A stretch of DNA of 64,000 bases, taken from NCBI GenBank assembly GCA_019096195.1, contig JAGTXK010000108.1:124001-188000 (forward strand), read 5' to 3'. Position numbers and translations under genes: made by a program. This DNA comes from Boletus sp. NGJ. Taxonomy: Eukaryota; Basidiomycota; Agaricomycetes; Boletales; Boletaceae. This document shows positions 1 through 64,000 of this stretch, one piece after another. Position 1 is the stretch's first letter. Each line of letters opens with the position of its first letter. The notes beneath the pieces are model-generated. The model was not told the origin of the DNA. It worked only from the letters and a program-made list of their open reading frames with translations, and did no database searches.

Positions 1-639
1 AGATCCCTGGAAAGACGGGCTCACCCGCAGCAAGGTTGAACGTCGGATCGTTTGCAAGGGCAAAGACGTACGGGGCCCCGAAACAGTATCCTGGATAAGA
101 CGATACGATGTGAGCAGAACGACCGGGGAACGAGAGATGGCGTACCGACTGCAAAGTACTTGACGTCGGTCGTACCTAACCCAACCCAATCCTAGGTCAA
201 TGTATGCAAGACAGTATGGGAGGAGGGTCTCTGACCGTAGCGTTTTTTGACTTCCTCGACCCACCTTGGGGTGTGTTCTCGTGCTTGAGCGACGGCCTTG
301 TTGCGCCAAGTTTCGCGGACGAAAGCCCGGCTGTTTCATGAGCGTCTCGAACCTGTCGCCCATGAAGTAGTCGAGGCCGAGGACGATGTAGCCTACGTTC
401 ATGTAAATAGTGTAGGCTGCATGGAATGAAACGTGGTCACCATTAGACGCAAACCAGTCCTGGAGAAGCTGGCTGTTGATGTAGAACGGGCCAAATACGT
501 CCGAAAAGTAGAAGAGGATCTTCTTCTGCCCTGTGGTAGTGGGCTCAGCGATGTAGGTCGGCACGCCAGCGATGGACTCTGTGCGGCCGAGTGGTGTGCC
601 GGTGTGGTGCACGGTCTTGAAGCAGTCGTCGCAGGACAT
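1..639 (-). CDS. Dienelactone hydrolase family protein, 3' part cut by window edge
   Basis: The minus strand from ATG at 639 reads MSCDDCFKTVHHTGTPLGR, then a beta-strand ending K-I-L-F-Y-F-S-D-V-F-G, as in fungal dienelactone hydrolase-like alpha/beta hydrolases. A GT-AG intron lies at 393-440, followed by G-Y-I-V-L-G-L-D-Y-F-M-G-D. A charged helix (R-W-V-E-E-V-K-K-R-Y-G) follows, then two more short introns, and at about 70-90 the nucleophile elbow G-Y-C-F-G-A-P-Y with the expected Cys. The C-terminal Asp/His part lies outside the window. These enzymes hydrolyse lactone or ester substrates, probably in the cytosol; the true substrate is unknown. To join the segment before P-G-F with the helix after it a one-base change of frame near 321-325 is needed, where there is a run of three A on the plus strand; this could be a sequencing error or a real lesion. 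It is divergently transcribed from the DSK2 gene with only 55 bp between start codons, so they may share a promoter. Confidence 0.75.
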   Translation of the reverse strand, partial: MSCDDCFKTVHHTGTPLGRTESIAGVPTYIAEPTTTGQKKILFYFSDVFGPFYINSQLLQDWFASNGDHVSFHAAYTIYMNVGYIVLGLDYFMGDRFETLMKQPGFRPRNLAQQGRRSSTRTHPKVGRGSQKTLRSETLLPYCLAYIDLGLGWVRYDRRQVLCSRYAISRSPVVLLTSYRLIQDTVSGPRTSLPLQTIRRSTLLRVSPSFQGS

Positions 640-694
640 GATCGATGGGACGTGGCTGTGTCGACAATTACTCACCTCTTCTGTCCGCTTCACC

Positions 695-2168
695 ATGGCC
701 GACAATGAAATAAATATCAACGTCAAGGGTACCTCTTTCCCTCACCTCCTCTTCCTCGCTTACCCCCCCCCTCAACCAGGTCCCAGCGAGCTCAAGATCC
801 AGATATCGATCAGCACAGACAAGACCGTCCTCGACCTCAAGCGCGCCATCGCCGAAAAGTCGGACGTCGAGGCAGACCGACAGAGACTGATCTATTCAGG
901 TCCGTGTCAAAGCCACCCTCTCACCGCCAGATCTTGACTTTGACATTCACACAGGCAGAGTGCTCAAGGTACCGGTGCATTTCATCTTGGCCACTTCCAC
1001 TCATCTTATCGTTCCCTCGCTTTCCGCAGGATGAAGACGCATTGTCCGTGTACAAGATCCAGTCGTCACATACTATCCACATGGTCAAGGGCACTCCACG
1101 CGCCGCGGCCCCTTCTAGCTCCTCATCCACCGCAACGCCTCAGCAAATCCCCACGATGCAGGCTGGCCAGAACCCCTCCGACCCGCTCACCCTCCTCAAC
1201 GGTTATATGGGCCACGGTCTCATGGCTGGCTTCAACCCATTCGCCGATATGGGCGTAAACCAGAACGATCCTAACATGGTACGTATCCCTGCCTTGCACT
1301 GCGAGCGTGCCATCCACGATCGACTAACGTTTCTGCTCGCAGTTTCAAAACATGATGCAATCACCCGAGTTCCTACGGCAAATGTCAGGCCTCATGTCCA
1401 ACCCCGCCATCCTCGACCAGATCATCGCGCTCAACCCACAACTCGCGTCCCTGGGACCCCAAATCCGCGAGGTATTCCAAAGCGAACAGTTCAGGCAAAT
1501 GGTGTTCGTAACGTTCTCTCTCTCCTCCCTCACGCTTCTATTCATGACGCGTCCATCGTTAACCTATCCGTTTCTCCACCAAACAGGTCGAACCCCGAAA
1601 CGCTGCGTACCATGATGCAGATGTCTTCGCTGATGCGTGGCGCCGGGAGTGGCGGTGCAGGCGCAGCGGTTCAAGGCGCGTTTCCAGCCCCCGGAGTCCC
1701 CTCTAGCGCAACTGGCACTGGCGCCACCCCCACCTCGCCGTCCACGACGATGCAACCCAGCGCGGCCGGAACGGGTGTTAACTTGGGTGCTGGTGCTGGC
1801 GTACCTAATCCTGCACTCCTACAGGCGCTCCTGAGCGGGGGTGGCCTCGGGGGTGGTCTCGGTGGTGGTCTCGGTGGTGGCATGGGTGGTTTTGGTGGCC
1901 TAGGCAGTCTCGGTGGGGGCCTGGGTCCCTTTGGTGCGCCGCCCGCCGCTCCCCCGGATACCAGACCGCCAGAGGAACGGTTCCAAGTACAGCTTCAGGT
2001 CCGTCCAACGGGCTGACATATCGCGATCCTTCTCACCTTGCCTTCTTCCTCCAGCAACTACAAGACATGGGTTTCATTAACGCAACCCAGAACGTCCGTG
2101 CCCTTCTTGCTACTGGCGGCAACGTGCACGCTGCGATAGAGTATATCCTGGGCGGGGGCGGTATTTGA
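695..2168 (+). CDS. DSK2: DSK2/ubiquilin-like ubiquitin receptor (UBL-UBA protein)
   Basis: Seven exons are read: 695-728, 780-899, 955-968, 1030-1278, 1343-1501, about 1587-1998 and 2055-2168. The N-terminus (MADNEININVKG-P-S-E-L-K) leads into a ubiquitin-like domain with L-I-Y-S-G-R-V-L-K-D-E-D and S-H-T-I-H-M-V-K-G. STI1-type segments follow (F-Q-N-M-M-Q-S-P-E-F-L-R-Q-M; N-P-E-T-L-R-T-M-M-Q-M), then a Gly-rich low-complexity linker, and a C-terminal UBA domain (Q-D-M-G-F-I-N-A-T-Q-N-V-R-A-L-L) ending G-G-G-G-I. DSK2 proteins shuttle polyubiquitinated clients to the proteasome: UBL binds the proteasome, UBA binds ubiquitin. All junctions keep frame except the fifth, where obvious GT at 1502 and AG at 1586 give a one-base offset from the S-N-P-E-T-L frame. 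The start is set by homology of the first residues to other fungal DSK2 proteins. Confidence 0.9.
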
Positions 2169-2639
2169 AGGGGGAGGCGTGTATGATACTTGTGTAGTAC
2201 TCGGCTATCGAGTGGCTTACTACCCTACTCGGTGCTTTGTATCTTTTCTTCGAACATTGCCAACGCCAATTGCTGGCATTAATTTTGATGCGTATTTCAC
2301 TCGCTCGTTCTTCGGTACACGATTGCCGTGCCCATGACTCATAGGCAGCCCATATCTACATACACCTGGTACGACAGCCAGGACTGTCTATTCTCGACGC
2401 ACTCGTATGTCAACGATATAGCAGTTGACAAGATGAAGTAAAACGGACAATGTGTCGTCGACAATTTTACTTGCAGATGGTCAGAAATCGGTTATCAACA
2501 CCAGGCTGGGGGGATCTGTGATGATTCGCCCGTACATCGTGAGCACATAGGGAGCAAATTCTCGCGATTCCGCAACTTTCGTGCGATCGTCTGTGGGACA
2601 GCCTAGCCTTTGGTGAACCAAGGAACTCTGCCCGGACCA
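2169..2639. other. Intergenic, DSK2 3' flank
   Basis: About 470 bp between the DSK2 stop and the first recognisable repeat leader. It should hold the DSK2 3' UTR. I see no coding sequence or RNA gene in it. Confidence 0.5.
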
Positions 2640-3152
2640 TTAATCGCCCGACGGCATTGCTAGTGTCGACGAAGTTGTGTATGAGCACAACCGCTGGGAG
2701 CTTCGGAGAAGACATGTGGGAAGCGCAAGAACGCGACGTGGGCTGAGCGGGTGCGCAGACAGACATTCAACTTCGACTGGAGTATGACCGTGCCCCATTA
2801 CAGGAACGTTGGAGAGGCGAGGACTGGGCCACTTCCTGCCTGGCCTGCACCGCCACTGGCCCACAACGTGTCGCTCGTTGTGAACCGAGTCCTGCAGCCA
2901 AGAGCACCCGTAAGCCCACGGATAAGACTACGCGTGGCAAGAAGGGCACGTATTCGCCGATACCTCCCCTGGTCGTCGCAACGAGGCTAGTAGTGGCTGG
3001 GATGCGATCAAGAATACTGTAACTTGAAACGCCAAAGACACGAGGCACCTGTGTGGACGACAAGGAAACGTACTTGTGGAGCAACGTTGCGCAGTGGCAC
3101 GAATCTTGTTCCTTTCCACTTTGACACCGACCCTTGTATACTATTGGTGACG
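2640..3152 (+). promoter_or_regulatory. Conserved leader of WD40-A (array promoter module)
   Basis: Related sequence lies directly upstream of the other array genes. Landmarks in order are a GAAGTTGTGT block, the ACTTCGACTGGAGTATGACC block, a CGAACCGAGTCCTGCAGCC block, the short core ACTACGCGTGGCAA (about 2930), a CAACGAGG / GCTGGGATGC block, GCGCCAAAGACACGAGGCAC and CGACACCGACC near the ATG. Conservation of position and order across copies suggests promoter and 5' UTR sequence, though recent duplication alone could explain it. Confidence 0.5.
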
Positions 3153-5110
3153 ATGTCGTCGACGAATACCGGTGCGTAGCAGGTCCCGAGGAGCCATTGC
3201 TGAACAATGCTGACTATTCAGTAAGACCAAACACTATTAGTACTTGACACCGGTCGCTCTCGCCATCTAAACTCAGTCGCTTTCCACCCCGACGGAAAAC
3301 ATATTTTGGGCGCGGATGACGGTATTCGACGATGGCGACTTGCAGATGGTCAACAGGTCGGAGAGCAAACGGGAATGAACTCGGAAGTATTGTCCATTTC
3401 TGTGTCGAACGATGACAAATGGATAGTATGTGGGACTTCAAAGGGGGCAAGCGTGTGGGACAGAGAGATGGAGGAAAAAGTCATCAACGTGGAGGACGAA
3501 AACGTGGTCTATGCGGTCGATGTTTCCCCTGATTCGACCAGGTTTGCCGCCGCGACTGGAACACCTAACCACGACGCGAGCATCTGGAGCATTACGAGTG
3601 GGAAGCGACTCGTTGGCCCATTCAAACATGACAATTGGGTTAGCGCAGTCCGATTCTCTCCGAATGGCAAATGCATCGCTACTGCCACCTTCTATTCCGA
3701 AATCCGCATTTTCGACACTCACACCGGTGACAACCGCGTCGCCATCAAGATTGACCTACCTGGACGGGTTCTGGGCTCTCTGCTTGCATGGTCAAGTGAT
3801 GGTCAGCAGATTTTTGCAACATCTGAGGACGGGAAGATCAAGTGTTTCAATGTTTCCACTGGGTCTCTGCTTGCTGAATCACAATATCTCTCTGACAACA
3901 ACGACCTCCTCCACTCTATTGCTCTAGCCGCCAACGGCAACTTCCTTGCTACCTTTGCAGGGCGTTCCACTTTGTTCCTGGACACATCGACGCTGACTCG
4001 CATTGGCTCTGTTGTCGAGGATGGCGAAGGGATACATACAATTTCCATCTCTGCGGACAGTAGCTATCTCGCAACTGGGCGAGATGACGGGAAAATCATA
4101 ATTCGTGATCTCAGCAAGATTCTCCCGGACTCGTACGGTCCATTCCATGTATGTATCTGTAGCTTTATAGTCTCAGTACGTCAAATGATCCCCATCCCAT
4201 CTTGATAAACTGCATAGGCATCTGCTGATGTGGAGGTACGACAAGACGAACACACTCCGAGATCGAGCGGCCAACCACTGCTCGACCCCACCTTGGTAGG
4301 ATTTTATCATTCTGCCACCAAACGTGGTGCACTGACTCCATCGTGTACGCACAACAGGAAGACCCCGGGAAACACAGCGGAGACAACAATGATCTCCTCG
4401 AGGTATCTAAGCGTTTGTTTACTCGTTGAATCGAGTTCTCACGATAGCATAGCTCGAGGCGCGGTCGAGCACACCCGCTGAATTCGACTTTGACGAGGTG
4501 GGTGATCACTTCATTCTCCTCTTGCTTCCATGTTGATGCTGCTGCAGCCACTGTCCCTGGCGTCGTCTGCCCCGGAAGATGAGAAACCGCAATCGTCAGA
4601 TACCCCACCAGTGACCTCTATTCCAGAGGCACGTGTACAGGAAGATCTCGACACTGTCGTGCCACCCCGCAGCCGTTCGATATTCAAAAGGTGGCTACAG
4701 AGAAAGGGTAACAAGGGGCCCACTTCACCTAAGCTTGCCGGTCCTTCCCACTCTCCAGCAAGAGTCAATACCACAAACAAGGAACCTTCGTGGATGGCTG
4801 CAGGTCAACTTACGCCAGTGAGCACTGTTCCTTGAAGGACGATCGGGTGTGTAGTGTGCTAACATACTTCCAGCGAGTGGCCGCAAGATCGGTGGGAAGA
4901 CGAAAGGTTTGTTGTGCCTTGAGTCTGCATGCAGGGACTCATCACACCCGCAGGATAAACCACCTGCGAAAGCTTCCGAACAAGGGCGCGTCGCGCAGTG
5001 GACAAGGTTCTGCGGGCGTAGACCAAGCCGGCCCAGTGCGTTTTTTTTTTCTACTGACGACAGAACTCGTCACAATAGCTCACGTCCCGTTAGCCGCAAC
5101 AAGAGAATAA
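3153..5110 (+). CDS. WD40-A: seven-bladed WD40 repeat protein, array member
   Basis: Exon 1 (3153-3171) encodes MSSTNT. Exon 2 (3226-4148) encodes seven WD repeats, from L-N-S-V-A-F-H-P-D-G to the seventh ending I-I-I-R-D-L-S-K-I-L-P-D-S-Y-G-P-F-H, enough for a closed beta-propeller. Further exons at 4218-4295, 4358-4402, 4453-4497, 4548-4817, 4874-4906 and 4954-5035 give an acidic linker (S-T-P-A-E-F-D-F-D-E), a Ser/Pro-rich tail and the basic patch F-K-R-W-L-Q-R-K. Exon 8 is 14 nt shorter than in WD40-B, shifting the frame, so A probably ends at 5110; the remaining homologous sequence, including the last-exon block, runs to 5304. Propellers of this kind usually act as protein-binding platforms; partner and role are unknown. 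Confidence 0.75.
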
Positions 5111-5870
5111 TTCCTCTCAACCCTCGGCTGGGAGGGTCCATCTAACGGTATGCATTACATTCCCTTAACATGCATTGTTAGACTTATAGTCAATCAGCAT
5201 CAGCAAGGATCCGGCGATGCTACCCTTTCGCTCAGGTTTCCCGCGTGGATGTTTTGTATTCGTTCGAGTGTACAAGACGGGACACATTGATCCAGGTAAT
5301 ATAATGCAATAAATGTAGATACTACTTTAAATCGCGATCTCCCCCCCGTCCATGATTGACCTCGCGCTATACGGTAACGGAGGCCGATTTGGAGCCTGTA
5401 GCCGCATCAAATGCCCATCATGTGGTGAATCCAAAAGGTGACATAGCCTAGGAGGATGCTCTGCATCCGCATCTGGTTCGTGTTCGTCCTTTACCAGGGA
5501 CCCGTAGGGAGTCGCGCGAAGGAGTCAAGTTCGCAGATTGGTCAAGGCCGTTCGACGTTATTTCGAGACCATGCACACCAGAGTTCCAACACAAATATCT
5601 AGTGAGATTCAACACATACTGCCAGAGAGAGCGGGGGAAAACGAAACCGGCGAACAGGCACTCGGATGGGGATGGTGAGGTACATCTTCAACGGGTTCGC
5701 ATTCCTCGAAATGTTGCTTTACTTGCATCATGCTGAGAATCGTAATGGGAAGCGGTCGTGAGGCCAATGCCTTGATTCGATGTCCATGGGTATATTCCTG
5801 GACATGGGTAAAAGATGCGATGGCCCGGGGGATGGTGCGTCGTTAATTCGTAAGTGCAATCAGAGAGTAT
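5111..5870. repeat. Spacer module downstream of WD40-A (copy of 8640-9235)
   Basis: The 5111-5304 part is the residual last-exon block of the WD40 unit. From about 5345 a module begins (CCGTCCATGATTGA) that is paralogous to about 8708-9235 after WD40-B, sharing a GGAGGATGCTCTGC block, a CACAAATATCTAGTGAGATT block and a GATGCGATGGCCC block. It carries no convincing reading frame in either copy and is treated as part of the duplicated unit. Confidence 0.6.
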
Positions 5871-6379
5871 ACTATTTGACTGAAGAACGATGGCACTCGT
5901 CGGACGAAGGCTGTCTGGACGAACAAAGGCCTCCCGATTTCAACTGTGCCGGAAGCTGTACTCTACTCAACCTGGCCTTGTCTGAGGATTTTTTTCTAAA
6001 CTTTGAACACGGATGAACACTGAACTAAGGCCGGAATTTGATGTCTTGATGAACAAAAAAACCGCATCAAATTCTTGGGGTTTACTCGGACATTGAGGAC
6101 TATGGCGAAATTAGTATGGATGAAACGGATCGGCCGAATCACGACCCAGAAAGCAGGGTAAGACTACGTGTGGCAACGAGGCAGGTTTCGCCGATGCTAA
6201 CACCTCCCGTCGCAACGAGCCCTTGCCAGTGTATATAGCTGGGATGCGAGGAAGAGTAAACGCCAAATTTGGCACGAGGCACCTGTGTTGAACAATAAGG
6301 AAACATGATTAATGATTATGGAATAAATCAACTTATTCCTTCGCATCTCGACACCAACGATTGTGTACCATTGGCAAGA
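5871..6379 (+). promoter_or_regulatory. Conserved leader of WD40-B
   Basis: This leader is closest to that of WD40-C (10435-10878): both begin with a CGATGGCACTCGTCGGA block and share a GAAGCTGTACTCTACTCAAC block. Both then carry the array core (here the variant ACTACGTGTGGCAA at about 6164), a TATATAGCTGGGATGC stretch at about 6232 and GTGTACCATTGG just before the ATG. A and D, by contrast, have the GAAGTTGTGT-type 5' half. Confidence 0.5.
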
Positions 6380-8613
6380 ATGTCATCGACGAATGCCGGT
6401 GCGTAGCGGCTGCAAGGAGTCATTGAGCAATACTGACTATTCAGAAGTCCGAACGATAGCACTTAACGACGGTGACTCTGAATGGGTGTACGCAGTCGCG
6501 TTCCAACCTGATGGAGAATATCTATTGGGCGGCGGGAGCGAGGAGGTAATTCGACGATGGCGACTTGCAGATGGTCAAGAGGTCGGAAAGCAAACTGGAA
6601 TGAGGGCGACCGCTATTTCTGTGTCGAGGGATCACAGGTGGATAGTGTGTGGGACTTTCGACGGGGTAAAGGTGTGGGACAGAGAGATGCAAGAAAAGGT
6701 CATCGACGAGGAGGGCGCAAGCAGGGTGTGGGCAGTCGATGTCTCCCCAGATTCGACAAGGTTCGCTACTGGGACTAGTCGCAAGGACGCGAGCATTTGG
6801 AGCATTACGAGTGGGAAGCGACTCGTCGGCCCGCTCACACATGACAATTGTGTCAATGGAATTCGATTCTCCCCGACTGGTGAGCACGTCGCCACCGCCT
6901 GCTGGAGCAATTCCATCCGCATTTTCAACAGTCACACCGGTGTCAACCTCGTCACGATCAGCACCGACATACCTGGTTGGGGCCCGGCCACTCCAATTGC
7001 ATGGTCGAGTGATGCTCAGCAGATTTTCTCTGCATGCCGTGACAACAAAATCAGGGCGTTTGACGCCTCCACTGGGTCCCTGCTTGCTCAATCACACAGT
7101 CTCTGTGACGGCAGCAACGACGTCGCACCTATTGCTGTAGCCGCCAATGGCAAGTTCATTGCTGCCTTTGCAGAACATTCCATCTCATTCCTGGATACAT
7201 CGATACTGGCTCAAATTGGCCCTATCATTGAGGACGGAAAACGGCTAGGGTCAATAGCCATCTCCGCGGATAGTAGCTATCTTGCGACTGGCCGAGCTGA
7301 TGGGAAAATCATGATTCGTGATCTCAGCAAAATCCTTCCGGCTTCGTATGGTCCATTCCATGTAAGTATTAGTGCCTTCGTTATCTTGGCATGGTGGATA
7401 ATAATAACCCCCATTCCATCTCGATAAAATATATAGGCACCTGCTCATGAAGCAGTACGACAAGACGAAAAATCTCCGACATCGGGTGGCCACGACGACC
7501 AACCACCTGATCACACCCTGGTAGGATTTTATTATTCTGCCGCTAAATGTGGCGCACTAACTCTGTCGTGTACGCGGAACAGGAAGATCCCGAGAGACAC
7601 AGCGGAGACAACAACGATCTCCTCGAGGTATCTGTTCGTTTGTTTACTCGTTGAATCAAGTTCTCACGATTGCATAGCTCGAGGCGCGGCCGAGCACACC
7701 CGCTGAATTCGACTTTGACGAGGTGGGTGATCACTTCACTTTCCTCTTGCTTCCATGTTGATGCTGCTGCAGTCACTGTCCCTGGCATCGTCTGCTCCGG
7801 AAGATGAGATACCGCCAGTTGACTCATCTCATCACTCTCATGTGGTATCACAATTGTCGGATACCCCACCCGTGATATCTCCTCCAGAGGCATGTGCACA
7901 GGACAATCCCGACACCGTCGCGTCACCACGCGACCGTTCGATATTCAGAAAGTGGCTACAAAGGAAGAGTAAGAAGGGCCTGGCTTCGCATAAGCCAGAT
8001 CGATGTTCCGGAAAGTCGCACGAGCCTGCCGATTGTCGATCTCCTTCCCACTGTGCAGCGAGAGTGGATGCCACAAACAAGGGGTTTTCGTGGATGGCGC
8101 AGGTCAACGCAGGCCAGTAAGTGCTGTTCCTTGATAGACAATCGGATGTAGTGTGTCTAACATCTCATTCTAGCGGACAGTCGCGACATCGTGGGAGGAG
8201 GTTCGTTGTGTCTCGAGTTTGTATGTAGAGGCTCATCACACGTTACAGGATAAATCACCTGCGAAGACTACTGTTCCCAAAGCTCCGAAGAAGGACGCGT
8301 CGCGCAGTGGACAAGGTTCTGCGGGCGTAGAGCAAGCCGGCCCAGTGCGTTTTCTTTTTCTACTGACGACAGAACTCGTCACGATAGCTCACGTCCCGTT
8401 AGCCGCAACAAGAGAATAATTCCTCTCAACCCTCGGCTGGGAGGGTCCATCTAACGGTATGCATTACATTCCCTTAACATGCATTGTTAGCCTTATGGTC
8501 AATCAGCATCAGCAAGAATCCGGCGATGCTACCCTTTCGCTCAGGTTTCCCGCGTGGATGTTTTGCATTCGCTCGAGTGTACAAGACGGGACACATTGAT
8601 CCAGGTAATATAA
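6380..8613 (+). CDS. WD40-B: seven-bladed WD40 repeat protein, complete 10-exon copy
   Basis: This is the best reference copy. Exon 1 (19 nt) encodes MSSTNA; exon 2 runs from about 6444 to 7361 and encodes seven WD repeats, with blade 1 Y-A-V-A-F-Q-P-D-G-E-Y, blade 3 A-S-I-W-S and blade 7 I-M-I-R-D-L-S-K-I-L. The next exons give E-A-V-R-Q-D-E-K-S-P, the D-N-N-D-L-L-E linker, S-T-P-A-E-F-D-F-D-E, then S-L-S-L-A-S-S-A-P-E-D-E-I-P-P and a Ser/Pro tail with F-R-K-W-L-Q-R-K. Exons 8 to 10 stay in frame through D-K-S-P-A-K-T-T-V-P-K, P-Q-Q-E-N-N-S-S-Q-P-S-A-G and a last exon R-I-R-R-C-Y-P-F-A-Q-V-S-R-V-D-V, stopping at 8611-8613. Frame maintenance over ten exons argues for a functional gene. There is no signal peptide or membrane segment; a cytosolic or nuclear scaffold is inferred. 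Confidence 0.8.
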
Positions 8614-9235
8614 TGCAATACAATTAGGTACTACTTTGAATCGCGATTGTGTGGACACCCACCATGTAGTTCTTTGACTTTGTGTCACCCCGTAACATCA
8701 GCATGAGTCCCCCGTCCATGATTGAGCTCGCGCTTTACGGAAACGGAGGCCGACTCGGAGCCTGTAGCCGCATCGAAGCCCCAACCGGCCTCGTCTTAAA
8801 AGGTAGTTTACCCCAGGAGGATGCTCTGCGTCCGCATCTAGTTCGTGCTCGTCTTTTGCCTGAGGCCCGTGGGAGGCACGCGAAGGAATCAAGTTCGCAT
8901 CGGATTGGTCAAGGTCGTTCGACGTTGCTTACTTCAAGACCATGCGCACCAACACAAATATCTAGTGAGATTCAACACCCACTGCCAGACTCGGAGGATG
9001 TAATGCGCCAGAGCGGCAGAAAACGAAATCGGCGGACAGGCACTCGGATTGGTATGGTGAAGTACATCTTCAAGGGGCTTGGATTTCTTCGAAACGTTGC
9101 TTTACAGAGAGATTGATTTAGTTGTATGCTGAAAATCGCTATGGGACGCGGTCGTGAAGCCAATGCCTTGATTTGATGTCCATGGGTAAAGATGCGATGG
9201 CCCAGGGGATGGTGCGTGATTGATTCGTTCGTGGA
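8614..9235. repeat. Spacer module downstream of WD40-B
   Basis: Paralogous to 5345-5850 after WD40-A. It contains open stretches on the plus strand from about 8682, but the homologous region after A does not keep these frames, so I do not call a gene. Confidence 0.55.
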
Positions 9236-9930
9236 CTTTGTGTATTTATGAGCTTGTCCATGTCATCGAATCTCGGTTAGTAATATCGCGTAGGGAACAA
9301 ACTTGTCAACATTGGATCCGTCCAAGTCAGATGTCTCAAGCAAATAATACGTCTATGACTCGAAACGAGACGTTTCGTTGCCAGAACGCACGAGTATGAC
9401 TGGACAGTGTGTACAGCAGAATTTGGACTTCTGGAGGAATGGGTCGCTCTCCGCATAGACCTCTGCAACTTATATTCTGGTCAGATCGCCAACTCGAGTC
9501 AAGTCGGGAACACGAAGACGCCGAAGCATACATGCTATTGATCACCCCAAGGACGTACCGATAACTATAAACAGAGCGAGCACGGATCAATACTTCATCG
9601 CTCTCCGAAACAAAATGGACGGGTGGATGTTGAGGAGTTCGAGGGTGAAGGTGGTGTGGTCTGTGTTGTTCGACGTCCAGGCAAACGTGGCTTCACTACA
9701 ACTCGTCACGCTCGCGGGGGAGTTGAAGGTCAATGTGGGGACGAGGGCGAACAGGCAAGCGGAGGACGATCCGGCCGATGCGAGACCTAGACGTTGGCGA
9801 ATTCGTGTCATACCTGAGCTCGGCAAGCATGTTGGAACGAAGAGAGCGAAAGGGAGGAGAGCATAGAAGGAAGTATGCGAAGTGGGGACGAGGATCTAGA
9901 AGGTGGGCATTTGAGATGTCCTGACTTGTG
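9236..9930 (-). pseudogene. Remnant of a KRE9/KNH-like secreted protein gene, copy 1
   Basis: The minus strand at about 9600-9830 encodes a hydrophobic stretch (S-A-C-L-F-A-L-V-P) followed by L-T-F-N-S-P-A-S-V-T-S-C, F-A-W-T and T-T-F-T-L-E-L-L-N. This pattern resembles the N-terminal domain of fungal Ser/Thr-rich GPI-anchored or Kre9/Knh1-type secreted proteins. A second, more decayed copy lies at 46000-46720 after WD40-G, so it travelled with the WD40 unit. I cannot assemble a complete gene: no clear start with a signal peptide in frame and no long C-terminal part. Family assignment rests on the short motif only. Confidence 0.35.
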
Positions 9931-10434
9931 TGCAGAACGTGCGTGCTTATATTGCCTCTGCTCGATCATACAGATCGGCACTAACGATATGTCGGCGATC
10001 ACGCCATGTTCAGCATTCAAACACGGGCTCGCTACATCTGGGTGTAAAGGCATCATTAATTTATGAATCCTGGGTAGACATTCGGACTCGCATATGCATA
10101 TGTGATTGGTTGGTTGCTTAGATTGCCTTCGGGCATTCTGGATTACCAACACGATTATCGACACCACTTGTCGTTCGGCACAGGTAAGCCCACACCGCAG
10201 TCAACAACGGCAACGGTAAAAACAAGCTCGTACCAGGCTCCCGGAGACATACCTATAAAGTCATTCAAGATGGTCCGTCCGGAGTTTTCTAGGAGAGAGA
10301 CGCCACACACACATGATTGTAGTCTTGCACCAGATCGCGACCGCAGGTATCTCAAAGGTGTTTTTACGATTGCATCGGACAGACAAAACCAAGGATAAGT
10401 ATTGCTAGCGGTGACGAGAGCGATGTTGCACAAA
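9931..10434. repeat. Spacer after WD40-B, paralogous to the spacer after WD40-G
   Basis: The 10050-10270 part matches 45610-45800, sharing a CACCGCAGTC block and an AAGCTCGTACC block. It has no supported gene. Confidence 0.45.
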
Positions 10435-10878
10435 CCAGTAGGGCCATGTATACCGTTTGACTGAAGGGCGATGGCACTCGTCGGATGAAGGCTGTGTGAA
10501 CGAACAAGGGCCTCCCGAGTTCAGCTGTGCCGGAAGCTGTACTCTACTCAACCTGGCCTTGTTTAAACTTCGAACATGGATGAACACTGAACTGAGGTCG
10601 GAATTTGATGTCCTGATGAACAAAAAGACCGCATTTAAATCTTGAAGTTTTAGTCGGACATCGAGGACTATGGCAAAATTAGCGTGGATGAAATTACTGA
10701 CACCTCCCCTGGTCGTCGCAACGAGGCCATGTATATAGCTGGGATGCAAGGAAGAATAAGCGCCAAAGGCACAAGGCACCTGTGTGAACAATAATGGAAT
10801 AACGTTGCACAGCACGACTGAACCATACAACTTGTTTCTTCACATTTCGATACCAACGGTTGTCTCCCATTGGTGAGA
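10435..10878 (+). promoter_or_regulatory. Conserved leader of WD40-C
   Basis: Closest to the WD40-B leader. It includes the TGGTCGTCGCAACGAGGCC block (about 10710), TATATAGCTGGGATGC (about 10732) and a GCGCCAAAGGCACAAGGCAC block. The ACTACGCGTGGCAA core of the other leaders is missing; the sequence skips directly from a GTGGATGAAAT segment to the CACCTCCCC block. Confidence 0.5.
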
Positions 10879-12911
10879 ATGTCATCGACGACTCGGAATA
10901 CCGGTGCGTAGCAGCTCCGAGGAGTCACTGAGCAGTACTGACTATTCAGAAGACCGAACGATAGCACTTAACGACAATTCTGGATGGGTGTACGCAGTCG
11001 CGTTCCAGCCTGACGGAGAATATCTGTTGGGTGGCGGGAGCGAGGAGGTAATTCGACGGTGGCGACTTGCAGATGGTCAAGAGGTCGGAAAGCAAACTGG
11101 AATGAGGGTGAACGCCATTTCTGTGTCGAGAGATCAGAAGTGGATAGTATGTGGGACTGCGGAGGGGGCAAGCGTGTGGGACGGAGAGATGCGAAAGAAG
11201 GTCATCGATGTGGAGGGCGCAAGCAGGGTGTGGGCAGTCGATGTCTCCCCAGATTTGACCAGGTTCGCCACCGGTACTGGCAATACTGCGAACGTTTGGA
11301 GGATTACGAGTGGGGAGAGACTCGTCAGCCCGCTCACACATGACAATTGTGTCAATGGAATTCGATTCTCCCCGACTGGTGAGCACGTCGCCACCGCCTG
11401 CCGGAGCAATTCCATCCGCATTTTCAACAGCCACACTGGTGATACTCTCGTCACCATCAAAGTTGACCTACCTGGATGGCTCCCGGCCACTCCAATTGCA
11501 TGGTCATGTGATGCTCAGCAGATTTTCTCCGCATGCCGGGACAACAAAATCAGGTCTTTCAATATCTCCACTGGGTCCCTGGTTGCTCAATCGCAAAATC
11601 TCTGTGACGGCAGCAACGACGTCGCACCTATTGCTGTAGCTGCCAATGGCAAGTTCATCGCTACCTTTGCAGAGCATTCTATCTCGTTCCTGGATACATC
11701 GACACTCACTCAGATTGGCCCTGTTATCGAAGATGGCGAACGGCTAGTGTCGATAGCCATCTCAGTGGACTCCAGCCATCTTGCGACTGGACGAAATGAC
11801 GGGAAAATCGTCATTCGTGATCTCAGCAAGATTCTCCCGGACTCGTACGGTCCATTCCATGTATGTATCTGTAGCTTTATAGTCCCAGTCCGTCAAATAA
11901 TCCCCATCCTGTCTTGATAAACTACATAGGCATCTGCTAATGTGGAAGTACGACAAGACGAACAATCTCCGAGATCGGGTGGCCACGACGACCAACCACC
12001 TGATCACACCCTGGTAGGATTTTATTATTCTGCCGTTAAACGTGGCGCACTAACTCTGTCGTGTACGTGCAACAGGAAGATCCCGAGAGACACAGCGGAG
12101 ACAACAACGATCTCCTCGAGGTATCTGTTCGTTTGTTTACTCGTTGAATCGAGTTCTCACGATAGCATAGCTCGAGGCGCGGCCGAGCACACCCGCTGAA
12201 TTCGACTTTGACGAGGTGGGTGATCACTTCATTCTCCTCTTGCTTTCATGTTGATGCTGCTGCAGTCATTGTCCCTGGCGTCGTCTGCCCCAGAAGATGA
12301 GATACCGCCGGTTGGCTCATCTCATGTGATACCGCAACCGTCAGATACCCCACCAGTGCCCTCCATTCCAGAGGCACATGCGCAGGAAGATCTCGACACT
12401 GTAGTGTCACCCCGCAGCCATCCGATATTCAAACAATGGCTACAGAGGAAGAGTAACAAGGGTCCCGCTTCGCATGAGCTCAATCGGCTTCCCGGAAAGT
12501 CACACCGGCCTGGTGATCGTCGATCTCCTTCCTGTTCGACACCGAGAGCCGATGCCACGAATGAAGGACCTTCGTGGATGGCTGCAGGTAAACGCAAGCG
12601 AGTGGGTGCTCTTCTTTGATAAACGGTTGTATGTGATGTGTCTAACATATCTTAGCGAGCGGTCGCAAAAACTGTCAGAAGGCCACACGTATGTTGTCCC
12701 TCGTATTTGTATACAGGGACTCATCGCACATTACAGGATAAATCGTCTGCGAAGACTACAGTTCCCAAGCCTCTGAACAAGGACGGGTCGCGCGGTGGGA
12801 CAAGGTTCTGCGCGCGCGATCGAAGCCAGCCCAGTACGTTTTTTTCTGGTGACGACAGAACTCGTCGCGACAGCTCACGTCCCATTGACATTAGCCGCAA
12901 CAAGGGAGTAA
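10879..12911 (+). CDS. WD40-C: seven-bladed WD40 repeat protein, array member
   Basis: Exon 1 (10879-10903) encodes MSSTTRNT, six nt longer than in the other copies. Exon 2 (10950-11860) encodes seven WD repeats, with blade 2 A-S-V-W-D-G-E-M, blade 4 I-R-I-F-N-S-H-T-G-D and blade 7 I-V-I-R-D-L-S-K-I-L-P-D. Exon 3 starts at 11930 (A-S-A-N-V-E-V-R-Q-D-E-Q); then come E-D-P-E-R-H-S-G-D-N-N-D-L-L-E, L-E-A-R-P-S-T-P-A-E-F-D-F-D-E, and the large tail exon from about 12274 ending W-M-A-A-G-K-R-K-R. The K-R-K-R could be a nuclear localisation signal. The exon corresponding to exon 8 carries a one-base gain relative to WD40-B, so the tail leaves the ancestral frame and probably ends at 12911; an unspliced reading would end at 12946. 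The acceptor before the last-exon block is also changed (TTAT in place of TTAG). Confidence 0.75.
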
Positions 12912-13560
12912 TCCATCTCAACCTCTGGCTGGGATGGTCCATGTAACGGTGCGCGTTCCTTTTCTGTTCACCATCGTTATGCTTATGGTCAATCAGCATC
13001 AACAAGAAACAGGCGTCTCTACCCTTTCGATCTCGTTTCCTACGTGGATATGGTGTTGTCGCTCGCCGATAACACAAGATGGAACCCATTAATCTGGGTA
13101 ATATAATGCTATCCATGCAGATATCGCTAATATGTGGATATCGAGCAAGCAATTCTTTGACTTTGTGTCACTTCAGCACATTAGTAGGAGTCCTGACCAG
13201 CCTGTCCATTGATTGAGCTTGCTCATATTCACTCGATGGCCACTGATAATGTCTATACAAGCGGGTGCCATCCTCATTCTGTGTTAGAGCCAGAGCGACA
13301 CTACGCACGAGAAGAGTACGTGGCATGTCCATTTGCCAACGCTGGCTCAAAGGATGCTCAGTTCGACAACGCATGATGCATGTAGATAGAATACGATATA
13401 GTATGAACGTATCACAATACTCTGCGGGCTCATCGCAATCCAACTCCGACAAGGGGAATTCCGACGTTGATCGTTCAAGGGCGTGTCGATTCCCTCGTCG
13501 TCGGGTTTGAATGCGACCATATTGCAGCGCCAAAAACACGCCCTTGGTCATTCGTTGTGA
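12912..13560. repeat. Spacer module downstream of WD40-C
   Basis: Contains the remaining last-exon block (to about 13106), then a module with TTTGCCAACGCTGGCTCA and a CATGATGCATG stretch. This recurs downstream of D (20500-20720), after I (55780-55930) and after J (60890-61140). Open frames here are not conserved between copies. Confidence 0.55.
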
Positions 13561-13964
13561 TCAGGCAACCGTGCTCGCAAATGGAAGGTTCAAACATTTA
13601 AATCACTCATTGACACCATTTTGTTGATGGGATCACCGTGCAATGTGGATTTAGAGTATTTTTTTCACACCTTGTCGCAAAGCCGCTCGTACTACAATCA
13701 CCCGAGACTCATGTTCTCGGTTGCTAGTTCAATCAGCCGTCACCGTTGATAGTTTCCAAGTTCGTTGGCTTGCGATGAATATGCCATCGTTGCCTCAAAC
13801 ACGCCATGGCTTGTTGTATTGTGACTCCGAGCTGCACAACTCCTCGAAATAAAGCATGCGGATCTCCGGATATAATCCACTGCCGATTTCGTTCAGCCTG
13901 TACATAGCCTATATCCGCGCACCCTCCGCGCACCACTCACCTCGTCCTCTCCCGTACCTGCAGC
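13561..13964. other. 5' flank of the permease gene
   Basis: About 400 bp with no coding sequence seen. It is not shared with the WD40 leaders and should hold the permease promoter; I do not recognise a specific nitrogen-control site with confidence. Confidence 0.35.
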
Positions 13965-15939
13965 ATGTCCAAGGATAACAGCCGCCAGTCCTATGACAAG
14001 GAAAAAGGCGTCTCCGCTGTCGACACCGAGGTGTACGCAGTCGAGGATGTCCGACCAGACCAAGTAATTGCAAAGCGTTTTGGTGCCTTTGGCCCTCATC
14101 TCTCCAAACTCTTCGACAGTGGTGTTGAAGCAAGAGGCGTAGAGCGCGTGCCAGAACACTGCAGGGAAACAAAAAATTCATGGAACAAGTCCGTTTTCTT
14201 GATGTTCAGTTGTAGCCGAGCTCGTGCTTATCATCCCTTACAGCCTGTTCATGTGGTGGTATGTCCACTCGCTCTATTTTGTTTCGTACCTCACCAGTGG
14301 AATAGGTCGGTTAATATGGTGCTCACGACAATACCTGTAGGTGTATTGGCTCAATCTGTGTTCACTCTTACCCTACCGTGCGTCTCCGATAACCCATGTT
14401 GCCTTGTACTCAGACCTAGCCCAGTCACGCCGTCGCAACTATCCTCTGCTTTGCCGCTATCGGAGCTATAGCAACCGCCTTTATCGCCACCCTTGGCCCA
14501 CGGACTGGCTTGCGTACGATGATCATCGCACGTTATAGTTCAGGATACCTGGGTGGCGTGTTCTATTCTGTCCTAAACATCCTCACTCAGTACGTCTTCT
14601 TTTCCATGCCTGCCACCAACCTCGTTAACACCCAGCCTTTAGGCTTGGCTTTGCCACGGTCGCTGTTATCCTTGGTGGCCAGACACTTGCTTCGATCAAT
14701 GCGAACACACTTCCCCTCGTCGTCGGCATCATCATCATCGGTGTCTGTTGTCTCGTTCCCTGTTTTATCGGCTACGACATGGTCCACGTTTACGAGCGTT
14801 ACGCCTGGATGGTTACACTTTTCATCATGTGCTGTCTCTATGGACTCGGTAGCAAAGCCGGATATGACATGAATGCCCAACAGCAATTCGAAGACACTGG
14901 AAGAGCACTCAGCGCTGATATTCTTGGCTTCGGTGCAATCATCTTTGGCTCGGTCGCTGGCTGGGCGCCGGTTGCTGCTGACTACAATGTTCGATTACCC
15001 GTCGACACGAATCCTTGGCGCGTATTCATGTTGACTTTCTTGGGCTTGTACCTTCCGATAGTTTTCACTGTGACACTGGGTGCTGCGTTGATGACAATCA
15101 CCGACCCTGCTTATGTTGCTGCTTTCGGTGCAAGTGCGGACACAGGTGCACTGATCGCTCAAGTGTTATCACCTTGGGGAGGAGGTGGAAAGTTTCTCTT
15201 GGTGATGTTGGCGTTGAGCGCGATGTGCGTCTTTTTGCTCGTGACCGAATTTTGTACTTACGTGTCCACAACCAAGTTCCAACAACATTCCCAATACTTA
15301 TTCTGCAGCTCTCTCCATACAAGCGCTCGGTCGACCCTTTGCCATGGTACCCCGTTTTCTCTGGGTAATCTTCGTTTTCGTTGTCTATACCGTTGCCGGC
15401 GTTGCTGGACGGGAGCATTTCAGTACCATTCTCACCAACTTTTTGTCCATATTGAGTTATTGGACGGCATTCTTTATCGTCATCGTTGCGGAGGAACATT
15501 TCCTATTTCGGCGGAAAGGAGGTCGATTGGGAGGATATAACTTGGCAGATTGGGATAACCCTTCCAAGTACGTGCTTCTTGTTCAATGTGGCTGTCGTAA
15601 TGACATCCTGATGTACTCTTTTCTTTGTGCCACGCATTTTTCACTCGCAGACTTCCAATTGGGATTGCAGGTCTCTTGGCGTGCTGTTTTGGAATAACCG
15701 GGGCAGTGATCGGTATGTCACAAGTGTGGTATACAGGGCCGCTTGGAAAGATGGCCGGTGCGACGTACGGCGCCGATCTTGGATTCGAGGTACGACCACC
15801 TCTCTTGATGTCACCGTCAAGGTCAGCACGTATCACTGACACACCTTTTTTTCCTCTCCATGCATAGCTCGCAGCTGCGTTTGCAGCAGTGACGTTCCCA
15901 CCTCTGCGATGGATGGAGATTCGTTTGACGGGGAGGTAA
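13965..15939 (+). CDS. NCS1 family purine-cytosine permease (FCY2-like)
   Basis: Eight exons keep one frame: 13965-14188, 14244-14258, 14306-14377, 14425-14589, 14643-15224, 15277-15567, 15651-15789 and 15868-15939. The N-terminus is hydrophilic (MSKDNSRQSYDKEKG). The family signatures follow: G-V-E-R-V-P-E, S-V-N-M-V-L-T-T-I-P-V-G-V-L-A-Q, T-L-G-P-R-T-G-L-R-T-M-I-I-A-R-Y-S-S-G-Y-L-G-G, G-Y-D-M-V-H-V-Y-E-R-Y-A-W, G-S-V-A-G-W-A-P-V-A-A-D-Y-N-V-R-L-P, S-N-N-I-P-N-T-Y-S-A-A-L-S-I-Q and A-E-E-H-F-L-F-R-R. It ends E-I-R-L-T-G-R. About 12 membrane segments are expected, in the plasma membrane, importing cytosine and purines with protons. Exon 2 is only 15 nt and several acceptors lie a few bases past an earlier AG, so simple gene finders may break this gene. 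It looks intact and stands alone inside the WD40 array. Confidence 0.9.
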
Positions 15940-16382
15940 ACAAGGTTGGTTGAAGCTACATGGGACATATACGAACTATTTTTTCTTGTATTCGAAACTG
16001 AGTTTTTCGATCGAGGGCTGGGTGTAGACAATGCAAGGCATACGTGGTGATCCAGTTGCTTGCTCAGTCACTACTTGCTCGATAACGATCGAGCATGGTT
16101 TCAACTGATTTGGGGAGCCGTCGCTGATAAGTTACATTGGTATACGGGTCGACCATGACTGGAGCCATCATCCACATGCGCAATAATTGCCATCGTTTTC
16201 AGCGGACACTAGACCTTGGATCCAGAACACGATTTCAATCTTCAACCTTACTCTTCTTCCTTGTCTTCCCCTTTTCCTTGTCCTCCTTGGTGGAACGTCT
16301 CTCTAATCCACTCGTCTGTGTAATATGGCCTTTTTCTCTTCAAATGCCCCCGATAATCTCCGTTTATCGGTCTGGATGTACT
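15940..16382. other. Intergenic, nothing recognised
   Basis: About 440 bp after the permease stop. Presumably it holds that gene's 3' end; there are pyrimidine-rich stretches at 16240-16340 but no gene I can support. Confidence 0.4.
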
Positions 16383-16851
16383 TCACTTGGGTGTCATAGA
16401 GAGGCTTGAAACGACCGCTAGGAACCTCCATCTGGTTCGCGTGCACTTTTGATCAGGACCTGGATCACAGCGGAGGGCGTTGACACCGTTGTATTGTTCT
16501 TCGACAGCGTGCGTGTCGATCGTGTGCCACCCTCCTAAAGCACGGCTTTGGTTAGGTCCACACGTTTCCCTTTTGCCATGCACCAGCGGTCTCCCAAATC
16601 TCGCAACAGACGGAATTGGTGACGCTGACTATATTGTCGACGAGCCGCTCTGCTTCATCATCGAAGACATGCGGCAACGTGCATGCCTCTGAATAATTGA
16701 ATGTGTAGTCTTTGTGACAGCGAACGTAGTGTTGCGGTTCTAACTTGCTACCGTGGCAGCAGCACCCGCCGCAGTTACAGGTACAGGGGCTCGAGGCGGG
16801 GGTGGACTCGGGGGTTTCTTCATCAGAGGAATCCATCGTATGTGACTTCAA
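16383..16851 (-). CDS. Small Cys-rich protein of unknown family
   Basis: The minus strand opens near 16851 with MKSHTMDSSDEETPESTPAS, then a dense Cys block (C-T-C-N-C-G-G-C-C-C-H-G). Then come Y-V-R-C-H-K-D-Y-T-F-N-Y, L-P-H-V-F-D-D-E-A-E-R-L-V-D-N-I-V and C-C-E-I-W-E-T-A-G-A-W. The first open stretch ends at 16552; a second in another frame (16383-16583; H-T-I-D-T-H-A-V-E-E-Q-Y) may be a further exon. A homologous tandem copy lies at 17024-17420, which is the main reason to think it is, or was, a gene. It has no signal peptide, so the Cys pattern may suit metal binding better than disulfides, but that is a guess. I do not recognise the family. Confidence 0.35.
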
Positions 16852-17023
16852 GTGAAAGAGTCTTTGACGATGAAGGATGCGAAGCGTCTTTGTGATAGAT
16901 AGGGGTGAGGGTCACATTCTCGGTCGTTACCTTCGGAGATTCAGTCAGCCATCCACCTCATCGACAGTTCGAACGTACCAGTACGTAGCCTCACCTGGCA
17001 TGCATATAATGAGCAGGATGTCT

Positions 17024-17420
17024 TCATCCGAGTTCGCCGACACTCTCCTCCACGGAGGTCATTGGCGCCATTTGTATTGTTCTTCGACACCATGCATATC
17101 GGTCGTATGCTGCTCCACAAACTTGATGGGAGTATCCCTTGGTGCGTTCACCGCAGCTCACATTAAACCCGCAACAGAGGAAGCGGGGGACCGCGTTGCT
17201 AGTGTAGCCCGACTTGGGTTTACCATCGTCGAAGACGTGTGTGACACCGTGCACGGTTAAGGTGTAGTTTCTGTCATGCACCAAACGCAGTGTTACGGTT
17301 CGGATGTGACTTGGCAGCAGCACCGAGGACAGCGAGAGGTAATCAGGACTCGGTGATCAGTATCACCCGTGGGCTCTGACGGGGGCATTTTCCGCGCGTG
17401 ATGATGCGAGTATCGAAAGA
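17024..17420 (-). pseudogene. Broken tandem copy of the Cys-rich gene
   Basis: The minus strand aligns with the 16.4-16.9 kb gene. It has P-R-C-C-C-Q matching the Cys block, V-H-D-R-N-Y-T-L matching C-H-K-D-Y-T-F, H-V-F-D-D in both, C-C-G-F near the position of C-C-E-I-W, and the later T-D-M-H-G-V-E-E-Q-Y block in another frame. The copy reads a stop shortly after the Cys block and then continues in a shifted frame, so it is probably dead. Confidence 0.4.
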
Positions 17421-17735
17421 TCTGCACCTGAATCGCCCTCAATGTGATTTCCCCTTGTAAACAGGACTTGTTAACAAGGTGATGGACACTATCCACGTCA
17501 GCGAATTCCTCACGCTCTTCTGGAGCCTGGTGACGATACCAAGGAGAAGGAGGGACATTTACAATCCAATTCACTCACTTTAATTGATATCGCACACGAC
17601 ATTTTGAGGACTGCAAGCCCATACGACGTGACAGTATATATTCGATCAACGACGCGTCCCTCGAAACTTTCGTCGAAGCTCATTCATTCGAGTCGCTCTG
17701 TCGCCTCAAAAACAGTGACCGCCGAGGCGATTACT
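17421..17735. other. Spacer, nothing recognised
   Basis: About 315 bp between the Cys-rich pair and the WD40-D leader. I see no supported gene or repeat. Confidence 0.35.
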
Positions 17736-18245
17736 AGCATCAACGAAGTTGTGTGAGCGCAACTGCTCGAGCTCAGGAGAGATACGTAGGATGCGCGAGA
17801 ACAGCTAGCCTGCGCACATATGTGAATGAGGGGTGAGTGGGTGCGCAGACGTATGTTCGAGACCTCGAGTGGAGTTTGACCGCGCTCATTCGCCTTTTTC
17901 GCGAATGTGTCGGATTTTGTGTGCGATATTTCGCGAGATATTTATTTAGTGCGAATTGTACACTCGTCGTGAACCGAGTTCTGCAGCCAAGATATGAAGA
18001 GCACTCGCAGGCCGGATAGGACTACGCGTGGCAAGTAAGCCAAGTTTCGCCGACATTGACTGGTTGGCACAAAGATCTAACTGGTATCCGAAGGAGAATG
18101 AGCGCCAAAACACGAGGCACAGCATGAGCAGACCATATTGAGAATACGAAAACGTGTTTATGAAGCAAACGTTCGCACTACGAGTAAACCGAAACACTCG
18201 TTTTTTTCATTCTTCGAACCCCACGACTGTGTACCATTAGTGAGA
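17736..18245 (+). promoter_or_regulatory. Conserved leader of WD40-D
   Basis: Closest to the WD40-G leader (42880-43392). They share the TGAACCGAGTTCTGCAGCC block, ACTACGCGTGGCAAGTAAGC (about 18021), TGACTGGTTGGCACAAAGAT, GACCATATTGAGAATAC and a run of T near the start codon. Confidence 0.5.
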
Positions 18246-20431
18246 ATGTTGTCGACGAATACCGGTGCGTAGCAGCTCTGAGGAAGTGACTGAGCAATAC
18301 TCACTATTCAGTAAGACCAAACGATACTATTTGAGACCGGTGGCTTTGGCTATGTATACGCAGTTGCGTTCCACCCCGACGGAAAGCATGTTTTAGGCGG
18401 GGATGACGATGGAATTCGACGATGGCGACTTGCAGACGGACAAGAGGTCAGAAAGCAAATAGGAAATGAGCGTACGCGCCATCTCTGTGTCGAGAGATCA
18501 GAGGTGGATAGTATGTGGCACTACGAATGGGGCAAGCGTGTGGGACGGAGAGCTGCATGAAAAGGTCATCGAGGTTGGGGGCACAAGATACGTGGATGCG
18601 GTGGACGTCTCCCCAGATTCCACCAGGTTTGCCACCGGGTCTCGCGCCCACGAAGCGAACATTTGGAGCGTTACGAGTGGGGAACAGCTTGTCGGTCCGC
18701 TTAAACATGACGGCGATGTTGATGGAATTCGATTCTCCCCGAGTGGCGACCGCATTGCCACTGCCTGCAACACAAGGCTCCGCATTTTCGACAGTCACGG
18801 TGGTGATGAGCTCGTCACCATCAAAATTGGCCTACCTATTAGATTCATTGGGATCACTCCGCTTGTGTGGTCAAGCAATGGGCAGCAGATTTTTGCTGTA
18901 TCCCGCGACAAAAAAATCAGGGTGTTTGACACCTCCACTGGGACCCAACTTGCTGAATCACAAATTGTCGACGGCGACAACGACGTTCGCTCTATCGCCC
19001 TAGCTGCCAATGGCAAGTTCCTTGCTACTTTTATAGACCAATCCATCTCGTTCCTGGACACACTGACGCTGACTCGCATCGGCCCTGTTGTCGAGGACGG
19101 CAGACCGATATCTTCAATCGCCATATCAGACAGTAGCCATCTTGCGACTGGGCGAGTTGACGGGAATATCGTCATTCGTGATCTCAGCAAGATTCTCCCG
19201 GACTCGTGTGATCCATTCCATGTAAGTATTTGTACCTTTACGATCTCGGCATGTCAAACTTGAACAATTCCCATTCCATCTTGATAAACTACACAGACAT
19301 CTGCTAATGTGGAAGTACGACAAGACGAACAATCTCCGAGATCGGGTGGCCACGACGACCAACCACCTGATCACACCCTGGTAGGATTTTATCATTCTAC
19401 CGTTAAACGTGGCGCACTGACTCCATCGTGTACGTGCAACAGGAAAATCCCGGGAGACACAGCGAAGACGACAGCGATCTCCTCGAGGTATCTGTTCGTT
19501 TGTTTACTCGTTGACTCGAGTTCTCACGATAGCATAGCTCGAGGCGCGGCCGAGCACACCCGCTGAATTCGACTTTGACGAGGTGGGTGATCACTTCATT
19601 CTCCTCTTGCTTCCATGTTGATGCTGTTGCAGTCATTGTCCCTGGCGTCGTCTGCCCCAGAAGATGAGATACCGCCAATTGGCTCATCTCATGTGATACC
19701 GCAATCGTCAGATACCCCACCAGTGCCCTCCATTCCAGAGGCACGTGCGCAGGAAGATCTCGACACTGTCGTATCACCTCGCAGCCGTTCGGTATTTAAA
19801 AGGTGGCTACAGAGAAAGAGTAACAAAGGCCCGGCTTCACATAAGCCAGATCGTTCTAGAAAGTCGCGCGAGCCTGCCGATTGTCGATCTCCTCCCCACT
19901 CTCCAGCACGAGTGGATGTTAACCATGAGGGGCCAGTAAAGATGGCTGCATCTCGACCTAAGACAGTGAGTGTTGTTCCTTGATAGATAATCGGATGTAG
20001 TGTGTTAACACTATTTCAGCGATCGGCCGCAAGAGGGGGGAGACGAAAGGTTTGTTGTGCCTCGAGTCTGTGTGCAGGGACTCATCACACTTACAGGCTA
20101 AATCAGCTGCCGAGGCTGCTGTTCCCAAAGATCCGAACGAAGATACTTCCCGTAGCGGACAAGGTTCTGCGGGCGCGAACGAAGCCAGCCCAGTGCGTTT
20201 TTTTTCTGCGATGGTAGGACTCGTCACGACAGCTCACGTCCCGTTAGGCACAACAAATGAACGATTCATCTCAACCATCGGCAGCAGGGGTCCATCTGAC
20301 GGTGCGCGATACTTCCCTTTCATCTTCATTATTAGACTTACAGTGAATTAACATCAGGAAGCATCTGGTTTCGCTACCCTTTCGCTCACGTTTCCAGCGT
20401 GGTTGTTGTGTTTTCGGTCAGGTACACATGA
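18246..20431 (+). CDS. WD40-D: WD40 repeat protein, frame broken in blade 1
   Basis: Exon 1 encodes MLSTNT and exon 2 begins D-Q-T-I-L-F-E-T-G-G-F-G-Y-V-Y-A-V-A-F-H-P-D-G. Blade 1 reads to about 18464, where one extra A in a short run shifts the frame relative to all paralogs. The rest of the propeller then runs open from 18466 to 19263 (S-V-R-A-I-S-V-S-R-D-Q-R-W and six further blades). The tail exons are in frame, including A-K-S-A-A-E-A-A-V-P-K and the last exon T-Y-S-E-L-T-S-G-S-I-W-F-R-Y-P-F-A-H-V, stopping at 20429-20431. Either the extra base is a sequence error, translation begins inside at the Met near 18466 giving six blades, or the gene is newly dead. Its 3' third is almost identical to that of WD40-E. 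Confidence 0.65.
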
Positions 20432-21300
20432 TGAGGAGCATTTATCCAGTTGATTCAATACAATATACGTAGATACAACACAGAATTGCGAGGATGGGGA
20501 CATCGATCACATAGTTCTTTAACTTCGTGTCATCGAGTCGTAGCGTTAGTACGAGTCTCTGTCCCTGATCGAACTCGCTGGCATTCACCCAATGGCCATG
20601 ACGAAGTCTGTACAGACATGGAGGATGGGATTGGAGGACTGTGTCCGATCTATTTGCCAAAGCTGGCTCATAAGATGCGCAGTCTCGACACCGCATGACG
20701 CATGAAGAGAGAAATTGATATAAGCAATAGCCTGACTAGGCCATGTGTTACCAGCATAACACGAATGTGTACTGACGGTGATATGTACAATGTGCGTCAG
20801 ACTATCCGAGGCATCATTGAGTAAGTTATCGTGACATGTCGATGGTCGTCTTGTATGTCTCGCGCATCGCGACCGCGCTGCCACATACTTTTCTTCGAAA
20901 CTTTTCTGGGCAGCATCCCGTTGTACTATGCTACCATGGACGTCAATAACAAAATTAGCATGGCTGACCAGGTTGAGGCAGAGTGAGGAGCGAATGCGAC
21001 GAACAGTGAGGTGACTTTTCTGGGTCTGCATGAACATGGCAAACCGATTTGCAATTGAACAACTCGGCGACTGGAATTCTGTGCATTCTCTAGCCGAAGA
21101 GATTAAGCCTGGAGACTTTTTGTGTGCTTGAAAAGCAGGGGGCAAAATGGATTGGCTATGGATCTCAGAGGATAGCCTACTGGCTGTATCAGGACGAACA
21201 TGACTGAAATAGAACGGAAAAGGGGGACCACTTACGAGGAGAAAGAAGACCGTGACAGGAATCAGATATCGCACTTGATATGTACGGAGATGACACATTG
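20432..21300. repeat. Spacer module downstream of WD40-D
   Basis: Up to 20586 it is nearly identical to sequence after WD40-E, up to the edge of the transposon block at 23981. It then contains the shared TTTGCCAA-GCTGGCTCA module (about 20650-20720) and a GTCGTC...CTTTTCTGGGCAGCATCCCG block (20830-20950). That block has relatives at 56040-56170 and 61260-61420. No gene is supported. Confidence 0.55.
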
Positions 21301-21598
21301 CGTGATATGTCGTGAGTTCATTCAATGCGAATTGTCCACCCGTCGTGAAAACCGAGTCCTGCAGCCAACGAACATTCACAAGTGCCAGGTAAGACTACGC
21401 GTGGCAAGGAGGGTATGTTTCGCCGATAAGTTGACACCTCGTCTGGTCGTCGCAACGAGGCCATGTAGCTGGGATGTGAGGAAGAATAAGCGCCAAAGAC
21501 ACGAGGTACTGTGTGAACAATAAAACATGTTTTGGGAGGAACCGAAACACCTCGCTTTTTCGCTCTTCAAACCCCACGACTGTGTACCATTGGTGAGA
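21301..21598 (+). promoter_or_regulatory. Conserved leader of WD40-E
   Basis: Nearly identical to 39456-39770 before WD40-F, starting at TATGTCGTGAGTTCATTCAA. It contains ACTACGCGTGGCAAGGAGGG (about 21406) and GCGCCAAAGACACGAGG. Confidence 0.55.
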
Positions 21599-23818
21599 AT
21601 GTCGTCGACGAATATCGGTGTGTAGCAGTTCTGAGCAGTGATTGTGCGATGCTGATAATTTGGTAAAACCCAACCTCAGTACTTGAGACCAGTAGCTCTA
21701 TATACGCAGTTGCGTTCCACCCCGACGGAAAGCATGTTTTAGGCGGGAATATTAACGGGATCCGACGATGGCGGCTTTCAGACGGTGAGGAAGTCGGGAA
21801 GCATGCGGGAATGAGGGTGTATGCCATTTCCGTGTCGAGTGATCAGAAGTGGATTGTGTGTGGGACTGACAAGGGGGCAAGCGTGTGGGACGGAGAGATG
21901 CATAAAAAGGTCATCGACGTGGAGGGCGGCGAGTTTGTGTGGACAGTCGATGTCTCCCCAGATTCGACAAGGTTCGCCACCGGGACTAACACCGGAGACG
22001 CGAGCATCTGGAACATTGAAACTGGGGAGAGACTCGTCGGCCCGTTCCAGCATGTCTATAATGTCACTGGAGTCCGATTCTCCCCGGATGGTGCACAATT
22101 CGCCACCTGCGAGAGCAATTCGATCAATATATTCAATAGTCGCATCGGTGACAAGCTTATGACCATCAAAATCGACACAACCAACTTGTTCGGCACTCCG
22201 CTTACATGGTCAAGCAACTGCCAGCAAATATTCGCCGCATCCAGGGACAACAAAATCAGGTCACTCGATACATCCACCGGGACCCAGCTTGCTGAATTGC
22301 AGGTTTCCCATGACGACGAGAACAACGTTTCCTGTGTTGCCCTAGCTGCCAAATTCATCGTCACCTTTGCAGGCCATTCCATCTCGTTCCTGGATATATC
22401 GACACTGTCTCGGATTGGTCCTGTTATTGAGGACAGTGAACGGATATCGTCAATCGCCATTTCGCCGGACGGTATCCACTTCGCAACAGGAAGACATAAT
22501 GGGAAAATTGTCATTCATGATCTGGGTAAAATTATCCCGGATTTGTCTGGTCCATTCAATGTAAGTATTTGCGCCTTCACACTCACATGTCAAACAGGCC
22601 ATTTCATTTTCCATCTTCTATATTGACAAACTATTCAGGCATCCACTCGTGAAGAAGTAAAACGAGATGAAGAGCCCTTGACATCGGGCGATGACCACAA
22701 CAAAATACCTGGTTCCACCCCGGTAGGACTTCATCATTCCGTCACCGGAATTGTTGCGCTGACTCCATCGTTGTGTACGTACAACAGGAAGATCCTACGG
22801 AATCCAGTCGAGTCAAGTCCAAGGAACAGAGCAAAGATGGCATAGGTGATCTCCTCGAGGTATCTGTTTGTTCGTTTGCCCCTCGAAGCGAGTTCTCATG
22901 ATAGTATAGGTCGAGGTGCCGTCGAGCACCCCCGCTCCTCAATTCGACTATGACGACGAGGTGGGTGATCACTTTATTCTCCTCTTGCTTCCATGTTGAT
23001 GTTGCTGGAGTCACTGTCCTCGATCTCGTCTGCCGAGTGCCGGAAGGATGAGATACAGCCTGTTGGTTCATCTCACGCCATATCACAATTGTCGGATGCC
23101 CCACCAGCGGTCTCCTCCATTCCAGAGGCACGTGCGCAGGAAGATCTCGACACTGTCGTATCACCTCGCAGCCGTGCGGTATTTAAAAGGTGGCTACAGA
23201 GAAAGAGTAACAAGGGCCCGGCTTCACATAAACCAGATCGTTCTGGAAAGTCGCGCGAGCCTGCCGATTGTCGATCTCCTCCCCACTCCCCAGCACGAGT
23301 GGATGTCAACCATGAGGGGCCAGTAAAGATGGCTGCATCTCGACCTAAGACAGTGAGTGTTGTTCCTTGATAGATAATCGGATGTAGTGTGTTAACACTA
23401 TTTCAGCGATCGGCCGCAAGAGGGGGGAGACGAAAGGTTTGTTGTGCCTCGAGTCTGTGTGCAGGGACTCATCACACTTACAGGCTAAATCAGCTGCCGA
23501 GGCTGCTGTTCCCAAAGATCCGAACGAAGATACTTCCCGTAGCGGACAAGGTTCTGCGGGCGCGAACGAAGCCAGCCCAGTGCGTTTTTTTTCTGCGATG
23601 GTAGGACTCGTCACGACAGCTCACGTCCCGTTAGGCACAACAAATGAACGATTCATCTCAACCATCGGCAGCAGGGGTCCATCTGACGGTGCGCGATACT
23701 TCCCTTTCATCTTCATTATTAGACTTACAGTGAATCAACATCAGGAGGCATCTGGTTTCGCTACCCTTTCGCTCACGTTTCCAGCGTGGTTGTTGTGTTT
23801 TCGGTCAGGTACACATGA
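21599..23818 (+). CDS. WD40-E: WD40 repeat protein, F-like front joined to D-like tail
   Basis: Exon 1 encodes MSSTNI. The acceptor used by the other copies is missing here; the next AG (about 21679) gives an in-frame exon 2 starting V-L-E-T-S-S-S-I-Y-A-V-A-F-H-P-D-G. Seven blades follow to about 22560, with blade 1 I-R-R-W-R-L-S-D-G, blade 4 I-N-I-F-N-S-R-I-G-D and blade 7 I-V-I-H-D-L-G-K-I-I-P-D-L. The tail carries S-L-S-S-I-S-S-A-E-C-R-K-D-E and then, from about 23130, R-A-V-F-K-R-W-L-Q-R-K-S-N-K-G-P and H-E-G-P-V-K-M-A-A-S-R-P-K-T. From about 21790 to 23100 it matches WD40-F almost base for base; from about 23130 onward it matches WD40-D. The last exon ends Y-P-F-A-H-V-S-S-V-V-V-V-F-S-V-R-Y-T. 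Confidence 0.75.
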
Positions 23819-24109
23819 TGAGGTGCATAGACCCAGTTGATTCAATACAATATACGTAGATACAATACTGAATTGCGAGGATGGGGACATCGATCACATA
23901 GTTCTTTAACTTCGTGTCATTGGGTCGTAGCGTTAGTACGAGTCTCTGTCCCTGATCGAACTCGCTGGCATTCACCCAATGTGACAAAATACCACTAACT
24001 CTGGACGGCATTCCAATTACTCGGACATCCAGATAACACCTAGTAGGTGTCTGCTCCAGTTCAGAGCTTCCGGAGCATTGACTTCGGAACATTGATTCAT
24101 CAGTAAATA

Positions 24110-24310
24110 CAGGATTTCATCATAGTGCTCATAGTGCCATAGTAGTTTCATAGTAGTCATAGTAGTTTCATAGATAACTCATAGTGTTCATAGTATCATA
24201 GTATTGAAAGTGTATTCATAGTATCCATAGTATTACATAGTGTTCATAGTATCATAGTATCATAGCATTTCATAGCATTCATAGTACATTCATAGTAGTC
24301 ATAGTCATAG
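24110..24310. repeat. TCATAGT-type simple repeat tract
   Basis: About 200 bp of imperfect tandem TCATAGTA / TTCATAG / CATAGTGT units, far less complex than its neighbours. Confidence 0.8.
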
Positions 24311-24339
24311 TAGTAATTTTAAGCTAATCCTAATCCTGA

Positions 24340-24600
24340 TCCTAAATCAAAAGCATACAAAATGTGTAGTCAAAAAGTGCACAAAAAGTGTAGTCAAATG
24401 TGTAGTCAAATGTTGTACAAAAAGTATAGGAAAGAGTGTAGTACAGTGTAGCAAACAGAGTGTAGTAAAAAAAAGCAAACAAAAGTGTAGCAGAGTGTAG
24501 TACAGTGTAACAAATAAAGTGTACCAAAAGTGTACCCAAAATGCGCACCAAAGTGTAGTAAAAGTGTAGTCACAATATGTACCAAAAGTGTAGACCTACA
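24340..24600. repeat. GTGTAGT-type simple repeat tract
   Basis: About 260 bp built from GTGTAGT, AAAAAGTGTA and CAAATGTGTAG-like units. It gives Tyr/Phe/Thr-rich open frames on the minus strand that are artefacts of the repeat. Confidence 0.8.
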
Positions 24601-24853
24601 CTCAAAAAAAATATCCAAGTCCATTTTCCCACACTTAGTGTTAAAAAAGTGGACATTGTTTGTGCCACCATTCTTATATACATAACTTGCATGTTTTGGC
24701 AGCAATAATATATGTCCAAACCTGCAGCCCTGCAGTTGTTCTGCTGTTTTGCATGTGACATGCACTTTCAGCAATAGCTGATGCATATCTACCAGGCATC
24801 CCAATTTAAGCAACCCAACCTTTTTTTCCGGTCTCATATTATCCAACCACATC
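24601..24853. other. Unassigned segment between repeats and dioxygenase remnant
   Basis: About 250 bp, open on the minus strand (H-V-T-C-K-T-A-E-Q-L and H-I-L-L-L-P-K-H-A-S-Y), but not recognised. It may be the 5' flank of the dioxygenase gene or a piece of another element. Confidence 0.25.
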
Positions 24854-26611
24854 ATGAAAGAGACTGACATTCTGAAGAATTGGACAATGTCTCACATTGA
24901 TACTCTGGCAAACTACATGGTCGCTAGATTTTGGGAGTTCTTGCAGTCTGGCCCTCAAAACACCACACTGCACCTGCATACTCATATTCCTCTTTCGATA
25001 GTCTGTGAGGCCAATCAGATGGTCAGGGTTCTGGCCTCTGCATACTGAAACAAAGGCAGGTTATCACTTTGGTGATACCTGAATGGTCCTAATCCCCTCC
25101 CAGTGATCATTGGAAATGTTGACAGTATATGACTCGGCAAGCAAATGAAGAGGGGGGGCCATTCAATGTCTTGGGAGGTCTTTGGAATCGATCTAACAAC
25201 TGGCCTACATGGCAAATCATACAAGATGCTCACAGAACCAACTGTAATAACTGATTGCTCCAGATACATCCTTTTGTGATATTTACCAGGTGCTCTGAGC
25301 CAGCCAAACCAGGTAAGTTCACAGGTTATGACACTGAAATCATTACTGAAAGATCACATAAGCAATACATTTGAGATCAGATGCCCTTGCTTGCTGGTCT
25401 GCTTTCCCAAAGTCTTTCTGAAGGCTAAGGCTCCACAGGCATGGCGAACCTCAACTGAATATTTCAGGTCTGAGGCCATGTTACATGGGTGCATCAACCT
25501 GTCCCCTGCCTGGTTCCAACAGAGCTGGAATGTCTGTCAATTTAAACCTAATACTGGATGTATTTATAAAATTGCAATGCAGGGTGATACAAGCAGTCCA
25601 GAGATCTCTGCTCTCTTGAAAAGTGCCCAAGGTAATAATGGCACCCAGGTGTAGCTTGATTCCATGCAAGAGCATTCCACCCTTCTGGCTACATCTCTAG
25701 CCATAATGCATCCCAACATGTACTCCTCAGGCTGGGAAGCAATGACTTGGCTCAGTCATTGGGCAGCAAAACAAGATAACACCAATCTCTGAGAAGTCTT
25801 CCCAAAGTGGACATTGATCTATAATGTTGTGTCTGTCATGGCGAATCAGGTGAGTCCCTTTCACACTGATGTTAACAGGCGACCCCAATGGTTGGACCTG
25901 CTCCTTACTGTTGGCAATTATGCTGAGCTCAACTTTGTCATCCCAACCATCTGTCAATGGCTTTGGTACCTGACAGAATCTAGGAGAGGGCAGGAATTGC
26001 CCAGGACTAAGTACATTAGCTATAAGTAAACAATATGTGAAAAGAAGACTCACCTCTGCCACTGCCTAAGAGGGCAGAAACAACTGAGGTGTGTGTCAGT
26101 AAGCAGAGACTATATATATACTGTGGGCGAAGGTATACTTGTATTATGTTGTGTGTAAGTGGGTCTGAAAGAAGTATGTAATATGTGCTGTAAGCATTGG
26201 CTAAGAAATGATAGAAAGTCTAAGTGTGATAAAAGCTCATTCCAGGTTCAGAATGAGCACAGGAAAGTTCCAGAAACAGTTCTGGAGCAATTCTGAGATG
26301 CTAGTCTTGGAACCTGCAGAAAGGTGCGGGAAAATCCTGGAAGTACCTTTGGAACCAGTGGTTCCAGGATATGGTTTCAGAATGACACTTCCAGGTTTGA
26401 AAGTGGTGAAACCAGAATGATTCGGGACTTGATTATGGACGAATATTGTCAGTACCACCCTGGAATGATTCTGGGGCTCTTAGAGCAGATGTTAGAGCAT
26501 GGAGTTGGTCCTGTAGACAGTGAACAGGGAGTTCTTGCATTTTATATATGGGACAACATCCATGAGTTTGTGGATGTTTCCTGCTGCAATTACATGGAGT
26601 ATGTAAAATAG
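24854..26611 (+). pseudogene. TET/JBP-like 2-oxoglutarate/Fe(II) dioxygenase, decayed
   Basis: Three separated open stretches carry the marks of the basidiomycete TET/JBP dioxygenase group. At about 25560-25640 there is G-C-I-Y-K-I-A-M-Q. At about 25810-25960 there is V-V-S-V-M-A-N-Q-V-S-P-F-H-T-D-V-N-R-R-P-Q-W-L-D-L, whose H-T-D fits the HxD iron-binding motif, followed by V-G-N-Y and F-V-I-P-T-I. At about 26450-26600 there is H-P-G-M-I-L-G-L-L-E-Q, an E-H-G-V-G-P-V segment with the expected second iron His, and A-F-Y-I-W-D-N-I-H-E-F. Family enzymes oxidise 5-methylcytosine or thymine-type bases in DNA, and in mushrooms are expanded together with KDZ transposons. Several in-frame stops lie between the pieces and about 400 bp separates the core from the C-terminal part, so it is a fossil. 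Assignment is from motif memory, without a search. Confidence 0.6.
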
Positions 26612-26917
26612 GGTGGTAATGATATGTAATGACATTGGTAGTCCCACAATGGGTTTTGCATCTACTAATGACCAAGCCAAGCTGAGATTGCCATTAGTTG
26701 TGGCACAACCTCCTGAGGTGCAGTACATCAACCCAAGACTCAACAATGGTTGCTTCTACCTCCTCTAGCTCCTTCATGTTTTGTGTCAGTTCAGCCAGAA
26801 TCCCAGCCTCCAGTGAGTCCAGCTGAGTATTGTGAGCCCTGTGCATCAAGGATGCATCCTCAGGCCACTCTCCCTATGAGGGGTTCAGGTTGTGAGCATA
26901 GTTAGATAGGGTAAACA
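26612..26917 (-). pseudogene. Possible KDZ-type transposon remnant, left piece
   Basis: Read on the minus strand it gives broken Glu/Leu-rich, coiled-coil-like sequence (E-L-E-E-V-E-A-T-I-V-E-S-W-V-D-V-L). It ends where Tc1-like element 1 was inserted and the other side continues at 28540. It resembles conserved hypothetical sequence seen with KDZ transposons in mushrooms, from memory only. Confidence 0.25.
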
Positions 26918-26919
26918 TA

Positions 26920-28537
26920 TAGTGACCTCAAAAATACTTTTCATACTAATCCTTATGACAGTGTGTGAAGCGCACTGCCAGACACTGTGGGAATTTCGCT
27001 TAGCTTTGGTGGAGTTATAAATAGTACATACTCTTGGCTACAAAATTGCCCCCTAGGTCATGTGATTTGGTTCCCAGGGTATGGAGATATAGTCAATTCA
27101 AAACAGTAATACCATGGAAAGAGTTTTTGAGCTTTTGAATTGCTTAGTGGGATCTTAGTCATATTGTAGTATAATTGCCATTGTTTGTTAGTACAAACAA
27201 AGATACACATATAAATAGTATGTCTGAGTTTAAACAAGCTCCCACACTTCTTGATTCTCAACCATCATTATGGTTAGATCCCTTTCTCTTATTCAACAAA
27301 ATATCATCTTCTCTTTGCTTGATTCTGGCCATTCTGGTGAAGCCATTGCCAAGCAAACTGGTGTCAGCCCTTCTGCTTCTGCCATATCTAAACTTCATTC
27401 CAAAGAGCATTCTGGCCTTGTTAAAGCTATTGAAGGTCATCCCTCCAAGCTTTCTCCTACCAATATCTGTTATGCCCAACATCTTATCACCTCTGGAAAG
27501 GCTGAAAATGCTGTCCAAGTGACCAGATTACTTACCAACATCATCAACCAATCTCTCTCTGCCAGTACTGTCTGCCTCCACTTGATAAAAGCTGGTATGA
27601 AAGCTGTAGTCAAGTCCAAATGCCCTATTCTCTGTGCTAGACATCACAAAACTTATTTGGATTTTGCATATGCTTATAAGGACTGGACTATAGAGGACTG
27701 GAAGAAGGTAGTATAGTCTGATGAGACCAAAATCAATCACCTAGGGTCAGATGGACACAAATGGGCATGGAAAGGGGCAGGTGAGGGCCTTAGTGATAGG
27801 CTGGTGCAGGGAACTCTCAAGTTTGAAGGAGGTTCTCTCATGATGTGGGGCTGTATGACTTGGAAGGGAGTTGGCTTTGCTATCAAGATTGATGGTAGGA
27901 TGGATGGAGACCTCTACCTTCAAATTTTGAAGGATGAACTCCAACAAACCCTGGAGTATTATGGTCTCAATCCTTCTGACATCATCTTTCAACAGGATAA
28001 TGATCCCAAGCATACCTGCAGGCTGGTCAAGAATTGGCTAGAGGAGCAAGAATTCAATACTATGGTGTGGCCTGCACAGTCACCTGATCTAAACTTTATT
28101 GAACATCTCTGAGGTTGTCTCAAGAGAAGGCTTGCACAGCATGAAAACCCTCCTAGTGGAATTTATGAATTGTGGAAAAGGGTTCAAGTGGAATGGAATA
28201 GGATACCAGTTGAGGAGTGTCAGAAGTTGATTGAAAGTATGCCAAGAAGGGTTTAGGCAGTGCTTAAAGTAAAAGGAGGCTATATCAAGTACTGATAATG
28301 TTCAAATACCCTTTTTTATTCAAAAGCTCAAAAACTCTTTCCATGGTATTACTGTTCTGAATTGACTATATCTCCATAGCCTGGGAACCAAATCACATGA
28401 CCTAGGGGGCAATTTTGTAGCCAAGAGTATGTACTATTTATAACTCCACCAAAGCTAAGTGACATTCCCATAGTGTCTGACAGTGCACTTTGCACACTGC
28501 CATAAGGGTTAGCATAAAAAGGGTTTTTGAGGTCACA
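26920..28537 (+). mobile_element. Tc1/mariner-like DNA transposon 1
   Basis: The element is 1618 bp and flanked by TA on both sides (26918-26919 and 28538-28539). Terminal inverted repeats of about 219 bp span 26920-27139 and 28319-28537; the outer end reads GTGACCTCAAAAA, and inside lies the well conserved TTAGCTTTGGTGGAGTTATA. It carries one transposase gene with three stop codons in frame. Divergence between its two inverted repeats is visible but modest. Confidence 0.85.
27270..28296 (+). pseudogene. Tc1-like transposase of element 1, three premature stops
   Basis: It starts M-V-R-S-L-S-L-I-Q-Q with an N-terminal helix-turn-helix (S-L-L-D-S-G-H-S-G-E-A-I-A-K-Q-T-G-V-S). The catalytic core has S-D-E-T-K, Q-Q-D-N-D-P-K-H-T and S-P-D-L-N-F-I-E-H-L; 34 residues separate the first D of D-N-D from E, so it is DD34E. 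A TAG at 27714 stands where element 2 has Trp before S-D-E-T-K. A TGA follows E-H-L where Trp is expected, and a TAG lies near 28254 in place of Glu. About 340 residues is normal for the family. The enzyme cut and pasted the element at TA dinucleotides; this copy is inactive. Confidence 0.85.
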
Positions 28538-28539
28538 TA

Positions 28540-29939
28540 CCCTGAAGTACTAAGTTGCCATCCAGATCACATCTACCAGATCCCTCTCTGCCTGCACCAA
28601 ATGGAATCCTGGCATGTCACCTACCCACCAGGGTTCCCGAAATCTGAATGTTGGCGAGTCTCCATAAGGCTGCCAGCCTGGCAAGAGGTTGGGCATTCTT
28701 CACAGGCCATTGAACTTGGTGGGATTGCAGCACAAGATGTCATCCTTGGTTTCATCAGCAGTCTGGGCATTGCCAATGTGAGGACAACCAGGTGTTGGGG
28801 GGATAGTCTACCGAGACGCATACAATGCAAGGTAATAATCAAAGGTTTACTCAATTTGGATGAGATTAGGTTGGAAAGTTGTAAACATAAATGGATTACT
28901 TATCCATTCTGCCAACAAGTTGACATATCAAGATGCTGGCCATTCCTCTGCCACAAGTTGAGTGAGATGGGTGACAGCTACTTCAGTTCTGTATTTTTGG
29001 TACCAGAGCAAGAGGTGGATGGCAGAGATTTTCAGGTTTTCAATCATTTCAATTATGGGATGAGTGGAGAGGAACAGCATGACCTATGCCATTTGCAGTG
29101 GGATCCTGGGGTTTAAATGTGGCAATGAAACTGAGAATCGGAACATTCCGGTATCACAGACAATAGCAGCTGTCACAGTCAATAGTGAGTGTCATAGACA
29201 ATGGCCTGCATTGATTGCACAACCTTTCATAGATGATAATATTCAAAACATTGGGCTACTATGCATGGCTGTCCCCATTGCTCCTAATCTGTGGCAACTT
29301 TCCCACTCCACCCAGCATTGATCTTGAAGCCAGGCATACATAGTCTGCTGCCAAGTTGCATAGCATGTCAGACCTTGATTACCCTCCTATCACCAACAAA
29401 GAGCAAATACCTCCCCCCATTTGGAGGCTTTATGGTCAGAGTAATTTGTGGTCCATTTGAACTTAGCTACCAATAGTTCCTCCTCCACTTGCCAGTGATC
29501 CATTGTAGCTTTGGCACACAGTCAATGCACTCGGTAGACTGACAGTTAAGTTTGAGTGATTTTGCTTTGACAGAAGAAAATACATTACATTCAGACATCC
29601 AATTGTTTATCTCAGTGTCCCCAGGTATACCCATTGACCACAACCAGGCCAACCAGGCTGTTCAGTGATTCTGGGCATTCGGGATGGTGACCATAGTACT
29701 AACCTTCAGATCTTTGTCAGTCAAAGGCTAATACCTGGCTAACATCTCATCATCAGCTCCAAGGTGTATCATTGCAAGTCAGCATTTTTGATAAATGGTG
29801 GCATGTCGGTTGACTACCGAATCCACAGCATGCACTTTCCCCCAAGCTCAGGTGCTCCATGCATAGCTGGAAGCATGCCAAATGTCTTTTCAGAACAGGA
29901 CTGCTTTGTCTGCTAATGCAAGCTGAATTTCATGCAAGG
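28540..29939 (-). pseudogene. Possible KDZ-type transposon remnant, right piece
   Basis: The minus strand carries scattered open pieces: A-A-I-P-P-S-S-M-A-C-E-E-C-P-T-S-C (28621-28854) and W-L-W-S-M-G-I-P-G-D-T-E-I-N-N-W-M-S-E (29467-29652). Further 5' on that strand, up to the Tc1-like element 2 at 29942, come A-L-A-D-K-A-V-L-F and L-K-V-S-T-M-V-T-I-P-N-A. The latter strings recall the C-terminal region of basidiomycete KDZ-type proteins (W-F-W-S-M, D-W-M-S-E-F), which fits the TET/JBP remnant nearby. Many stops occur. A plus-strand open frame at 28490-29116 starts inside the Tc1 element and is not credible. Confidence 0.35.
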
Positions 29940-29941
29940 TA

Positions 29942-31547
29942 CAGTGACCTCCAAAACTGTTGCAATGTCTAACCCTGATGTGGTGCGTGCAGTGCACCAC
30001 AAACACCCGTGGGAATTACACTTCGCTTTGGTGGGAACAAACAAAGTACACACTCTTGGCTACAATCCGGCCTCTAGATCATGTGATTTGGATCAGAGGC
30101 TGTGGAGTTATGTCTATTTCAAAACAGCAATACCATTGCAACAGTTTTGCACCTTTTAGTAGAGAATGTGCAATCTTGTTGAAATATCATCATAAGTGGC
30201 AATGTTTGGTTATACAAACAAAGATACACATACAAATATTTTGTCTGAGTTTGAAATAGTTCACACACTTCTTTATTTCCAACCACATCATCATGAGATC
30301 CATCTCTTCTACTCAGAAAAACACCATTCTCTCTATGCTTGATGCTGGCCAGTCAGCTCATTCTATTGCTGCCACCACTGGTCTCCATGCTTCTACCATA
30401 TCCAGGCTCCACTCCAAAGAGCGTTCTGAGCTTCAGAAGTCTGCTGGAGGTTGCCCATCCAAGCTTTCTCCTATCAATCTTCGTCATGCCATCCGTCTTA
30501 TTTCATCTGGAAAGGCAGAAAATGCTGTCCAGGTGACCAAGGCTCTCACCAATGTGGTCAACCAACCCCTCTCTACCTCCACAGTATGCACTGGCACTTG
30601 AGAAAAACTGGTATGAAGGCTGTGGTAAAGTCTAAACGCCCCCTTCTATCAGCTAGGCACCGCAAGGCTTCGCTTGGACTTTGCCTATGCTCATAAGGAT
30701 TGGACTATAGAGGACTGGAAGAAGGTAGTATGGTCTGATGAGACTAAAATCAATCGCCTAGGGTCAGATGGGTGAAAATGGGGCTGGAAAAAAGCAGGTG
30801 AAGGGCTTAATGATAGATTGGTTGAAGGGACCTTGAAGTTTGAAGGAGGTTCTCTCATGATGTGGGGGTGTATGACTTGGCAGGGAGTTGGCTATGCTAC
30901 CAAGATTGATGGTAGGATGGATGGAGACCTTTACCTTCAGATTTTGAAGGATGAGCTGCTGAATACTCTGCAGTATTATGGTCTAGATCCTCCTAACATG
31001 ATCTTTCAGCAAGACAATGACCCCAAGCATACTTGCAAAAAGGTGAAAGAGTGGCTTGGAGAGCAGGAGTTTGGGACTATGATATGGCCAGCACAGTCTC
31101 CTGACCTCAACCCCATTGAACACCTCTGGGGTCACCTCAAAAGAAGGCTAGCAGATCAAGAACAACCTCCTAGTGGAATTCATGAGTTATGGGAGAGGGT
31201 TCAGGTGGAATGGGAGGGGATACCACTTGAGGAGTGTCAGAAGTTAATTGAAAGCATGCCTAGGAGGGTTGAGGCAGTGCTCAAGGCAAAAGGAAGGCTA
31301 TACCAAGTACTAATACCCACTTCATATCAAGAGATGCAAAACTGTTGCAATGGTATTGCTGTTTTGAAATGGACATAACTCCACAGCCTCTGGTCCAAAT
31401 CGCATGGTCCAGAGGCCGGACTGTAGCCAAGAGTGTGTACCTTGTTTGTTCCCACCAAAGCGAAGTGTAAGTTCCCACGGGTGTTTGTGGCGCGCTGCAC
31501 ATGCACCACATCAGGGTTAGACATTGCAACAGTTTTGGAGGTCACTG
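29942..31547 (+). mobile_element. Tc1/mariner-like DNA transposon 2
   Basis: The element is 1606 bp, bounded by TA at 29940-29941 and 31548-31549. Terminal inverted repeats of about 210 bp span 29942-30151 and 31335-31547; the outermost bases are CAGTGACCTCCAAAACTGTT on the left, with its complement on the right. It is related to element 1 throughout but is not a recent copy of it. It was inserted near the edge of the KDZ-like remnant and the Helitron. Confidence 0.9.
30293..31321 (+). pseudogene. Tc1-like transposase of element 2, frameshifted
   Basis: It starts M-R-S-I-S-S-T-Q-K-N-T-I-L-S-M-L-D with the helix-turn-helix S-I-A-A-T-T-G-L-H-A-S-T-I-S-R-L. The frame is lost after S-T-S-T-V-C (about 30585) and again near A-R-H-R-K (about 30665), and a TGA stands near 30773 where element 1 has a His codon. 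The core from 30818 to about 31320 is open and keeps Q-Q-D-N-D-P-K-H-T and S-P-D-L-N-P-I-E-H-L-W-G; S-D-E-T-K lies just upstream. All three DD34E residues are thus present although the gene is broken, so this copy is less decayed in its core than element 1. Confidence 0.85.
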
Positions 31548-31637
31548 TAAACAACATTGAGGAAGATGAAGGTTGGGAACACTGTCAATTTGTGATGGTG
31601 GAAACATCAGTAACAATTCACTTTTGCAGATAATGAC

Positions 31638-32837
31638 ATGCCTGGTACAGAGACTCCCAGGGTTTATAATGGAACCAAGACTCATACAGAGGGACAGGCG
31701 ATCCCCCTACAGTATCTAGGAGTAAGTGATATGGAACTCAATCAAGTATCAATGCATGAATGCATGAAGTTTGCACTTGCCAATACATGAAATAGCGAGG
31801 GTGGCTACACTATCAGACATGGGATTAGGCCAGTAACTGATTTTGGAAAAGGACAAGGCAATGAACCAGCACCAAAAGACCACCTGTTGACAGCTACATA
31901 TCCAACTCTATATCCATATGGTGTAGGTGGTCTCAAGATGAAAAGGGAGCGTATGGTTGGCTTTGAAGAATACATTCATTGGGCACTACAATACCACAAC
32001 CGTTGGTTCCGCACTCACCACACTTTCCCATTTGTCTGTTTCAGCATTGTACAAAAATGGGAGGCCTTGCTTTCTGTTTGTATATAGATGAATAGAAGGG
32101 ACTTCGAACGTGATGCTCTGGCCATCCATTCTTTGACAATTGCAGATCTAAGGGTAGCAGAGGAGGAAGAGGCAGCTCACATGCCCATCATAGGCCCACA
32201 TGTCAAATCGCTTCAGAAACATGTGTTTACATCCAGCAGTCACATCAGAGGCTCTGATAAGATGTGAGCCTCATACCATAGCCAGGTCTGGGGTATATAT
32301 TTACACCTGTGTGTGCCTTCACTCTGGATTACAATTAATCCGGGTGATATTCACGATCCCATACTTCAAGTTTGTGCAGGTGAAGAGATAGATATGAACA
32401 ATTTTGACACCAAGCTGGGTCCTGACAATGTCCATCATGCATTCAATATAGCACAAGATCCATATGCAGCAGCCAAATACTTCTTTTTCAGCATCAAGAC
32501 CATCCTACACTGTTTATTTGGTATTGATGTCATAAAAGATCAAGTCCACACCAAGATGGATCTTCTAGGCCATTTGAGTGCATATTTTGAAGTAGTGGAA
32601 GCCCAGGGTCGAGGCTCACTGCATGTCCATATGCTACTCTGGCTCGAAAATGCACCTAATGCAGAACAAATGCATCACCTTCTTGAAATAGGACAGTTTT
32701 GTGAACATGTATAGAAATACATCAAAGAGAACATATGTGCCCATGTAGACAGCCTCAACGAGGCATCAATGAATACCATGCAATGCGAAAGTCAACTAGG
32801 ATACTTGCGACCACCCGATCCTGATGGAGAAGACTGG
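31638..32837 (+). pseudogene. Helitron Rep (HUH endonuclease) domain, decayed
   Basis: Recognisable blocks in order are L-T-A-T-Y-P-T-L-Y-P-Y-G-V-G-G, S-L-W-I-T-I-N-P-G-D-I-H-D-P-I, N-I-A-Q-D-P-Y-A-A-A-K-Y-F-F, F-G-I-D-V-I-K and G-R-G-S-L-H-V-H-M-L-L-W-L. The last holds the His-hydrophobic-His of the HUH nuclease (32622-32630). The Rep domain nicks and religates DNA during rolling-circle transposition. Stop codons interrupt it several times, for example after A-L-A-N-T, before M-N-R-R-D-F and after C-E-H-V. The reading breaks off at 32837 where the first solo LTR begins (G-E-D-W). Confidence 0.8.
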
Positions 32838-33805
32838 TGTTACGGTTACCGAGGGGGATACCTCTTTTCCCCTTCCTTCTCCTCCCGTAGGACTATGGGA
32901 CGACCTCTTCTTCGACTCTGACCAGGGATTCCCCTGGGATTCCCCCACGACACCCACTCAGGCATCGCCCCATTCGGAACTACTGTTCTAGGAAGCTATT
33001 CATAACTTCCTTTTCAAGAACCTACCCGTTTGGTATAGACACTGCCGTTCTATTTCACTGATACATGCCTTCCTCTTTCTTGATCCGATCAATAGACATT
33101 GCCTCCTCGGCTATGCTCTCTCGCGCATAGCCTAGTATTCCTACCTTCCCATTCTGGATTCATGCCTAGATCCACTTATAGTAATCTCTCGTCTGAGACT
33201 AGATATTACTATATTTGTCACGAAGCCTGCCCTAGAGGGGTAAGGCCTATAAATAGGGACGCGGGCCCTTCATGTAAACTCTAACCTAGATCTACACATC
33301 TTCCCGTGTAATCTAACAAGCCCGCTTCTCCCGCTTAAAGGTTCCACTTCACCTCAGAAGCCTTCTCCCGCGTTCTGGAGGTACTCGCCCTCGTGCTCGT
33401 GATCATCTTCCTCATCACTTCGCACTTGTGCGCCATCGCTGCCGTAACAGGCTTCTAAAGCTTCGGCAGCTCCAACGACCAACAGGTGTTGGTCGTCGTT
33501 GGTCAGGACTCCGCCACTGACCCAGTAAGACCGGGACTCCGCCACCAGCAATCCAGCAAGACCGGGACTCCGCCACCGGCACAGTAGACCGGGAAACCAA
33601 GACACCGGCACCACAAGACCGTGACCCCGCCATCGGCCCGTAGAGGTAACAAAGCGCTCTACGGTAAAGCTAGCAGTGGTCCCCAGTCTGAGGATATTTG
33701 GGCCTCAGAGGGTTAAGTAATCTCTTCCCTAAGCCTGCTAGTCCGGTAATCCAACAGGTGTTGGGATTATACGGGAACGTGTCACCATTGTTACCCGGCG
33801 TAACA
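32838..33805. mobile_element. Solo LTR (LTR family 1), 968 bp, in the Helitron
   Basis: It begins TGTTACGG and ends CGTAACA, and is flanked by the 5 bp duplication ACTGG (32833-32837 and 33806-33810). Removing it makes the Helitron sequence continuous. It contains a TATAAATAGGGACGCGGGCC promoter-like stretch near 33250. No internal retrotransposon sequence remains, so it is a solo LTR left by recombination. Ty3/Gypsy or another LTR superfamily cannot be told from the LTR alone. It looks whole as an LTR. Younger than the Helitron by nesting. Confidence 0.85.
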
Positions 33806-33810
33806 ACTGG

Positions 33811-36333
33811 GAGAAAGGGTTTGCATACATGTATGTGGGCCTCATGTCTCCATTACAACAAAGAAGGTCATCTTGCTTGCAAACATCATGCACCATGGGA
33901 ATTATCCACCACAGATGAAATTGATTATTAGGGAATATACAAACTTCATTGAACCATGCCATTCATGAACAATTTTTGCCCACTGATCTCGGCAACACTA
34001 TGTTGCAATAATGATATCAAATTGATTTCAAATGGAGCAGATACAAAGGATGTCATGTGGTATACAACCAGATATCAGTCCAAGAAACAAGGAAAGAACT
34101 TCAACACATCAGCACTTATGGTGAGATCGCTATTGTATTACGAAACACAAATAGATTCAGACAGTCTCAACAATATTCTAGATCGAAACTGGCTTTTGGT
34201 TTTTCAGTGTCAGCACACAATCAATCAAGAAATGGAGATGTCAGGACCACAAGTTGTTGCATATTTGATGGGGTAGGGTGACTGTATATGTTTCCACCAT
34301 TATATTCCTCTCTACTGGTCATCCATTCAAGGGCATCTGCAAACAGTATATGACAAACTCAAGATGAGGAACACAGGTAAGTTGTTAAAGTTGTAACAAA
34401 AGAATGACATAGAAAATATGAACAGCAATCTATATTTATTCAGGAATCCAAACAACTTACAGTTGGGCATGCCAGAGCCGGGACCAGACACAAGTCAAGA
34501 GACAAGCAGAGATGAGACCGAGGTAAGTGAACAGACAACCCAGTCAAAAAGTGTATGTGTTTGAAACCCCCAGTAACAGGATGTCATAACGGTTGATCTC
34601 CACAATAACAGACATTTACATGCATGGTCACAAATAGAGAATTATGCCAACTGCAGTGTGGAACTGGAGAACTATTCATTTTTTTCTTTCATTGTTGACA
34701 CATACAAGGAGTACATTCCACAAAAAAAGCAAATGGAAGACACCAAATCAAACCAAGGGGCCAGTGGCACCCCACAGACACAAGAACATGCAAGGCATGG
34801 CTGGATTCCAAATGGCCAGAGCCATTACCTCTCAGATCATTCCAAACATCTATCACACTGCTATGTCATACATAGTCCAGGACACAGTACTCTGCCCAAT
34901 ATCATAGGACCCTATTTCCCTAACACAAAGGAAGAAAGCATGTGTGAACTATATTCTGCATCAATGCTGGCCTTGCTCCATCCATGGCAGTCATTATGAG
35001 ATATCAAACAACAAGGGGGCAATTTCTGGACCACATTTAATGAATTTCTAACCTCAGCATCACAAGGCAATAAGGACATTTTATCAGGTATTCAATATTA
35101 TTATGATTGTAGGAATGCAGTAGACACACATCGTGACAATGGGGAACTGTTACAAATGTCACTTGGAGCTGAAAGACATAAATGAACAGAAGTCACAACA
35201 ACAAACAGAGACAATGAAAACGAGGATGAAAACACCATGCCAGTCAATGATGAACATAAGCTAATGGAGAGAGATTTGGAAGCTTATGAAGAAACCCAAA
35301 AGAACCAACATGAGGAACAACATGGAAAACTAGCTGTTTCAATCGCAAGATTGAAAAGTATGATCAGTGACAGCCAAACCACCTGGCATTGTCAGTCCAC
35401 AGGTGTTAACATAATGAGTGGAGATGATTACAAGAACCTAGAAAACTGGCAAGCATCAATGGCAACCAATGCAATGGATCTGAACAGTGGAGAGGATAAA
35501 CATAACCACAATAATAACAGTTCAACGGAAGATAATGGAACTGTCACAGGTATCGATGGGATGGATATAGATCAACAAGATGGTAGCAGGCAACACAATG
35601 GAGTGGTGGAAGCACTGGTGAACTCTGATGCTGTCATCGAATACCATATAATACCCACAGATGTACAAAATCTGCTTAGAGATCAACAATAAGCATATAA
35701 TATTGTTGACTGGCACCTGAATGAGACATTGGCAAAGAACAACCCACTCCAACTCCTGATGATCATACCAGGTGAAGGAGGTGTCAGTAAATCAAAGATG
35801 ATCCAGACAATCACAGAAAACTTCGAACGATGAGCAGCATCACATTTGTTAGTGAAAGGTGCATACACAGGCATTGCTGCAACCATCATCAATGGGAAAA
35901 TGCTGCACGTGATAGGACAGTTACCAGTAAACGGACAGAACTGATCACAAAAAGCTGTCAAAAAACTGTCAACATTCTGGCATGAAAAAAAAAAAAATCT
36001 AATCATCAATGAGAAATCCATGCTCTTCCACAAGTTTTTGGCAAGGTGAGCATGGAGGTCTCCCAAACACAGTCATATTGTCAATGGGAATGAAAATCAT
36101 GGTAACTTTCAACATCAAAACAGACCTTGATATTGCAAATGTAGCGAGAGGTGAAATAGTGAAAATTGTGCTGAGCAAGTGTGAACCTCAATTTCCATCA
36201 TCACAGCCTGTCGTCAAACTCGAATATCCCCCAGCTTATATCCTCATAAGAATGCTGAGCACAAAAGTAACACAGCTAGATGGATTGGAGCAGAACGTGA
36301 TACCAATCACACCTTTAGACCGAACCTTCACAA
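33811..36333 (+). pseudogene. Helitron protein, central part and start of helicase, decayed
   Basis: Blocks seen are C-C-N-N-D-I-K-L-I-S-N-G-A-D-T-K-D-V (about 34010), G-P-Q-V-V-A-Y-L-M-G (about 34250), H-G-W-I-P-N-G-Q-S and L-P-N-I-I-G-P-Y-F-P (about 34800-34930). At about 35755-35790 comes a Walker-A-like I-P-G-E-G-G-V-S-K-S-K-M-I, then A-Y-T-G-I-A-A-T-I-I-N-G-K-M-L-H, and V-P-type G-M-K-I-M-V-T-F-N-I-K-T-D-L-D-I-A-N near 36090. In Pif1-type helicases the P-loop is G-x-G-G-x-G-K-S; here the last Gly is Ser. Segments at 34377-34442 and 34529-34597 have GT and AG ends and could be introns. Several stops are present. The helicase unwinds DNA for Helitron transposition; this one cannot be functional. 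Confidence 0.75.
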
Positions 36334-36716
36334 TGTTATGCCGAGTAACAAGTAACACATTCCCAAGTAATTAACCACCTAGTTGATTACTGGACTAGCT
36401 GGACTTGAGGGGAAAATACCTCCCTAGGCCCGAGTTTCTAGGTATGGGGACCAACAGCTAGCTTTATGTAGAGCCTTCCTTGGGGTTGGAGTCTTCTCTA
36501 TGACTGATGGCAGAGTCTCGGACTTTGACGATGGTGGTGCAGTCTGATGGAGGTGCAGGCCTATCATATACAGTTGCCAGTGATGGAGTCCTGGTCTTAC
36601 TATGATGCCAGTGGCGAAGTCCTGGGCTTAAACGGTGATGCCAATGGCAGAGTCTTGGACTTGAAGATAGTAGTGCAGTCCTATCTGCACAGACCTCTGT
36701 CTGTGTTGGTGTTGCC

Positions 36717-37593
36717 TGTTATGCCATATAACAAGTAACATGTTCCCAAATAATCAACCACCTGGTTGATTACTGGACTAGCTGGACTTGAGGTGATAAT
36801 TCCTCTCTAGACCCATATTCCTAGGACTGGGTACCAACAGCTAGCTTTAACATAGAGCCTCCCTTGGGGTTGGAGCCTTCTCTATGACCAATGGCAGAGT
36901 CGTGGACTTTGACAATGGTGGCACAGTCCAGTGGAGGCACAGACCTATCATATACAATGGCCAGTGATAGAGTCCTGGGCTTATACAGGCAGACCTCTGT
37001 CTGTGTTGGTGTTGCCGTTGGCTAGGGACGCAAACGAACAGTAACAAGGCCACACAAGTGTGAAGTGATGAGAAGGATGATTACAAGCACTATGGTGATC
37101 ACTTCCAGAGTGGAAGAAGATGTCTGAAGTGAGGCGAAACCGAGACCTTGGTAGATTACATGGGAAGTTGTGTATATCTAGGTTAGAGTTTACATGGAGG
37201 GCAGATGCCCATATATATAGGCCTTCCCTATTTAGAGCAGGCTTCATATCATATATGGTAATACTAGAATATTACCATAAGGGATCATGGCATCAGTCAA
37301 ATGAGGAAATTGGAGTACTGGGCTGTGTGTGAGAGAACACAGCCAAGGAGGCAATGTCTATGATCAGATCAGAGGTGAAATGCATATGAAGTGAAATAAG
37401 GTAGGCTGTGCCACATCCATAGTGGTGCACCACTTAGAAGGGGGATTCCGGATGGGGTGATGCTTGTGCAGGTGTCATGGAGGAATCCCAGGGGAATCCC
37501 AGGTAGTTGGAGGCATCAAAGAAGAGGTCATCCCAGAGTCCAAGAGGGGGTGAAGGAAGAGAAAAAGATATACCCTCTTTCATAACCATAACA
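36717..37593. mobile_element. Solo LTR (LTR family 1), nested in the 36334-38777 LTR
   Basis: 877 bp, starting TGTTATGCC and ending CATAACA, same family and orientation as its host LTR. The flanking duplication is TTGCC (36712-36716 and 37594-37598). Host LTR sequence continues on both sides. It looks whole as an LTR with no internal part left, and is younger than its host by nesting. Confidence 0.85.
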
Positions 37594-37987
37594 TTGCCGT
37601 TGGCTAGGTATGTGAGTGAACAGTGATAATGCCACATCCATGCAAGGTGATGAGAAGCATGATCACGAGCACTATGGTGATCACTTCCAGAGCAAGCGCA
37701 GGCATCTGAAGTGAGGTAGAACTGAGAGCTTGGTAGATTACACGGGAAGTTGTGTAGATCTAGATTAGAGTTACATGAGGGGCAGGCACCCATATATGTA
37801 GGCCTTCCCAATCTAGGGCAGGCTTCATATCATATATGGTAATAGTAAGTCACAGACAGAATATTACCATAAGAGATCAAGGCATTAGTCAAATGAGGAA
37901 TTTGGAATACTGGGCTGTGTGTGAGAAAACACAGCTGAGGAGGCAATGTCTATGATCAGATTAGAGGTGAAATGCATACAAGATGAA

Positions 37988-38574
37988 TGTTAAGAACAGA
38001 CAACTCTGATGCAACTCTGAAGGACTGGAGTTACTTGAGGGTGTTAGAACTTGACTTCACCTTATGTGATGCACCCTTGCTCAAGTCTGATGTCCCGGAT
38101 TTCGAGGACGTAGTAAGTTCAGAGGTTTAGACTCAACATGGTTGAATGTCAAGTTGAGTAGAGGATCGAAGTGAGTTGTCGAGACTCGGATGGAGGACAG
38201 GAGTGGTGTTCAGAGTTGATATTCGAACTAACTTTACAAGAGTAGTAGCGAAGGTTTATATACAATCGGAAATGAGATTACTAACAGAGTTCGTAAGGTG
38301 TAATGAGTAAGTAGTAGCTGAGTAATTAGGAACAGAGATGGGATCTCACCGGAGCAGTGCTCCTAAGCGAGACAGACACTGGATTGGAGACAGCTACAAA
38401 GCAGGACTAAGACAGATGAGTAGGACATAGCTTTATGTATGAATGAGGAAGTAGGAATACTATGTGGGGTGAGTTACAAGTCCAAGGGTATGAGAGCGTA
38501 CTCCGAGGGGAAACGTGCCAGAGTTATGGACGGAGGTCCAGAGTTGGACTTGTCAAGTTGCACAGAATATGACA
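37988..38574. mobile_element. Solo LTR of a second family, nested in the same LTR
   Basis: About 587 bp, starting TGTTAAGAACAGACA and ending ATATGACA, unlike family 1. It sits in the 36334-38777 LTR after the ATGCATACAAGATG stretch, which the nested 877 bp LTR has uninterrupted. Flanking 5-mers are ATGAA and ATAAA, one mismatch, consistent with an aged target duplication. Superfamily unknown. Confidence 0.65.
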
Positions 38575-38782
38575 ATAAAATAGAGTAGGCTGTGTTACAG
38601 CCATGGTGGTGCATCACCTAGAAGGAGAGTTCCAGATGGGGCGATGTTTGCGTGGGTGTCGTGGGGGAATCCCAGGGAAATCCTGGGTAGTCGTAGGAGT
38701 TGAAGAAAAGGTCGACCCAGAGTCCAGGAGGGGGTGAAGGAAGAGAAAAAGATATACCCCCTTCTGTAGCTGTAACACACAA

Positions 38783-39126
38783 TTGCTGCAGGGAACCACA
38801 ACAAAACAATCTGCAGGACCCAGTACCCACTCACACCAGCATACGCATTCACTAACTACCGCTCTTAGGAACAGACTATATGCCACGCAATAATCAACAT
38901 AGGATCACCACCAACAGATTCACTAACCCTGTTCAACATATATGTGGCATTGTCATGGTGCTGCGGACGAGACAACATCCAGTTGTTACAGGACTTCAAC
39001 AAGAAACTCCTAACGTGTCATCCCAGCAAGTACTTACAAATGGAAGACGAGAGGTTGAATCAATTGGACAGAGACACAGAAAAGTGGTGGAGCAATTTAC
39101 AAACAAACAGTGGCATGCATATCTAA
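38783..39126 (+). pseudogene. Helitron helicase C-terminus, decayed
   Basis: Continues the helicase after the LTR nest. F-N-I-Y-V-A-L-S-type sequence lies at about 38932-38960 (read in a broken frame as F-N-I-Y-V then L-S-W-C-C-G-R-D-N), then L-L-T-C-H-P-S-K-Y-L and E-D-E-R-L-N-Q-L-D-R-D-T. These match the end of Helitron/Pif1 helicases, where A-L-S-R near this point is helicase motif VI. It is broken by stops and shifts. Confidence 0.7.
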
Positions 39127-39455
39127 GTACATGCGAATAACGAACACCAAATATAAACAACCCCAGTGAATATTGAGTGACATGCACAGAAAGACATCAC
39201 CAAGACCACAGCAACAAGCCTGGGACAACCATGTGTATGTAAGAAAAACCCACACTTGCAAAAACTGGAATCATCACAGCCACAATTGTCAAACCCCAGT
39301 GACCTTGTAAACAAGGTAATTTGATTCTCAAACTTGATACATTATACATTATACATTATCACAGAATTTCTCACTGTCCCACAACAGGATCCAGAAAAGT
39401 TGATACAATACGAGAATTATGCAATACGACCATATGCATTATGAGAAAGCCTACT
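39127..39455. other. End of the transposon block
   Basis: About 330 bp up to the array junction. It includes a short ACATTATACATTATACATTATC repeat-like stretch (about 39338-39360). No clear Helitron 3' hairpin with CTRR was found by eye, and I see no gene. Confidence 0.35.
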
Positions 39456-39770
39456 GTATGTCGTGAGTTCATTCAATGTGAATTGTCCACCCGTCGTGAA
39501 AACCGAGTCCTGCAGCCAACGAACATTCGCAAGTGCCAGGGTAAGACTACGCGTGGCAAGGAGGGTATGTTTCGCCGATAAGTCGACACCTCGTCTGGTC
39601 GTCGCAACGAGGCCATGTAGCTGGGATGCGAGGAAGAATAAGCGCCAAAGACACGAGGTACTGTGTGAACAATAAAACATGTTTTGGGAGGAACGTTGCA
39701 CAGCACGAGTAAACCGAAACACCTTGATCCTTACCATTTCGACACCGACAATTGTGTACCATTGGTGAAA
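39456..39770 (+). promoter_or_regulatory. Conserved leader of WD40-F
   Basis: Nearly identical to the WD40-E leader from TATGTCGTGAGTTC to the ATAAAACATGTTTTGGGAGG block. It then diverges and carries a TTTCGACACCGACAATTGTG segment as in A and B. The core ACTACGCGTGGCAA is at about 39546. Confidence 0.55.
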
Positions 39771-42014
39771 ATGACATCGACGAATACCGGTGCGTAGCAC
39801 TGGCTCTGACGAGTCATTGAGTTGCAACGCTGATTTTCCAGTAAGATCAAATAGTCGTACTTGACACCGGTCGCTCTGATAGGGTGTGGGCAATCGCGTT
39901 CCACCCCGACGGAAAACATGTTGTAGGCGGGACTAGTGATGGAATCCGACGATGGCGACTTTCAGACGGTGAAGAGGTCGGGAAGCATGCGGGAATGAGG
40001 GTGTATGCCATTTCCGTGTCGAGTGATCAGAAGTGGATTGTGTGTGGGACTGACAAGGGGGCAAGCGTGTGGGACGGAGAGATGCATAAAAAGGTCATCG
40101 ACGTGGAGGGCGGCGAGTTTGTGTGGGCAGTCGATGTCTCCCCAGATTCGACAAGGTTCGCCACCGGGACTAGTCGCAGGGACGCGAGCATTTGGAGCAT
40201 TACAAGCAGGAAACGAGTCGTTGGCCTGCTCCAGCATGTCGATAATGTCACTGGAGTCCGATTCTCCCCGGATGGTGCACAATTCGCCACCTGCGAGAGC
40301 AATTCGATCAATATTTTCAATAGTCGCATCGGTGACAAGCTTATGACCATCAAAATCGACACAACCAACTTGTTGGGCACTCCGCTTACATGGTCAAGCA
40401 ACTGCCAGCAAATATTCGCCGCATCCAGGGACAACAAAATCAGGTCACTCGATACATCCACCGGGACCCAGCTTGCTGAATTGCAGGTTTCCCATGACGA
40501 CGAGAACAACGTTTCCTGTGTTGCCCTAGCTGCCAAATTCATCGTCACCTTTGCAGGCCATTCCATCTCGTTCCTGGATATATCGACACTGTCTCGGATT
40601 GGTCCTGTTATTGAGGACAGTGAACGGATATCGTCAATCGCCATTTCGCCGGACGGTACCCACTGCGCAACAGGAAGACATAATGGGAAAATTGTCATTC
40701 ATGATCTGGGTAAAATTATCCCGGATTTGTCTGGTCCATTCAACGTAAGTATTTGCGCCTTCACACTCACATGTCAAACAGGCCATTTCATTTTCCATCT
40801 TCTATATTGACAAACTATTCAGGCATCCACTCGTGAAGAAGTAAAACGAGATGAAGAGCCCTTGACATCGGGCGATGACCACAGCAAAATACCTGGTTCC
40901 ACCCCGGTAGGATTTCATCATTCCGTCACCGGAATTGTTGCGCTGACTCCATCGTTGTGTACGTACAACAGGAAGATCCTACGGAATCCAGTCGAGTCAA
41001 GTCCAAGGAACAGAGCAAAGATGGCATAGGTGATCTCCTCGAGGTATCTGTCTGTTCGTTTGCCCCTCGAAGCGAGTTCTCATGATAGTATAGGTCGAGG
41101 TGCCGTCGAGCACCCCCGCTCCTCAATTCGACTATGACGACGAGGTGGGTGATCACTTTATTCTCCTCTTGCTTCCGTGTTGATGTTGCTGGAGTCACTG
41201 TCCTCGATCTCGTCTGCCGAGCGCCGGAAGGATGAGATACAGCCTGTTGGTTCATCTTACGCCATATCACAATTGTCGGATGCCCCACCAGCGGCCTCCT
41301 CCATTCCAGCGACACATGCGCAGGAACATCCCGACACTGTCGACTCACCTCAGGGCCGTTCGATGCTCAAAAAGTGGCTACAGAGGAAGAGCAACAGGGG
41401 TCCCGCTTCACCAAGGTCTGGTCGACTTTTTGGAAAGTCGCGCGAGCCTGCCGGTCCTCGATCCCCTTCCCACTCTCCAGCAGGAGTCAATGCCACAAAC
41501 AAGGGACCTTCGTGGATGGCTGCAGGTAAACGCAAGCGGGTGAGTGCTCTTCCTTGACAGACGGTTGTATGTGATGTGTCTAACATATCTTAGCGAGCGG
41601 TCGCAAAAAACGTCAGAAGGCCACAGGTATGTTGTCCCTCGTATCTGTGTGCAGGAACTCATCGCACATTACAGCATAAAGATAAATCGTCTGCGAAGAC
41701 TACTGTTCCCAAGCCTCCGAACAAGGACACGTCGCGCAGTGGACAAGGTTCTGCCAGCGCAAACGAGGCCGGCCCAGTGCGTTTTTTTCTGGCGATGGTA
41801 GAACTCGTCACGACAGCTTACGTCCTATTAGGCACAACAAACGAATGATCCATCTCAACCCGAGGCCGCGGGGGTCCAACTGACGGTGCGCATCACTTTC
41901 GTTCACCTCCATTGTTAGACTTACGGTCAATCAGCATCGAGAAGCATCAGGTTATGCTACCCTTTCGCTCACGTTTCCGGCGTGGTTGTTGTGTTTTCGG
42001 TCAGGTACACATGA
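39771..42014 (+). CDS. WD40-F: seven-bladed WD40 repeat protein
   Basis: Exon 1 encodes MTSTNT. Exon 2 (from about 39845) gives seven blades: V-W-A-I-A-F-H-P-D-G-K-H, V-Y-A-I-S-V-S-S-D-Q-K-W, V-W-A-V-D-V-S-P-D-S-T-R-F, V-T-G-V-R-F-S-P-D-G, L-T-W-S-S-N, V-S-C-V-A-L-A and I-S-S-I-A-I-S-P-D-G. It ends L-S-G-P-F-N. Tail exons give S-L-S-S-I-S-S-A-E-R-R-K-D-E, L-K-K-W-L-Q-R-K-S-N-R-G-P and W-M-A-A-G-K-R-K-R; then H-K-D-K-S-S-A-K-T-T-V-P-K, A-Q-Q-T-N-D-P-S-Q-P and a last exon stopping at 42012-42014 after V-F-S-V-R-Y-T. The frame is kept throughout. It lies directly downstream of the transposon block, with its promoter module intact. Confidence 0.8.
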
Positions 42015-42879
42015 TGAGACGCATCGACCTGGTTGATTAGATGCGATGTATGTAGATACTACACTATCTAGTACTAAGGCTGCGAACGTCCTAGCCCTGA
42101 GGTGACTATCGGGCAATGGCCCAGTAATACCTGGTCCGGATGAAGTGCGGAGAGTTGCGAAACCAACGGTAAGATGGCCAACGTCACAAGTAGCTCAGAA
42201 CCGAAATCTACGCTCATCGACGGCGAACATGCAAATCTGCTGCGATAACCTCGGGTGAGAAAGCCCTCCATACACTCGGGGAAGAGTTGTAGGAATTAAA
42301 TTAAAAATCGCCCAGAATACGTATACCGGAGTGAGTCTGTATTCGACAGATGTGACCATGACCACACACGCTGTACCGAAGACGATCGCTTGCTAAACAA
42401 CTCTGAAACCACGTGGAGAAGGCCTACGTCGCGTTGACAACCCCATAAATATAAGTTGTGCGAGGAGCGGAGGCTCATATTTTTGGGACAAGAACTGTCG
42501 GCAACCAGGTGTTGAAAGAGAGGCCCGGACCTTTCTAAAGCATTAAGCCGGTGGGACAACCGATGAGTATCTGGAAGGGAGGCTAGGTGAAACCGTTAGT
42601 TCCCCCAGGACAGCGGCAAATGCAAGATGAAGTAGGAGACAACGGAAATTGGGTGTAGGAAGCGTCTTGAACTCTTCAATGGACATCTTGATGAGGTGCA
42701 GGAGGTTTTAACCACTTGCAGAATGTAGAATGAATTTTAAATGCCATATTTTCTGCCTTTGCGCAGAATAACGTGAGTTGAACAAATGCGGATTGTAAAC
42801 TTGTGTGATGAATAGAGTCTTGTAGCGTCGACGGCTTGCCTCATAAAGTCCAAACTTGCCATTGTCATCCGAGGGGATT
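42015..42879. other. Spacer after WD40-F, mostly unique
   Basis: About 865 bp. From about 42060 to 42730 I find no match elsewhere in the window and no convincing gene; weak minus-strand open stretches at 42074-42271 and 42296-42559 are not recognisable. Confidence 0.35.
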
Positions 42880-43392
42880 GCCAGTCGTCAACGAAGTTGT
42901 GTATGAGCGCAACCGCTCGAGTTCCGGAGAGAGACGTAGGAAGTACGAAAACGTCCAATCTGCGCACATAAGTCTGTCGATGTGAGTGGATGCACAGACG
43001 TACATTCAACTTCGACGGAGTATGACCGCGCCCTTTATGTGAACATGTCGAATTTCGTGCGGGGTATGTCACGCGAGTTGGTTTAATGTGAACTGCACAC
43101 TCGTCGTGAACCGAGTTCTGCAGCCAAGATATGACGAGTACTCCCAGCCCCCCGGATAGGACTACGCGTGGCAAGTAAGCCAAGTTTCGCCGACATTGAC
43201 TGGTTGGCACAAAGATCTAACTGGGATCCGAAGGAGAATGAGCGCCAAAACACGAGGCACAGCATGAGCAGACCATATTGAGAATACAAAAACGTGTTTA
43301 TGAAGCAAACGTTGCGCACCACGGGTTACGAGTAAACCGAAACACTCGTTTTTTCATTCTTCGAGCCCCACGACTGTGTACCATTAGTGAAG
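42880..43392 (+). promoter_or_regulatory. Conserved leader of WD40-G
   Basis: Matches the WD40-D leader closely (GAAGTTGTGTATGAGCGCAA, TGAACCGAGTTCTGCAGCC, ACTACGCGTGGCAAGTAAGC at about 43162, GACCATATTGAGAATAC), with an ATG six bases after CCATTAGTGAAG. Confidence 0.5.
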
Positions 43393-45601
43393 ATGTCGAC
43401 GAATACCGGTGCGTAGCAGCTCCGAGGAGTGACTGAGCAATACTGACTATTCAGTAAGCCCAAACGATACTACTTGACACTGGCCGCCCTGGATGGGTAG
43501 ACGCAGTCGCTTTCCAGCCTGACGGAAAGCATCTTTTGAGCGGGAATCGTGACGGGATTCAACGGTGGCGACTAGCAGACGGTCAAGAAGTTGGAAAGCA
43601 AACGGGAATGGATTTGAACGCCATTTCGGTATCGAGTGATCACAAGTGGATCGTGTGTGGGACTTACCGGCATGGGGCAAGCGTGTGGGACGAAAAGATG
43701 CATAAAAAGGTCATCAGTGTGGAGGGCGCCAACAAGGCATTTGCGGTCGATGTCTCCCCAGATTCGACGAGGTTTGCTACCGGGACTGACAACGATGCGA
43801 GCATTTGGAGCCTCACGACCGGGGAGCGGCTCCTCGGTCCCCTCCAACACGACGGAGAAGTCAATGGAATTCGATTCTCCCCAACTGGCGAGCATCTCGC
43901 CACTGCCTGCCACGCGAATTTGATCTTGATTTTCGACAGCTACACTGGTGACAAGCTCGCCACCATCAACGCCGACATACCTAAATGGGTCGCGGCCACT
44001 CCACTTGCATGGTCAACCGATGCTCAGCAGATTTTCTCCGCATGCTACGACAACAAAATCAGGTCTTTCAGCATCTCTACTGGGTCGCAGCTTGCCGAAT
44101 CACATATTCTCCATGACGGCAACAACAATGTTCCCTCTGCTGCCCTAGCTACCAACAGCAAATTCATTGCTACCTTTGCAGACCATTCCATCTCATTACT
44201 GGACCCATCGACACTGACTCCGATTGACCCTATTATCGAGGACAGCGAACGGATATCGTCAATCGCCATCTCACTGGACAGTAGCCGTCTCGCGACTGGG
44301 CGAGCCGACGGGAAAATCGTCATTCGTGATATCAGCAAGATTCTCCTGGACTCGTATGGTCCATTCCATGTTGTAAGTATCTCTGTCATCATAATCTCAG
44401 CATGTAAAACAATCACCATTCCATCTTGATAAATTACATAGGTACCTGCTGATGAGGAAGTACGACAAGACAAACGATCTCCAACATCGGGTGGCCACGA
44501 CGGCCAACCACCTGATCCCACCATGGTAGAATTTTATCATTCTGCTGCCAGACGTGGTGCACTGACGCCATCGTGTACGCGCAACAGGAAGATCCCGAGA
44601 GACACAGCGGAGACAACAATGATCTCCTCGAGGTATCTGTTCATTTGTTTACTCGTTGAATCGAGTTCTCACGATAGCATAGCTCGAGGCGCGGCCGAGC
44701 ACGCCCGCTGAATTCGACTTTGACGAAGTGGGTGTTCACTTCATTCTCCTCTCGCTTTCATGTTGATGCTGCTGCAGTCATTATCCCTGGCATCGTCTGC
44801 CCGGGAGGACGAGATACCGCCAGTTGGCTCATTTCATGTGATACCACAACCGTCGAATATCCCACCAGTGCCCTCCATTCCAGAGGCACGTGCGCAGGAA
44901 GATCTCGACACTGTCGTATCACCCCGCAGCCCTTCAATATTCAAAAGGTGGCTACAGAGAATGAGTAACAAGGACTCTGCCTCACATAAGCCCGATCAAC
45001 CTTCCGCAAAGTCGCGCCAGCCCGCTGATTGTCGATCTCCTTCCCCATCGAGAGCCGATGCCACGAATGAAGGACCTTCGTGGATGGCTGCAGGTAAACG
45101 CAAGCGAGTGAGTGCTCTTCTTTGATAGACGGTTGTATGTGATGTGTCTAACATATCTTAGCGAGCGGTCGCAAAAACCGTCAGAAGGCCACAGGTTCAT
45201 TGTTCTTCGGATTTGGTATGCAGGGACTCATCGCACATTACAGGATAAATCGTCTGCCAAGGCTGCTGTTCCAAAGCCTCCGAACAAGGACGCGTCGCGC
45301 AGTGGACAAGGTTCTACGGGCACGAACGAAGCCGGCTCAGTGCGTTTTTTTTTTTGGCAATGGTAGAACTTGTCACGACAGCTCACGTCCCGTCAGCCGC
45401 AACAAGAGAATAATTCATCTCAACCCGAGGCCGGGAGGGTCCACCTAACGGTACGCGTTACCTTGCATTCATCTACATTGTTAGACTTACGGTCAATCAG
45501 CATCAGCAAGGATCAGGCGATGCTACCCTTTCGGTCAGGTTTCCCGCATGGATGTTTTGTATTCGCTCCAGCGTGCAAGATGGGACACATTAATCCTGTG
45601 A
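43393..45601 (+). CDS. WD40-G: seven-bladed WD40 repeat protein
   Basis: Exon 1 encodes MSTNT; exon 2 opens A-Q-T-I-L-L-D-T-G-R-P-G-W-V-D-A-V-A-F-Q-P-D-G. Blades close at I-Q-R-W-R, A-S-V-W-D, A-S-I-W-S, I-L-I-F-D, I-R-S-F-S, I-S-L-L-D and I-V-I-R-D-I, seven in all. Tail exons supply the E-F-D-F-D-E linker, F-K-R-W-L-Q-R-M and W-M-A-A-G-K-R-K-R. D-K-S-S-A-K-A-A-V-P-K-P-P-N-K-D, P-Q-Q-E-N-N-S-S-Q-P-E-A-G and the last exon R-I-R-R-C-Y-P-F-G-Q-V-S-R-M-D-V follow, stopping at 45601. All exons stay in frame. Its propeller is distinct from the E/F pair, while its tail is closest to C and F. Confidence 0.8.
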
Positions 45602-46800
45602 TATAATGCAATACATAAATCCTGGACAGACATTCGAATTCACGTATCGAATTGAACTGCACTTGGTTGCTGTCTTCGGACATTCCGGATTACCGACACG
45701 ATTACCGACACCACTGCCCTTCGGAAAAAGCAAGCCCGCACCGCAGTCTACAACAGCACCGGTAAAAATAAGCTCGTACTGGTTCCAGGAGAGATATGCC
45801 ACACGCGTATTGTCAACCTTTCTGCAATGGATCGTAACCTGAGATTGTTTGACTGTTGCCTTGTCTGTTTTGTTTACTCTTGATAATATGATATCAACCT
45901 CCCAGCGTACATATCAAACATGCTTGACCTTGAACTACTGGTATAAGATGTGATTGGGATGATGTGTTATTCGTGTACTTTGTTATCCGATCTCGACTAG
46001 TGATATCGCCTAGGAACAAAGTAAACACTGTCATAAGCAAATAACACATCCACGAATCGAGACGAGAGGAATTTTGTTCCCAGGACGAACGAGGACGACT
46101 GGACAGTGTATTCGGACTTCTAAATGGGAGAAGTATTCCGGTCAGATCGTCAAACTCAGACAAGTCTCGAACGGGAAGATACCGAAACGTACGTTGTATT
46201 GATAGCCTCTAGGACGTATCTATAACTGTAAATGGAACGGACATTGGTCAATACTTCACCATCTCTCTTCGAAAAAAACCCGACGGATCGTATCAAACAG
46301 ACAGGACTTGAGGAATATAGACTGCAACTGTCTTCAAAGAGGTTTTTTTTTCACGTCGTAGGTGGGCGTGAACGAATTGTGGAATTGGATGTTGAATAGG
46401 TCAAGGTGAGGGCTGCGGTCTGTGTTGTTCGACGTCAGGCGAATGTGGTTTAACTGCTGTTTGTCACACTACCGGGGGAATCGAGGGTTAGTGTGGAGAC
46501 GAGGACGCGTACGAGGGCGAACAGGCTAGCCAGAGGCAAGATGAGGACGATCTGATTAGCGAGGACCCAGACGTTGCCGAAGTTGTGTCATACTTTAGCT
46601 TGGCAGACATGTTGAAACGGAGAGAGAGGATGGTGCACAAGTAAGCATGCGAGGCGGGGACGAGGAATCTAGAAGGCGGGTATTGAAGACCTCTTCGCTT
46701 ATATGCAGAACATGCGCCTTCATATTGCCTCTGCTCGATCATACAAACCGATATCAATGATATGTCGGCGACCGCACGCCGTTTTCAGCATTCACCGTGC
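45602..46800 (-). pseudogene. Spacer with second, decayed KRE9-like remnant
   Basis: The 45610-45800 part pairs with 10050-10270 and the 46000-46720 part with 9290-9870, so it is a second copy of the spacer after WD40-B. On the minus strand near 46450-46560, L-T-L-D-S-P-G-S-V-T-N-S-S echoes L-T-F-N-S-P-A-S-V-T-S-C of copy 1, but a stop follows at once and the frame is lost. It also has an extra segment around 46270-46370 relative to copy 1. Confidence 0.4.
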
Positions 46801-47429
46801 TGGACTTTTCCCTGGCTTTCTTATCGGCTGCCCCAACGATGCCGATGGAGGCGCAACACGCGTCCAAGCGAGGTCTTGAGCAACCGCCATACGCGCTCGC
46901 GGCGCTATTAGGGACGCCATTCGCTACATAGGTCGATCGAAGAGGACGAAGGCCTGGACGAGTCTCCGTAGATAATCTGTGTGCCCCAGCCTCATCTCTT
47001 CCAAATTCACGCTGCGAACTACTGATGCCACCTAAGTTAGACCGGGGCAATGGCGCTCGGAAAGGTCGCAGATCTTGTTGCTCATTTGTGGCGGCATCAG
47101 CATCCTCATGTTGGGCGTGCATTCATGCCTATCGGCACCATGCCACCCATATACATACCAGTATATATGCTCCGGGGAAGCGTACTGGCACATGGCGCGT
47201 ACATGTCAAGCGACCGTTGTACGTCCGTCGAAGTAGTACTACGACAGTTAGTAAACAGGATCTTCATCGGAGTATCGAAATACGACACTTTAATCATGCA
47301 TCGAATGGCAATAGAGCACATTAGAAAATGTGGTGCGCTCGATCACACTGACGTGCGTGCCGCGTTTGTAGGATCCGCATGTAACACTTCAAAACAGCAA
47401 TTGAGAGAAAATTCTGGCAGTTCTGTAGC
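46801..47429. other. Unassigned spacer before the WD40-H leader
   Basis: About 630 bp. Open stretches exist on both strands (minus 46754-47122, plus 47050 onward), but the plus-strand one runs into the WD40-H leader and neither shows a family I recognise. Confidence 0.3.
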
Positions 47430-47942
47430 TGTCATACCATTGTCTGTCAACGAAGTTGTGTGTGAGCGCAACTGCTCGAGCTCCAGAGAGACACGTAGAA
47501 AGCACGAGGATGGCCAATCTGTGCACATACAGAGTGTCAATGTGACGTGGTATGGATGGGTACACAGACGTACATTCAACTTCGACTGGAGCATGACGGA
47601 ACGTGTCGGATTTTGTGCGGGGTTTACTGCGAATTGTACACTCGTCGTGAACCGAGTCCTGCAGCCGAGACATGGTGAGCACTCGTAGGCCAGAGGATAG
47701 GACTACGCGTGGCAAGGAAGCCAAGTTTCGCCCACGTTGACTGATTGTCTGGTTGTCGCAACGGGGTCATCTAAGGATCCGAGTGAGATTAAGCGCCGAA
47801 GACTCACGCTGAGGCACAGCCCATCAACAGACCATATTGAGAATACGAAAACGTGTTTACGAAGGGACGTTGCGCACCACCAGTAAACCGAAATACTCTT
47901 TTTTCACTCTTCGAACCCCACGACTGTGTACCATTAGTGAAG
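47430..47942 (+). promoter_or_regulatory. Conserved leader of WD40-H
   Basis: Carries the GAAGTTGTGTGTGAGCGCAA block, ATTCAACTTCGACTGGAGCA, CGAACCGAG...CTGCAGCC, ACTACGCGTGGCAAGGAAGC (about 47701) and GACCATATTGAGAATACG. Confidence 0.5.
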
Positions 47943-50165
47943 ATGTCGACGAATACCGGTGCGTAGCAGCTCCGACGAATGATTGAGTAATACTGACCAT
48001 TCAGTAAGACCAAACGATACTAGTCGACACCAGTCGCTCTGATACGGTGTGGGCAGTCGCGTTCCACCCCGACGGAAGGCATCTTTTATGCGGGACTAGC
48101 GATGGGATTCGACGATTGCGACTTGCAGATGGTCAACAGGTCGGAAAGCAAACGGGAATGACGGTGAACGCAATCTCTGTCTCGAGGAATCACCAATGGA
48201 TAGCCTGTGGGACTCATCGGAAGGGGGCAAGTGTGTGGGACGGAGAGATACAGGAAAAGGTCATCGAGGTAGAGGGCACAGCTGCGGTGGACACTGTCGA
48301 CGTTTCCCCAGATTCGACGACGTTCGCCACTGGGACTCGCGCTGGGGAAGCGAGTATCTGGAGTATTACGAGTGGGGAGCGGCTTCTGGGCCCGCTGAAA
48401 CATGACGATGATGTCGATGGAATCCGATTCTCCCCCAGTGGCGACCGTATTGCCACTGCCTGCGACACGAGGATCCACATCTTCGACAGTTACACCGGTG
48501 ATGAACTTGTCACCATCAAGATTAACCTACATACATGGGCCGCGATGACTCCGCTTGCGTGGTCAAGCAACGGTCAGCAGATTTTTGCTGTATCCCGCGA
48601 AAACAAAATCAAGGCGTTTCATGCCTCCAGCGGGACACAACTGGCTGAATCGCAAATTCTCCACCATGTCAACAACGATGCCTCCTCTATTGCCCTAGCT
48701 GCGAATGGCAAATTCATTGCAGCCATTGCAGCCGATTCCATCCTGTTCCTGGATACATCAACACTCACTCAGATTGGTCCTGTTCTCGAGGATGGTAATT
48801 GGATACAGTCAATCGGCATCTCACTGGACAGTAGCCGTCTTGCGGCTGGACGGTACAATGGGAAAATCATCATTCGTGATCTCGGTAAGATTCTCCCAGA
48901 CCTGTATGGACCATTCAATGTAAGTACTTTGGCCTTTATACTGCTTGCTTGTCAAATAAGCCCTGTTCCATCCCCCATGCTGACGAAATACATAGATATC
49001 TACTCGCGACGAAATTCAACAAGATGAAAAACCTCCGACATCAGGTGACCACGCAGTAAGATTTCGTGATTCGATCACCAAAATGGTCGCGCTGACTCCG
49101 TCATTGTGTACGTACAACAGGAAGTGCCTGGGGAATCCAGTCGAGTTGAGTCCAAGGGACATGGCGAAGGTGACAATGGCGATCTCCTCGAGGTATCAGT
49201 TTACTTATTCTCTCCTCGAAACAAGTTCTCATAATAGCATAGGTGGAGGTGTCGCCGCGCATGCCTGCTCAATTCGACTACGACGAGGTGGGTGATCACT
49301 TTAGTCTCCTCCTAATTCCGTGTTGATATTGCTATAGTCACTGTCCCCGGAGTCGTCTGAATCTGCTGATACCCAGGAGGATGAGATATTACCAGTTGGC
49401 TCTCACCCCATATCACAACCATCGGGTTTCCCACCAGTGACTTCTCCTCCAGAGGCACATGGAGAGCAAAATGTCGACACTGTCGAGTCACCTCGGAGTC
49501 GCTCCATATTTAGAAAGTGGCTACAAAGGAAGGGGAATAGGGGCCCCGTTTCACCGAAGCCTGGTCGCAGAAAGTCGCGCGAGCCTGCCAATCCCCGATC
49601 ACCTTCCCACCCACCAGCAAGAGTCGATGCTACTCAAGGACCTTCGTGGATGGCGGCAGGTAAACGTAAGCGAGTGAGTGCTCTTCCTTGATAGACGATT
49701 GGATGTGGTGTGTTTTAACATATCTTAGCGAGCGGTTGCAAAAACCGTCAGAAGGCCACAGGTTCGTTATTCTTCGGATTTGGTATGCAGGGACTCATCA
49801 CACGTTACAGGATAAATCATCTGCCAAGGCTGCTGTTTCAAAGCATCCGAGCAAGGACGCCTCGCGCAGTGGCAAAGGTGCTGGGAGCGCAAACGAAGCC
49901 GGCCCAGTGCGTTTTCCTTTGGCGATGGTAGAACCCGTCACGACAAGCCTCTCATGTTCCGTTAGGTGCAAGAAGTGACCGATTCATCTCAACCCTCTCC
50001 TGGGAGGGTCCATCTAACGGTACGCGTTACCCTCCTTTCACCTACATTTAGACTCACGGTCAATTAGCATCAGCAAGGGTCAGGCGATGCTACCCTTTCG
50101 GTCAGGTTTCCCGCATGGATTTTTTGTATTCGCTCAAGTGCACAAGATGGGACACATTGATCTAG
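47943..50165 (+). CDS. WD40-H: seven-bladed WD40 repeat protein
   Basis: Exon 1 encodes MSTNT. Exon 2 runs from about 48009 to 48919, with seven blades including V-W-A-V-A-F-H-P-D-G-R-H, V-D-T-V-D-V-S-P-D-S-T-T-F, V-D-G-I-R-F-S-P-S-G-D and I-I-I-R-D-L-G-K-I-L-P-D-L-Y-G-P-F-N. Tail exons give E-D-E-I-L-P-V-G-S-H-P, F-R-K-W-L-Q-R-K-G-N-R-G-P-V and W-M-A-A-G-K-R-K-R, then D-K-S-S-A-K-A-A-V-S-K-H-P-S-K-D. The last exon stops at 50163-50165 (R-V-R-R-C-Y-P-F-G-Q-V-S-R-M-D-F). From about 49437 to 50040 it is nearly identical to WD40-J. Sequence between exons 3 and 4 (about 49050) is shorter than in J. Confidence 0.78.
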
Positions 50166-50460
50166 GTGATACGTGTAGATTTCGTGACTATTTGGATATT
50201 CGACCATGCAGTTCTTTGACATCGTGTCACCTCGTAACGTTAGTATTGCATATCTCGACAAACCACGCTCCTCTGTGACAGTTCCTCGCAAATAGAGAAT
50301 CAACCTATTTTTGTTATGACAGTGGCGAAATCATTACAGTCAAACACTACAATTTCGAGTGATGTACGTGAATTCAGGGAATCGAAAACCTTGTTTCCCG
50401 AAAGGAAAGAAAGAGAGAGAAAAGAAAAAATCCAATGCGAAACATGTGCAGGGGAATCAT
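50166..50460. other. Intergenic between convergent WD40-H and P450
   Basis: About 295 bp, including a purine-rich AAGGAAAGAAAGAGAGAGAA tract at about 50401. No gene seen. Confidence 0.4.
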
Positions 50461-52557
50461 TCAGTCAACCCTCCTTCTGAACATGACCTTTGCACTCGGG
50501 TCAGGCAGCAGGAACGTCACAAGAGGCAGCGTTTGCGGACGTGTCGCGTTGTCCGCAAACCTGACATCATACGTCACCACGATATGGGCCAACATGGATA
50601 CCAGCTCGTTCGCAGCAAAGAAACGCCCCGGGCTAACAGCTAGTCAACAATTCCGCACGGTCGTTGGCAAGAGGGAGGTAGAAAGACCATACCATGCATG
50701 TCGACCATGCCCAAAGGGCAAGTACTCGGCCGTCGTCGACGCGAATTGATACTTGACACCTTCGCCGTCCTCTTCATGTAAGTCGGCAAATCGGAAAGGC
50801 TCGAATGCGTGGGCGTTTTCGTAGAACGCTTCATCGTAGTGTATAGATCGAGCAGCTACAACGATCATGGTACCCTTTGGTACAAACGTGCCGTCCGAGA
50901 ACGTAAACCCCTTCAGCGCTTTACGCATCAGACTCGCTAGTGTGTTGAATAGTAATCAGAGTGGTTGATGCATCGAAAGATACACTCACTGCTGTTAATG
51001 CCCTCGAGACGATGGCACTCCTTGATGAAGCTGTCTACTTTTCGCATCTTGCCAAGTGCAGCCTTCGACCATCCCTCTTTCTTAATGACCGCTTCAACCT
51101 CCTCACGAAGAGGTTGAATATATTGAGGATTCGCTGCGAGGTAGAAGAGTACATGAGTGAAGCTCTGTCACGTGGCGTCAGTCAGGCGAGTCGAGACTGC
51201 AACAGGAATCCAAAGCGTACGTTGGAACTTGTCTTGGCACATAAAATGAAAGATCTCAGCGTCGTATATGTGCGGGAAGACGATATGGGGATTTACATGG
51301 ATAGACGCAAAATTCACGCCCAACATACGACTCGTCAAGGACTTTACTGTCAACTCTGGACCCTCTGCCTTGTCCATCAACCATGATAGAAAGTCATTCT
51401 ATCAAGAAACTGATAGTGAGTGCCGATAGTATCGTCTGCGAGAAAGATTGACTAACAGGCTTGTCGGCCCATTCATTCCCGTACTTGTTGAGCAATCTCT
51501 GTCGCTCCTCGATTATTGGACCAAGAAGCTTCCTTCCACACTGGTTGCTCTGATTAATGTTCGTAAAGAACAAGGTAGCCATTCTGTCACTACGTTGAGC
51601 GCTATGCCTCGGATAGACGACTAAAAGCAACTTACGGTTTCAGAAAGTCCGGGAATAGTCCAAGAATAGCAACTCCTTTGCCGATGTCTAGACTATACCG
51701 GATGTTGAGAGCTGTCCAGTCAGGGTCACGGCCTGGAGTAATTGAAGTCAGAAACCAAGAAAGGAAGACGATTGGAAGGCTCACACAATGGGAGTCCAAC
51801 AAACACTCTGTTGCTCGTTCTGCATATTATCTTTTCTACGCTGCTGAGCATAGGCACACTCTTCCATTCTGGGTGTTCCAGACATTCATGAATAACACAC
51901 ACAAATGAGAGCGACATGCTCACCATTGCCTCTGAGATCCAGCACGTCATCAAAGGCCACGGCGATCTCATCTCTGATATCTGGATACAATACTCCGATA
52001 TTCCGAGTTAGTTGTGTTCCCACAATCGTGAGATGGTAGGGGTTACGGTGAATGTCGGGTCCCATTGTGTACTCCATATGAAGTAGCTGTTGATGACATC
52101 AATATAAGTTAATCTCACTGGAAGAAAATAGTTACTCGCATCATTTGCGGCTTCCGCGAAAGAGAGTGTGTCATCGGGTGCTCTCCGTATTTCCTCCACA
52201 TGTTTGCGGCAGCTGACAACGACTGTCCAGCGGTGGAGTTCTGCAACCTTGAATGGTACTGACTTGTGCTGGAACACTGTGAGTAAGCACGTGTGAAATG
52301 TATGAAGTACCAGACTTACCTTCTCGTACCCTTCTTGTAATACGTCCGGCGCATTGGTCAGATATGTTAATCCAGCCCACCATGAGCCGAGCCAGCTACT
52401 CGATCCGATTGTGGGTATACCATCAAGCTAGGGACGAATATGATTGAGGGGAGCAAGCGTTGTCATTGACTACACTCGCCTTGGAAGGGTGGGACAACTT
52501 TATGACCACGAGACTCACAGCAGCAATGCTCGCGATAATAAAAGCGACACCTGACAT
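50461..52557 (-). CDS. Cytochrome P450 monooxygenase, multi-exon
   Basis: Read on the minus strand from ATG at 52557. An N-terminal membrane anchor (M-S-G-V-A-F-I-I-A-S-I-A-A-V-S-L-V-V-I-K) is followed by I-P-T-I-G-S-S-S-W-L-G-S-W and A-P-D-D-T-L-S-F-A-E-A-A. Next come H-R-N-P-Y-H-L-T-I-V-G-T-Q-L-T-R, N-R-V-F-V-G-L-P-L-C, D-P-D-W-T-A-L-N-I and P-I-I-E-E-R. The I-helix piece is T-S-F-T-H-V-L-F-Y-L-A-A-N-P, the K-helix ExxR is E-C-H-R, and R-K-A-L-K-G-F-T-F-S-D-G-T-F-V-P-K-G-T and F-R-F lead to the heme loop F-G-H-G-R-H-A-C-P-G-R-F-F-A. An intron splits that Cys codon at about 50641-50692. The stop is at 50461-50463 after F-R-R-R-V-D. About ten short introns are needed and all key motifs are present, so it looks functional. 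It resembles the large mushroom P450 families near CYP512/CYP5150 (from memory). An upstream in-frame ATG at 52632 is possible. Substrate unknown; ER membrane expected. Confidence 0.88.
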
Positions 52558-54606
52558 GCTCGCTAGTAGCCTAGCAGTGGAGAACTTAATGAGAGAAGTT
52601 AGTTCCCCGAACTTATAGTCGTCACCTTGCATAAATATGTAAGCCCATGCACTCAGACAGATATGGATGAAAAGAATCTGAAACTTGCCAGCAGCGTGAT
52701 GTAAGAACAGGACATCAGCGTAGGGGCTCTGGAGGACCTAGCGGACCAAAACGACGGTCTGGACACATCAGGCTGTCACCCCGAGGCAGCATGTAGAGGA
52801 CCAACCCCTCCTGTGCTGACAGAGGTACAAGGTAACGGGAAGTAGCGATATTTCAATTCGAGCGCAAGTAAACTTCAGTGCCTAGAGGAAGTCTCGTTTG
52901 GGGTGTTGGGGTGTCTAGATCTCGCTCCATTGTTTTTCCGAAGATTTACGTCGCATGTCGATCACCGATGATTCAGGTAGGCGAGGTTTGCGACGACCAA
53001 TAGACGATAAGTAGGTGTCGTGACTACGCAGACTCACTCGTCCGGGTCAGTCATCATGCACCAGTGGCCACTGCCATCGACGATTTTTGGGGGCCAAGAT
53101 AGCAACTGATTAGAATGATCCGGACAGGACGAAGAGATGAAGCCAACCTCTGTCACGGCCTTGGCGCCGCAGTGTCTCCGTCCTTGTATCATCTGCTCGT
53201 TCCCAACCTCTAATCGGGTGCGGGACCCTCGAAAGTCACGCTCGGCTTCTTCGCATGTTTCCAAGCCTTTAACGTGGAACCCATATCACCGGCATCGTCC
53301 TTTGACACAGACCGTACACCAATGTCATTCGTCCATCACACGAGTCACCTGTAGAGCTCGACCCAGGGCTCTCTCCTCGGATGGAACCGTTACTTGCACA
53401 AGGAGATTGAGGGATGAATGACGGCTGAAATCTGTGGGATAGCATTTTACTTCACATCGAGGAGGAAAAGGGAGATATAAGCGCATTGTGCGGAGGCTGC
53501 GGATTACCCTCAGAAACACTGACTGCGAGGTACGTGGAGTAGAGCGAAGGCGACCAGGCTAGGAGTCTTCCTTGACAGAAGCGGAGCTGGGTATGAAGTG
53601 GATCAGAGACACAGATGGAATGCGAGAGGAACTCCGCGACATGGACAACCGCGCAGAGGAAAAACAAAAGAAGAGAAAAACAAAAAGCCGCTGCGTCTGA
53701 CTTGTCTTGCTGTGCAGGGGAGTCGATCATGGCTCGCGCCTGTTTCAGGCTGAGGAGAAACTTTGAACTGGGCTTGCGAAGCCGTCTCACTGAATGAACA
53801 ACGTAAACCACGTGACAACCCCATGTTCCTGGATGGCAGGTACAATCTAGTCAGAGAGTGACATGACAGATGCAGCTTGTGGACCCTCTTCATCCGAACT
53901 GAATAGTATTCGTAAGATCCAAGGCCTCATCGTTGCTAGGCGCCTTCTAGGGCACATCACTGCTAGATTTGAACGATCCGCAGCCTGTAGATGCGGACTT
54001 GCTGACTGCGGTGGTATTCTGCTTGCTCACGGATGGAGATACGGGGGAGTAACCGAGGACGGGAGGAATAAAAAAGGGTTGGCCCTCCCGGGCCGCATCT
54101 TATGTCGTATCAAAGTTCTTGACCAAGTTCTGATCCCGTAAGATAGGTGTCAGCAGTGGTGGGCCAAGCGCTTATACAGGTACAGAACCATGCCCGCCAC
54201 CGGAAACTGCGCGAGTCCCGGGCCCATAGACGTGGCATGTTAGTGTCCGTTTCTGACCGGGGCTTAGACTATCAACCTCTTCATCTTTTTCGGACTCGGA
54301 GTCATCCGAAGATGCTGTCAAGAGCGGAAGAATCGGGTAGAAAGCTTCGCATTGGTGCAGTAACAACGTGCTTGTTCGACTGTAGGCGATCAGTACCTGA
54401 GACGCAGAAATGTTTCGGTCGATGCTATCCACGCGGAACTTCGGGCCGCACTAGCAGACTGAAATCACAGGATCTGCATGTATTTCGACCCAGACAAGCA
54501 CTATTATTCTCACTGCGTGGTCCCACACCCGAATTCTAACACAAACAAGGAATAAAGGGACGGATCGATTTACACGGCTGCTGGCAACATTTCTGCATTG
54601 GTGAAA
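52558..54606. other. Two-kilobase stretch without a recognised gene
   Basis: Holds the 5' flank of the P450 gene and, at 53034-54540, several medium open stretches on both strands. Examples are minus 53034-53264 with S-W-P-P-K-I-V-D-G-S-G-H-W-C-M-M, and plus 53863-54141 and 54147-54539. I could not link them to a family or into a spliced gene, and they are not repeated elsewhere in the window. A host gene with introns cannot be excluded. Confidence 0.35.
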
Positions 54607-55690
54607 ATGTCGGTGCGTCCTAGCACTCCGGGAAGTGAGTGCTTGTGCGCTTACAATTCGGTAAGACCCTACAATAGTACTTGAAACTGGTAGCTAAATG
54701 GTCATAGACGTGGAGGGCGAAAACCTGTTGGAATCCTGCCGTCGACGTCTCCCCAGATTGTATCAGTTTGCCACCGGGACCCGGCGCACCGAGGAAACGA
54801 GCATCTAGAGCGAAACGTCGGACTGGGGCGACACGTCTTCACCATCAAGATTGACGTACCAAAGATGGGCCCTGGCGCCACTTCCTTTCATGGTCAAGTG
54901 CCAACGCTCAACAAACTTTTGCCATATCCTTCGACAACAAACTGAGGTCTTTCAAGATCTCCGAGTCCACCGGCCCGGGGTCCTCGCTTGTCGAATCAGA
55001 AATTCTCTGTAATGACAACGACAGCGTCCCCTCTATCGCCTTAGCCGCCAACGACAAATTCATTCCTGGCTATGGAGACCATTCCATCTCAAAGTTCCTG
55101 CCAGTGGAGGACAGTAAACAAATATGGTCAATCGCCATCTCACGGGACAATAGCCATCTTGCTACTGGACGATGTGATGGGAAAATCGTCATTCGCGATT
55201 CTCGGCAAGATCTTCACACCCTTGCACTGGTCCATTCAATGTAAGCATTTGTACCTTTAAACTCCTTGCATATCAAATTAGAATAAATCCCGACCCATCT
55301 CTCACGTTGTCAATTTCATAGGTATCTATTCACGAAGAAGTTTAACAAGATAAACGACTTTTGACACCGGGCGACCTCGATGGCAATGTATCTTGCTCCA
55401 CCCGAGTAGAATTTCACCATTCCGTCACCAAAACAGTTGCGCTGACTCCGTCATTGTGTGGAACTCGTCACGACAGCTCACATTTCATCAGGCGCAACAA
55501 TAAAATGATCCATTTCAACCCTCGGGAGGGAGGGTCCACGTAATGGTGCGCGTCATTTCCTTTAACTTGCATTCTTACACTCAATACCACATCAGCGAAG
55601 GTCACTGGGGGATGCTATCATTGCGCTCAGGGTACCCCCATGGATGCTTTGTTGTAGCTCAGGTATAGACAATGGGACACATGGATCCAG
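54607..55690 (+). pseudogene. WD40-I: decayed WD40 array member
   Basis: The first-exon region (AAAATGTCGGTGCGTCC) and the exon 2 start (AAGACC...TACTTGAAACTGG) are recognisable. Blade 1 and most of blade 2 are missing: the sequence jumps to V-I-D-V-E-G-E-N. Later pieces correspond to blades 3, 5, 6 and 7, in shifting frames. Near 55460 the sequence passes directly from the T-P-S-L-C segment near exon 4 to the AACTCGTCACGACAGCTCAC sequence of the exon 8-9 intron, so exons 4 to 8 are deleted. The leader is also missing. A host gene duplicate that died. Confidence 0.8.
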
Positions 55691-56178
55691 GTGATTCGAT
55701 GCGATCCACGTAGATACCATGCTGGATCGCGACTATCTGGATCGTTTCTATTACCTAGTTGCATAAGTCGGTCAATGATCCTCGCCAGGATATTCACTCG
55801 TCTGCCATTGATCAAGTCGATACACACCCTCGTAACATCCAATACTACACACGAGAAGTCTACATGTGAGTCTATTTGCCAACGCTGGCTCATTGAAAGG
55901 ATGCTCAATGTAGACATCGCATGATGCATGTGTGCAGACATAACACATAGCATGTTTATAGCATGAACGTGTATTCACGAACATGTGTACAATGGATGTA
56001 GGACTATCCGAACCGTTATTTAGTACGTAGTTGGAACATGTTCACGGTCGCCTTGTCCTTCTCGCAATCCGACCATACGTTCACGCGCTGTCGCCAGCCT
56101 CTATCTTCTCGTGCTGTGGCACGCTTCTCTTCGAAACGCTTCCAGGGATCTCGCTATGCTGTCTAGAACGTCAATAAT
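55691..56178. repeat. Spacer module downstream of WD40-I
   Basis: Shares the TTTGCCAACGCTGGCTCA / CATGATGCATG module (55870-55930) and the CGGTCGCCTTGTCCTT ... CGCTGTCGCCA module (56043-56170) with the spacer after WD40-J. Confidence 0.55.
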
Positions 56179-56299
56179 GTGAGAAATGGAACACATAAAT
56201 GGGGTCTTTCAAATTATCCCCACCGCCAAGCAATCTCGATTGATCCCCTCGCCCAAGATGCACGGCTGTCACGTTCTCTCCTGCTCCAACACCCCCTTC

Positions 56300-56840
56300 C
56301 GTCCCACTTCTTTCGGTCCCACCACGTTCCTTCACCTCCGCAGGATCCCATTTTCGTTTCCGTTGGACGTCGCGTTGGGAAACGGTATTCTGATGTAGCT
56401 TATCTTGCGAGCACGAGGTGCGACGCGGATGGGACCGCAGCGCTTAGCAGTCCTACGAGCATGATCACTCCCGCCGCCCCCCCCGATAGGTGGCAGTCGC
56501 CGAATCGGCTTGCCCTCCTGGAGCGCGCAGTGTGTTTCGATCCCGTGTTAGCAAGCAACCACTTGTAAGCAGTTCAGTTGGCAGTGGGGCTAGCCGTCGC
56601 TGCTGCGTGTTGCATCACGGTACAACCCCTCTGTGACGGTAACATGTCAAGGAACACAGACATGCCACGCGCGAGCAAGGGAGATCTTGCCTGACGCAAT
56701 GAAGTCCTCGGGCGGGGTGATCGCCGTGCGTCAACAGCAGAACATGTGGATTGGCGCATTCCCACTTCCGCGCTTTCTTCGTGCCTGCGGCCTTTGGTAT
56801 TTCTCGAAAATCAGTGGAGGATGTGTCAGGTATACGATCT
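56300..56840 (+). repeat. Inverted-pair segment, copy 1
   Basis: This segment matches the reverse complement of about 61830-62230. Shared blocks include TTTCCGTTGGA...TCGCGTT, GCAGTT/GCGCTTAGC...TCCTA-GAGCATGATCA, CGCCGAATCGGC...CCCTC and ACATGTCAAGGAACAC-GACATGCCACGCGCGAG. Both copies have a potential MSRNTDMPRAS start but no long frame follows. Nature unknown. Confidence 0.55.
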
Positions 56841-58035
56841 GAACGACTTTGAATCTTATTATACAATTCGTTCGCAGCCACCTTTAAGCGTATAAACGAT
56901 GGCTGGAGCTCCTCAGCGAATGAAGGTTGCAAGTGGGATAGTATAGCATTATCACTATTTGCTGCCTTGAAAATGGGTACTGCCCCTGCTCTCCCGACCA
57001 TCATCGTCGTTGACGTCCACAAATGGGAGTCTGCGGAGCACAAAGCGCAACCCTAGAGGTAAGTCAGTGTGGAAAGAGCGACCTAAGCCGTCGGTCCTCG
57101 TTGCTACGTCCGTCGGATGCCACTCTCCGAGGATCCGCCGGGTCCCGTACAGTACGCGCATAGACAGGCAAAGGGGTGGGCGTGCGGTTTCGAGGCTGTG
57201 AAAGTTCTCGTCATGGGCTTCAAACTGTTACCCCGACCGTAGTCCATCCAGGACCATTCAGGCAAACTACTGTCTAGAGCAATCAGAGTTGGCAAACTAG
57301 AACGGGGACCTGCGCGATCCGAGATCCGAGATGCAAGATGCGAGGTGCATGGGCGAAACGACAGTGGCGCAGATTTGGGTGAAGGCAGGTGGCTTCTGAT
57401 CAGTCAGCTGAGTTACCAGGACCATTTCGGGTACCCACCAGCATTTTCTCGCTCTCGTGCAGTACCACGTTGGAACTACCCAATGTGGATTCCTCTCCTA
57501 GCCATCCCAAGGCGGTATTCGACGATGCGGCACTGAATCATCCTCACATCTCAAACCATGCTGTCCGCATACATGAACTTGGACATTGGTTGTCCGTTTC
57601 AGAAGCTCAAGGCTTGATCCAACGTCTTTGTAGTTTAAACGGCTCAGTAAACCCGATCGAGAGTGCGAGGTCGCCAGCCGTGTGAACCACTTCTGCGGAA
57701 TGTAGGATGCGGAATGAGTTTTCTGATGCAAACAAGAGATAACAGGGAATGTTCGTATCTGACCGGCTCGTCAGTATTGATGCATGATAGTCCAGGCAAG
57801 GTCAGAGGAGGGAAGCGTAGTGTCTACATGATATATGAATGGCAGGCAAGTGGTGGAGCTCGGTCGAAGTACTGCAACAGTGAACAGGGTTGTCCTTCGC
57901 TGTTCATCTGAGTATCGAAATACGATACTTCCATCCTGCATTGAATGGCGATAGAACACATTAGACAATGTGGTCCGCTCGCTCGCACTGACGTGCATAC
58001 CCCGTTCGTAAGATCCGCTTATCTCTGCTGATTCT
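56841..58035. other. Unassigned spacer before the WD40-J leader
   Basis: About 1.2 kb. Open stretches up to about 100 codons occur in several frames (for example plus 57389-57685, minus 56615-57043) but none shows a recognisable domain, and I find no repeat relation for most of it. Confidence 0.3.
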
Positions 58036-58532
58036 GTAGCTTTCATGCGGTTCTCTGTGGCCCTGGTGAACCAAGGAACTCGCCATTGATCGTCCGAGGA
58101 TTGCTAACGTCGATGAAGTTGTGTGTGAGCACAACTGCCCAAGCTGCATAGAGGCACATAGGAAGCACGAGAACGGCCAACCTGTACACATATGTCAATG
58201 TGTGTGAGTGGGTACGTGGACGTATGTTCAACTTCAACTGGAGTGTGTGGTCTCTCACGAGTTGATTTAATGCGAATTGCACACTCGTCGTAAACCGAGT
58301 CGTGCAGTCGAGACGTGACGAGCACTCGCAGGCCGCCGAAGTTGGCTTCTTGTCTGGCTGTCGCAGTAACTTGAATCCGAGTAAAAATAAGCGCCAAAGA
58401 CGCGAGGCACGGCATGAACAGACCATATTGAGGATACGAAAACGTGTTGATGAAGCTTGCGCACCACCAGTAAACCGAAACGCGCGTTTTTTTTCATTCT
58501 TCAAACCCCACAACCGTGCACCACTAGTGAAG
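58036..58532 (+). promoter_or_regulatory. Leader of WD40-J, core motif lost
   Basis: Carries the GAAGTTGTGTGTGAGCACAA block, a CAACTTCAACTGGAGTG block, AACCGAGTCGTGCAGTCGAG, GCGCCAAAGACGCGAGGCAC and GACCATATTGAGGATACG. The ACTACGCGTGGCAA core present in most leaders is deleted here: sequence goes from the GCACTCGCAGGCC stretch (about 58322) directly to a GCTTCTTGTCTGGCTGTCGC stretch. Confidence 0.5.
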
Positions 58533-60669
58533 ATGTCGACGAATATCGGTGCGTAGCAGCTCCGACGAATGATTGAGCAATACTGACCATTCAGTAAGAC
58601 CAGACGATACTACTCGACACCACTGGCAGTCGCTCTGGTTCGGTGTGGGCAGTCGCGTTCCACCCCGACGGAAGGCATCTTTTGGTCGGAAAAGATGATG
58701 GAATTGGACGATGGCGACTTGCAGATGGTCAAGAAGTCGGAAAGCGAATGGAAATGCCGGTGTACGCCATTTCCGTGTCGAGAAATCACAAGTGGATAGT
58801 TTGTGGGACTTATGGCGCAGGGGCAAGCGTGTGGGACGGAGAGTTGCATCAAAAGGTCTTCGACGTGGAGGGCAAAAACACCGTGGACACTGTCGACGTT
58901 TCCCCAGATTCGACGACGTTCGCCACTGGGACTCGCGCTGACGAAGCGAGTATCTGGAGTATTACGAGTGGGGAGCGGCTTCTGGGCCCGCTGAAACATG
59001 ACGACGATGTCGATGGAATCCGATTCTCCCCCAGTGGCGACCGTATTGCCACTGCCTGCGAGACGAGGATCCACATCTTCGACAGTCGCGGTGGTGAAAA
59101 ACTCGTCACCATCAAGATTGAGCTACCTTCATTGGTCGGGATCACTCCGCTTGCATGGTCAGGCAATGGTCAGCAAATTTTTGCTGCATCTAGTGACAAC
59201 AAAATCAAGTCATTTGATGCCTCCACTGGGACCCAGCGTGCCGAATCACAAATACTCCAGGACACCGTCTCCTCTATCGCCCTAGCTGTAAATGGCAAGT
59301 TCATTGTTACCTTTGCAGACAGTTCCATCCTGTTCCTGGATACATCAACACTGATACAGATTGGCCCTGTTGTCGAGGATGACAAACGGATACGGTCAGT
59401 CGCCATCTCACCAGACAGTAGCCGTTTGGCGACTGGACGATATGATGGGAAAAGCATCATTCGTGATCTTGGCAAGATTCTCCCAGACCTGTATGGACCA
59501 TTCAACGTAAGTGTTTGTGCCTTTATACTCCTTGCATGTCAAATAAACCCTGTTCCATTTCCCATGCTGACAAAATATATAGATATCTACTCATGACAAA
59601 GTTCAACAAGATGAAAAACCTCCGACATCAGGTGACCACGACAAGGTATCTAGCTCTACCCCAGTAAGATTTCGTGATTCGGTCACCAAAATGGTTGCGC
59701 TGACTCCGTCATTATGTACGTACAACAGGAAGTTCCCGGGGAATCCAGTCGAGTTGAGTCCAAGGGACACGGCGAAGGTGACAATGGTGATCTCCTCGAG
59801 GTATCTGTTCGTTTGTTTCACCCTTGAACTGAGTTCTCACAATAGCATAGGTCGAGGTGTCACCGAGCATGCCTGCTCAATTCGACTACGACGAGGTGGG
59901 TGATCACTTTGTTCTCCTCTGGCTTCCGTACTGACACTGCTGGAGTCGTTGTCCCTGGCATGCTCTGCTGATGGCCGGGAGGATGAGATGCCACCAGTTG
60001 GCTCATCTCAACCCATATCCGAAGCATTGGATTTCCCACCAGTGACTTCCCCTCCGGAGGCACATGCAGAGGAGGATATCGACACTGTCGAGTCACCTCG
60101 GAGTCGCTCCATGTTTAGAAAGTGGCTACAGAGGAAGGGGAACAGGGGCCCCGTTTCACCGAAGCCTGGTCGCAGAAAGTCGCGCGAGCCTGCCAATCCC
60201 CGATCACCTTCCCACCCACCAGCAAGAGTCGATGCTACTGAAGGACCTTCGTGGATGGCGGCAGGTAAACGTAAGCGAGTGAGTGCTCTTCCTCGATAGA
60301 CGGTTGGATGTGGTGTGTTTAACATATCTTAGCGAGCGGTTGCAAAAACCGTCAGAAGGCCACAGGTTCGTTATTCTTCGGATTTGGTATGCAGGGACTC
60401 ATCACACGTTACAGGATAAATCATCTGCCAAGGCTGCTGTTTCAAAGCATCCGAGCAAGGACGCCTCGCGCAGTGGCAAAGGTGCTGGGAGCGCAAACGA
60501 AGCCGGCCCAGTGCGTTTTCTTTTGGCGATGGTAGAACCCGTCACGACAAGCCTCTCATGTTCCGTTAGGTGCAAGAAGTGACCGATTCATCTCAACCCT
60601 CTCCTGGGAGGGTCCATATAACGGTGCGCGTTGCCCTCCTTTCACCTACGTTGTTAGACTTATGGTTGA
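58533..60669 (+). CDS. WD40-J: seven-bladed WD40 repeat protein, shortened tail
   Basis: Exon 1 encodes MSTNI; exon 2 runs from about 58600 to 59508 with seven blades: V-W-A-V-A-F-H-P-D-G-R-H, V-Y-A-I-S-V-S-R-N-H-K-W, V-D-T-V-D-V-S-P-D-S, V-D-G-I-R-F-S-P-S-G-D, L-A-W-S-G-N-G, V-S-S-I-A-L-A and I-R-S-V-A-I-S-P-D-S. It ends D-L-Y-G-P-F-N. The tail gives S-L-S-L-A-C-S-A-D, F-R-K-W-L-Q-R-K-G-N-R-G-P-V, W-M-A-A-G-K-R-K-R, D-K-S-S-A-K-A-A-V-S-K-H-P and V-Q-E-V-T-D-S-S-Q-P-S-P-G. In the last exon a TGA follows T-Y-G at once (60667-60669), where other copies have Gln, so the conserved end is lost. It is most similar to WD40-H. Confidence 0.78.
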
Positions 60670-61440
60670 TTAGCATCAACAAGAAACGGGCGTCTCTATC
60701 CTTTCGATCGCGCTTCCTACGTGGATGTTGTGTTGTCGCTCAGTTCCACAAGATGGGATGCATTGATCCAGGTGTTTCAATGCAATACATTTAGCTACAG
60801 CAAAGATTTGCAAGTATTTCCACGTCGACCCTGCAGTTCTTTGACTTCGTGTCACCTCGTAGTGTTAGGATGAGTCTCGGTCCATGATCGAGCTCGCTGG
60901 CACATTCACTCAACAGTCATTGATAAACTCTATACATACATGAAGGTTGCCATTGGATGACAGTGTCTGATCGGAAGACCCTGGATTTAGATGTCATCCA
61001 AGCAGATGAGAAGGGCGCCATCGTCATTCTGTATTGGTTCCAAAGCGGTACTACACGCGAGAAGAGTACGTGACATGTTTATTTGCCAACGCTGGCTCGT
61101 TCGACATCGCATGATGCATGCAGACAGAATACGATATAGGCGACTTGGATGAGCCATGTACCACCAGCATATGATGATAGCATGGACGTGGCCTCACGCT
61201 CACACGTACAATGGGTGTGGGACCATCCTAATCGTTGTTTAGCAAGTTGTGGGAAGATGTTCATGGTCGCCTTGTCCTTTTAGCACATCCGACCGCATGT
61301 TCATGCGCTGTCGCCACCTTGCCTTCTCGTGCTGCAGCACGCTTGTCTTCCAAACCTTTGCGGGGAGCATCCCGTCCTGCCATGCTCCCCAGACGTCAAT
61401 CACACAACTTGGGGAGAAGCAGAACATATAACTGGTCTTA
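60670..61440. repeat. Spacer module downstream of WD40-J
   Basis: Remaining last-exon block to about 60795, then the TTTGCCAACGCTGGCTC / CATGATGCATG module (61080-61130) and the GGTCGCCTTGTCCTTTTAGC ... CGCTGTCGCCACC module (61265-61420), both also found after WD40-I. No gene supported. Confidence 0.55.
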
Positions 61441-62392
61441 AAACGATTCTACCGCCAATCATACCCATCGCCCCCCGTTTCCCAAGATGCACGATTGTTC
61501 CCTCTCCGGGCGAAGCTGACTCGTAATGTTATGATCAGGTCCAGGTAAGGAAACATGACGAGTCATCCACATTATTTACGTTGCGGAACTTGAAGAGCGC
61601 GTACCAGTGCGGCATCATGGAAAAGCAGGTTAGGATGCAGCTAATAGAGCACAGGAGGCAAAGAAAAAAATTAGTGTGGATGGTTGCAATCTATTGACCC
61701 ACAATTTTGGAGATACAAACGAGTCATTCAGTTACATGCTTGAGGGTGACTGCGAACGTATTGGATCATAAATTCGAAATCATTATCATTGAGGTCGTAT
61801 ACCTATCACGTCATCCGCTGACCCTCGAGAATTACCAAAGGCCGCAGGTGCGAAGAGAGCACGGAGGTGCGCATGTGCCGATCCACATGTTCCACCGCGA
61901 TGCTGTTGATACGTGGTGATCACCACCATCCGAAAGCCCCAGGTTAGACAAGATCTCCCATACTCGCGCGTGGCATGTCCGTGTTCCTTGACATGTTGCC
62001 ACGACAGAGGGGAGGCCGATTCGGCGACGTACCAGTGTACCACCCACGATCGGGGTGGTGGAAATGATCATGCTCATAGGACCGCTAACTGCTGCGGTCA
62101 GACGCCTCGACCTCGTCCTCGCGAGATAAGCTATAGTACATCGGAACATGAACCCTCCGAACGCGATATCCAACGGAAACGGGGTCGTGCGGGGGCGAAG
62201 GAACATTTGGAAGGCACGGTGAGATAAGTAGGACGGGAGGGACGTTGGAGAAGAAACGTATATAGGAACACTGCACTAGTGTGTTACAAAACTGGTAACA
62301 AATTCTCATGTGCTACTTGTAGCAGCGCCCGAAGAAAGTTTGGTCGGTCCCCCATCACGCCCGACGACGACGACAATAACAGCGAAAGCACG
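61441..62392 (-). repeat. Inverted-pair segment, copy 2, and COPB upstream region
   Basis: About 61830-62230 is the reverse complement relative of 56300-56840. The rest, including 62231-62392, should hold the promoter and 5' UTR of the coatomer gene. An open frame upstream of the coatomer ATG is in frame (from 62279), but the protein start is better placed at 62393. Confidence 0.5.
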
Positions 62393-64000
62393 ATGTCGGG
62401 AGAGGCTCCATGTTACACGGTCGTATTTGAAGATATCACGGAGACTCCTTCGACGCAGGAACTGCGGTCATCTCTCGAGAAGGGTTCCGATGAGGACAAA
62501 CTGGACACGTTGCGCAGAATCATCGTCGCGACTATCAATGGTAATCCTCAGGTGAGCATCCATGCACTCAACTTCTTGAACGATAGATCGCAAACTGATG
62601 TTACATACATGGGACCTGTCCAGCCTACGTTATTGATGCCAATCATCCAGTACATCATGCCCTCGAAGCACAAGCAACTCAAGAAACTGCTCCACTTCTA
62701 TTGGGAAGTATGTCCAAAATATGACGAGAACGGGAAGTTGAAGCAAGAGATGATTCTCGTCGTGTGCGTATCTCTTCTTTCGCTTTCGCTCTCCTCTCAA
62801 TTGCATCTTTCAGCAACGCCATCCGTAATGACCTCGTGCGTTCTTTTCTATTCACGATTGTTGGATGGCTGATGTGTATATTCTACAGCAACACCCAAAT
62901 GAATATATTCGTGGCGCTACCCTCCGCTTCCTCCAAAAGATTTCGAAAGACGTCGAACTCCTCGAACCACTCGTTCCCACTCTCCGCGCCAACCTCGAAC
63001 ACCGCCATTCGTATGTCCGGAAAGCTGCTGTCTTTGCTCTCTATACCGTCCATCGCGAACACGAATCTCTCGTCCCGGATGCCGCGGAATTGATGCAGAC
63101 ATTCCTTGCTGCGGAATCCGACGCGACATGCAAGCGGAACGCGTTCGTGTTTCTCGCGGGCGTGGCAATGAATAAAGCAGTGGAATGGTTGAGAAGTGTT
63201 TGGGACGGCGTTGCCTCGATGGACGAGGGGCTACAGATGGCTATCATCGAGGTTGCCCGGATGGATTGCATAAACGATACCGCCCATAAAGTAAGTGACA
63301 TTGCGCATGTAATTGCGTTCGTATGCTGAGCGCTTCCGGTGGCGAATAGCCTCGATATATTCGTTGCATGTTCGAGTTGCTCAACTCGTCATCGCACGCG
63401 GTGAAGTATGAAGCTGCAACTACGCTCACTACGCTCACACAAAATCCCGCTGCGGTCAAAGGTACGCTCTTCAGTCTTCTCTACCACTGAACGCCGGACA
63501 ACGCATTTCATTAGCTGCGGCGTCGTGTTTTGTGAACCTTATTGTCAAGGAATCAGACAACAACGTCAAGCTCATTGTCCTCGACAGACTCGACATTCTA
63601 CGCTCGAAGCATGGAGCCGTATTGGATGGACTTATCATGGACGTACTGCAAGTGCTTTCTAGGCAAGTTTCATTTAGTACCAACCGTTCCCTCTCCTTGA
63701 CGTATCAAATAGTGCCGACATAGAAGTACGCCGGAAAGCGATGAGTATCGTGTTGAGCATGACCTCTACCCGAAATGTCGAAGAAGTTGTGTTGTTCCTG
63801 AAGAAGCAGCTCCAGCGGACGCAAGAACATGATTATGATAAGGTTTGATCGTCGCTTCCAATGTAGAATCCACGATGCTTATATTATTATTATTTTCATA
63901 GGCACCGGAGTACCGTCAACTTTTGATCCAAAGCATCCACGTTATGGCGATCAAGTTCCCCGAAGTAGCCGCTAGTGTCGTGCACGCTCTGATGGACTTC
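62393..64000 (+). CDS. SEC26: Coatomer subunit beta (beta-COP), 5' part, runs off the window
   Basis: Exons are 62393-62551, 62624-62763, 62814-62835, 62889-63290, 63350-63461, 63515-63662, 63713-63842 and 63902 to the edge. The protein starts [18 protein letters not shown]/adaptin-type sequence follows: [20 protein letters not shown]-type helices, [30 protein letters not shown]. Then come [35 protein letters not shown] and E-V-R-R-K-A-M. This is the beta subunit of the COPI coat that drives retrograde Golgi-ER traffic. The intron after 63662 begins GCAAGT, a GC-AG intron; all other introns are GT-AG. The C-terminal appendage lies beyond the window. Confidence 0.93.

What the first reader, a model, noticed from the sequence alone, without database searches (positions are those of the whole stretch)
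3153..60669. Ten-member same-strand array of stand-alone WD40 propeller genes with a conserved ten-exon plan
Nine copies keep a seven-blade propeller exon and one is a remnant. B, F, G and H stay in frame across all ten exons, including the low-complexity tail, which argues for selection. Short N-termini without NACHT, HET or other NLR domains set them apart from known fungal WD40 NLR genes. A rapidly duplicating receptor-like or scaffold family is plausible, for example in recognition or mating-type-like functions, but function is inference.
Basis: partly seen in the sequence, partly recalled or inferred. Interest (0 to 1): 0.75.

Follow-up and report, generated by a model that had tools for sequence, protein, structure and literature searches.

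The report
Fungal propeller family with hypervariable face
This stretch of a fungal genome holds ten tandem copies of a gene for a small propeller-shaped protein, part of a family of roughly 120 copies whose predicted binding surface changes fast under selection, which suggests a recognition repertoire that does without the usual receptor parts.

Summary
The array is real: ten same-strand copies of one unit with a ten-exon plan, a seven-blade WD40 exon 2 and a low-complexity tail. Corrections: by my models E, F, G, H and J are open over all ten exons; A, B, C are broken in the tail, D in the propeller, I is a remnant. The array is one piece of a family with 130 places on 37 contigs (about 120 distinct); NACHT-type places number at most 18, none on this contig. 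Overall dN/dS is about 0.36 (propeller) and 0.49 (tail). At 21 positions that a published rule predicts as the top-face binding surface, amino-acid change exceeds silent change: dN/dS 2.65 over all pairs of 46 propellers, pN/pS 1.46 (1.25-1.69) in 23 disjoint pairs, against 0.43 and 0.52 elsewhere. The 46 faces all differ. A C-terminal P-x-W-[MLIV]-x(0-1)-C motif is kept in 31 of 31 intact distinct copies. Window copies trade gene segments. Best reading: intracellular, perhaps membrane-tethered recognition propellers, diversified like the sensor of fungal NLRs but without NOD or effector domains. What they recognise is not shown.

The parts
3153..5304 (+). copy A; exon 2 3226-4148 open; exon 8 4954-5035 is 82 nt, frame shifted, tail broken (end of the model is approximate)
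6380..8627 (+). copy B; exon 2 6448-7361 open; one base missing at the end of exon 6 (7773-8116), tail broken unless another donor is used (end approximate)
10879..13106 (+). copy C; exon 2 10953-11860 open; exon 8 12737-12833 is 97 nt, tail broken (end approximate)
18246..20431 (+). copy D; exon 2 18316-19221 carries one extra base and stops; exons 6-10 nearly identical to E (end approximate)
21599..23840 (+). copy E, open over ten exons; exon 2 21680-22560; mosaic: exons 2-5 like F, exons 6-10 like D
39771..42036 (+). copy F, open over ten exons; exon 2 39846-40744
43393..45593 (+). copy G, open over ten exons, 569 aa: 43393-43408, 43459-44372, 44442-44525, 44588-44632, 44683-44727, 44778-45107, 45162-45194, 45244-45339, 45397-45450, 45501-45593
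47943..50160 (+). copy H, open over ten exons; exon 2 48009-48919
54836..55741 (+). copy I, remnant: pieces of the propeller exon and of later exons
   Evidence: tblastn 54882-55306, blastn 54836-55741
58533..60766 (+). copy J, open over ten exons; exon 2 58599-59506
43494..44306 (+). span of the 21 top-face positions in copy G (G numbering from Gln at 43461-43463: 12,14,30 | 51,53,69 | 92,94,110 | 133,135,151 | 178,180,196 | 223,225,241 | 264,266,282)
   Evidence: rule from PMC3419727 (passages); tests
45501..45593 (+). exon 10 of G with the C-terminal motif (PAWMFC)

Best explanation
A large, locally duplicating and recombining family of intracellular recognition proteins. Each protein is one seven-blade WD40 propeller (exons 1-2) followed by a Ser/Pro-rich tail (exons 3-10). 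[quoted passage not shown] binding is inferred). The start shows no hydrophobic signal-like stretch (by inspection) and no NOD or HET domain was found, so the protein must act through a partner (inferred). The conserved C-terminal P-x-W-[MLIV]-x(0-1)-C motif may tether it to a membrane, for example by S-acylation (inferred). New specificities arise by tandem duplication, point change on the top face, and exchange of gene segments between copies. The likeliest use is recognition of non-self or of variable effectors after cell fusion or contact with other organisms.
For: Site pattern: at 21 positions set by the published R1-2 / R1 / D-1 rule (PMC3419727, passages), dN/dS is 2.65 (20 of the 21 well covered) against 0.43 at 278 other sites over all pairs of 46 propellers; 23 disjoint pairs give pN/pS 1.46 (bootstrap 1.25-1.69) against 0.52 (0.49-0.55); 15 disjoint pairs of intact copies give 1.70 (1.48-2.00); 0 of 20,000 random site sets reach the observed mean. 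When the set is slid by 1 to 12 positions the mean amino-acid difference falls from 0.83 to 0.13-0.56 (all sites 0.38), and pN/pS, slid by 1 to 6, to 0.33-1.05. Synonymous change at these sites is only a little higher (pS 0.456 against 0.399), so local mutation does not explain it. Face residues are enriched in Tyr (11-fold), Trp (3-fold) and Arg (2.4-fold); all 46 faces differ, on average at 17.4 of 21 positions, gaps counted. Positions flanking a conserved V and D are also those under positive selection in the Podospora HNWD sensors (PMC1805685, passages). Purifying selection overall; tail motif in 31 of 31; local duplication: nearest relative on the same contig 19 of 46 against 2.8 in shuffles, neighbours on the same strand 54 of 60; segment exchange in the window.
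Against: No ligand, expression or strain data. The tail is often broken while the propeller stays open (15 of 54 copies broken or incomplete only in the tail against 4 broken in the propeller), so the tail may be dispensable or many copies are recent pseudogenes. I had seen the nine-copy alignment before I fixed the 21 positions, although the rule is published; sets slid by -2 and -1 still give ratios of 1.05 and 1.03, so neighbouring loop residues vary too. Blade 5 fits worst: its most variable positions are 175-177, outside the set, and position 180 takes only 4 residue types. Window copies alone give a weaker excess, 1.27 against 0.55 in four disjoint pairs. The C-terminal motif was read off the same copies in which it was counted. 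No structure could be predicted. HET genes are not significantly close to the family (6 of 53, expected 2.8, p 0.063).
Confidence: 0.55

Rival explanations
1. Substrate adaptors of a ubiquitin ligase: the diversified face picks rapidly changing targets for degradation, as in the large F-box and MATH-BTB families of other organisms (recalled comparison).
For: Top-face selection, no signalling domain found, tandem expansion fit an adaptor as well as a receptor.
Against: No match to a DDB1-binding DWD box pattern in 46 propellers; 3 of 46 have W[DE]x[RK] (pattern recalled). No F-box or BTB was noticed in the translations, but Pfam was run on two propellers only and not on the tail.
Confidence: 0.17
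2. Sensor halves split off from NLRs, or decoys for them, that work with a separate NLR or HET protein.
For: Same kind of positions selected as in HNWD sensors; the genome has 18 NPHP3_N and 53 HET places.
Against: No NACHT, NPHP3_N, NB-ARC or HET place on the contig; 0 of 18 NPHP3_N places within about 10 kb of a family place; blades are not alike (mean identity 0.24 in G), unlike the repeats of HNWD; the 54 copies modelled have their own start exon, and all but those cut off or broken their own tail.
Confidence: 0.13
3. G-beta or RACK1-like signalling scaffolds used in host-specific signalling.
For: A Suillus-pine study reports G-beta WD40 transcripts among host-specific genes (PMC5065116, passages).
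Against: G-beta profile 33.9 and 43.8 bits against a cut-off of 150; about 120 copies and diversifying selection are unlike a conserved scaffold; the link to the Suillus genes is untested.
Confidence: 0.08
4. A neutral or nearly neutral amplification of no function, kept by unequal exchange.
For: 19 of 54 copies examined are broken or incomplete; 20 of 130 places have stops in the propeller.
Against: 35 of 54 are open over all exons by a lenient rule; mean dN/dS 0.36 and 0.49 with no pair above 1; the excess at the top face is not expected without selection.
Confidence: 0.04

Closest known systems
Podospora anserina HNWD family (HET-D, HET-E, HET-R; HET-NACHT-WD40 NLRs)
   Same: WD40 propeller; excess amino-acid change at positions flanking a conserved V and a conserved D on the top face (PMC1805685, codons 7, 9, 25, 27; passages); exchange between paralogues (PMC2873952, passages)
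   Different: No HET and no NACHT; one propeller of seven unlike blades instead of highly conserved repeats; exchange of gene segments rather than of repeat units; about 120 copies instead of a family of 10; a tail with a C-terminal motif
Fungal NLRs in general (NACHT or NB-ARC with WD40, ANK or TPR)
   Same: Large, plastic repertoire with a diversified repeat domain (PMC4986451 and PMC10197012, passages)
   Different: No nucleotide-binding domain found; in this genome the family outnumbers NACHT-type places at least six to one
Uncharacterised 'WD40 repeat-like' proteins of Boletales
   Same: From memory only: propeller plus a Ser/Pro-rich, basic tail ending in a Trp/Cys stretch
   Different: Recalled, not tested: no fungal protein collection was available here
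Ordinary seven-blade WD40 proteins (WDR5, G-beta, RACK1)
   Same: Fold, by sequence match
   Different: Their faces are, from general knowledge, conserved between orthologues; here the face is the most variable part

Membership tests
WD40 beta-propeller | WD40 repeat profile above the curated cut-off | tested here: met
   PF00400 83.8 and 79.4 bits in G and H, cut-off 27
WD40 beta-propeller | seven blades closing a ring | tested here: inconclusive
   seven repeats counted by eye in the alignment and sequence matches to solved WD40 propellers such as WDR5; no structure could be predicted
Fungal WD40 NLR (HNWD) | NACHT or NB-ARC domain in the same gene | tested here: not met
   none on contig C71; coding before the propeller exon is 16-25 nt in the window copies
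Fungal WD40 NLR (HNWD) | N-terminal HET or other effector domain | tested here: not met
   no HET place on C71; exon 1 encodes only about six residues; other effector domains were not searched one by one
Fungal WD40 NLR (HNWD) | high internal conservation of the repeats | tested here: not met
   blade-to-blade identity in G 0.15-0.34, mean 0.24 (G only)
Fungal WD40 NLR (HNWD) | positive selection at top-face positions of the repeat | tested here: met
   (counting methods, no likelihood site model)
CRL4 substrate receptor (DCAF) | DWD box | tested here: not met
   0 of 46 propellers match the recalled pattern
G-protein beta subunit | match to the G-beta profile above cut-off | tested here: not met
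   33.9 and 43.8 bits in G and H, cut-off 150
Fungal NLR or allorecognition receptor | triggers incompatibility or cell death | not testable with these tools
   needs an experiment

The most novel reading that the evidence does not exclude
In this fungus most of the recognition diversity sits in about 120 sensor-only, membrane-tethered propellers instead of in NLRs: a receptor repertoire in which the variable sensor and the signalling machine are separate gene products, joined through the conserved tail, and in which copies trade whole exon blocks to couple new faces to old tails.
Probability: 0.3. Interest if true: 0.85.

Novelty: new variant of a known kind. Interest (0 to 1): 0.66.

Why it matters
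Fungal innate recognition is studied mostly through NLRs. A family several times larger than the NLR set of the same genome, with the same kind of top-face positions under diversifying selection but with no NOD domain, would be an overlooked class of recognition protein. It gives a direct test: delete or swap faces and look for altered incompatibility, defence or host response.

Tried and rejected
Introns slower than exons: the first per-exon table and the pairwise table suggested that introns diverge less than synonymous sites. The non-homologous baseline (0.37-0.42) shows that short introns align too well by chance for this comparison, so I dropped it.

HET neighbours: 6 of 53 HET places lie within about 10 kb of a family place, expected 2.8, p 0.063, with two of the six (C22, C75) probably one duplicated segment; not claimed. 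NPHP3_N neighbours: 0 of 18.

DWD box: rejected. NCBIfam: no match for G. Strong segment exchange as in D/E was looked for among the 465 pairs of 31 intact copies: only 2 pairs show a segment under 6% diverged with a propeller half over 18%, so near-identical transferred blocks are a minority there. Distances of different gene segments agree only at 0.29-0.54, but this also holds between the two propeller halves (0.46) and partly reflects noise in short segments.

Literature: eight searches aimed at this family or its setting and two for the WD40 rule and HNWD genes, in the open-licence library only, each showing at most the best 25 papers (15 of 31, 25 of 71 and 15 of 301). None of the listings showed a description of this family. 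Six papers were seen as passages only; all others as search listings.

Limits of the counts: the 45 copies outside the window are the best matches to copy G, not a random sample. 'Intact' was counted leniently: junctions were allowed to move by 3 to 12 nt in steps of 3, and 5 of the 35 (L014, L021, L059, L060, L078) keep one or two junctions that are not GT/AG; L014 lacks exon 3. L030 and L073, among the 15 with a broken or incomplete tail, run off the stretch held. The list typed into marked 19 places with stops; one search shows 20 (C137:136470 was not marked).
Full report
What is there. The window is part of contig C71 (124001-188000) of an unnamed 32.8 Mb genome in 141 contigs. tblastn of the propeller exon and self-blastn find ten copies of one unit on the + strand. 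Gene models were projected from copy G on a MAFFT alignment of 54 copies: nine from the window and 45 others from the same genome. The plan is: exon 1 of 16-25 nt in the window copies (MSSTNT or similar), an intron of about 50 nt, exon 2 of about 900 nt (the propeller), then eight short exons of a tail of about 250 residues. Median intron lengths are 48-68 nt in 31 intact copies. In the alignment most exon length differences are multiples of three.

State of the window copies. E, F, G, H and J are open from start to stop (574, 586, 569, 571, 576 residues). A and C are shifted in exon 8, B at the end of exon 6, D in the propeller; I is a remnant. In the wider sample 35 of 54 copies are open by a lenient rule (31 distinct after removing L028, L036, L037, L038, which duplicate others), 4 are broken in the propeller and 15 only in the tail or incomplete. 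The sample holds the best matches to G and is not random.

Size of the family. The exon-2 protein of G finds 130 places at E below 1e-5, only 129 of 360 first-look candidates having been scored, so this is a lower bound; they lie on 37 contigs. 103 places are at least 800 nt long and 20 carry stops. By identical scores nine places are duplicates of others (only some were checked letter by letter) and two rows belong to one gene, which leaves about 120. 86 of 130 lie in groups of two or more within 15 kb and 54 of 60 neighbour pairs share a strand. Of 144 tail matches that I took from the listed part of the 203, 111 sit just downstream of a listed propeller and 33 do not; 112 of 130 propeller places have such a tail match. 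The window holds nine of the places on C71 plus the remnant.

Not an NLR. In the same genome NACHT (PF05729) has 8 places; NPHP3_N (PF24883) has 18, which include those 8 and of which one is below the curated cut-off; NB-ARC has none, HET 53; none is on C71. These are six-frame searches without regard to introns. A review gives a mean of 83 NLRs for basidiomycete genomes (PMC10197012, passage). The propellers of this family are diverged WD40s: PF00400 matches above cut-off, 83.8 bits in G, yet none of the 150 PF00400 places listed for the genome lies on C71. Blades within G share 15-34% identity, unlike the highly conserved repeats of HNWD genes (PMC2873952, passages).

Selection. Over 465 pairs of 31 distinct intact copies, mean propeller dN is 0.263 and dS 0.757 (mean ratio 0.36), mean tail dN 0.356 and dS 0.738 (0.49); no pair exceeds 1. 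Per-site entropy over 46 open propellers put residues on either side of the conserved V of strand a, and residues of the b-c turn, near the top of the list in every blade. These are the R1-2, R1 and D-1 positions that Wu and co-workers identify as top-face hotspots from structures (PMC3419727, passages), and they resemble the four codons under positive selection in Podospora HNWD repeats (PMC1805685, passages). With 21 such positions fixed by the rule, dN/dS over all pairs of the 46 is 2.65 (20 of the 21 positions well covered) against 0.43 at 278 other sites; 18 of the 30 sites with the highest pN are in the set. The raw ratio pN/pS exceeds 1 in all seven blades (1.15 in blade 5, 1.36-1.81 in the others). 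In 23 disjoint pairs pN/pS is 1.46 (1.25-1.69) against 0.52 (0.49-0.55); in 15 disjoint pairs of intact copies 1.70 (1.48-2.00); in four disjoint window pairs 1.27 against 0.55. Sets slid by 1 to 6 give 0.33-1.05, the highest at -2 and -1. Synonymous change is only a little higher inside the set. The residues used are rich in Tyr, Trp, Arg and Asn and poor in Ile, Val, Leu, as expected for an exposed binding surface. Caveats: I had seen the nine-copy alignment before fixing the list; blade 5 fits worst, its most variable positions (175-177) lying outside the set; these are counting methods without a likelihood site model, and recombination is not modelled.

Tail. Most of the tail is Ser/Pro-rich (14% and 11%) and diverged, acidic in exons 3-5 and basic in exons 7-9. 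Its last exon keeps P-x-W-[MLIV]-x(0-1)-C in 31 of 31 intact distinct copies, with 1-3 Cys in the last 40 residues and 0.39 on average between residue 320 and there. The motif was read off these same copies. A short hydrophobic stretch with Cys at the C-terminus is a candidate acylation site; this is inference.

Recombination. E matches F at 95-100% in exons 2-5 with the introns between them, and D at 92-100% in exons 6-10 with theirs, while D and E differ by 25% in exon 2; the switch lies in exon 6. H and J share exons 6-9 (91-100%) but not exon 10 (73%); A and B share exons 8-10 (93-100%) but are 77% alike in exon 2. Over the genome sample, pairwise distances of different gene segments correlate only at 0.29-0.54, though near-identical transferred blocks are rare there (2 of 465 pairs). 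The eight window propellers in a FastTree tree do not form one clade, yet the nearest relative is on the same contig for 19 of 46 copies against 2.8 in shuffled labels: birth by local duplication, then dispersal and exchange.

Mechanism. Shown by sequence: one propeller plus tail, purifying selection on the fold, excess amino-acid change on the predicted top face, a conserved C-terminal motif, local duplication and, in the window, segment exchange. Inferred: the face binds variable protein or peptide ligands; the protein is intracellular and membrane-tethered; a partner reads the tail or the bound state. Non-self or effector recognition is the likeliest use because similar positions diversify in known fungal allorecognition sensors, but a ubiquitin-adaptor role would leave the same footprint.

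Known or new. Eight searches of an open-licence library aimed at this family showed no description of it in their listings. From memory, Boletales genomes hold annotated 'WD40 repeat-like' proteins with similar tails; no fungal collection was available to test this, so the family may well not be unique to this genome, and the organism is not identified.

Noticed in passing
window 24000-39400: Low-GC block (about 40-48%) between copies E and F with two Tc1/mariner-like elements (26918-28536 and 29940-31545, 75% alike, DDE_3 matches, a weak HTH_Tnp_Tc3_2 match in one) and a Helitron_like_N match at 32268-32711.
   Followed up: partly
window 50647-50955, - strand: Cytochrome P450 fragment (PF00067, 54.7 bits) between copies H and I.
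   Followed up: partly
window 14629-15540 and 62228-63329: A purine/cytosine permease-like gene (24.0 bits, cut-off 23.5) lies between C and D, and an adaptin-N gene just after the array; ordinary genes that interrupt or bound it.
   Followed up: partly
window 9332-10019 and 46029-46794; 55843-56148 and 61049-61366: Spacer stretches shared between places in the array (67-74% alike), so duplication units were longer than the gene.
   Followed up: no
G000 contigs C22, C71, C81: Matches on C22 mirror each other about one point (coordinate sums 486532 for two WD40 pairs and one HET pair), and pairs on C71 (63254+/86834-) and C81 (50611-/69766+) score alike in inverted orientation: large inverted repeats, or assembly artefacts that inflate copy number.
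   Followed up: partly
G000, 33 tail matches without a listed propeller, e.g. C97:80392, C56:19051, C77:151113: Tail-like stretches with no listed propeller match beside them: remnants, or members with more diverged propellers.
   Followed up: no
G000: Only 18 NPHP3_N places (8 of them also NACHT) and no NB-ARC place, low against the basidiomycete mean of 83 NLRs per genome quoted in PMC10197012.
   Followed up: partly
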